Part shown: one piece after another, positions 1-39,615 of the stretch | Numbering within the stretch: position 1 is the first letter of the stretch | Layout: each line of letters begins with the position of its first letter | Source: an uncultured Bacteroidales bacterium | Lineage (GTDB): Bacteria; Bacteroidota; Bacteroidia; Bacteroidales; Paludibacteraceae | Length of the DNA: 39,615 nt | NCBI GenBank assembly: GCA_902778935.1 | Contig: CACYZT010000016.1 | Span: forward strand, 1 to 39,615 | Direction: 5' to 3' | Program-made: the position numbers and the translations under genes | Notes under the pieces: model-generated | Told to the model about the DNA's origin: nothing | Seen by the model: the letters and a program-made list of their open reading frames with translations, nothing else | The model's database searches: none

Positions 1-75
1 TTCGTGTACAACACCGCAAAGCCCGTTGATACCTTTGCGCATACAAGTCGGACCAGGACACAGGTAGTAACGCAT
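1..75 (-). CDS. tnpB: IS66 family TnpB-like (Orf2) protein, N-terminal 25 residues, cut by window edge
   Basis: The minus strand from 75 to the window edge reads MRYYLCPGPTCMRKGINGLC and onward, matching the start of IS66 Orf2/TnpB proteins, which typically open with a strand followed by a D/CMRKxxxGL motif. It begins 14 bases after the tnpA stop, the usual IS66 order (tnpA, tnpB, then the transposase tnpC). The rest of the gene, and presumably tnpC, lies outside the window. The role of TnpB in IS66 transposition is poorly defined. The identification rests on a short segment but is supported by its position. Confidence 0.65.
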   Translation of the reverse strand, partial: MRYYLCPGPTCMRKGINGLCGVVHE

Positions 76-88
76 GGTATCATTCAAA

Positions 89-403
89 CTAAACATAACT
101 CGTACACATGGTGTTTAACATCTGGATGGCTACATGATCACTACTGGATGCAAATTCCACTTGCACACCATTTGGGAATGATACTACCACTCCGGAAGAT
201 GATGTTTGTGATGCACGATGAGCTTGGACGCGTACCGGCACTAACTGACGAGACGGATTGGATGCATAGAGGACATACTTGCGTTTCCAATTAGTAAAGT
301 TGGACACGGAGATACCATTGGTTTGACAGTAAGCTTTAATGCTTAAACCTGATGCTTGTTGCGATTGCAACATCTCTAAAAATTGTTCTTTATTCATATG
401 CAT
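89..403 (-). CDS. tnpA: IS66 family accessory protein TnpA
   Basis: A 104-residue protein with a helix-turn-helix-like N-terminus (SGLSIKAYCQTNGISVSNF, then WKRKY at about residues 36-40), the hallmark of IS66 TnpA/Orf1 proteins that probably bind the element's DNA. The C-terminal part contains a VSFPNGVQVEF stretch, typical of the family. Length fits the family. A second Met two codons in (start at 397, MNKEQFLEML) is an equally good start. The gene lies directly upstream of tnpB and about 45 bases from the presumed outer end of the insertion sequence. It appears intact. Confidence 0.8.
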   Translation of the reverse strand: MHMNKEQFLEMLQSQQASGLSIKAYCQTNGISVSNFTNWKRKYVLYASNPSRQLVPVRVQAHRASQTSSSGVVVSFPNGVQVEFASSSDHVAIQMLNTMCTSYV

Positions 404-410
404 AAAAATT

Positions 411-455
411 AGGATTTGTAATCGGCTGCAAAATTACAACTTTCTTACAAATCCT
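411..455. repeat. probable outer end of the IS66 element with nested inverted repeats
   Basis: AGGATTTGTA (411-420) is repeated inverted as TACAAATCCT (446-455). Inside it TTGTAAT (416-422) faces ATTACAA (433-439). Read outward-in on the minus strand, a terminus beginning GTAAGAAAGTTGTAATTTTG would start at 448. IS66 ends commonly begin with GTAA, so 448 is the best guess for the element boundary. The other end lies outside the window, so neither the terminal repeat nor the target duplication can be confirmed. Confidence 0.45.
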
Positions 456-470
456 ACAATATGCATTTTA

Positions 471-611
471 ATGGATGGTTACAGAAAGTACGAACAAGAG
501 GTTATAAAGGGTTGGCAAGAAATAGAAATGTCTCGTCACAAATTTAATTATAACGCTCACATGGCAGAGCATACGGATGTTTCTGACCGTCAGTGGCCGC
601 GAATACGATGA
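471..611 (+). CDS. 46-residue open frame, possible remnant of a gene cut by the IS66 element
   Basis: The frame from ATG 471 to TGA 609-611 encodes a charged protein ending DRQWPRIR. The frame stays open further upstream into the insertion sequence, as expected for a 3' gene remnant fused by chance. A strong terminator follows 38 bases later, consistent with a true gene end. I do not recognise the product. It may be the tail of a gene disrupted by the IS, a small intact gene, or chance coding. Confidence 0.3.
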   Translation: MDGYRKYEQEVIKGWQEIEMSRHKFNYNAHMAEHTDVSDRQWPRIR

Positions 612-649
612 GTCGCAAGACTAATCGTCTCTCCGCCTGTAGGAAAGGA

Positions 650-673
650 AAAAGCGCCATATCAGGCGCTTTT
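650..673 (+). terminator. Rho-independent terminator
   Basis: Perfect 9-bp stem AAAAGCGCC (650-658) / GGCGCTTTT (665-673) with loop ATATCA; the stem itself ends in a T run and is preceded by an A run, so it could act on both strands. It closes the possible gene remnant at 471-611. Confidence 0.8.
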
Positions 674-680
674 TCTATAT

Positions 681-755
681 AAAAAAAGCAGGTTGTCCTA
701 CTTTTACTTTTGTAGCCATCTGCATGCCTACGAAAGAAAAAAAAAGCAGGTTGTC
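681..755. repeat. direct repeat of A-run plus GCAGGTTGTC
   Basis: A run of A followed by GCAGGTTGTC occurs at 681-697 and again at 737-755, 56-58 bases apart. The second copy is part of the minus-strand terminator hairpin described separately; the first lacks the pairing partner and looks like a partial duplication of that terminator tail. Confidence 0.6.
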
Positions 756-808
756 TCCCGACAACCCAATCTTTTCATTTAACCTTAAATCTAATACCAT
801 GAAAAACA
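737..808 (-). ncRNA. candidate small RNA of about 70 nt
   Basis: A full promoter (814-845, minus) is followed after about 45 bases by a terminator hairpin (749-766) with nine T residues (745-737 on the minus strand), with no convincing gene between. The implied transcript is about 70 nt. A short open frame starting MVLDLRLNEKIG reads through the terminator and shows no family features, so I favour a non-coding RNA. Its promoter belongs to the same extended type as that of the tRNA-Val gene at 12122-12196. No Rfam family can be assigned by eye. Confidence 0.4.
749..766 (-). terminator. Rho-independent terminator of the candidate small RNA
   Basis: 7-bp stem GGTTGTC (749-755) / GACAACC (760-766), loop of four, followed on the minus strand by TGC and nine T residues (745-737). 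Confidence 0.7.
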
Positions 809-813
809 CGGTG

Positions 814-845
814 CAAAAGTACTGCTTTTTGACGATATGACCAAA
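814..845 (-). promoter_or_regulatory. Bacteroidetes-type promoter (extended class)
   Basis: On the minus strand: TTTG (845-842), 20-bp spacer beginning GTCATATC and ending AAAAAGCAG, then TACTTTTG (821-814) followed by CACC. It points toward 737 and away from the gene at 909-1469. The rest of 846-908 is AT-rich with no gene and no clear terminator for the upstream minus-strand operon. Confidence 0.7.
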
Positions 846-908
846 TATTTGCGCCAAAAAGTGTTAAATTTCTAAATAATGCTAATTTAAGTTGACAAAA
901 AGGTATCG

Positions 909-1469
909 TTAGTCGCACAATGAAAATAAATCTTCACGTGGATTGACTAACATAACCGGTACAAGCGATTTGCGAATAGCATGCCTTTCAGGAGGACCGA
1001 ACAAGATATCATCCAACCCGTAATCACGGCTCGCGGTCAGTATAAGCAGGTCATGACGAAAATCCCGTTGACGCTCCGCAGCTTCTTGCATCAACTTAAA
1101 ACTGTCCTTGCGCGCCTCTATCACCTCGTACGAGATAGCCTCGCCGCTTTTCTCCGAAACAGCTTTGATATGCGTCACGATGCGGTTGACGTTCTGCTGC
1201 GCGTGCGAACCGTAGTCATGCGCCTTGAGCAGGATGATATGCGCGCCCGTCTTACGCGCCAGATAGGTGCATATCTCCGCCTTGTAGGTCTCTTCTTCAA
1301 GCATCGAGACCGGTACCAGCAGTCGGTTGAGCGGCTTGACCGTCATCGTGCCCGTCACGAATACGTACGGACGCCTCTCCTCGCGGCACTCGTTCAAATG
1401 TCGCTGGATAACCCGACCGTTGTTCTCGCACTCAATCAGCCGTATATCGTCGTTATTGTCCCAAATCAT
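909..1469 (-). CDS. universal stress protein (UspA-like) family protein
   Basis: 186 residues. After about 40 N-terminal residues comes a single Usp-like alpha/beta domain: strand NRLLVPVSM, helix EEETYKAEICTYLARKTG, strand AHIILLKAHDYG, later DLLILTASRDYG, and a closing strand RKSLVPVMLVNP. That final pattern is typical of the second Usp domain in Bacteroidetes proteins; a canonical ATP-binding GxxG(S/T) is not obvious (HAIRKSLVPVML lies at that place), so nucleotide binding is doubtful. I chose ATG 1469 because it overlaps the mltG stop as ATGA, implying coupled translation; a longer in-frame extension would overlap mltG by about 175 bases. Last gene of the mutS-mltG group. Cytoplasmic; exact role unknown. 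Confidence 0.65.
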   Translation of the reverse strand: MIWDNNDDIRLIECENNGRVIQRHLNECREERRPYVFVTGTMTVKPLNRLLVPVSMLEEETYKAEICTYLARKTGAHIILLKAHDYGSHAQQNVNRIVTHIKAVSEKSGEAISYEVIEARKDSFKLMQEAAERQRDFRHDLLILTASRDYGLDDILFGPPERHAIRKSLVPVMLVNPREDLFSLCD

Positions 1470-2512
1470 TTCTCCCAATGTGTTGTGTCCATCGTGTGGC
1501 GGTATTGACGGGCCGCGTTCGCGTGGCTGCTGTACGAGGAAGAGAAGATATGCGTGTTGTTCAACTCCGGACTCGCGCACATAAACAGGTAATTCGTCTC
1601 CGGCGCATTGAGCACGATATCCATCGACGTGCCGTTCGGACAACGGATAGGACCGGGAGGAAGGCCAGGGTTCTTATACGTGTTGTACGGCGACTCAATG
1701 GCCAAGTGGCGGTACAGCACGCGGCGGAGCTTGAAATCGCCGTTCGCATAGATGACCGTCGGACAGGCTTGAAGTGGCATACCTTTGCGCAGACGGTTGA
1801 GGTACAGACTGGCGATGAGCGGCAGTTCTTTAGGATTACGGCTCTCGCTCTCTACGATAGACGCCACTATCGCCACCTCCACCGGTGTCAGACCGAGCGA
1901 GTCCGCTTGGTGGCGACGACGCTCATTCCAGAATAGGTTATACTCTTTCTCCATCCGGTTGAATAGCCCCTTGGGCGTGATATTCCAATACACCTCGTAC
2001 GTATTCGGGATAAACAGACAGCGGCTCGTCTCTTTGTTCAAGCCGTACGGTTCGAGAAACGCTTCGTCTTCCAGACATTGCAGTAGTGTCACGCTGTCCA
2101 TCTGAAGGTGCGTCGTTACCTTACCTGCCAGCTGCTCACGTGTGCGAATAGCGTTCGTCCATGTGATGCGTACCGGCGTCTGATAACCGAACTTGAGTCG
2201 CTCTATCAACTCGCGGTCACCTATCTGTGCAGGAAAGCGGTAATGTCCCGGTTCCGGCGCATTGAACACCAGAAAACGCATATGTAGCATCAGGTCCGTC
2301 TCCGAACTGATCTCATAATCCTCGCGTATCAGATTGAGTACCGAGTCGATACTCGCGCCCGCATAGATATTATAGCTGTGCTGCTCTCCGTCCTTGGCGC
2401 GGAAGTTGCATATATGCCAGCGGTAATACTGCTCCGCTACAAAGACCGAAATCAGTACTGCCACAACGCCAACGGCAATAAGCACGGACCGAAGAATGTA
2501 ACGCTTTTTCAT
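1466..2512 (-). CDS. mltG: endolytic murein transglycosylase MltG (YceG family)
   Basis: 348 residues. One membrane-spanning helix at about 9-26, then a periplasmic domain. MltG cleaves nascent glycan strands near the inner membrane and helps to set their length. The catalytic glutamate lies in VASIVESES (E221 is the expected catalytic residue), followed by NPKELPLIASLYLNRL and the family signature LQACPTVIYA (about 248-257); SPYNTY and GLPPGPI near the end are also family marks. Length is normal. It starts one base after the mutS stop and its own stop overlaps the next gene as ATGA, so the three are very probably cotranscribed. Confidence 0.93.
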   Translation of the reverse strand: MKKRYILRSVLIAVGVVAVLISVFVAEQYYRWHICNFRAKDGEQHSYNIYAGASIDSVLNLIREDYEISSETDLMLHMRFLVFNAPEPGHYRFPAQIGDRELIERLKFGYQTPVRITWTNAIRTREQLAGKVTTHLQMDSVTLLQCLEDEAFLEPYGLNKETSRCLFIPNTYEVYWNITPKGLFNRMEKEYNLFWNERRRHQADSLGLTPVEVAIVASIVESESRNPKELPLIASLYLNRLRKGMPLQACPTVIYANGDFKLRRVLYRHLAIESPYNTYKNPGLPPGPIRCPNGTSMDIVLNAPETNYLFMCASPELNNTHIFSSSYSSHANAARQYRHTMDTTHWEK

Positions 2513-2513
2513 T

Positions 2514-5129
2514 TTATTTTCCTCCCACTAATCGTTTGATTTCCCATAATTTGTTCAGTGCCTCAAGGGGCGTCAGGTTATTGATATCGAGCGCTGTCAC
2601 CTCGTCGCGTATCTGCTCCAGTACCGGGTCGTCGAGTTGGAAGAAACTCAACTGCATGCCCTCGCGCGTCTCGCCGATGTGCTCGATAGGCTTGGCTATT
2701 TCGCCGTTCTTTGCTGCGTGCTCCAGATCAGTGAGGATATGCGTTGCGCGCTCCACGATAGACGCCGGCATGCCTGCCAACTTGGCTACGTGAATACCGA
2801 AACTGTGCTCCGAACCGCCGCGAACCAGCTTGCGCAGGAATATCACCTTGCCGTTCACCTCACGCACCGACACATTATAGTTTCGAATGCGCTCGAAAGT
2901 CTTCTCCATCTCGTTCAACTCATGGTAGTGCGTGGCAAAGAGCGTCTTCGCATGACCGCGGTTCTCATGGATATACTCTACTATCGCCCAGGCGATACTA
3001 ATACCGTCGTAGGTGCTCGTACCGCGCCCTAACTCATCGAAGAGCACCAGGCTACGCTCGCTCAGGTTATTCAATATCGAAGCCGCTTCGTTCATCTCCA
3101 CCATGAATGTTGACTCGCCTAACGAGATATTGTCGCTCGCCCCTACACGCGTGAAGATCTTATCGACTATACCGATAGACGCGCTCTCTGCCGGCACGAA
3201 CGAACCCATCTGTGCCAACAGCACGATGAGTGCCGTCTGGCGGAGTAGGGCGGACTTACCTGCCATATTCGGACCGGTGATGATGATAATCTGCTGCCCG
3301 TTATTATCCAGCAGCACGTCATTGGCGATATACTGCTCTCCGGGCGGTAACTGTTGCTCGATAACGGGGTGACGGCCCTGACGGATGTCGATGACGAGGC
3401 TGTCGTTCACGTCCGGACATACATAGCGGTTCTCCGCCGCCACCGTGGCAAAAGACAGCAAACAATCGAGCTGCGCTAACACATTCGCATCTAATTGCAT
3501 CTGAGGCACCCATTCGCAGAGTGCTAACATCAGTTCCTGATAGAGACGGTTCTCAATGATTTGAATCTTCTCCTCGGCGGTCGTGATTTTTTCTTCATAG
3601 GCCTTCAGTTCCTCCGTGATATACCGCTCCGCGTTCACCAAGGTCTGCTTGCGTATCCACTCCGCTGGTACCTGCTCTTTGTAAGTGTTGCGCACCTCTA
3701 AGTAGTAACCGAAGACATTGTTATAACCTACCTTCAGGCTCTGGATACCCGTTCGCTCTATCTCGCGTTGTTGGATTTGCAGCAGATAGTCCTTGCCGTC
3801 CGACTGAATAGCGCGCAACTCGTCCAGTTCGGTATCCACACCACGGGCGATGATGTTCGGTCGTCCTTGCGCCAAAGGCGGGTCGGGCACTATCTCCCTT
3901 TCGATGCGCGTACGCATCTCAGAGCAAGGATCGAGTTGTTCGCCTAACAGCGACAGGTATGCATTGTCCCGTGCCGCTCCGCAGATGGTTTTGACCGGCT
4001 TGACGGCTTTGAGAGCTCGACCGAGTTGTACCATCTCGCGCGGACCGATACGACCTGTGGAAATCTTGCTCACGATGCGCTCCAAATCACCTACCTGCGT
4101 TAGCGCTTCGCGCAGACACTCGCGGTCCTCCGGCTGTTTGAACAGATGCTCTACGATCGTCTGACGGTTACGGATAGCACGTACATCCTTGAGAGGGAAC
4201 GCCAGCCATCGGTGCAGCAGACGACCGCCCATCGGTGTGATTGTGCGGTCGATGATATCGTAGAGCGTCGTACTCTCTGCGGTCTGACCGCCCGTCAGCT
4301 CGAGGTTACGTATCGTGAAGCGGTCCAGCCAAACATATTTGTCTTCTTCGATGCGGCTTAAATGCTGGATATGACCTGTCTGCAAGTGTTGCGTCATGTC
4401 CAGGTACATCAATATACCGCCTGCGGCAGTAACGCCTAACGGCATCTTGTCCAGTCCGAACCCTTTGAGCGAACTGACGCCCCATAGTTTCTGTAATCGC
4501 TCGCGAGCCGTTGACTCAACGAGCATCCAATCCTCGAGTTCGAAGGTGAAATATTTCGTGCCGAACAGGTTCTCTACGTCTGCCTTGCGTCCGCGCATAT
4601 ACAACACCTCTTTTGGAGCAAAATTCGTTAGCAGTTTGTCGATATAATCGCTATCTCCTTGGCCCGCTACGAACTCACCCGTAGATATATCCAGAAAAGC
4701 CACACCGATGGTATGTTTCTCAAAATGCACGCACGCCACCCAATTGTTCTCCTTCTGCGTGAGCGTCGTGTCAGAATAGCTCACGCCGGGCGTCACCAAC
4801 TCTGTCACACCGCGTTTCACCAGCTTCTTGGCCAACTTCGGGTCCTCCAACTGGTCGCAGATAGCCACACGCAGACCGGCACGCACTAATTTCGGCAAAT
4901 AGGTATCGAGGGCATGGAAGGGAAAACCTGCCATTTCCAATGGCTGCGACGCACTGTTACCGCCGTTGGAGCGATGGGTAAGCGTGATATTGAGTATCTT
5001 CGCTGCACGCACCGCGTCTTCCGCATAAGTCTCATAGAAATCGCCACAACGGAACAACAGCATCGCGTCCGGATATTGAGCCTTGATATCCCGGAACTGC
5101 TTCATCATCGGTGTTAACTCTTCTTTCAT
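2514..5129 (-). CDS. mutS: DNA mismatch repair protein MutS
   Basis: 871 residues, full length. The N-terminal mismatch-recognition motif F31-x-E33 is present (GDFYETY). The C-terminal ATPase has Walker A GPNMAGKS at 619-626, Walker B with [16 protein letters not shown] around 687-702, and the [10 protein letters not shown] motif. Recognises base mismatches and recruits MutL. Sits one base downstream of the TonB-dependent receptor stop and one base upstream of mltG, so it is likely read from the receptor's promoter or further upstream. All key residues visible are standard, so the organism should have working MutS-type recognition despite its many short tandem repeats. Confidence 0.97.
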
Positions 5130-5130
5130 A

Positions 5131-7641
5131 TTATCTTAAATCCACTGTTATCTTGAGGTTATACCGTCTGCCGGTCAGGTAGTTCGGGCTTGCCCATTGT
5201 TGGCCGTAAGCGTCCGCCACCCAGAAATAGGAATTGACATTCTTCCATCCCACGAGGTTGAATACCTCAAATTGTATCGCCCATTGTTTGACATGCTTGG
5301 CACTCGGCGCACGCATGAACTTTGCCGTCTGGGCATTGAATACATAGGTGGCACCCAGGTCAATACGTTTGTACATCGGCATCCGTCCCCACGCCTGGTT
5401 GTTACGCGGCGCATAGAAGGGTTGTCCCTCCGCGAATTGCATCTTCAGATGAAATTTTAACTGCGGTAACTGTGGCAGATAATCCTGAAAGAGCATCGAG
5501 AAGTTCCACCGTTGCTCCGTCGGACTGGGTATCCATGCCGCGCTTGCTCCGTTCGTCGTTAACCGCTGACGTGCCACCATCGACGAGAATGAAATCCAAC
5601 TGTCTGCGCCGGGCACTAATTCGCCGTACAACTTCAGGTCTACACCTCCGGCATAACCCTGCGAGTCGTTTTTGCCCGAGTAGCGTACACGCACGTTATC
5701 CACCGTATAACTCTCCATTCGGTCAATGTACTTGTAGTATCCTTCGGCGGTGAACTTAAACGGTCGTCCCCAGGCGCGGAAATAGTAATCGCCGCCTAAC
5801 ACTACATGCACCGAGCGCTGCGCACGCAGGTCTTTGTTCAACTGAACTCGCGTCACACCCATCTCATCCGTTATTGTATCGCGTAGCTCTTTGTAGAACG
5901 GCGCCTGGTAGTACAGACCGGTTGCCAGACGGAAACAGAAATCGCGCTTCCAGCCCGGTATCCATTCGATGCTCGCACGCGGAGAAGGAAGCACTTCGTT
6001 GTTCCAGCTCCACCACTGCAACCTACCGCCAACCGTCAAAATCCATTGACCGCTGTTCGTGTGCCATTTATGTTCGTTTTGGATATAGGCTTGTACGCGC
6101 GCCGTACGCATAGCGCTCGTTCCGCGCATCGCGTACCACAGTTCCATCGATGTGCCGTCGTTCGGCATCGAGTAACCCGCGCTATCCCGCCATTCCCATT
6201 CGCTGATAGCATCTTTGATCAGTTCCGCTTGACCGCTCACACCCCAAGAGAGCGTGTTGGCGTCGCGAACCCACGAACCCGAATGTGCAAGCGTGATAAC
6301 ACCCGCTTCCAGACTGTTACGGGCATGCTGGTGGAATATACCCGTACCTAACATCGACGAAGGCTTGGATGGGTCAACCTGCTCGGTCTGCTGATTGCCA
6401 CTCGCCGCCTCATCGCCGCCTTGCGAAAGGACGTATTCACCCGTGATGTCAAAATTCTCCCGCTCATTGGTATAGAAACCCGACAGGTCGAAACCAATCT
6501 TTAATTTTGAATTCTGAAGTTTGAATTCTCCATTCGCGCTCAATGCCGCGAAGGCCGTCAGAAAGCGGTCTTTCTCCTGACCGTCGTAGTAGATGCTCAG
6601 ATGTTTGGCGTTCTGACCGCCGAAACTCTCGCTTAGACTGTCCGGCGTGAAGCGGTAATCGTTCTGGCTTACATTGCCCAAGAACGACATCGTCCATTTC
6701 CCCTTGTCGCTTTGAGCGGCTTTGATGCGGTCTTTCGACTTTCTACTTTGTACATTCCAAGTGATAAACGTCTGATAATCAATGTATGTCGGCTGATAAT
6801 TGCCGGCGGTACTTAGTCCGCCGAGCATGTATTTGCTGGTCTTGTAACGCAAGCCGTGCATCATCGAATACGTGCTGTCTCCGTGACCCACATAGAGGTG
6901 CGCACCCAGCAGACTGGCACTCAAACTGGCTTCGAATGCCTGCGGACGCTTGTAGGTAATATCCAATACCGAGGACATCTTATCGCCGTACTTGGCGCTA
7001 TACCCGCCGGCAGAGAAACTCACATTCTCCACCATCTCGGGATTGACGAAACTCAGTCCTTCCTGTTGCCCGCTTCGTATCAACAACGGCCGGTGAACCT
7101 CAATGCCGTTCACATAAACGGAGTTCTCGTCGAACGAACCGCCGCGTACGTTGTACTGACTGCTCAGTTCGTTGGTTTGGCTCACACCGGCAAAGGTAAT
7201 CAGCAGACTTTCGATACTTCCGCCAGTCGCGTCCGGCATGACGCGCGTCGTACCGGCATCGATATAATCCATCGTACCTTGCGTCCGCTTAATACCGCGC
7301 ACCTCAATCTCCGTCAGTACCTGCTCGTCCGTCAGCAGTTGAACATTGATATTAAGCACGTCGCGCACGTCGAAGATACGTTGCTGAACCGTCGTATAAC
7401 CAATCATCGAGTAGGATAGTGTCACCGTGTCTGCTTCGTCTAACAGCAACTCGTAAAACCCGTTTTTGTTGGTCGCCGTACCTATCGGCTGGTCCGTATT
7501 CAGTACCACCACGTTCGCCAACTCAATGCCTACATTGTCCTGGTCCACCACATACCCGTACACGCGTGCCGTGCGCGCGTACGAAAAAACGCTGCATGCG
7601 CACAGCAACAAAAAGTTTACTATTTTTAAGATTCTACTCAT
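5131..7641 (-). CDS. TonB-dependent receptor with carboxypeptidase-regulatory-like front domain
   Basis: 836 residues. Signal peptide about 1-22 (ending SYA), then a CarboxypepD-regulatory-like beta-sandwich (about 25-110, [20 protein letters not shown]), a TonB plug (about 115-235, with [19 protein letters not shown]), and an outer-membrane beta-barrel to the C-terminus, which ends in alternating hydrophobics ([10 protein letters not shown]). Such receptors import bulky ligands using TonB energy; the substrate cannot be told, and no SusD partner is adjacent, so a SusC role in glycan uptake is not supported. A 10-bp direct repeat lies inside the gene (6506-6529). A TAnnTTTG box lies about 60 bases upstream of the start. 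Confidence 0.88.
6506..6529. repeat. imperfect tandem repeat inside the TonB-dependent receptor gene
   Basis: TTTGAATTCT occurs at 6506-6515 and 6520-6529 (14-bp period). On the coding strand it gives the residues [10 protein letters not shown] in a barrel strand-loop region. It resembles the other small tandem repeats of this window but is the weakest case. Confidence 0.4.
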
Positions 7642-7702
7642 TTATACGTGTTCGGTATAATCTCGGAGTCTTACCGGAGGCAATGCGGACTAATTACGGA
7701 TG

Positions 7703-7710
7703 CAAAAATA
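7703..7710 (-). promoter_or_regulatory. possible -7 box upstream of the TonB-dependent receptor
   Basis: TATTTTTG on the minus strand, followed by CATCC, about 60 bases before the ATG at 7641. No TTTG at the expected distance upstream, so this is weaker than the other promoters. The receptor-mutS-mltG group may also be read through from cstA-ysxC. Confidence 0.35.
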
Positions 7711-7732
7711 TACACGATTATTAAGATTTCCT

Positions 7733-7746
7733 ATTAACCATTAACC
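7733..7746. repeat. two 7-bp tandem units covering the ysxC stop codon
   Basis: ATTAACC occurs twice in a row (7733-7739, 7740-7746). On the coding strand the units GGTTAAT run through the last codons and the TAA stop of ysxC. Confidence 0.5.
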
Positions 7747-8363
7747 CTTACGTTGAGCCCTTCGATGTAAGACGTAAGCTCTTCTCCGCCTAATCCGGTC
7801 TCTGAACTCGTCACGAATACCGGCGGTAACTCTTCCCATTCTTCTAACAGCCGCGCCTTGTAAGCCTCTACATTCTCGCTTAACCGTACTTTGCCCAATT
7901 TGTCGCCTTTGGTAAACACAATCGCAAACGGCACGCCGTTTTCGCCCAACCAGTTGATGAACGCCACGTCAATCTGCTGCGGCTCGTGGCGACAGTCAAT
8001 GAGCACAAACAGGCACACGAGTTGTTCGCGGAGCAGGCAGTACCGTTCAATCATTTTTTTGAGCGCCTCTCGCTGTTTCTGCCCTGCCTGCGCATAACCG
8101 TAACCCGGCAAATCCACCAAGTGCCACTCTTGGCTTTGTCCTTCAGCGAAGCGGTCTGTGCTTTGCACTAAGAAATGATTGATCAGCAACGTCTTGCCCG
8201 GTTTCTGACTGGTCTTGGCGAGCTTCGGATTATGGCACAGCATATTGATAAGGCTCGACTTGCCCACATTGCTTCGCCCGATGAACGCATATTCCGGCAG
8301 TGTGCTCGGAGGACAGTCCTTCACGTCCGGACTTGAGATAATATAACGTGCGTCTGTAATCAT
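7734..8363 (-). CDS. ysxC: ribosome biogenesis GTPase YsxC/EngB
   Basis: 209 residues. GTPase motifs in order: G1 GRSNVGKS at 29-36, a Thr-rich switch I (KPGKTLLI), G3 DLPGYGYA at about 83-90, G4 TKGDKL, and G5 VTSSETG. These define the TrmE-Era-EngA-EngB family protein that helps mature the large ribosomal subunit. Length is normal. The ATG overlaps the cstA stop as ATGA, so the two are translationally coupled. The last codons and stop are built of the repeat GGTTAAT x2. Confidence 0.93.
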
Positions 8364-9880
8364 TTGTGTCTTTTAGCCCAAAGGAAGAATATATCTAAAC
8401 AAACGAAGGTCACTATACCGGCCACTACATAACCTATCCATCGTTGCTCAATCGGCAAATCGAAGCCCTCCGGTGCAATGAGGATGTAACTGGTGCAAAC
8501 CATCGTCATGAACAGCGCCGGAATGAGTGCTATCAGAAAACCGAACCTGTCCATTTTACTCCGGTTTTCGATGATGGGCGAAGCGTTCTGGTGTCCTTTC
8601 TTGAACAGCCACACCGTACCGGCCCAAAGCGTGAAACATGCCAGCGTCTGGTTCGTCCAAGCGAAATAACGCCAAATGACGTTGAAATCAACAAACACCA
8701 AACCGAAAACGCATATGAACAGCGGTAAAGCAATCTCCAGACGGTGAGGTGTCGGTCGTTGGTCCATGTGCATGAAATCCGCTACAATCAGACGTGCACT
8801 GCGTAACGCCGTGTCGCCGCTCGTAATCGGAGCAGCAATCACTCCGATGATAGCCAATATACCGCCTACTTTGCCTAACCAACTACGGCTGACCTTGTCA
8901 ATCACCAGCGCAGCGATATTCTCGCCCGGATGTTGAGCAGCAAAAGCCTGCAGACCGTCAATGCCGTACACTCCTTCTTCCGGATTAGCAAAGAAAGTGC
9001 CTGCTGCTGCAGCCCAAATAAGCGCCAAGATACCTTCTGCCACCATCGCGCCGTAGAATATCCAGCGGCCCTGACGCTCATTCGTTATGCATCGCGCCAT
9101 GATAGGACTCTGCGTGCCGTGGAAACCCGAGATAGCGCCGCAAGCAATGCTTACAAACATCATTGGGAAGAGCGGCAAACCGTTCGTCTGGCGGTTGTGC
9201 AAACCGTCAAAAACCTCCGGCATCTCGCTGCTGTGCCAGCCGAGCATCACCACCATGATGCCCAAACCCATAAACAGCAATATAGCACCGAAAATAGGGT
9301 AGAAACGACCTATCAGCTTATCCACCGGCAGGACGGTCGCTAACGCGTAATAGCAGAATATGATGAGAACCCAAGCGATGGGAATAACATGCCCGTGGTA
9401 AGGAATAGCTTGCAAACTATCCAAACCTTGCAGCAAGGTAGCCGGACCGCTCAAAAACGTAGTCGTCAGCAAAATGAGCAGTACCAGACTCAGAATACGG
9501 AGGAATTTCTTCGTATGCTTGCCCAACTCGTCACCCACAATCTCCGGAAGCGAAGCACCACCTTTGCGAATAGAGAGCATTCCGCTCAAGTAGTCATGTA
9601 CACCACCGGCGAAGATAGTACCGAATACAATCCATAGAAAGGCTGCAGGACCATAGAAAATACCCATAATAGCACCGAATATCGGACCAAGGCCGGCGAT
9701 GTTAAGAAACTGAATCAGGAAAATACGCCATGGCGCCATGGGCACAAAGTCCACTCCGTCCGGCTTGGTCAACGCGGGCGTCTTACGGTCCGGCTCAACC
9801 CCAAAAATCTTTTCTACCAACACTCCGTAGGTAAAGAACCCTACCTCCAGCAGCACTAATGCTATCAGAAATGAAATCAT
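8360..9880 (-). CDS. cstA: CstA-family carbon starvation / peptide or pyruvate transporter
   Basis: 506 residues with many membrane helices. Family marks include [31 protein letters not shown] and [17 protein letters not shown], the last a CstA signature. CstA-type proteins are linked to uptake of peptides or pyruvate during nutrient stress; the substrate here is not known. An in-frame start at 9955 would give 25 more residues, but the promoter's -7 box (9925-9932) lies inside that extension, so transcription starts at about 9918 and the first usable start is ATG 9878-9880 ([19 protein letters not shown], directly a membrane helix). Followed by ysxC with an ATGA overlap. Confidence 0.9.
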
Positions 9881-9924
9881 AAAAACATGTATGATTTGAC
9901 GATTTACTATTTGATATGAACGTG

Positions 9925-9956
9925 CAAAGTTACTGCTTTTTTCCGACATATGCAAG
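9925..9956 (-). promoter_or_regulatory. promoter of cstA-ysxC
   Basis: Minus strand: CTTG (9956-9953), 20-bp spacer containing CATATGTC at its start and AAAAAGCAG at its end, TAACTTTG (9932-9925), then CAC. It decides the cstA start at 9880. Back to back with the promoter at 9982-10013. Confidence 0.8.
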
Positions 9957-9981
9957 AAAATTCAAAAAAATTATAAATTTA

Positions 9982-10013
9982 TTTGGTCATATCGGCAAAA
10001 AGCAGTAATTTTG
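9982..10013 (+). promoter_or_regulatory. promoter of the NagB-like/LmbE gene
   Basis: TTTG (9982-9985), 20-bp spacer beginning GTCATATC and ending AAAAAGCAG, TAATTTTG (10006-10013). Predicted start of transcription about 10020, so ATG 10034 is the first usable start and the in-frame ATG at 9983 is excluded. Confidence 0.8.
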
Positions 10014-10033
10014 TATGCCAAATTGAAAAGTCT

Positions 10034-12031
10034 ATGAAAACAAATTTAAGTTCGGAGATTTCGTTAAGCAGAGTGTCGCGTCGTCTGTATTGTCCGGAGG
10101 ACGTGTTTGAGCAGAGCCGTGTAACGCGTATGGAGCAGTTACCGGTAACTATTTATGAGAACGCGCGCGCGGGCTCCGCATCAGTGGCGAATTATATCGC
10201 AGAGCAAATCAGGCAGCGCCAACAGTTGTTCCAGCCCTATGTTGTCTCTTTTGCACCAGGTCGTTCGACGCGTGATATCTTCGCCGAACTCGTCCGCAAG
10301 CACCGTGAGGAAGGATTGAGTTTCAGAAATGTCGTTTTCTTTGACCTCTATGAGTATTATCCGCTCGCGGATAACAAACTCGGCAACCAGGCTCAGTTAC
10401 ATAACCTGCTGCTCGACCATGTGGATATACTGCCGGAGAATATACATTCTATTCCATGGAATATGCGAAAGGAGCAGATTATGCCGTTCTGCCAGGAATA
10501 CGAGCAGAGCATCAAGGCTGCCGGAGGAATAGATTTTCTGCTGCTTGGCGTCGGTCGCTGCGGTAATATTGCCTTCAACGAACCCGGTTCGTCCTTCAAC
10601 TCGCTCACGCGACTTGTCCTGCTGGACAACAACTCCAAGGAGGACGCGAAAATCATGTTCGGCTCGATTGATCAGGTGCCTGTGAGTGCAATCACGATGG
10701 GTATAGATACCATTCGTCACGCGAAGGAAATCATGCTCGTGGCATGGGGCGAACATAAGGCAGGCATTGTGCGGGAAGCAGTAGAAGTACGCGTAGACTC
10801 CTCTTGCCCTGCCTCCGCCCTGCAGTTACATAAGAACGCACGTGTGATGCTTGACCTGAGCGCAGCCTCGCAGCTCACACGTATTATGACGCCTTGGGTT
10901 GTGACGGGTTGCGATTGGGATGACCAACTCATCCGCCGAGCCGTTGTTTGGCTCTGCCAGCAGACAGGCAAACCTATTCTCAAACTGACCAACAAAGATT
11001 ATAACGACTACGGCCTGAATGAACTTATCACGCGGTTTGAGTCTGCGTATAACTGCAATATTAAGGTTTTCAACGACTTGCAGCATACCATTACCGGTTG
11101 GCCGGGAGGTAAACCCAATGCAGACGACTCGAATCGTCCCGAACGCGCCAAACCGTACCCGAAAGATGTGCTTATTTTCTCGCCTCACCCGGACGATGAT
11201 GTGATTTCTATGGGCGGAACATTTGCGCGTCTGATTAAGCAGGGACACAATGTACATGTGGCGTATGAGACAAGCGGTTGTATTGCCGTTTGCGACGATG
11301 AAGTCGTTCGCTTCATGGATTTCCTTAAAGGGTACGGCCAACTTGGTCTGTTAGGCGCAGGCAAAGAACCGGTAAATAAGAAATACGACGAGTACATGCA
11401 TTTCTTCCGCGATGAGAAAATAGGAGACCAGGATACGCGAGAAATCCTTGATCTAAAGGCGCTTATCCGTCGCGGCGAAGCTACTGCTGCCTGTCGCCAC
11501 ATGGGACTTCCTACTGACCATATTCACTTCCTCAATCTGCCGTTCTACGAGACCGGAACAATCAAGAAAGGTCCGTTAACGGAGGCCGATTGTACAATCG
11601 TTCGTGAACTGCTTGAGCAAATCAAACCGCACGAGATGTTCGTTGCCGGCGACTTGGCAGACCCTCATGGCACCCACCGCGTGTGCCTCGATGCCGTGTT
11701 AGCGGCATTGGATGAATTGCGTCATACGAAGGCGTGGGATGAGTGGCTCAAAGATTGCCGTATTTGGATGTACCGTGGTGCATGGATGGAATGGGAGGTG
11801 GACTTGATTGAAATGGCTGTTCCGATGTCGCCGGAGGAGTTGCGATTCAAACGAAACACCATTCTCAAGCATCAGAGCCAAATGGAGTCTGCGCCGTTCA
11901 TGGGCAATGACGAGCGTCTGTTCTGGCAACGCGCCGAGGACCGTAATCATGCGACCGCCGAACTGTACGCGCGTCTCGGTCTTGCCGACTACGAAGCCAT
12001 CGAAGCTTTCGTACAATACAAGATGAAGTAG
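10034..12031 (+). CDS. NagB-like (glucosamine-6-phosphate deaminase fold) / LmbE-PIG-L deacetylase fusion
   Basis: 665 residues. The first about 280 form a NagB-type domain: phosphate-loop region VVSFAPGRST (70-79) and GVGRCGNIAFNEPGSS (172-187). The C-terminal part is an LmbE/PIG-L domain with the zinc motif SPHPDDDV (383-390) and DLADPHGTHRV further on. This fusion is typical of Bacteroidetes. Aligned with E. coli NagB, the catalytic Asp72, Asp141 and His143 positions appear as Y106, C176 and N178; only Glu148 is kept (E183). Deaminase activity is therefore doubtful, while the deacetylase half looks intact. Probable role in amino-sugar metabolism or sensing. The start is fixed by the promoter at 9982-10013. 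Monocistronic, with a terminator after it. Confidence 0.85.
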   Translation: MKTNLSSEISLSRVSRRLYCPEDVFEQSRVTRMEQLPVTIYENARAGSASVANYIAEQIRQRQQLFQPYVVSFAPGRSTRDIFAELVRKHREEGLSFRNVVFFDLYEYYPLADNKLGNQAQLHNLLLDHVDILPENIHSIPWNMRKEQIMPFCQEYEQSIKAAGGIDFLLLGVGRCGNIAFNEPGSSFNSLTRLVLLDNNSKEDAKIMFGSIDQVPVSAITMGIDTIRHAKEIMLVAWGEHKAGIVREAVEVRVDSSCPASALQLHKNARVMLDLSAASQLTRIMTPWVVTGCDWDDQLIRRAVVWLCQQTGKPILKLTNKDYNDYGLNELITRFESAYNCNIKVFNDLQHTITGWPGGKPNADDSNRPERAKPYPKDVLIFSPHPDDDVISMGGTFARLIKQGHNVHVAYETSGCIAVCDDEVVRFMDFLKGYGQLGLLGAGKEPVNKKYDEYMHFFRDEKIGDQDTREILDLKALIRRGEATAACRHMGLPTDHIHFLNLPFYETGTIKKGPLTEADCTIVRELLEQIKPHEMFVAGDLADPHGTHRVCLDAVLAALDELRHTKAWDEWLKDCRIWMYRGAWMEWEVDLIEMAVPMSPEELRFKRNTILKHQSQMESAPFMGNDERLFWQRAEDRNHATAELYARLGLADYEAIEAFVQYKMK

Positions 12032-12093
12032 TGCACTACGATACGAAGTAAGCATCTGCAATAAGAAGGTCAAAGTGCCTTCTACAACAAAGA

Positions 12094-12117
12094 AGGACAC
12101 CATTTGGTGTCCTCTTT
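12094..12117. terminator. bidirectional terminator between the NagB-like gene and tRNA-Val
   Basis: 8-bp stem AGGACACC (12094-12101) / GGTGTCCT (12106-12113), loop ATTT. Plus strand is followed by CTTTTG, minus strand by TCTTTG, so it can end both converging transcripts. Confidence 0.75.
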
Positions 12118-12121
12118 TGTG

Positions 12122-12196
12122 TGGGCGTTTACGGATTCGAACCGCAGACCCTCTGCTTGTAAGGCAGATGCTCTAAACCAGCTGAGCTAAACGCCC
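12122..12196 (-). tRNA. tRNA-Val(TAC)
   Basis: Cloverleaf readable on the minus strand: acceptor GGGCGTT (12196-12190) with AACGCCC (12129-12123), D arm TAGCTCAGCTGGTTTAGAGC, anticodon stem TCTGC/GCAGA around loop CTTACAA giving anticodon TAC, and T arm with GGTTCGAATCC. The discriminator is A (12122). CCA is not encoded. A full promoter stands about 40 bases upstream. Confidence 0.97.
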
Positions 12197-12236
12197 TCTT
12201 GCTAAGTACGAGTGCCTTGTTTTTCAAAAGCGGGTG

Positions 12237-12268
12237 CAAAGGTACTGCTTTTTTTTGATATGACCAAA
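12237..12268 (-). promoter_or_regulatory. promoter of tRNA-Val
   Basis: Minus strand: TTTG (12268-12265), 20-bp spacer GTCATATC...AAAGCAG, TACCTTTG (12244-12237), CACC. Very similar to the promoters at 814-845 and 9982-10013, including the spacer. Confidence 0.85.
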
Positions 12269-12297
12269 TATTTTTGAAAAAAAATGCAGTTTACCCC

Positions 12298-12990
12298 TCA
12301 TTTTTTTGTATTTTTAGCCTCTTTACGACCAAAAATACGATAATTGTACCATTTTTTGTCCTCATAGCGGTACAAAACGACGTAACAGAGAACACAAATC
12401 AGCGTGCCGACAAGTATGCCTGCAAACACATCCGCAGCGAAATGCTGGCTTAGATAAATCCGGCTGTACCCACCGAGCGTAGCGAGTATAAAGAGGATGA
12501 CTTGCAGCAAGTTCGTTTTCGTCTGCGAGTAGTTTTGCGATGCAAGAATACTGAGGGCAAAGAACAGAGCAAAGAACGAAGTCGTGTGTCCGGAAGGGAA
12601 GGAAAACCAGTAATTCATTCTCACGCCTTCGACAAGCGGTAGTTGGACATCCGGCATATTGGCAGCAAACCATGTAACCGGTCGCGGAGCATTGATGATA
12701 TGCTTGAATAGTTGCGTCGTCAGCGCAGAGACGATCATGCATGAAGAGGCAAAAACACCATTTCCGACACGACTGAAGAGCAGTAACGCTACGCAGATGA
12801 CGTAAGGAAGCCATTCCGCGATTTGCGTATAATATCTATAGAATATATCGCGTGCGGGCGTGTGTCGGTCGCACAGCAGAAGATGCAACTCGGCTTTCGG
12901 AATGCATAAAAGGGCTAAGCCCAATACTGCGAGGAGTATTAGGCTTAGCGTGATAAAGACAGCATTGTGTCGAAACAACTGTTTCATCAT
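12298..12990 (-). CDS. PAP2-family membrane phosphatase
   Basis: 230 residues, about five or six membrane helices. The three motifs of the PAP2 superfamily are present: K96-x6-R103-P (KHIINAPRP), PSGH at 132-135 (general acid His135), and SRIYLSQH at 176-183 (nucleophile His183). Likely acts on lipid phosphates or undecaprenyl pyrophosphate at the inner membrane; the substrate cannot be chosen from sequence. The ATG overlaps the stop of the preceding exported-protein gene as ATGA, so it is the last gene of the surface-protein cluster. Confidence 0.88.
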   Translation of the reverse strand: MMKQLFRHNAVFITLSLILLAVLGLALLCIPKAELHLLLCDRHTPARDIFYRYYTQIAEWLPYVICVALLLFSRVGNGVFASSCMIVSALTTQLFKHIINAPRPVTWFAANMPDVQLPLVEGVRMNYWFSFPSGHTTSFFALFFALSILASQNYSQTKTNLLQVILFILATLGGYSRIYLSQHFAADVFAGILVGTLICVLCYVVLYRYEDKKWYNYRIFGRKEAKNTKK

Positions 12991-15788
12991 TGTATTCTCT
13001 GTCCGTAGATATCGTATATCTCTTCTCCGCGCTGGATAACCATCTGACGGTTCATAATCATCTTCTTAGCCGGTGCGGGAGCAGGTTGCGGCGTATAATC
13101 CGGAACCGATTCTATATGCTGAGCGCACGAAGGAATGGTAACGCCATCCGGGGTAGTGAGTTCAACATAATAGATATCATTGTAGTTGAACGCACTGTCG
13201 GTGTGATAAACCGCTTCCGTGGCACCCGGAATAGGTTTGCCGTTACAGTACCACTGGTAACCCGTGAAGGTGAAACCGGTATTGCCTCCAAATCCGGACT
13301 TATAGACTGCGAGCACATTGTTGAATTTATACTTGAAGATATCGCTCGGATAGTTGATGGTAAAGTCAATCGGGAATACCTTCGGGTCGCAATCATTGTC
13401 GTCCTCTACGGTTAATGTACCATGATAGTTACCCGGCATGGTAATAGAACGGGTAGGCAGGACGATGTCCAACGGTTCTACCGTTACCTGCGTTTTTGCT
13501 ATCAGGTTCGGCACTTCGAAGTAAGCCACCGCAATCTCGCCTTTGGGTTTGTCGTAGGTCAGATAGATATCGCCATCGTCGCCTCCGGTCGGACAAGCAT
13601 GGAGATTAGCACTATTGACGGTCATACTCAGACAATGCTTCACATGCACGAAATAGCGGCGATAGTGGTTACAACGGTATTCATTGATGAGCGTATCTTC
13701 TACATTCGCATCGTCATAATAGGTTTGACCGTTATAACCGATAGCTACATCTTGTCTGACGATAGTATCGAGCGTATCTACCGTCTCTTTACCGTAGTTG
13801 ACGAGATTGATTTTCACGTCGTCATAACAATTGATTTGCGGCAAGGTGTCGTTGGCGCCGTTCGCCAGTTTCTCTGCGCTTCCTACCGGATCTGCCTCCC
13901 ATTCAGCGAGCGTGATACACTCGTGTACTGCGCCACCGATAACGGTATCCGGACGCCAAATACGGAAGGTGAACGAAATAGTTCCTAATTCCACTTCGGG
14001 GTCGTCCGTACAAATCTGACGACCGAAGAGAGTAGCTGTGACGTCATACCAACCCGGTGCGGCGTACTGGTGCATTGTCTGAATAGGTCCGTTGAAGAGG
14101 GTAGTTCCATCTCCGAACTCCCAGTCCACACGCTTGATTTCGTCGGTACCGATAGCGGCATCGAAAGCGACGGAGTCTGCAATACAGAATTTCTCATCGC
14201 TGCGGTATCCGTCCGTGAAAGTAACGCCATTTACGTTAATACCCATTTCTACGGCAGCCGAACCCGCAGAGTAGGCATAACTCTCGTCCTCACCGTTACC
14301 ATAAATCGTAGCGATGAAACCTTTAGCGTTCTCCAGACGGAAGACGCTGAATTGCGAAGTGTTCGCATCGCCGATTTTGGCGCGTGCGTACGAATAAATT
14401 GGGTTGCCGGGAACCGGTTGCCATGTCAGCAAACTGGATTTGTCCAGCTGGGTAGCACCATAAATGGCGGTCAATTTCGTATTTTTGCAAGTAGCCGTCT
14501 CGGTTACCACATTGAGGAAATGGTCTTTCGTCTTGGATGTATAGCAAGTACCGAATGTAATCTTACCGATTTTCTGCTGGATAGGCGAAACCCAAACGGA
14601 TGAAGGGTCGCCAAGATAATCGTCCTTTCCTCCTCTTGTTACTAATTCAGTGCCATTCTTTCCCCTATATCCGTTACCAGTATCATAACTGTAGACAGCA
14701 CATGGGCAGGAGGTTTCAATATACGCAGCATCTTGTGTTAACACTAAGTTTATCGGACTTTCACCTGCATTGTTTCCATTTGGGTCATATGTACCCTGAA
14801 GCATGATATAATATGTTTCACCTTCATTGATAGATGCTTGTACATAGCCGTCCACTTTGATTTTTGTGTTATTTTGAGTGGCAGTTATGCCAATGAGATT
14901 TCCATCTTTCTCAAGCGATCGGGTCACGATGAACTGTGTTCCCCAGTACTCTATTGGCATGGATTGTTCAAATAAGCAGTCACGCGCAGCGATGCCGGTA
15001 GGAAGATTGGTAATAGGAACACCGCAATAGACGGCGATTTTCTTACCATTCTTAGCCAATATATGAGTTCCGGCGAGTCGATCGCTTTTTTTTGTGATCA
15101 GATAGTAGGTCTGACCTTTGTTGAGCGTAATCGGGTGGGTGGAACCACTTACCCATCCGTCAAACGTATCACCGTTCGGGGTAATGTCAATCTGCGTATT
15201 GTCTTCGGTACCAAGGATAGTAGTCAAGCCGACTGCGTTGTCAAAACCGCTTTTCACCTTCGACCAGTAGTCCTGTGTGTAGTATTCGCTACCAAGGGCA
15301 GTCATCGGTAGGATGTTACTTGCGTCCATCGAGTGCTGGGAACTCAAGATTACATAAACGGAGACATTCTCTGTGGCCGTGACATGCAAACCATACATAT
15401 TCTTTTGCGTCGCCACCAGGGTAGAGACGTTATTGGCATCGTTCATATTCGTCGGATACCATTTGGACGCGTCCATATGCACGTTAATCAAGCCGGCCTG
15501 AGGATTTTTCTGTTCAGGTTTTGAATTATTGCCAAACTCATTCCACGAACCGGCTGCGACATTCTGAACGATGTTGATGGCATTGCCCACGCCACCTTGG
15601 ATGGTTACGGTACAGGCTTTCTCCGCAGAGACAGCGATGTAGGGAGTAGGTGTAGCCTTGTCCGGCGAACAAACGAGCGACGAACTAACCCAGAACTCTT
15701 TTCCCTGCGTTGAGGCTTGACTCCATGCGGAGAGGGTAGTGCACGCGAATATCGCTACAAGCAATAGTGACTTAAATTGTTTTTTCAT
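12987..15788 (-). CDS. large exported IgGFc-binding-like protein with PKD domain and short C-terminal tag
   Basis: 933 residues. Signal peptide about 1-22 (MKKQFKSLLLVAIFACTTLS), then an IgGFc-binding-like N-terminal domain (about 25-430): STQGKEFWVSSS, LHVTATENVSVYVI, ILGTEDNTQIDITP, FEQSMPIEYWGTQFIVT. These features also occur in the 888-residue protein of this cluster. A PKD-like domain follows (VDWEFGDGTTLF, then GWYDVTATL), then Cys-containing beta-rich regions. The last 25 residues match the tail of the endonuclease at 20824-22623 without gaps (see findings). Likely outer surface or secreted, in adhesion or matrix roles; ligand unknown. Probably cotranscribed with the OmpA-type gene upstream. 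Confidence 0.72.
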   Translation of the reverse strand: MKKQFKSLLLVAIFACTTLSAWSQASTQGKEFWVSSSLVCSPDKATPTPYIAVSAEKACTVTIQGGVGNAINIVQNVAAGSWNEFGNNSKPEQKNPQAGLINVHMDASKWYPTNMNDANNVSTLVATQKNMYGLHVTATENVSVYVILSSQHSMDASNILPMTALGSEYYTQDYWSKVKSGFDNAVGLTTILGTEDNTQIDITPNGDTFDGWVSGSTHPITLNKGQTYYLITKKSDRLAGTHILAKNGKKIAVYCGVPITNLPTGIAARDCLFEQSMPIEYWGTQFIVTRSLEKDGNLIGITATQNNTKIKVDGYVQASINEGETYYIMLQGTYDPNGNNAGESPINLVLTQDAAYIETSCPCAVYSYDTGNGYRGKNGTELVTRGGKDDYLGDPSSVWVSPIQQKIGKITFGTCYTSKTKDHFLNVVTETATCKNTKLTAIYGATQLDKSSLLTWQPVPGNPIYSYARAKIGDANTSQFSVFRLENAKGFIATIYGNGEDESYAYSAGSAAVEMGINVNGVTFTDGYRSDEKFCIADSVAFDAAIGTDEIKRVDWEFGDGTTLFNGPIQTMHQYAAPGWYDVTATLFGRQICTDDPEVELGTISFTFRIWRPDTVIGGAVHECITLAEWEADPVGSAEKLANGANDTLPQINCYDDVKINLVNYGKETVDTLDTIVRQDVAIGYNGQTYYDDANVEDTLINEYRCNHYRRYFVHVKHCLSMTVNSANLHACPTGGDDGDIYLTYDKPKGEIAVAYFEVPNLIAKTQVTVEPLDIVLPTRSITMPGNYHGTLTVEDDNDCDPKVFPIDFTINYPSDIFKYKFNNVLAVYKSGFGGNTGFTFTGYQWYCNGKPIPGATEAVYHTDSAFNYNDIYYVELTTPDGVTIPSCAQHIESVPDYTPQPAPAPAKKMIMNRQMVIQRGEEIYDIYGQRIQ

Positions 15789-15837
15789 ATAGATAAGTTA
15801 TTTCTTCGTGTGTTCTATATCGGAACTATTTTGGGAC

Positions 15838-15859
15838 ATGGTCCCGTGATGGTCCCGTG
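15838..15859. repeat. two 11-bp tandem units after the OmpA-type gene
   Basis: ATGGTCCCGTG at 15838-15848 and 15849-15859, exact copies. It lies 19 bases past the stop of the OmpA-family gene (minus strand), in the 89-base gap before the 933-residue protein gene. The preceding GGGAC could pair with GTCCC. Confidence 0.7.
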
Positions 15860-15877
15860 GAAATGTCTTATTTTACC

Positions 15878-18028
15878 TTACAAAATCTCGATCTCTACAC
15901 GGCGGTTGTTTTGACGACCCTCTTCGGTGTCGTTGGTATCAATCGGTTGGCTTTCTCCGCGACCTTCGGCTTGGATACGCTCCGGTGCAATACCGCGCTC
16001 GATGAGGTCTTTCATAACAGCGTTGGCACGACCGTCAGACAGCTTCTGGTTTGCGGCATCTTTACCTACGTTATCCGTATGACCAATGATCTTAATACGT
16101 ACTTCAGGATTACGCGCGAGATACATATATAGGTCATTAAGCGCCTCTTCCGAAGACGAAAGGATACGCGTCTTGTTGGTCGCGAAATGCAGGTTCTTGA
16201 CGATGAATACCTCACCTTTCTTAACCGGCGACAACTGGATATTCATCGAGTCGCCGATGTTTGGAATCATGATATCCACGCGGTCGTAACCCATTTGGAC
16301 GATATGTAGACTGTAACGCGGACCTTCCGCCATCATCTGACGTGCTACGCCGGTAATCGAATCGGTAACAAGGCTGTAAACCGGCTCCTTGACGCCCGTA
16401 CGATTGATAGAAACAGTAGAAGGAACAGGTTCGCCTGTCTCTTTGTTCGTCACGCGAATACGGAAGACAGGGCGGTGACGCATAGCGATAGTAACATATT
16501 CGGTGCTACCCACCTCTTCAATAGAGTAGGTCTGCTTAGCATCGTAGTAACCCTCAGCCTTCGCTTCCACGGAGTAGGCTCCGAGTGCGTGTTTCTGACG
16601 CAAGCCCTTCGGACCGATGTTTTTCTCACGGGCAATAACTTTGTTATTGTTTGTTCCGTACGCATTGATGACAGCAGCCGGAATAGGCTCATTCGTCTCT
16701 GCATCCACGATGCTGTAGATAGCGTACGATGCGGGAGGCGGCACAGGACGCGCTTTCTTACCCGGTACCTCGAACTGGATAGCAAATTTGGCACCCACGA
16801 AGAGGTTGTTCAGTTTGGTGTCTCCATTCATCGCCAGCAGCGTGTTGGTATGGTCCACCTCTACGTTCTGTCCGTCGAAAGCAACGGGCTTGAGAGCCGG
16901 AGTATTGTTGGTGTTGAGTACACCGTATTCCGCAAAGAGGGAAAGACGGTAGTGTACATGCTCCTTGCCAAAAGGCAGACGTTGCCCCGGCTTCACTTTT
17001 CTTGCATTCTTCTTGTCCGGCTGTGCCTGCAACCACTCATCGAGGTCAATACCCACTTCGGCAGCTACGCTGAGGTCTATCGGCTTGAAGACCATCTTCT
17101 GGTCCGTGTTGCCATTTAAGTCCTTGATTCCCAGTCCGTAAGGCTCCAGAAGAGCAGGGTCATTGACTACGATATCGTACTGACCTTTATGGCTGTAACC
17201 CATGGGCAGGTCGTAGTGCAGTTTGGCACCGACGAGGAAGAAATAGCGGCTGAACTGCGCACCGAACATAACCGGAATACCTATGCCCAGCATGTTTCGC
17301 GTCTCGCGAAGATTATCAAAGAGGTAATCATAGGTGGCATTGTACTGATGGTCAAAGCGCGTAGCCGTCAGCCCATACGCGGAGGTGGAGTTGAGGAAGC
17401 GGAAGTCCAGACCTGTCTCGAAAAGGAAATGTCCGTATTCGAGGTTGTAGGTTACGTTCAGACCAGCGCCGGGACCACCTTTGAGTTGCTGGAGTGCATT
17501 GCTCTGGTTGAGCGTGCCGGCACCCATATAGGCGTTGTTAAACTTATCCATCATCGCGGCATAACCGAGACGCAGACCCAGATTGAAGTACGAGATAACT
17601 TCCGTTTTGGGGTTCTCCAGACTCTCCTGATATTTCTCGTAGTCGCGTTTGGCTTTCTCTTCTTTAGCTTGCTCTTCAGCCGCTTTGCGAACCTGCGCTT
17701 CCTGACGTTCCTGCGCTACTTTAGCGCGTTCGTCTGCCGCTTTGTCGCGTTCAGCCTGCTTCTTGGCGTTTTCTTTGGCCGCCGCGGCTTTCTTTTTGTC
17801 CGCCTCGCGTTTCTTGGCTTCAGCAGCCTTCTGTTTCTCGCGTTGCGCTTTAATTTTCGCTTGCTCTTTCTTGCGTTTCTCCGCTTCTTTTGCTTTCTGC
17901 GCCGCTGCTTTCTGCCTGTCCGTCTGGGTTGCAGGAACAGGTTCCGGCATAGCATAAACGGCTAAAGGTGCGCAGTTTAAACTAAGAACAAGGCTTGCAA
18001 TCAGTATGTTTTGAAATACGTTTCTCAT
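15878..18028 (-). CDS. OmpA-family outer membrane protein with long Lys/Ala/Glu coiled coil
   Basis: 716 residues. Signal peptide about 1-27 (ending VYA), then a highly charged K/A/E/R-rich helix at about 35-135, probably a coiled coil, then a beta-barrel-like region (YFNLGLRLGYAAMMDKFN and on), one or two carboxypeptidase-regulatory-like sandwiches (YSIVDAETNEPIPAAVINAY; RVTNKETGEPVPSTVSI), and a C-terminal OmpA peptidoglycan-binding domain (about 600-716: IKIIGHTDNVG, KLSDGRANAV, QNNRRVEIEIL). Links the outer membrane to the wall. Unusually for this phylum it has a strong Shine-Dalgarno site (18036-18045). Lies between two IgGFc-binding-like genes, suggesting a joint surface structure. Confidence 0.85.
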   Translation of the reverse strand: MRNVFQNILIASLVLSLNCAPLAVYAMPEPVPATQTDRQKAAAQKAKEAEKRKKEQAKIKAQREKQKAAEAKKREADKKKAAAAKENAKKQAERDKAADERAKVAQERQEAQVRKAAEEQAKEEKAKRDYEKYQESLENPKTEVISYFNLGLRLGYAAMMDKFNNAYMGAGTLNQSNALQQLKGGPGAGLNVTYNLEYGHFLFETGLDFRFLNSTSAYGLTATRFDHQYNATYDYLFDNLRETRNMLGIGIPVMFGAQFSRYFFLVGAKLHYDLPMGYSHKGQYDIVVNDPALLEPYGLGIKDLNGNTDQKMVFKPIDLSVAAEVGIDLDEWLQAQPDKKNARKVKPGQRLPFGKEHVHYRLSLFAEYGVLNTNNTPALKPVAFDGQNVEVDHTNTLLAMNGDTKLNNLFVGAKFAIQFEVPGKKARPVPPPASYAIYSIVDAETNEPIPAAVINAYGTNNNKVIAREKNIGPKGLRQKHALGAYSVEAKAEGYYDAKQTYSIEEVGSTEYVTIAMRHRPVFRIRVTNKETGEPVPSTVSINRTGVKEPVYSLVTDSITGVARQMMAEGPRYSLHIVQMGYDRVDIMIPNIGDSMNIQLSPVKKGEVFIVKNLHFATNKTRILSSSEEALNDLYMYLARNPEVRIKIIGHTDNVGKDAANQKLSDGRANAVMKDLIERGIAPERIQAEGRGESQPIDTNDTEEGRQNNRRVEIEIL

Positions 18029-18035
18029 TTGTGTG

Positions 18036-18045
18036 TCCTCCTCTT
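18036..18045 (-). promoter_or_regulatory. strong Shine-Dalgarno site for the OmpA-family gene
   Basis: AAGAGGAGGA on the minus strand ends 7 bases before ATG 18028. Most genes here have no such site, as is usual in Bacteroidetes, so this one stands out. Confidence 0.6.
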
Positions 18046-18048
18046 AGT

Positions 18049-20715
18049 TTATTTGTTAATCATGAATTTGAAACTACGACGGCCCTTGCCGGTCACTACG
18101 CGGAGCAGGTAAAGACCATTTTCCTTCGGCGTCTCAATGGTACAACCACCGTTAGGGATGTTATAGTTTTGGTTATTGTAGATACGTCCTTGTACGTTAA
18201 TCCATTGCGCATAGCACTCGATATCCGTCTTCCCTTTCCAGTCGGCATTGACGAACACCACATCGCCGTCCACCATATAGGTGGCAGTAATCTGGATATT
18301 GTCCGGATTGTTGTCAAACTGATGTTGGGTGGCATCCACATTGAATGCTTTTGCGCAAGCGCAAGTCTTCACTTCATCGGCTTGACCTTTGTTGATAGTG
18401 AAGCAGACGTAATAGGTGTCGTTAATATCACCGCCGTAAGGCAGGTCATAGAAATTGAGGTTCGCGGAAACCTGACCAGCTATAGCCGTGCTGTCCGAAG
18501 TGCGGTACCACTGATAGTCGCTCAGTTCTTTGCCCTCAAAACTGCTGGCAAGCAGACCAAGCACGTTGTCATAGCGCTGCGAGATAACATCTTTATCAAA
18601 ATTAATCATAAAGTGCATCGTAGTATCTGCTCCTCCGCAATCCGATACAATCACGAGATGGATACCATATTCTGTATCCGGTTTCGCTGTCACAGGAATG
18701 TTAATCTGGAAATACGTATCGGTTATTTCCAACTCGGAGTCCTTGAAACCATCGGCTTTGGCAACGGCATCAAACTCTACGGTTACATTGTCTCCGTGGA
18801 GATTGACATGTCCCTCATTGCTATAGAAAATCTTGCCGATATAGGCTTTTCCGTCCTCGGGACAAGGAATCTCAATATTTTCAATCGCGAACTGGTAACG
18901 ACCGATGGTAACGGTGATAGGAATACTATCAACGGCGTTTTGTCCTGCGCATACATGGCTGCTCTCGCGATAAATGAGCACATAAGCAGGATATGAACCG
19001 GAAGCGGTGTAGTAGTGAGGCACAATGGAGTCTATGTGTCGGTCCTCATACGGAATCTCGCGGATAGGCGAACCATCGCCGAAGTTCCAAACAATCTTTG
19101 TGTACTCGTAGTCCGGTACGCAGGCAAACTTAATCGTATCTTCGCCGCAAAGGGTGTTCTCGCTATCCGGTGTGAAAATCTGACCGTTGATGGTGATATA
19201 TTGCGTCAGCGGCTTCGTAGCGCCACCGGCAGAATAACCATAAGACTCATTGGAAGTAAAGCCGTACACATGGGCGATGAAGTTCGAGCCGTCACTCTTG
19301 AGGGTATGGGAAGTAGCGGTGTTGCCGAGGTCAACCTGTGCGTAGTGGTAGGTGGTCGAACCGCTTACCGGCTTGAACTGAGCGGCGATAGAATTGCCGT
19401 CAAGGGTCATCAAATTCGGTTGGTCCGTCACAACGTTCACATGGTGAGCAGTGGTTCCGTTTTTGCTGGAATAAGTAGCAAAAGTCACTTGGTCTATCTG
19501 TTGTTCAATCGGGTTCACCCATAGCATCGCAGGGTCTCCATCATTGACATTGTCCGCTTTCTTGGAAGCGAGGAACAAGTGCGTTGCGCACGGACAAGAG
19601 GTGGTCACGATGCAACTACCATCCTGTGCATAGGTGCCCTGGTCTCCGATGATGAACTCCCAGTATTGTTTTTTGTCAGAGTTGACGAAATCAAAGGTGT
19701 GAACGAGGTTTCCGTTGATGCGAACCTCTGTACCATCGTTCAGCGCCAGGATACGAACGTAGTCTTTGTGACGTCCCGCCGAAGTGGTTAACACAAATGT
19801 GTTACCCCAGTATTTGGTAGGCATCGCCTGCGAGAAAATATGGTCGCGTTCCTTGGTCTGGTACGGGATGTTGGTATGCGGACAGCCCTGGAAGACCGCA
19901 ATCTTCTTCTCGTCACGCGCTTTGACATACGTGCCGGAGAGGTCACCCGCCGTGTTGTCCTTCTTGCCCGTCCATACATAATAAACCTGTCCCTCCATCA
20001 ATGCCGGCGAATGAAGCGTGTCGCCAACCTGCCACATAGCCAGCGCAATCTCTTCGGGTGTCATGCCGGCACCGCCGGAGAACGCATAAGCAGCCTTGGC
20101 AGCAGAGATAGCCATCGTCTCTTCCGTCGGACAATAATCGATGATGGTATTGTCTTCAGCAGCAATAATCGCGAAATGCGAACCCTGCGTAGAAGAAACA
20201 CCTCCGTGGTCGGAAGGCGTGTAGGTCTGGATGACATATTCGTCCAGAAGGGAAGCCGTTGGCAGCACATTGGTGGCGTCGAAAGTGGCTTTCTTGTAGT
20301 TCGTTGCGAAAAGGGATATGTTCGCAGTCGCAGTCACATGCAAGGCGCAAGTATCGACCATCTCCGAGTTGACCGCATAGCACACTTTGCCGGTATTAGC
20401 CATTGCCGAACGGGCATTGTTGACCAGCACATTGCCGGAATAGAGCTCAACCAGCTTCATGTCGTTTGCCGTCACAGCGATGTTCTCCGAATAGCCGGTA
20501 AACGGATTCGAGATAGTTACCTGGCAATCCTCTCGAGAAGAAATAGAAAGAGATAGTGTCAGTTCGTTGTTCGGATCTTGGTCCGCCTGCATGAACGTAA
20601 CCCAGAAATCTTTGCCTTCGGTAGATTGTCCCTCGTCCACCACATCTGCGTGGATACGCATTGCCGGCACCGTCAGCAGACAGCAGAGAAGGGAATAAAA
20701 GAGTTGTTTTTTCAT
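18049..20715 (-). CDS. large exported IgGFc-binding-like protein with PKD domain and T9SS type A tail
   Basis: 888 residues. Signal peptide about 1-23, then an IgGFc-binding-like domain (about 30-440): STEGKDFWVTF, LHVTATANISLFA, IIAAEDNTIIDYCP, FSQAMPTKYWGNTFVLT. A PKD-like domain follows (IVWNFGDGSPIREI, later SGSYPAYVLIY). The C-terminus (YAQWINVQGRIY, ending ENGLYLLRVVTGKGRRSFKF) is a T9SS type A sorting domain, implying export through the outer membrane by type IX secretion and anchoring or release at the surface. First gene of the surface cluster, with its own promoter 40 bases upstream. Paralogous in layout to the 933-residue protein. Confidence 0.75.
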   Translation of the reverse strand: MKKQLFYSLLCCLLTVPAMRIHADVVDEGQSTEGKDFWVTFMQADQDPNNELTLSLSISSREDCQVTISNPFTGYSENIAVTANDMKLVELYSGNVLVNNARSAMANTGKVCYAVNSEMVDTCALHVTATANISLFATNYKKATFDATNVLPTASLLDEYVIQTYTPSDHGGVSSTQGSHFAIIAAEDNTIIDYCPTEETMAISAAKAAYAFSGGAGMTPEEIALAMWQVGDTLHSPALMEGQVYYVWTGKKDNTAGDLSGTYVKARDEKKIAVFQGCPHTNIPYQTKERDHIFSQAMPTKYWGNTFVLTTSAGRHKDYVRILALNDGTEVRINGNLVHTFDFVNSDKKQYWEFIIGDQGTYAQDGSCIVTTSCPCATHLFLASKKADNVNDGDPAMLWVNPIEQQIDQVTFATYSSKNGTTAHHVNVVTDQPNLMTLDGNSIAAQFKPVSGSTTYHYAQVDLGNTATSHTLKSDGSNFIAHVYGFTSNESYGYSAGGATKPLTQYITINGQIFTPDSENTLCGEDTIKFACVPDYEYTKIVWNFGDGSPIREIPYEDRHIDSIVPHYYTASGSYPAYVLIYRESSHVCAGQNAVDSIPITVTIGRYQFAIENIEIPCPEDGKAYIGKIFYSNEGHVNLHGDNVTVEFDAVAKADGFKDSELEITDTYFQINIPVTAKPDTEYGIHLVIVSDCGGADTTMHFMINFDKDVISQRYDNVLGLLASSFEGKELSDYQWYRTSDSTAIAGQVSANLNFYDLPYGGDINDTYYVCFTINKGQADEVKTCACAKAFNVDATQHQFDNNPDNIQITATYMVDGDVVFVNADWKGKTDIECYAQWINVQGRIYNNQNYNIPNGGCTIETPKENGLYLLRVVTGKGRRSFKFMINK

Positions 20716-20755
20716 TTTATTTGATGTGTTAAATGTGTACTTACCAAATCGGGTG

Positions 20756-20763
20756 CAAAGTTA
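20756..20763 (-). promoter_or_regulatory. promoter -7 box of the surface-protein cluster
   Basis: TAACTTTG on the minus strand, followed by CACCC, 40 bases before ATG 20715 and preceded by a T run and G as in the other promoters. No good TTTG at the expected 20-bp distance; a CG-rich palindrome (20776-20787) occupies that region instead, which could mean an activator or a terminator overlap. Confidence 0.55.
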
Positions 20764-20775
20764 CAAAAAAACTTT

Positions 20776-20787
20776 CACGCGCGCGTG
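20776..20787 (-). terminator. CG palindrome with T run, possible terminator of the endonuclease operon
   Basis: CACGCGCGCGTG is a perfect palindrome and on the minus strand is followed by AAAGTTTTTTT. It could end the transcript coming from 20824. It also overlaps the -33 region of the next promoter. Confidence 0.35.
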
Positions 20788-20823
20788 CACTATTTCGCGA
20801 TAAATGTGGAAAAATTGACACAC

Positions 20824-22623
20824 TTAACGTATCGCCTGTCCTAAAGGCGTATAAATGGTAGAATTTCGAATAATCACCAGTTGTCCGTCGCGTATTTCTT
20901 TGCGTGCGGACGGTCGAACGGCAGTATTGTCGATTCCCTGCTCGGGTTGGTCGTTATACGGATCTCCATAACTCTGAACGAGCGTGTAGAAGTCCACTTC
21001 CTCGCCCTGCTTGTTTCCCCAAATATATTCTGCCAATTCCGGGTAGTCAATAAACGGATTGCGGTTGCCTTGGATCTTGTTGACTTCAACCGCTCGGTTC
21101 AATTCTTTCTGACTTACCGGGTCGAGACGATGCCATTCGAGCAGCAGGTCGCGTAACCACGGCAGAAACTCCTGCCATCCTTTGTTGGTCATCGCTTGAG
21201 CGGGTTCGCCTTTCTCTACCCATTGAAGCGAATCGCCGTAACAGGTAGCGATATAGAAATAGGCGCGGGCAAAATCGCCTTTGTATTCATCGGCAGGACA
21301 GAAGACGCGTGTCAAGCCGTGAATAGTGTCCCGTCCTGTGGCGAACGAGCCGTTGAAGAAGGACGAGTCGGCAGGTACACCCGGAGCATGATTGGATTTG
21401 CTGCGATTGGCAGACGCGTCCCCCGGAACGAGATGGAAGATATCGCAGTAAGCAGGGTTGACATCGCCTCCCCACCATGATTTTGGCAACATGTGCTCGA
21501 TGTCAAAGCCGGCTACGCTGGTCGTTGGGTTTGCGGGGTTAAAATAACGGACATTGTTGGAGTACATATCGAGCACTTCGTTGGTCAGCGTATCGCGGTC
21601 GGTAGAGAAGAAAGCATCCCACGACCTGTGCGAACCGCTGCCGTACCGATATCGTTTTCCACAGCAGATGATGTAACTCAAATGATTCTTGAGCGTAGAG
21701 TCCGCAGTGTGTTGTGCGTATTGGTAGTAATCGCCGGGCATAGAACCGACAGCCATGCGTGTGGTGTCCAAGGTATAAGCCGGCGGTGTGTACGCGTAGC
21801 CCGATATCTTGAATGGCATCGTTTGGGTAACGGGTGTTTGGTCTGTTCCTATGCCGCTCACATAGAGCGTGTCATGCACGGTGCCTGTGAAAGAAAGGCT
21901 GTAAGCGATGTCCACTTCGCCTCCTTGGGCAGGCAGGTCATATTCGCTGAGGGAGAAAACGGTACCGCTCTTGAGCGACAGATGGATATGCTCCACGACG
22001 TGCTTGCCGAGGACGTTGATGCTCACTACGTCTTCCGACACCTCACCTGCTTCCACCGGTACGCTACCGAAATCCACCATATAGGGCATCTCGAACACGG
22101 CTGTGTTGGGTAGCGGGTCGGGGGCTTCGAATTCTATCTTTTGCACATACCAGCGGTTATTCGACGCTACTTTGGCGGCAATAGAAATGTCGCTGAGCGT
22201 GGAGTCAATTTGGATGGTGTAGGAGAATAGTTCCGCTTTGTGATTGGGTTCCCATATCAGGTCCTTTCCGCATACCGAGATACCTCTTCCGGACGCTGTG
22301 TCGTTTTTATGGGGATAGGAAGCGGCGTAAACGGTCATGGTGCTTATAGCGTAGGCGGTGTTGAGCCGGATGGTCAGTTCGCCTTTTGCACTGCTTTTAC
22401 CGCCCTTGATACCTTTTCCCGAACCGGCATTGTAGATGTTGTTGGCTGTAACCACACTCTCTACACAATTGTCCGTGGCGCTGAGAATGATTTTGGTCAA
22501 CTCGTTCACATTCGTTCCCGAGTCACTGCTACCGTTGCCGCTTTTGAACACAATCGAGTAGGTCTCTGCCGTCATCGTGACGGAGCAGAAAAGAAGGATG
22601 AGAAGAGATAATTTTGCTTTCAT
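20824..22623 (-). CDS. secreted endonuclease I (EndA/NucM family) with accessory domains
   Basis: 599 residues. Signal peptide about 1-19, then an N-terminal beta-sandwich (about 22-168, possibly a binding module: LTIRLNTAYAISTMTVYAAS), a second beta domain (about 178-275), and an endonuclease I domain from about 297 with the catalytic signature AGFDIEHMLPKSWWGG (H377) and the metal-site region CDIFHLVP. Degrades DNA outside the cell, probably for nutrients. The last 25 residues (tail ending IYTPLGQAIR) match the tail of the 933-residue surface protein. Last gene of the minus-strand run coming from 27661; 27 bases after pssA. Confidence 0.85.
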   Translation of the reverse strand: MKAKLSLLILLFCSVTMTAETYSIVFKSGNGSSDSGTNVNELTKIILSATDNCVESVVTANNIYNAGSGKGIKGGKSSAKGELTIRLNTAYAISTMTVYAASYPHKNDTASGRGISVCGKDLIWEPNHKAELFSYTIQIDSTLSDISIAAKVASNNRWYVQKIEFEAPDPLPNTAVFEMPYMVDFGSVPVEAGEVSEDVVSINVLGKHVVEHIHLSLKSGTVFSLSEYDLPAQGGEVDIAYSLSFTGTVHDTLYVSGIGTDQTPVTQTMPFKISGYAYTPPAYTLDTTRMAVGSMPGDYYQYAQHTADSTLKNHLSYIICCGKRYRYGSGSHRSWDAFFSTDRDTLTNEVLDMYSNNVRYFNPANPTTSVAGFDIEHMLPKSWWGGDVNPAYCDIFHLVPGDASANRSKSNHAPGVPADSSFFNGSFATGRDTIHGLTRVFCPADEYKGDFARAYFYIATCYGDSLQWVEKGEPAQAMTNKGWQEFLPWLRDLLLEWHRLDPVSQKELNRAVEVNKIQGNRNPFIDYPELAEYIWGNKQGEEVDFYTLVQSYGDPYNDQPEQGIDNTAVRPSARKEIRDGQLVIIRNSTIYTPLGQAIR

Positions 22624-22650
22624 GGTATGCTGACAATCGATGATTGGTGT

Positions 22651-23355
22651 TTATTCTTTTCTGACCAGCGCAAAGAGGATATTGAGCGTGACGTACCAGA
22701 GGATACAAGCCGTTCCGCTGAAAAGGGCGAACTCGATATGCTTGTTCACAATCGCTTTGATTACGCAGAAAGCGATGAGAATAACGCATCCGATGAGGAA
22801 CGAGAGCACCTCTATTCTCTGCTGCTTGACGTTCTTGAATCCGAAGAAAGGCATCTCTGCATTCATCAGATAGCAGCTGAGGAGCGACAGTCCGATGAGG
22901 CACCAACCCATCCAATCATAGGCGATGACGGAGATGGGTAAGCAGCATAAGCCGCCCCAGAAGATGGCATTCGCCGGTGTGGCGAGGCCGATGAAGGAGT
23001 CGTGCTGACGTTCATCGACGTTGAATTTAGCGAGTCGCAGCGCGGAGAAAGCCGCCATCAGCAACGCCAGACCTGCCCACCAGCCGAGGACAGGGAGCAG
23101 GTAACAGAAAAGCATCATCGCGGGTGCGAGACCGAAGGTGATATCGTCAGCCAGCGAGTCCAGTTGTACGCCGATGGGGCTTGGTGCCTTGAGCAGACGC
23201 GCACTCATGCCATCGAAGAAATCGAAGAATGCACCGCCTAGGATAAAGACGAAAGCCCAGTTAAAGGCTCCTTGGGTAGCCAGATAAACGGCTATCGAGC
23301 CGCAAAGCAAGTTACAACATGTGATTGCGTCCGGGATGATACGTTTCCAATTCAT
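22651..23355 (-). CDS. pssA: CDP-diacylglycerol-serine O-phosphatidyltransferase
   Basis: 234 residues, about seven membrane helices. The CDP-alcohol phosphotransferase signature D-G-x2-A-R-x8-G-x3-D-x3-D is complete: D48 G49, A52 R53, G62, D66, D70. Makes phosphatidylserine, precursor of phosphatidylethanolamine, at the inner membrane. PssA rather than PgsA is favoured by the N-terminus (IIPDAITCCNLLCGSIAV), typical of short-type PssA. The ATG overlaps the AmpG-like transporter's stop as ATGA, so the two are coupled. Confidence 0.92.
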   Translation of the reverse strand: MNWKRIIPDAITCCNLLCGSIAVYLATQGAFNWAFVFILGGAFFDFFDGMSARLLKAPSPIGVQLDSLADDITFGLAPAMMLFCYLLPVLGWWAGLALLMAAFSALRLAKFNVDERQHDSFIGLATPANAIFWGGLCCLPISVIAYDWMGWCLIGLSLLSCYLMNAEMPFFGFKNVKQQRIEVLSFLIGCVILIAFCVIKAIVNKHIEFALFSGTACILWYVTLNILFALVRKE

Positions 23356-24695
23356 AATTTTTTATAGACGAAATAGGTGATTACAAAGGTAGTTATGCTG
23401 CAAGCGTTGGCAATCCAGAAGAAAGCGGAATAACCGACTGCCATCTCCAGTGCGCCGGCGATAAATCCGGGGATCATCATCGACAGCGCCATGAACGCCG
23501 TGCAGATGGCGTAGTGCGAAGTCTTGTATTTGCCTTCGGAGAAATGCATCATATACATCATATACGCCGTGAAACCGAAGCCGTAACCGAAGTTCTCAAA
23601 GCTGACCGCACTACCGATTATCCACAGAGACTCGGGTTGAGCCATACTCAGATAGCAATATACGAAACTCGGTAAGGTCAGGGCAGCTGCCATGAGCCAT
23701 AACGAGCGTTTGAGTCCGTGTTTGGAGATGTATATACCGCCCAGGATGCCGCCAAGCAGGAGAAAGGCAACGCCGATAGTGCCGTACAGCAGACCGACGG
23801 TGTCGGTGCTCAGTTCGAGTCCTCCGCCGAAGATCTGTCCGTTGCGGAGCATCGTGGCGCGGCTGTCCACCAGGAAAGGCTGGCATAGTTTCACCAGGAA
23901 TCCTTCGCTCAGGCGGTATAGCAACATGAAAGCGATCGCCAGTCCGACGCCGGGTTTGGTGAAGAAGGTAGCAAATGAATCAGCGAGTTCGCGCCAAACT
24001 TCTCGTCCTTTCGCCCTTTCGCCGTTTGCCATTACTCGCGGTTGGTCTTCTGCCGGCTTGGGCAGAAGGAAAGTATGGTAGAGCGTGACTGTCAGAAGGA
24101 TAATACTTACTACGCCAAGCGTCAGCTGCCATGACAGAGGAATGTCGCCTGTCTTGTTCTCCAGATAACCGGCTATATAGACGATGACGCCTTGCGAGAA
24201 CACGGCTGCGATACGATAGAACGTGGAGCGGAGACCAATAAACGCCGCTTGACTTTTCTCGTCATGGGCGAGCATGTAAAAGCCGTCGGCTGCTATGTCG
24301 TGTGTCGCTGACGCGAACGCCGCGATGATGAACAGCACAAGCGTCCAGCGGAAGGTGCCGACGGTGGTCGCTTTCTCCGCGATGGTCTCTGCCGCAGGAT
24401 GCGGAAGGCTGATAGTGAGCAATACACACAGCGCAGTCAGTAAGGCCTGCATCGCAATAATCCACCATCGTTTGGTCCGGAGGATATCCACAAACGGACT
24501 CCAGAGCCCTTTGAGAAACCACGGGAAATAGAGCAAGGTGGTAAAGAATGCCAGCTGGTCATTTGGAACGCCCATTTTGGCAAACAGCATCACGGAGATG
24601 CTGTTTACCAGGAAATAGGGAATTCCTTCGGTGAAGTACAGTGTTGGTACCCACACCCAGGGTGATATGTATTCTTTACTCCTTATATTATTCAT
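23352..24695 (-). CDS. AmpG-like MFS transporter
   Basis: 447 residues, about 12 membrane helices. The opening WVWVPTLYFTEGIPYFLVNS and the segment FASATHDIAADGFYML match the AmpG family, which brings muropeptides from wall recycling into the cytoplasm; a generic MFS role cannot be excluded. A short repeat (24007-24030) codes the loop ANGERAKGREV between the two halves, so it falls in a cytoplasmic linker where length change is tolerable. It lies 15 bases after the PpiD-like gene and overlaps pssA. Confidence 0.8.
   Translation of the reverse strand: MNNIRSKEYISPWVWVPTLYFTEGIPYFLVNSISVMLFAKMGVPNDQLAFFTTLLYFPWFLKGLWSPFVDILRTKRWWIIAMQALLTALCVLLTISLPHPAAETIAEKATTVGTFRWTLVLFIIAAFASATHDIAADGFYMLAHDEKSQAAFIGLRSTFYRIAAVFSQGVIVYIAGYLENKTGDIPLSWQLTLGVVSIILLTVTLYHTFLLPKPAEDQPRVMANGERAKGREVWRELADSFATFFTKPGVGLAIAFMLLYRLSEGFLVKLCQPFLVDSRATMLRNGQIFGGGLELSTDTVGLLYGTIGVAFLLLGGILGGIYISKHGLKRSLWLMAAALTLPSFVYCYLSMAQPESLWIIGSAVSFENFGYGFGFTAYMMYMMHFSEGKYKTSHYAICTAFMALSMMIPGFIAGALEMAVGYSAFFWIANACSITTFVITYFVYKKL
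24007..24030. repeat. 8-bp tandem repeat inside the AmpG-like gene
   Basis: CCTTTCGC at 24007-24014 and 24015-24022, then a degenerate CGTTTGCC. On the coding strand it encodes the central loop ANGERAKG. Confidence 0.55.
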
Positions 24696-24710
24696 GTGCG
24701 CGCGCGGGGC

Positions 24711-26711
24711 TTATTGGAAGTTAGCGCGATTGTCCTCCACTTTGGCTTTGTCCTCAATGAGTTGCATAGCCTGGTAGGGCAGATAAGCGAAGCGGCTTGC
24801 GAGCTGTGCTTTCTCGTTCTCGGGAACGAAGGTGTCGCTGCTGTTGTTGGCTGCGCCTGTCTTCACTACGAATACGCCCATGTTACCTTGGATAGGCTCG
24901 CTCAGTGCATTCTCGCCGAGGGCGATGGTCTTACCGATGACGGCGGGTTCCATGCCGGCTGTGCCGAAACGGCTGTCAGCGAGGGTGACGCGCTCTACCG
25001 ATTGAATTTTCTGGCCCATCTTCTCTGCGGCGGCCTCGAGGCTCTCTGCGCCCTTCAGCTGCTTCTTGATATAAGCAGCTTTGGCGTTGTTCGTTGCCTC
25101 GTAGGTCAGTTCTGCGCGAACGGCGTTCAACGGACGATATTCGCCGTCGTTAACCTCCGTCAGAGCAGCTACTACGAACTGCTGACCGCACTCGAAGACA
25201 TCCGAAACCTGTCCTTCTTTAGCCTCGAACGCCCAGCGAACGATAGGACGGCTGTTCTTGAGTTGACCGATTTTGTCGGTGGTCTTGGTCAGGTTGTACT
25301 GCGGAATAACCGCCATTCCTGCCTCTTGTGCAGCGGTCTCCAGTGCCTCTGCGTCGCCGTTGTTAACGATGAACTGCTTAGCGTTGTTATAGATGATAGA
25401 GTAGGTCTTGCTCGACGGAGTTACTTCACGTGCGAGGATAGCCAGCTTCACTTTCGGAGTCGGTTTGCCGATTTCCATGATTTCGTAGGTCTGCTCGCCC
25501 ATACCTTGAGCAACGGTGAAGCGTGTGCCACGCTTGCCGGCAAAGGCGGGTTCGTAGATATTCTTCGGCAGGTCAGAAGCCTTGAACCATCCGAGTTCCT
25601 GGTCTTCGCCGCCCTCTATAATAGCTTTCAGCTCTACGGAGTCCGGCATTGAGTAACCGGCCTGCATGATACGAGCCATGGCGTAGGTGTTGTTCTCAAA
25701 CAGGATGTCCGTGCAGTCGCCTGTCTTGGCTCCTTTGCCGAAAGCGAACTCTTTGAACTGCGCCGGAACGGTCTGCTCCGAGTAGTCACGACCGTCGTAC
25801 ATGATATCCGAGTTGGTGTTGACTACGAGGCTGATATCATCCGTGGTCTTGAATTCATTCTGCAGTTTGTTCATCAAATCCTGTGCAGCCTGGAAGTCTG
25901 CCTCAGAAGGAACGATGTCAAAGGCGATGTACTTGATAGCGCGGTTCGGCGTCTGTTTGTACTGCTCTTTGTGCTGGTTGTACAGTTTTTTGATGTCACC
26001 TTCGTTTACCTTAACGAGGCTGTCGGCTACGGTGAAGTAGGGTTGCATTGCGTACTCAGCGGAAACACCGTTCTGACGGCTGTTGAACGCGTACTCGGCG
26101 TCGAGCGAGTTAGCCTTCAGCAGATGTTGGAGCAGGTTGGTGTATTTCTCCTGCATGTAGCTGATACGAACGGCTTTCTCCCAGTAGAGCCAATAGGTCT
26201 TGGCCTGCTTGAGGTTAGCGTTCATCTCTGCGTCCTCGCTGCCTTCGTTGATAGCCTGGAGCAGGTTGACTACAGCGTCGCGGTTGAACTGACCGTTCTC
26301 GTCGTAGAAAGCACGACGACCGCGGATGATCTGGTGGATATTATCACCGATGCAGAGTTCACTCAACTCGTCGGCGGTTACGTCCATACCGATTTTGTCG
26401 GCTTGCGCACGCATGGTGTAATCCATGAGCATCATGTTCCATACCTGGTTGCGGATTTGAACCTGCATGTCTTCGTCAAAATCCGAACGGCCGGTCTCAA
26501 TCTTGTACACTTCCGTTAACTGTTCTTTAGCTGCCTCATACTCCGTGTAGTGAATTTTCTGTCCTTCGATCACGCCCACGTTCTCGCGGCTGCGATTAAA
26601 GAAACTACTACCGGAGTTCAAAAAGTCTCCGAGGATAAATGCCAGCATGGCCAGACCCACAATCGTAATAAGCAGGGCGCCATGATTTCTAATTCTTTGT
26701 AAACTTGCCAT
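24711..26711 (-). CDS. PpiD/SurA-type membrane-anchored periplasmic folding factor with shortened parvulin domain
   Basis: 666 residues. One membrane helix at about 11-31, then a SurA-N-like domain (QKIHYTEYEAAKEQLTEVYK, about 50-150) and long helical regions, ending with a C-terminal chaperone part. Bacteroidetes PpiD-like proteins normally carry a parvulin (PpiC) domain in the middle; here only its ends seem joined: SVELKAIIEGG followed at once by ELGWFKASDLP (about 354-375). The usual His-containing first strand plus helices, about 50-60 residues, are missing. It probably works as a chaperone without isomerase activity. Upstream is the lipoprotein gene (41-base gap), downstream the AmpG-like gene (15-base gap). 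Confidence 0.8.
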   Translation of the reverse strand: MASLQRIRNHGALLITIVGLAMLAFILGDFLNSGSSFFNRSRENVGVIEGQKIHYTEYEAAKEQLTEVYKIETGRSDFDEDMQVQIRNQVWNMMLMDYTMRAQADKIGMDVTADELSELCIGDNIHQIIRGRRAFYDENGQFNRDAVVNLLQAINEGSEDAEMNANLKQAKTYWLYWEKAVRISYMQEKYTNLLQHLLKANSLDAEYAFNSRQNGVSAEYAMQPYFTVADSLVKVNEGDIKKLYNQHKEQYKQTPNRAIKYIAFDIVPSEADFQAAQDLMNKLQNEFKTTDDISLVVNTNSDIMYDGRDYSEQTVPAQFKEFAFGKGAKTGDCTDILFENNTYAMARIMQAGYSMPDSVELKAIIEGGEDQELGWFKASDLPKNIYEPAFAGKRGTRFTVAQGMGEQTYEIMEIGKPTPKVKLAILAREVTPSSKTYSIIYNNAKQFIVNNGDAEALETAAQEAGMAVIPQYNLTKTTDKIGQLKNSRPIVRWAFEAKEGQVSDVFECGQQFVVAALTEVNDGEYRPLNAVRAELTYEATNNAKAAYIKKQLKGAESLEAAAEKMGQKIQSVERVTLADSRFGTAGMEPAVIGKTIALGENALSEPIQGNMGVFVVKTGAANNSSDTFVPENEKAQLASRFAYLPYQAMQLIEDKAKVEDNRANFQ

Positions 26712-26752
26712 TTTTTAATATAATACTTTTAAAATTTATATTCGTTGCGTTC

Positions 26753-27661
26753 TTAAAAATTCGGGTTGGTCGATTCGGCCACGTAGCCTTGCGTAGGCTC
26801 GCAGGTACCGTTATAGTTCTGTATTTTTGCGTTCACCAGGATGGTATCGCCTACCGCCAGCTGGTTCACGTTCGTGAACTTGTTGTTTCCTTTGCCCTTG
26901 AGACGATAGCACGTTGCTACGCCTGCGCCGTCCGAGATGTTGAATACCGCATTGCCGTACGAGGTGTCGAGCGACTCGATGCTCACTACCACGCCGCGAA
27001 TCTTGTATTCCTCGGTCGAAGTGGCTTTGTTTGCCAGCGTAGCGCTCACTTTCTCCGCACCCGTAACGCTCAGCTCACCCTCTGCCGGCTCGGGGCAACC
27101 GGGGAACTGGAAGGGGAACATCTCGTTGAAATGCGGATTGCTGGAGGCGGTGATGTGGCAAAGACCGTTGGACTCGTACACAGTACCGTTATAATTGGTC
27201 GTATAGCAGCTGATGACGATGAAATCGCCTAACTGCACGCACTCGAGGTCGGGCAACTTAGCTCCGAACCGGCCGAGCACGCGGTACGCATAGAACTGCT
27301 TGTCGCCCTTGCCGTCCTCGCGGGCACTGAGATAGACGTAGTCGTTTCCGTATTTGGGGAAATTGGTGTCAAAAGAAGCGTCGCGGTTGAAGCCCACAAC
27401 CCATCCTTTGATATAATATCTGTCTTCGGTCACAGCGCCGGAAGCGAGTTTCTTGGTCATGTCCACCGCCTGGTTGACATTTATCGCGCTCGGAGGCACC
27501 GCTACGCCCTCCGGATCGGGAGTCGGCTGAGGATCCACTACCACAGGAATGGAGTCCGTATTGAAGCGATTGTCTCCGGGGGCATTGATATACGGAGACT
27601 CCTTGCAGCCGACCATCGTCAGCGCAACGACTGCATTCAATACTAAAATGCTCTTTTTCAT
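26753..27661 (-). CDS. lipoprotein with two OB-fold-like domains
   Basis: 302 residues from ATG 27661. The N-terminus MKKSILVLNAVVALTMVGC is a lipoprotein signal with Cys19 as the lipidated residue. An in-frame ATG at 27694 would add 11 residues (MKTETNRAAKA) and cannot be ruled out, since the promoter lies at 27762-27793. Two similar halves follow: RYYIKGWVVGF...YVYLSARED (about 90-150) and EYKIRGVVVSIESLDTSYGNAVFNISDG (about 215-240), then VGDTILVNAKIQNYNG. This layout matches Bacteroidetes lipoproteins with OB-fold-like domains. Exact function unknown; probably surface or periplasm facing. First gene of the run ending in the endonuclease. Confidence 0.65.
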   Translation of the reverse strand: MKKSILVLNAVVALTMVGCKESPYINAPGDNRFNTDSIPVVVDPQPTPDPEGVAVPPSAINVNQAVDMTKKLASGAVTEDRYYIKGWVVGFNRDASFDTNFPKYGNDYVYLSAREDGKGDKQFYAYRVLGRFGAKLPDLECVQLGDFIVISCYTTNYNGTVYESNGLCHITASSNPHFNEMFPFQFPGCPEPAEGELSVTGAEKVSATLANKATSTEEYKIRGVVVSIESLDTSYGNAVFNISDGAGVATCYRLKGKGNNKFTNVNQLAVGDTILVNAKIQNYNGTCEPTQGYVAESTNPNF

Positions 27662-27761
27662 AGCCTTAGCGGCACGATTTGTTTCTGTTTTCATATTCTT
27701 CTATTTTTACGATATTATCTTCAAGGCTTGCGCACTACGCGCATGTTCTTAAAAAAGCATG

Positions 27762-27793
27762 CAAAGGTACAAAAAAAATCTCACGCGCGCAAA
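27762..27793 (-). promoter_or_regulatory. promoter of the lipoprotein-ppiD-ampG-pssA-endonuclease run
   Basis: Minus strand: TTTG (27793-27790), 20-bp spacer with CGCGCGTGAG at its start, TACCTTTG (27769-27762), CATGC. Divergent from the infC promoter, 35 bases between the two outer boxes. Confidence 0.75.
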
Positions 27794-27828
27794 TATTTAT
27801 AAAAAAAAGTGAAAAAAAATGCACTTTT

Positions 27829-27860
27829 CTTGCGTATATCAGAAAATTGTTGTAATTTTG
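27829..27860 (+). promoter_or_regulatory. promoter of infC-rpmI-rplT
   Basis: CTTG (27829-27832), 20-bp spacer with CGTATATC at its start and ATTGTTG at its end, TAATTTTG (27853-27860), CAGG. Transcription start about 27867, which is past the only in-frame upstream ATG of infC (27809). Confidence 0.75.
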
Positions 27861-27943
27861 CAGGCTTTTTCGATGGTAGGGCAATTTGTGTCCGCGGCGA
27901 GAAGTATAGTATTAACCATAAAATAGTTAAAACAATAGTTACT

Positions 27944-28495
27944 ATTCCGCAAAGACCGCGCGGCGGTCGCGTTATTAAAGAGGACCCCCATCGTATCAAC
28001 GATAAGATACGCGGTGTCCAGCAGGTTCGCCTCATCGGCGACAATATTGAGCAAGGAATCTACTCCTTCCAACAGGCTATGAAAATAGCCGATGACCTCA
28101 ATCTCGACTTGGTTGAGATTGCTCCGACGGCTAATCCGCCTGTCTGTCGTGTCATCGATTACCAGAAATTCCTGTACGCTCAGAAGAAAAAGCAGAAAGA
28201 GGCGAAAGCCAACCAGAAGAAGCAGGAGGTCAAGGAGATTCGTTTCGGACCGCAGACGGATGACCATGACTACAACTTCAAGCTCAAGCACGCGATGGAG
28301 TTCCTTAAGGAAGGCAATAAAGTGAAGGCATACGTCTTCTTCCGCGGACGCTCGATTGTGTTCAAAGAGCAGGGAGAGTTGCTCCTGGCGCGTTTCGCCG
28401 CTGACCTCGAGGAGTACGGCAAACCCGAAAATGTGCCGAATCTCGAGGGCAAACGAATGATTATGTTCATCAGCCCCAAGAGTAGCAAAGGGTAA
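27944..28495 (+). CDS. infC: translation initiation factor IF-3, apparent ATT start
   Basis: 183 residues from ATT 27944. IF-3 marks: [56 protein letters not shown], and [10 protein letters not shown] at the end. An ATG at 27809 is in frame but lies upstream of the promoter's -7 box, and no ATG, GTG or TTG follows in frame before the conserved part. ATT at 27944 (then [18 protein letters not shown]) gives a normal length. E. coli infC also starts with ATT and is self-regulated through it; the same is inferred here. ATA 27935 or ATT 27911 are alternatives. A 17-codon open frame (27873-27926, [17 protein letters not shown]) precedes it in the leader. Confidence 0.9.
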
Positions 28496-28527
28496 TTACG
28501 AGGGTATTACGAGGGTATTACGAGGGT
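28495..28527. repeat. three 11-bp tandem units starting at the infC stop
   Basis: ATTACGAGGGT occurs three times without change (28495-28505, 28506-28516, 28517-28527). The first base is the last base of the infC TAA stop. Confidence 0.85.
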
Positions 28528-28549
28528 AAACCGTATCCCACCTTACCCT

Positions 28550-28685
28550 ATAATATACTTTGTATATTATCCCGTGATTTTGAAAAATAACCCTTATTAG
28601 GGATAAAATAACATGCTCAATGGAGCATCAGTATAGCGCCCGCAGGCCTACCTTTAATTCGACGCCGAGTGCGCCGGGCTGCCTG
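28550..28685 (+). promoter_or_regulatory. structured leader before rpmI-rplT, possible L20-type autoregulatory site
   Basis: The 228-base infC-rpmI gap holds, after the repeats, hairpins ATAATATAC/GTATATTAT (28550-28570), CCCT/AGGG (28591-28602) and ATGCTC/GAGCAT (28613-28628). A last part follows in which GCCCG (28638-28642) can pair with CGGGC (28675-28679) and CAGGC (28643-28647) with GCCTG (28681-28685), an order that forms a pseudoknot. L20 controls its own operon through leader structures in other phyla; the same role is inferred here. No match to a named Rfam leader can be asserted by eye. Confidence 0.4.
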
Positions 28686-28723
28686 ACGGACGAAGTATTA
28701 ACAAATTAAATTATTATTACAAA

Positions 28724-28887
28724 ATGCCAAAGGTAAAAACGAACTCCGGTGCTAAAAAGCGTTTCACGCTTACCGGAACCGGTAAAATCAAGCGTAAGCA
28801 CGCTTACAAAAGTCACACTTGACTCATGTTGCTTTAGTAGATCAGACGAACATGCGCTCCGTACGTGAGATGCTCTTGCTTCGTTAA
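28724..28887 (+). pseudogene. rpmI: ribosomal protein L35 gene with internal frameshifting deletion
   Basis: Starts correctly ([20 protein letters not shown], then [11 protein letters not shown]) but meets TGA at 28820-28822 after 32 codons. From 28819 another frame gives the normal tail [20 protein letters not shown], then LR and stop at 28887. Between CAC (His, 28814-28816) and TTG (28819) only two bases remain where the family has about 12 residues (pattern ILTKKTKKxKRN), so about 34 bases are missing. L35 is a single-copy ribosomal protein and the neighbours infC and rplT are intact, so an assembly or sequencing error is likely; a real lesion with a second copy elsewhere is possible. Confidence 0.85.
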
Positions 28888-28919
28888 GTATTAACCACCA
28901 AAACTGAAAGGAAAGAGAA

Positions 28920-29288
28920 ATGCCAAGATCAGTAAATCACGTTGCTTCGCGCAACCGTCGTAAGAAGATCATGTCGCTCACCCGTGGTAACTTTGGTGGA
29001 CGTGCCAATGTTTGGACCGTAGCAAAGAACACATGGGAGAAAGGTTTGCAGTATGCTTACCGCGATCGTAAGAACAAAAAACGCACATTCCGTGCTCTCT
29101 GGATTCAGCGTATCAACGCTGCCGCTCGTCTCGAGGGACTGAGCTACAGCCAGTTGATGGGTTGCCTCAAGAAAGCAGGAATCGTCATCAACCGCAAGGC
29201 GCTGGCTGACCTCGCTATGAATCAACCCGCTGCCTTCAAGGCCGTTGTTGACCAGGCGAAGAAAAAAGCAGAAAAAGCTGCTAAGTAA
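28920..29288 (+). CDS. rplT: large ribosomal subunit protein L20
   Basis: 122 residues, full length. Opens [20 protein letters not shown] and contains [37 protein letters not shown] and [12 protein letters not shown], all L20 marks, with an Ala/Lys-rich tail. Binds 23S rRNA early in 50S assembly and, in other bacteria, represses its own operon. Follows rpmI by 32 bases; a purine-rich stretch (GGAAAGAG) precedes the ATG. A strong terminator follows at 29359. Confidence 0.97.
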
Positions 29289-29294
29289 GGTAAA

Positions 29295-29330
29295 ACGATT
29301 CGATTTATCGAAATTTCGATATTTCGATAT
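29295..29330. repeat. short repeats of CGAAAT/ATTTCG after the rplT stop
   Basis: Within 36 bases just past the rplT stop, CGATT is repeated (29297-29305) and ATTTCGAT occurs twice (29313-29320, 29321-29328). The stretch also contains the palindrome ATCGAAATTTCGAT. The ATCGAAAT motif recurs as a tandem pair after the AAA ATPase gene (38232-38247). Confidence 0.5.
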
Positions 29331-29359
29331 CCCGAAAAAAAGTTCTTACAAACAAAAAG

Positions 29360-29386
29360 GCTCGCAGGAATGCGAGCTCTTTTTTT
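29360..29386 (+). terminator. Rho-independent terminator of infC-rpmI-rplT
   Basis: 7-bp stem GCTCGCA (29360-29366) / TGCGAGC (29371-29377), loop GGAA, then TCT and a T run to 29386. Confidence 0.88.
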
Positions 29387-29410
29387 GTGCCTTATATTAT
29401 AATCTTCGGT

Positions 29411-29860
29411 TTATAGTTCTGCGGAGTCGAGGAGGATGGTGACGGGACCGTCGTTGATGAAATCGACTTTCATGTCTGCGCCGAAACGGCCGGTCTCGAC
29501 CTGCAAGCCGTACTCCGAACGGAGACGGGCATTGAAATAATCATACAAGGGAGCCGCGGTCTCAGGGCGTGCGGCGCGGATGAAGGACGGCCGGTTACCT
29601 TTCTTGCAATCAGCATAGAGCGTGAACTGGGAGATAGACAGAATAGCACCGTCCACATCCTTGAGCGCGAGGTTCATCTTTCCTTCTGAGTCCTCGAAGA
29701 CACGCATCTGTGCCACTTTTTTGGCAAGCAGGTCCGCTTGTGCTTCTGAGTCTCCATCGGTCACACCGACTAACAGCAGAAATCCTCTGCCGATCTGACC
29801 GACCGTCACTCCGTCTATGCGCACTTCGGCGCGGGAACAACGCTGAACGACTACTCGCAT
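29411..29860 (-). CDS. dtd: D-aminoacyl-tRNA deacylase
   Basis: 149 residues, normal length. Opens MRVVVQRCSRAEVRIDG; the two active-site motifs are present: SQFTLYADC (SQxT) and NDGPVTILLD (NxGPxT). Removes D-amino acids wrongly attached to tRNA, in the cytoplasm. It lies 22 bases after dapA on the same strand and is probably the last gene of the nuclease-ligA-dapA run, converging on the rplT terminator. Confidence 0.95.
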   Translation of the reverse strand: MRVVVQRCSRAEVRIDGVTVGQIGRGFLLLVGVTDGDSEAQADLLAKKVAQMRVFEDSEGKMNLALKDVDGAILSISQFTLYADCKKGNRPSFIRAARPETAAPLYDYFNARLRSEYGLQVETGRFGADMKVDFINDGPVTILLDSAEL

Positions 29861-29882
29861 GGCTAATTTCCGACAGATGTTT

Positions 29883-30806
29883 CTATAAAATTGCCGCTAT
29901 TTGACTCTCCAGTTCCTTGCTGGCGGGAACGAGCGGAAGGCGGAGGTGGTTCGAGATGATGCCTTTTTGCGCCAGCACGGCTTTGATGCCCACAGGGTTG
30001 CCTTCGGCAAAGAGCAGTTTCACCATCTCTGCGTAACGGGCTTGGAGCTCTCGGTCTTGGTTATGCACGATATGCCAAAAGTCCTCAGGGAAGGCGTTCG
30101 AAGCCACAGAGATGAGTCCTGCTCCGCCGGCTTCCATAACCTCACAGGCGATACCGTCATCGCCGGAGATGACTAATAGACCGGCTTCGCCTGACAGACC
30201 GCTTTGCTGACAGACCGCTTCGCTGTTAGACCGCTTCGCTGTTAGACCGATTAACCTTTTTATTTGTTCTATGTTGCCGCTGGCTTCTTTGATGGCGATG
30301 ATTTTATCGGGGTGGGCATGATAGATGCGCATAACGGTCTCGGGCAGCAGGTTGACTCCTGTGCGTCCCGGTACATTGTATAGAATGACAGGAATCGGAC
30401 TTGCCTCCGCTATTGCGCAGAAATGTTGGAACAGGCCTTCCTGATTAGGTTTATTGTAGTACGGGCATACGCTAAGGATAGCGGTAAAGTCTAGGATTAG
30501 CTCGTCTTTCATAGCCTTTAGGTCCGAGATCACCTGTGCGGTGTTATTGCCTCCGACGCCTAAGACCAGCGGAATTTGGTGTTGGCTTGAGCTTTGGTGT
30601 TGGTGGACATAATCGACGATGAAGCGGCACACCTCTCGTTTCTCTTCGGCGGTCATAGTAGCGGCTTCGCCGGTGGTACCAAGGACGACGAGATAATCCA
30701 CGTATCCGGTCAGTTGCGTGTCTAAAAGCCGTGCAAGGGCTTCGTAATCAACACTTTGGTCTGCTTTGAAAGGCGTAATCAACGCCGTGCCTAATCCTTT
30801 AATCAT
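29883..30806 (-). CDS. dapA: 4-hydroxy-tetrahydrodipicolinate synthase with repeat-coded insertion
   Basis: 307 residues. Catalytic Lys173 (AIKEASGN), Tyr143 (LYNVPGRTG) and the GTTGE loop (43-47) are all present. Condenses pyruvate with aspartate semialdehyde toward lysine and diaminopimelate. Two parts are unlike the family: QHQSSSQHQ (about 69-77), coded by an 18-bp repeat, and about 17 extra residues (KRSNSEAVCQQSGLSGEAG, about 191-209) coded by four 16-bp repeat units (30178-30250). Both fall between secondary-structure elements, and the frame stays open, so the enzyme may still work. The start overlaps the preceding gene by eight bases. Confidence 0.93.
   Translation of the reverse strand: MIKGLGTALITPFKADQSVDYEALARLLDTQLTGYVDYLVVLGTTGEAATMTAEEKREVCRFIVDYVHQHQSSSQHQIPLVLGVGGNNTAQVISDLKAMKDELILDFTAILSVCPYYNKPNQEGLFQHFCAIAEASPIPVILYNVPGRTGVNLLPETVMRIYHAHPDKIIAIKEASGNIEQIKRLIGLTAKRSNSEAVCQQSGLSGEAGLLVISGDDGIACEVMEAGGAGLISVASNAFPEDFWHIVHNQDRELQARYAEMVKLLFAEGNPVGIKAVLAQKGIISNHLRLPLVPASKELESQIAAIL
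30178..30250. repeat. 16-bp tandem repeat array inside dapA
   Basis: Units starting AGACCG: an 18-bp first copy (30178-30195), then AGACCGCTTTGCTGAC (30196-30211), AGACCGCTTCGCTGTT (30212-30227), the same again (30228-30243), and a partial AGACCGA. The whole array reads in frame through dapA. The same unit occurs in the ferredoxin leader (36311-36438). Confidence 0.85.
30575..30603. repeat. 18-bp-period direct repeat inside dapA
   Basis: TTTGGTGTTGG at 30575-30585 and again at 30593-30603. The period is a multiple of three and codes QHQSSSQHQ. Confidence 0.6.
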
Positions 30807-31344
30807 TGCTTTTGATGGTTGTAAGGTATTTCATGATTTGCTCGAAGAGCGCACTTGCTTCGACGGGTAAGGGTTCACCTTGTTCATTGTGCGAGGCAGG
30901 CATGGCGATGAGCATGTCGTGGATGCCTTCACAGATGTTCATTCCTGCTTTGAAGTCCGCATCGGTGTACATAGCGATGTAACGGAGCGGCAAGAGCGGT
31001 TGTGTCGTGAGGTCGATGAGCAGGTCATAGTGCTCGGCCTGCAGGTCGCTGAGCACATAATCGCGTGGTTTGCCGAACAGGTTATAATCCTGCAAACCGA
31101 GAATACGGCTCTGGGGCAGAATAAGCGTTTGTATCTCTTTCTTTGCCACAAAGCCCCACATCGTTACATCCATTCGTCTGCGGAGCAGTTCCTGACGAAT
31201 GGCTTTGATTTTGTCATTTCGCTCAAGCACATCGCTCTCATAGATAAGCAGCACTTTGAGCGGTTGGTCCAAATGCGGGAAACGCGGGTTGCGGTCCGGC
31301 ATTTTCTTGCGTAAATAATCAAATATTCGTTGTTTAAGACTCAT
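30799..31344 (-). CDS. DUF6913-like conserved protein
   Basis: 181 residues, no signal peptide or membrane helix. Features: LKVLLIYESDVLERNDKIKA (a Rossmann-like first strand), DVTMWGFVAKKE, and YDLLIDLTTQPLLPLRYIAM. This layout matches a conserved Bacteroidetes family found beside dapA and ligA, to my recollection DUF6913; the name is not certain. Function unknown. The gene overlaps dapA by eight bases and begins 23 bases after ligA, so it belongs to the same operon. Confidence 0.6.
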   Translation of the reverse strand: MSLKQRIFDYLRKKMPDRNPRFPHLDQPLKVLLIYESDVLERNDKIKAIRQELLRRRMDVTMWGFVAKKEIQTLILPQSRILGLQDYNLFGKPRDYVLSDLQAEHYDLLIDLTTQPLLPLRYIAMYTDADFKAGMNICEGIHDMLIAMPASHNEQGEPLPVEASALFEQIMKYLTTIKSND

Positions 31345-31367
31345 TCTTAATTCGTAATTTAGAAGTT

Positions 31368-34978
<3,611 letters not shown>

Positions 34979-34997
34979 TTTTTTTCAATTTTCGGCA

Positions 34998-35029
34998 CAA
35001 AGGTACAATTTTTTTTCGAAATGTGCAAA
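34998..35029 (-). promoter_or_regulatory. promoter of the nuclease-ligA-dapA-dtd run
   Basis: Minus strand: TTTG (35029-35026), 20-bp spacer with CACATTTC at its start, TACCTTTG (35005-34998). Divergent from the promoter at 35045-35076. Confidence 0.8.
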
Positions 35030-35044
35030 TAATAATTCATAAAA

Positions 35045-35076
35045 TTTGCATATATGCAATTTTTGTTGTAACTTTG
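35045..35076 (+). promoter_or_regulatory. promoter of the divIC/ftsB-like gene and ruvC
   Basis: TTTG (35045-35048), 20-bp spacer with CATATATG at its start and TTTGTTG at its end, TAACTTTG (35069-35076), CAGCG. Fixes the gene start at 35097. Confidence 0.82.
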
Positions 35077-35096
35077 CAGCGAAAAATGGAAATGAT

Positions 35097-35396
35097 ATGA
35101 AGTTTTCTGAGTTTTGGGAGACGATAAAGATTCGCAAATGGGGCAAATATGTGATTACATTGTTGCTCTTTTTGGTGGTGTTTCTTTTTATCGGCGACCA
35201 GAGTGTTATTCAGTTTGTGAAGCGCGGTCGTGAGATTCGCCATTTGAAGGAACAGCGCGACATGTACCGTGAGGGAACAGAGAAAGCGCAACGGGAGATT
35301 CAGACGCTTCATCATCCGGACAGCCTTGAGCGTTACGCGCGCGAACAATATTATATGCATACGAGCAACGAGGAAATCTATCTCGTTGAAGAGTAA
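35097..35396 (+). CDS. FtsB/DivIC-like septum formation initiator
   Basis: 99 residues. Short cytoplasmic N-terminus, one membrane helix at about 17-34 (KYVITLLLFLVVFLFIG), then a periplasmic coiled coil (REIRHLKEQRDMYREGTEKA) and a C-terminal YAREQYYMHTSNEEIYLVEE that matches the DivIC/FtsB end motif. Part of the divisome complex with FtsL and FtsQ. An in-frame ATG at 35046 lies upstream of the -7 box and is excluded. The stop is followed at once by three 8-bp repeats. Confidence 0.88.
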   Translation: MKFSEFWETIKIRKWGKYVITLLLFLVVFLFIGDQSVIQFVKRGREIRHLKEQRDMYREGTEKAQREIQTLHHPDSLERYAREQYYMHTSNEEIYLVEE

Positions 35397-35420
35397 TTCA
35401 AATCTTCAAATCTTCAAATT
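35397..35420. repeat. three 8-bp tandem units after the divIC/ftsB-like stop
   Basis: TTCAAATC, TTCAAATC, TTCAAATT, beginning on the base right after the TAA stop and ending four bases before the next ATG. Confidence 0.85.
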
Positions 35421-35424
35421 TTGT

Positions 35425-35586
35425 ATGAAACTATCATCAATACTATTGATAATCGGGCTGGTCATCCTCGCCGTAGGTGCAGCTCTGAGCACGGCAAAAA
35501 TAGAGCCGTGGGGCGATTATGTGCTCATTTTGGGCGCAGTAGTGGTCATCATCCGCGGTTTTGTGCGCAATCGGGAGAAAGATTAA
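35425..35586 (+). CDS. 53-residue membrane protein
   Basis: MKLSSILLIIGLVILAVGAA forms one membrane helix; after ALSTAKIEPWGDY comes a second helix (VLILGAVVVIIRGF) and a basic end (VRNREKD). A two-helix hairpin of unknown function. It sits between the divisome gene and ruvC with short gaps, so it is translated from the same message. Codon use and hydrophobic pattern look real. I recognise no family. Confidence 0.65.
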   Translation: MKLSSILLIIGLVILAVGAALSTAKIEPWGDYVLILGAVVVIIRGFVRNREKD

Positions 35587-35611
35587 CAATTTAACAGTTT
35601 AACTATTTAAC
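35582..35611. repeat. degenerate 8-9 bp TTTAAC repeats over the stop of the small membrane protein gene
   Basis: Four copies of TTAAC spaced 8-9 bases (ATTAACA, ATTTAACAG, TTTAACTA, TTTAACG), starting within the last codon and stop, ending five bases before the ruvC ATG. Confidence 0.7.
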
Positions 35612-35615
35612 GTGA

Positions 35616-36245
35616 ATGCAGGACTTCGTCCGGAATGAACATATAATTTTGGGTGTCGATCCGGGTACGCTGTTTATGGGTTATGCGCTGCTCAAGACGG
35701 TTGGCCAACAGGTTGAAATACTGGAGTTTGGCGCGTATGATGTGCATAAGCTTGAAGGTCAATATCCGCGTTTGCAGAAGGAGTTTTTCTTTCTGCAGGA
35801 GTTGATTGATAAATATCATCCTACTTGTTTGGCGATTGAGACGCAGTTTGTCGATAAGAACCCGCAAACGATGATTAAAATCGTTCATGCGCAGGGTGTG
35901 GCGATAGCAGCTGCTTTGAGCAAAGATGTGCCGATTTATGAGTATTCGCCGATGAAAATCAAGATGGCGATTACGGGTAACGGTCACTCGACCAAACAGC
36001 AGGTGGCAGGCATGCTCCAGCATTTTTTGCACATTCCCGATGAACAGATGCCCAAGAAACTGGACGCGACCGATGCGCTGGGAATAGCCTATTGTCACTA
36101 CCTACAATTGGGTATGCCGGTTAGCGAAGGCGGAGCGAAAGACTGGACTACGTACGCCAAGCGTAAAGGACTGACAGACAAAGGGTTAACAGGTCCGAAC
36201 GCCCAACTGATGGCTGCGCTGGCGAGTGCAAAAAAGAAAAAATAA
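35616..36245 (+). CDS. ruvC: Holliday junction resolvase RuvC
   Basis: 209 residues. Catalytic acids visible: D15 in ILGVDPGT, Glu in LAIETQFVDKN (about 73-83), and the C-terminal Asp pair in KKLDATDALGIAYCH. MKIKMAITGNG is also typical. Resolves four-way junctions with RuvA and RuvB. The C-terminus is longer than usual, about 35 Lys- and Ala-rich residues after MPVSEGG, ending AKKKK. Third gene of its operon; no clear terminator after it, and the next promoter starts 20 bases past its stop. Confidence 0.93.
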   Translation: MQDFVRNEHIILGVDPGTLFMGYALLKTVGQQVEILEFGAYDVHKLEGQYPRLQKEFFFLQELIDKYHPTCLAIETQFVDKNPQTMIKIVHAQGVAIAAALSKDVPIYEYSPMKIKMAITGNGHSTKQQVAGMLQHFLHIPDEQMPKKLDATDALGIAYCHYLQLGMPVSEGGAKDWTTYAKRKGLTDKGLTGPNAQLMAALASAKKKK

Positions 36246-36265
36246 TCATTTTTCTATCCCTAAAA

Positions 36266-36297
36266 TTTGGTAGTGTCAAAAAAATGTTGTATCTTTG
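36266..36297 (+). promoter_or_regulatory. promoter of the ferredoxin gene
   Basis: TTTG (36266-36269), 20-bp spacer with GTAGTGTC at its start and TGTTG at its end, TATCTTTG (36290-36297), CACCGG. The message would have a leader of about 160 bases filled with repeats. Confidence 0.8.
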
Positions 36298-36310
36298 CAC
36301 CGGAATTGGA

Positions 36311-36438
36311 AGACCGGCTGCGCCTGACAGAATACAGACCGACTGCGTCTGACAGAGTACAGACCTATTATGAAAGGTGAATCAGTCTGTCAGCGAGAGA
36401 AACGAGCGGTCTGTCAGTGAAACGGTCTGTCAACAAAG
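36311..36438. repeat. repeat array in the ferredoxin leader, related to the dapA array
   Basis: First part: two 25-bp units beginning AGACCGGCTGCGCCTGACAG (36311-36335 and 36336-36360, four differences). Second part, opposite orientation: CAGTCTGTCAGCGAG (36383 on), CGGTCTGTCAGTGAAA (36407-36422), CGGTCTGTCAACAAAG (36423-36438). The two parts are mutually complementary and could form a long hairpin in the leader RNA. The 16-mer differs by one or two bases from units within dapA. Confidence 0.8.
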
Positions 36439-36465
36439 TAATCTTTAATCTAAAATTAAAATATT

Positions 36466-36630
36466 ATGGCTTACAAGATTTCAACTGATTGTATCGCTTG
36501 CGGTACTTGTATCGATGAATGTCCGATGGGTGCTATCTCTGAGGGCGAACACTATTCGATTGATCCGGACGTTTGCACGGAGTGCGGAACGTGTGCAGAT
36601 GTTTGCCCGAGTGGGGCAATCAGCCTGTAA
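36466..36630 (+). CDS. 2[4Fe-4S] ferredoxin
   Basis: 54 residues. Two CxxCxxCxxxCP clusters: Cys 9, 12, 15, 19 (CIACGTCIDECP) and Cys 37, 40, 43, 47 (CTECGTCADVCP). Clostridial-type small electron carrier, the usual acceptor of pyruvate:ferredoxin oxidoreductase, whose gene lies 1.65 kb downstream. Own promoter and own terminator, so it is made as a short separate message with a 160-base repeat-rich leader. Confidence 0.96.
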   Translation: MAYKISTDCIACGTCIDECPMGAISEGEHYSIDPDVCTECGTCADVCPSGAISL

Positions 36631-36664
36631 AAGGTGGATTTTTTACCGAAAATCGTGTAATTTT

Positions 36665-36698
36665 GAGGGATAACAAGTGTTATTCCTCATTTTTTTTG
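36665..36698 (+). terminator. Rho-independent terminator of the ferredoxin gene
   Basis: 10-bp stem GAGGGATAAC (36665-36674) / GTTATTCCTC (36679-36688) with one G-T pair, loop AAGT, followed by AT and a run of T to 36697. Confidence 0.85.
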
Positions 36699-36718
36699 TA
36701 AAAAATGTAAAGTAAACC

Positions 36719-36749
36719 TTGCAAATATCAATTTTTTTTTGTACCTTTG
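36719..36749 (+). promoter_or_regulatory. promoter of the AAA ATPase gene and nifJ
   Basis: TTG (36719-36721), 20-bp spacer with CAAATATC straddling its start and a T run at its end, TACCTTTG (36742-36749), CAGCG. The leader is about 90 bases and holds a 16-codon open frame (36815-36865, MLKAKKITYIWRKKLH) that overlaps the gene start at 36844. Confidence 0.8.
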
Positions 36750-36843
36750 CAGCGTGATTTCATTTGTTTAGTTCTGGAGGCTAAAAAAATCGTGCCGTAG
36801 GCAGGGTGTTTATCATGCTGAAGGCAAAGAAAATTACCTATAT

Positions 36844-38229
36844 ATGGAGAAAAAAACTACATTAACCGAAAAACAGAGCGAGCTTAGTGAGCTTGAGAAG
36901 TTTGACAAGCTTGCAGAGCAGTCTGATCTGGATGCTTACGTAAAGCTCAATGAGCAGGGTGAGTCTCGAGACCATAAAGCTCCGATCGTGTTAGACGCGT
37001 TTTTCCGGATTCACGATTTTCTTGTATCCCATGCTTCGATGCCCATCCGTCGCCAGCTGATGGACGAGATTAACTGGGATGACCGCTTGATAGCTATCAA
37101 GGGAGGTCGTGGTGTAGGAAAGACCGATTTCATGCTGACACGAATCAAAGAAATCGAAACCGAATGGAGAAACACACCGGAACCCGTGCCGGAGAAAGGC
37201 AAGCGTCGTCCGCGTAAATCGATTCACGATATACGTCCGTGTCTGTACGCTAACATCAACGACTTCTATTTCACGACCAATTCGCTGGTGGATTTCGTCG
37301 GTGCCTTTGTTCGTAAGGGCGGTACACATATCTTCCTGGACCAGTTGTTCAAGTATCCGAACTGGTCTCGTGAACTGAAGCGCTGCTATTACAAGTTCCC
37401 TGATCTTCATATCGTGTTCTGCGCCACGCCGGTGATGCCAATAGATGAGGATAACAATGACCTCAAGGATATCGTCAAGACCTATAACCTCCGCGGCTTC
37501 TCCTTCCGCGAGTATCTGAATCTGCAGACCGGTCTTCGTTTCCGATCCTATACGCTGGAGGAAATCATTCAGCGTCATTCGTCCCTTTCGCGTGAGATTT
37601 GCGAACGGGTGCGTCCGCTTGATTATTTCAACGCGTATCTCCACCACGGCTATTATCCGTCGTATCTCGGGAGTAATTCGTTTGAGGCAGAGCTGTTGAA
37701 GACGATGAACAGCCAGCTTGAGGTGGACGTGCTGATGATTAAGCAGATTGACGTAGCATGTCTGCACAAGTTGCGCAAACTGCTCTATATCCTCATGAGC
37801 GATGCTCCCTGTGCGCTCAATGTGAGCAATCTGTCTGAGGAAATCGGCCTGAGCCGTGCTACGGTGATGAACTATATCAAATACCTCAAGGATTCTCGTC
37901 TGATTAACCTGCTGTATCCGGAGGACAAGAATTTCCCGATGAAGCCGACGAAGGTATATATGCATAATCCGAACCTGGCGCAGATGATTTTCACGCGTGA
38001 GATGGAACCGATAGACCTGTACGAGACGTATTTCTACACGGCTATTCACGGCTCACACAAGGTCAATGCTACCGAGCGCTCGGCGATGTTCATCGTCGAT
38101 AATAACTATTACTTCGATGTTCACGACAAACCGACGATGCGCGATACGATTCGTCCGACGGCGGTGGCGGAACTCGAACTCGGTCGCGGAAACCAGATTC
38201 CGCTCTGGCTCCTCGGATTCCTGTATTAA
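36844..38229 (+). CDS. AAA ATPase with DUF4143-type C-terminus
   Basis: 461 residues. Walker A GGRGVGKT at 87-94. At the Walker B position it reads IFLDQLFKYPNW, so the usual Asp-Glu is Asp166-Gln167. A winged-helix-like segment (SNLSEEIGLSRATVMNYIKY, about 328-347) is followed by the DUF4143-type end ending GNQIPLWLLGFLY. Proteins of this group (AAA_14/DUF4143) are common in Bacteroidetes and mostly uncharacterised. The Glu-to-Gln change would be expected to slow ATP hydrolysis. Its stop is 55 bases before nifJ, and the two probably share a promoter. Confidence 0.82.
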   Translation: MEKKTTLTEKQSELSELEKFDKLAEQSDLDAYVKLNEQGESRDHKAPIVLDAFFRIHDFLVSHASMPIRRQLMDEINWDDRLIAIKGGRGVGKTDFMLTRIKEIETEWRNTPEPVPEKGKRRPRKSIHDIRPCLYANINDFYFTTNSLVDFVGAFVRKGGTHIFLDQLFKYPNWSRELKRCYYKFPDLHIVFCATPVMPIDEDNNDLKDIVKTYNLRGFSFREYLNLQTGLRFRSYTLEEIIQRHSSLSREICERVRPLDYFNAYLHHGYYPSYLGSNSFEAELLKTMNSQLEVDVLMIKQIDVACLHKLRKLLYILMSDAPCALNVSNLSEEIGLSRATVMNYIKYLKDSRLINLLYPEDKNFPMKPTKVYMHNPNLAQMIFTREMEPIDLYETYFYTAIHGSHKVNATERSAMFIVDNNYYFDVHDKPTMRDTIRPTAVAELELGRGNQIPLWLLGFLY

Positions 38230-38231
38230 GC

Positions 38232-38247
38232 ATCGAAATATCGAAAT
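38232..38247. repeat. two 8-bp tandem units after the AAA ATPase stop
   Basis: ATCGAAAT at 38232-38239 and 38240-38247, two bases past the TAA stop; followed by a looser ACAAAT/ATAACAAAT stretch up to the nifJ start. Confidence 0.7.
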
Positions 38248-38272
38248 ACAACAAATCAAACATAACAAATAA

Positions 38273-39615
<1,343 letters not shown>

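Follow-up and report, generated by a model that had tools for sequence, protein, structure and literature searches.

What builds the short tandem repeats found at gene ends in this rumen Bacteroidales lineage? In a stretch of 39,615 nt (the window), seven genes end in such a repeat, starting over or shortly after the stop codon (Table 1). All seven repeats of the original prediction lie where stated, although the ysxC array is borderline: it is absent from the TRF list, which holds the other six, and has the weakest shuffle P. In a run of 200 shuffles, exactly these seven of the 28 called stops had an array at P ≤ 0.05, where 1.4 were expected; 10 of 216 coding segments passed the same threshold. 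Gene ends were taken from a simple in-house caller that missed some small genes (in the window, rpmI and a ferredoxin). The window genes were identified as DivIC (PF04977), IF3 and AAA_14, with RuvC downstream, and also YsxC, L20 and an OmpA-type C terminus. An Rfam scan of the window returned FopS and one tRNA, and nothing else.

Table 1. Tandem arrays and related repeats in the window
Feature	Position	Strand	Support
ATTAACC x2 (gene strand GGTTAAT), over the ysxC stop	7733..7746	-	P 0.064 (1000 shuffles), 0.025 (200 shuffles)
11-bp array, CACGGGACCAT x2 (gene strand), OmpA-type gene, beginning 18 bp past the stop	15838..15859	-	TRF; P 0.002
11-bp array, ATTACGAGGGT x3, beginning with the final base of the infC stop	28495..28527	+	TRF; P < 0.001
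Dispersed core of ~60 bp, AT-rich palindrome, ends CCCGTGATTTTGAA; overlaps the infC array at its end and continues beyond it	28522..28584	+	
8-bp array, TCGA-N4 x4, 10 bp past the rplT stop	29299..29330	+	TRF; P < 0.001
16-bp array, AGACCGCTTCGCTGAC x4.4, AGACCG...CTGACAG family, within ORF 29883-30806	30178..30249		TRF
8-bp array, TTCAAATC x2.9, immediately 3' of the DivIC-like stop	35397..35419	+	TRF; P < 0.001
8-bp array, TTTAAC-NN x3.6, spanning the stop of the 52/53-residue gene and extending to 4 bp before ruvC	35583..35611	+	TRF; P < 0.001
25-bp repeat x2.2, AGACCG...CTGACAG family, which flanks own-genome S23 genes on contigs C9 and C7	36311..36365	+	TRF
8-bp array, ATCGAAAT x2.1, 2 bp past the AAA gene stop	38232..38248	+	TRF; P 0.017

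The set mixes two classes, arrays of 7/8-bp units and arrays of 11-bp units (infC and the OmpA-type gene). The units had been described as unrelated, and this is true only in part. The rplT unit ATTTCGAT is the reverse complement of the AAA gene unit ATCGAAAT, both consisting of TCGA followed by a variable 4-mer, with a period of 8 bp. Other loci of the same genome have further copies of TTCAAATC, TTTAAC-NN and TCGA-N4. The further claim that no element is shared finds no support in that form: units fall into genome-specific families, some families have a fixed motif with a variable spacer, those of this genome follow the orientation of the genes, and three match the flanks of S23 genes. The commonest 6-mer family of the genome is AATCGT (18 of 77 arrays). 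The fraction of array pairs with a common repeated 6-mer was 0.107 within this genome and 0.095 within each of the relatives G002 and G016, compared with 0.024-0.061 when sets were compared with each other (six comparisons), 0.076 in a mix of named relatives and 0.041 for shuffled units. Sharing within a genome therefore exceeds sharing between genomes in the three genomes tested, which suggests either that arrays spread between loci or that a genome-specific factor favors certain units. The dispersed core next to the infC array has six copies in 835 kb, and three of the five others adjoin a TRF-listed 11-bp array of a different unit. Tandem copies of a transposon target duplication were considered for the infC array, and nothing was seen in their favor. 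Rho-utilization sites are characterized by spaced C residues, and as an account of the 11-bp arrays they were set aside by eye: the infC unit is G-rich and the unit at locus L075 has no C.

Gaps of 16-300 bp were scored as carrying an array (periods 7/8, 11 or 14-16) when they beat 40 of 40 shuffles, for which chance is 2.4%. In this genome and its relatives, 204 of 817 gaps that contain a stop passed, as opposed to 7 of 107 divergent gaps. The counts for co-directional, convergent and divergent gaps were 74/270, 9/36 and 3/42 in this genome; 20/106, 1/14 and 1/21 in G002; 22/134, 4/14 and 1/18 in G016; and 62/211, 12/32 and 2/26 in 29 named relatives. Coding DNA gave 17/565, and control co-directional gaps gave 3/77 (other Bacteroidales families), 2/44 (other named Bacteroidales), 6/210 (Flavobacteriales) and 1/48 (E. 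coli). Flavobacteriales, E. coli and most other sampled Bacteroidales are thus near chance, the exceptions being four rumen Bacteroidales. Periods 7, 8 and 11 dominate and 9, 10 and 12 are rarer; head-to-tail units of about 7 bp occur in non-coding DNA at many loci, as in repeats of the heptamer or STRR type. This distribution over gap types may reflect purifying selection.

The stop codon itself matters less than had been proposed. In the 30 bp that follow a stop, array cover is 15-17% where the gap is co-directional and 9-11% where it is convergent, but only 1-3% beside divergent starts, so the refutation set out beforehand (no enrichment near stops) does not apply in full; in the 30 bp before the starts of co-directional gaps the cover, at 10-15%, is nearly as high as after stops. 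After correction for gap space, a preference for the stop persisted in gaps of 120-300 bp (33 versus 19.7, 1.7-fold) and was absent from gaps of 300-800 bp. Because the start side is covered too and the corrected preference is modest, much of the stop signal comes from short intercistronic gaps filled from stop to start, and stop-specific enrichment is weak as the main driver. Locus L094, which contains a run of N, was left out of the analyses of gap-end cover, gap correction, orientation and spacers.

Genes of the S23 family (PF05635) are also flanked by arrays of three families found in the window: TTCAAATC, TTTAAC and a 16-bp unit. The locus searches for S23 listed the best 30 loci each. 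A search with four seed proteins had left 13 of 34 loci without a match, and a profile was used instead; it yielded 50 genes from 54 ORFs after exclusion of duplicates and ORFs at contig edges. Fifteen further S23 pieces were chosen from this genome and from G050, G066 and G078, genomes known to carry arrays. Of the 50 genes, which were drawn from many genomes, 47 have an array on either side, 23 on both sides and 21 in inverted orientation; the figures for 181 control genes, all from this one genome, are 74, 15 and 1. The result was similar (42, 20 and 20 of 45) without the five genes first spotted through their arrays (those at L367 and L368, the gene on contig C12 of G016 and the mutB pair). 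The remaining 29 of 50 fell under the cut-off for inversion; direct matches were seen in 8 of the 50. Among the phylum-wide matches listed (28 genes from 30 ORFs in 29 loci), 21 have an array on either side, 10 inverted and 3 direct, with a cross-locus null of 0. Neighboring genes there have an array on either side in 6 of 16 cases (p 0.02 against 21 of 28) and an inverted pair in 0 of 16; since arrays are frequent beside neighbors too, it is mainly inversion that sets S23 genes apart across the phylum. S23p-bearing intervening sequences are cut out of RNA by RNase III; here, the predicted duplex between the two flanks of a gene is more stable than that of other-locus pairs (mean -62.7 versus -50.4 kcal/mol, p 0.001, 33 loci).

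All five S23 genes of this genome have an array on either side, three of them inverted. One (G000:C13:66465) lies between inverted TTCAAATC arrays, the unit of the DivIC-like gene, and those on C9 and C7 have flanks of the 16-bp family. Solo copies of flank families were seen for TTCAAATC, TTTAAC and 16-bp units and not for AATCGTC, and the AATCGT family flanks none of the five (0/5). The S23 explanation does not extend to the 11-bp class (infC and the OmpA-type gene), as no listed S23 flank, whether own-genome, genus or phylum-wide, has a best period of 11. Across 81 genomes, S23 counts correlate with CTAG plus TTTAAC matches (rho 0.46, kinship ignored). The genomes are incomplete; 7 of 18 in which no S23 gene was detected still have CTAG or TTTAAC arrays, and in G095 there were 74 matches to TTTAAC but none to S23. 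In G016 an S23 cassette with direct, not inverted, flanks lies between lysS and gpsA, whereas in the relative G066 the two genes share a 4-bp overlap, which points to insertion in G016 rather than loss in G066. The sole Pfam match of the flanked gene is PF05635, and no Y1 (HUH) transposase was found there; NCBIfam gave TIGR02436 plus two models below cut-off, and the closest solved structure is 2gsc (XCC0516; E 1e-10). An S23 gene with its array flanks may be a small mobile element.

Unit number was compared between relatives as had been proposed, and G066 and G016 do differ by whole units. An array is present in either genome in 8 of 53 orthologous gaps, and two of the 53 differ by exactly one 7-bp unit (40 versus 47 bp, flanks 98% identical) or one 8-bp unit (79 versus 87 bp, flanks 98% and 87%). 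In a further gap ATGATGAA is present once at locus L073 and three times at L077. These exact length differences suggest slippage-type change and favor a process that makes repeats at gene junctions, with only a modest preference for the stop codon itself. The gap between tpiA and a hexapeptide-repeat gene, matched in 71 of 81 genomes and read in the best 30 of these 71, variously holds short linkers, CTAG-N4, GTTAAA-NN, TTTAAC-NN, or 11-bp or 16-bp repeats. A same-gap comparison gave a Fisher p of 0.005, a value that includes one false array of 12 (L094), and was not significant for G002 (3/6 versus 3/14) or G016 (1/2 versus 0/3).

Plain replication slippage in unconstrained spacers, as for long simple sequence repeats of the STRR type, would call for no dedicated factor, only a high slippage rate in the lineage and selection that clears arrays from coding and promoter DNA. 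The unit differences above and the depletion of arrays in coding DNA and divergent gaps are consistent with this, and the available excerpt of PMC4679880 cites reports that, in most genomes, heptamers outnumber the other classes of these repeats. We nevertheless consider slippage alone somewhat unlikely. Loci of one genome share units, S23 genes have inverted arrays around them, and arrays follow gene orientation in this genome (with versus against the genes: AATCGT 14:2, GTAAAT 8:0, CAAATC 6:2, GGTT 5:0, GTTAAA 4:1). In orthologous mutB arrays (best 30 of 53 genomes), CTAG is preserved through 13 consecutive units, although the spacers differ at 18 of 48 bases. Neither a constant motif with a variable spacer nor the bias in orientation is accounted for by simple slippage.

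Alternatively, the 7/8-bp arrays could be binding sites. A protein would read evenly spaced copies of CTAG, TTTAAC/GTTAAA, TCGA or AATTGA, on DNA or mRNA, with the bases between them free to vary, and would thereby affect transcription or translation where one gene gives way to the next. Four successive CTAG-N4 units occur in 38 of 81 genomes and three TTTAAC-NN units in 40 of 81, against about 0 for a reversed-pattern control. Their spacers mostly change from unit to unit; a further 34 CTAG units extend past the searched pattern, and neighboring spacers are identical in 5 of 84 cases. An AATTGA-N array of 12 units (L101) has all seven of its mismatches at one position, and arrays are oriented with the genes. 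Still, related species have another motif or none in the same gap, and a CTAG of G066 is CTGG in G016. An unbiased phase test was weakly positive (mismatch share in the top two phases 0.61 versus 0.54 at period 7, 0.56 versus 0.50 at 8 and 0.40 versus 0.41 at 11), which gives little weight to a constant motif and variable spacer for all arrays. An RRM-type RNA-binding reader, suggested by the FopS sRNA match, was rejected, PF00076 being present in 0 of 25 genus genomes. Overall, we regard the binding-site account as improbable.

Units whose length is not a multiple of three could instead act as insurance by placing a stop in every reading frame downstream of the gene. The scarcity of periods 9, 10 and 12, the excess of stop triplets on the gene strand (0.103 versus 0.058 on the other) and the motif TAG or TAA that serves as the gene's stop in several arrays fit such insurance, but shuffled units give the same density (0.098), three-frame coverage is 54 where 54.1 is expected, 11-bp arrays have no excess and the gene strand of AATCGTC reads without a stop; this explanation is close to refuted. 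That the arrays are artefacts of metagenome assembly is scarcely credible, since, despite two internal deletions in the window that resemble assembly errors and nearest titled relatives that are MAGs or uncultured isolates, independent assemblies have the same classes with different units at the same gaps, and S23 flank arrays also occur in single-contig phylum assemblies (e.g., G153 and G155).

We therefore favor, with about even confidence, self-renewing spacer arrays of a rumen Bacteroidales lineage, which would in part be S23 cassettes in solo form. At junctions between a stop and the next start, units of 7-8 bp (and those of 11 bp, a class apart) would amplify locally, change in number by whole units through slippage-type events and persist where extra DNA harms least, that is, in gaps containing a stop and not in coding DNA or divergent promoter gaps. 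Arrays would also spread between loci, or a genome-specific factor would favor certain units. Some families would be the repeats that flank small cassettes, each made up of a unit array, an S23 gene and, often, an inverted unit array, and solo arrays at gene ends may be the gene-less form. More tentatively, S23 (PF05635/TIGR02436) genes and their locus-specific 7-16 bp arrays could be one two-part system across Bacteroidota, in which the gene moves in array-bounded, often inverted cassettes into stop-to-start junctions, the protein recognizes or makes the array, and rumen arrays have spread gene-free into about a quarter of 16-300 bp post-stop junctions.

Known systems resemble these arrays in part. 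In cyanobacteria and other prokaryotes, STRRs, or long simple sequence repeats, are short tandem 7-bp units in non-coding DNA for which slippage has been proposed; unlike them, the present arrays fill operon gaps from stop to start, form genome-specific families and have an associated gene family. In REP/RAYT systems a gene lies between inverted copies of a short repeat and solo copies are dispersed in gaps, as may be the case for some families here, but S23 is a four-helix-bundle family and not a known transposase, and the present units are tandem and locus-dependent. TAACTGA heptamers form direct repeats in gaps, for the most part immediately before starts and sometimes over stops; they occur in marine Beggiatoaceae, some cyanobacteria and five Bacteroidetes, with 169 sets in one genome, some adjoining essential genes (available excerpt of PMC4679880). 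That excerpt describes a single unit, whereas here there are many, varying by species and gap, together with 8- and 11-bp classes; TAACTGA is absent from the 151 own-genome arrays with a TRF score of at least 40. The S23p ORF of 23S rRNA intervening sequences (e.g., in Coxiella) lies in a small element with terminal inverted repeats, and tandem heptamers just upstream of it vary in number between strains (available excerpt of PMC4990558). Our cassettes, as distinct from the window's solo arrays, share the S23 ORF and, often, the inverted flanks. They lie outside 23S rRNA, lysS and gpsA being protein genes and an Rfam scan of 40 S23 loci (20 genus, 20 phylum) giving no match and hence no rRNA; their units also vary by locus, and solo arrays exist without the gene.

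Seen in a single genome, repeats at gene ends could pass for noise, yet across this lineage they are a means by which the spacers of operons are made and remade, and the tpiA gap, with several repeat classes among the best 30 of 71 genomes, is a natural experiment. The two-part system, if true, would give the widespread and unexplained S23 family its first function. If the S23 link is right, it would tie a common protein family without a known function to the old puzzle of intervening sequences in rRNA and to the question of how heptamer repeats arise, and all three would be testable in a culturable Bacteroidota strain.

Short tandem repeats (arrays) lie at all seven gene ends of the window for which the original prediction had claimed them: ysxC, the OmpA-type gene, infC, rplT, the DivIC-like gene, the 52/53-residue gene, and the AAA gene. 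When 63 bp per stop were scored against dinucleotide shuffles, P ≤ 0.05 was reached at precisely these seven stops out of 28 called; the same scoring returned 10 of 216 coding control segments at this level. The ysxC array is the weakest of the seven, with P values of 0.025 (200 shuffles) and 0.064 (1000 shuffles). The units had also been described as unrelated, which does not hold throughout: rplT and the AAA gene carry one octamer on opposite strands. The window is contig C16 of a 2.18 Mb genome (41 contigs, 90% complete), and the nearest named relatives of its infC are MAGs or uncultured isolates of Bacteroidales and Paludibacteraceae, many from rumen.

Other features were noted in the window (table). 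Sequences resembling the GGA-containing stretch downstream of ysxC adjoin 11-bp arrays in another gap of relatives. Arrays are also found inside ORFs: the TTTGTCC unit occurs in gap arrays of the same genome as well, and the 16-bp AGACCGCTTCGCTGAC family elsewhere occupies gaps and the flanks of S23 genes (the PF05635/TIGR02436 four-helix-bundle family). The ORFs that we take to be rpmI (L35) and a 2-oxoacid oxidoreductase-like gene lack about 35 and 91 bases, respectively, that are found in relatives, and their frames are shifted; these gaps are likely to be assembly errors or recent deletions. The sRNA FopS is reportedly treated in one paper together with the RNA-binding protein RbpB, and an RRM (PF00076) search of 25 genus genomes, some incomplete, had no match; its partner may therefore be different in this genus.

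Features located by coordinate in the window and, in the last row, in the related genome G016
Feature	Position	Strand	Remarks
FopS sRNA (Rfam RF04319)	737-809	-	75.7 bits
Stretch downstream of ysxC	7640-7735		GGA each 11 bp, variable letters between, then ATATACACGATTATTAAGATTT
Dispersed core, ~60 bp	28522-28584		CGTATCC...ACCCTATAATATAC..GTATATTATCCCGTGATTTTGAA
ORF, presumably rpmI	28725-28919		Frame shifted
16-bp AGACCGCTTCGCTGAC array	30178-30249		Within ORF 29883-30806; family also at S23 genes on contigs C9 and C7 of the same genome
TTTGTCC x5	33200-33234		Within ORF 31368-33452, ~70 codons from ORF start
Array	35397-35419		Unit also at the S23 gene on contig C13 of the same genome (GATTTGAA upstream, TTCAAATC downstream)
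Array	35583-35611		Family also at two S23 genes outside this genome (L367, L368, loci fetched for TTTAAC matches nearby; GTTAAA upstream, TTTAACTC downstream)
Array of the 16-bp family	36311-36365		Family also at the C9 and C7 S23 genes
ORF, presumably 2-oxoacid oxidoreductase-like	38285-38700		Frame shifted
CAACCTG array	L334 (G016:C12), ~5050-5110		In frame at called GpsA N-terminus (MSNLQPATCNLQP...)

In the 835,615 bases of this genome that were analyzed by TRF, gaps (212 arrays, 2.1/kb) have roughly five times the array density of coding DNA (291 arrays, 0.40/kb), with a further 35 arrays mixed. Periods of 7/8, 11, and 14–16 dominate in the gaps, those of 9, 10, 12, and 13 being rarer, and in many gaps the array takes up all the space between the stop codon and the following start. 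Among co-directional gaps of 31–60 bp, 28 of 68 scored above all 40 shuffles, where 1.7 were expected; the figure for random coding segments was 17/565. A single pipeline found arrays in 16–29% of co-directional gaps in this genome, two genomes of the same genus, and 29 named relatives, and few in other Bacteroidales families (3/77), other named Bacteroidales (2/44), Flavobacteriales (6/210), and E. coli (1/48). The related genome G066 has them in 27 of 112 such gaps. Heptamer arrays are even denser (21/45 co-directional operon gaps) at four loci (L115, L117, L123, and L139) from three rumen or omasum Bacteroidaceae MAGs and one uncultured Bacteroidales.

The original prediction had suggested a process that makes repeats at gene ends, such as slippage. 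In four genus sets, arrays occur in 204 of 817 stop-containing gaps but in only 7 of 107 divergent gaps (p = 4e-6). In co-directional gaps their base coverage is 15–17% within 30 bp after the stop and drops to ∼5% past 90 bp; in convergent gaps it drops from 9–11% to 3–5% further out, and beside divergent starts it is 1–3%. The start side of co-directional gaps, at 10–15%, is nearly equal to the stop side. Arrays intrude into the last 12 bases before the stop in 5.7% of cases and into the first 12 after the start in 2.6% in co-directional gaps and 0.9% in divergent ones. Once gap space was corrected for, enrichment at the stop persisted in co-directional gaps of 120–300 bp, where 33 arrays lie within 30 bp of the stop versus 19.7 under random placement (P = 0.0005) and 15 lie within 30 bp of the start, but not in those of 300–800 bp (5 versus 4.2). 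Since random placement alone predicts 19.7 of the 33, the preference for the stop is real yet modest; arrays stand out more by their absence from promoter-only gaps. Purifying selection may have shaped this placement.

Arrays turn over between relatives. At the infC end, related species have 11-bp arrays of other units or are array-free, and the gap between divIC and the next gene ranges from a 0–1 bp junction to arrays with other units. The gap between tpiA and a hexapeptide-repeat gene, picked by its flanking genes, holds short linkers, CTAG-N4, GTTAAA-NN, TTTAAC-NN, 11-bp and 16-bp repeats, and others among the 30 loci listed. Array presence in orthologous gaps correlates between this genome and the named relatives (12/17 versus 28/88, one of the 12 array-bearing gaps in the relatives being a run of N); the correlation was not significant against G002 or G016. 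Unit number was compared between related genomes for 53 orthologous gaps of G066 and G016, of which 45 are array-free in both. Among the other eight, the length difference is precisely 7 bp in one and precisely 8 bp in one, which is direct evidence for gain or loss of whole units; one has a single base change within CTAG, one is identical, one is an S23 cassette (an S23 gene with its flank arrays), and the remaining three show differences of another kind or beyond the array.

The units fall into families. Unit sharing is 0.107 and 0.095 within one genome, versus 0.024–0.061 between genomes and 0.041 for shuffled units. Some families keep a motif constant from unit to unit while the spacer changes and the period is fixed, in up to 14 consecutive units: CTAG-N4 was found in 38 and TTTAAC-NN in 40 of 81 genomes. 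In the orthologous mutB arrays of two genomes, CTAG is intact in 13/13 units and spacer bases differ at 18/48; constraint on CTAG is suggestive only, because this pair came to notice through its long array and one CTAG does differ between G066 and G016. One orientation predominates for families in the operon gaps of our genome (AATCGT 14:2, GTAAAT 8:0, CAAATC 6:2); in the other sets the counts are too low for a verdict. The 11-bp arrays, including those of infC and ompA, are a separate class with no tie to S23 here. The ∼60-bp core has six copies in 835 kb and matches across many genomes of the genus; it is conserved and adjoins the 11-bp array at infC, and three of the five other copies adjoin 11-bp arrays of another unit.

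The cassette present in G016 and missing from G066 lies between lysS and gpsA: the two genes share a 4-bp overlap in G066 and stand ∼540 bp apart in G016. There, a 121-residue PF05635 gene (83.6 bits) sits between two CAACCTG arrays in the same orientation. One array is in frame at the called N-terminus of GpsA, and LysS of G016 has a heptad-coded stretch too (DRLQVAGDRLQVAG), which suggests that junction arrays can alter proteins. The mutB arrays (L235/L238) flank on both sides a second, weaker PF05635 relative that scores below the curated cut-off.

PF05635 is present in 63 of 81 genus genomes, with five copies in our own. Arrays lie upstream of 32, downstream of 38, on both sides of 23, and on at least one side of 47 of 50 distinct S23 ORFs; the corresponding counts for 181 control genes of similar size from our genome are 46, 43, 15, and 74. 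The flanks often match as inverted repeats (21/50, versus 1/181 controls and 5/150 cross-locus pairs) and less often as direct repeats (8/50 versus 3/181). With five genes first spotted via arrays removed, 42 of 45 have at least one array, 20 inverted and 5 direct matches. All five S23 genes of our genome have at least one array, and three have inverted flanks. Among 28 S23 genes listed from the phylum outside the genus, arrays are upstream of 20, downstream of 12, and on either side of 21, with 10 inverted and 3 direct matches against a null of 0. Because 6 of 16 neighbor genes at the phylum-wide loci have an array on either side and none has inverted flanks, inversion is a clearer S23 signal there than array presence. 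Over 81 genomes, those with more S23 genes tend to have more CTAG plus TTTAAC matches (rho = 0.46, with no correction for kinship); arrays nonetheless occur in 7 of 18 genomes without S23.

Apart from two reports, the open-access papers listed gave no account of tandem repeats at the ends of genes in Bacteroidetes or Bacteroidales, or in association with S23 genes. One (PMC4679880) describes heptamer TAACTGA repeats near starts, some across stops, in Beggiatoaceae and a few Bacteroidetes. In Coxiella, according to the other (PMC4990558), an S23p ORF with terminal inverted repeats forms the rRNA intervening sequence; tandem heptamers, whose number varies by strain, precede it, and RNase III excises the sequence. 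rRNA was absent from all 40 S23 loci scanned here. We propose that S23 cassettes may be mobile in general, that solo arrays would be their gene-less form, and that the S23 protein may act on the array.
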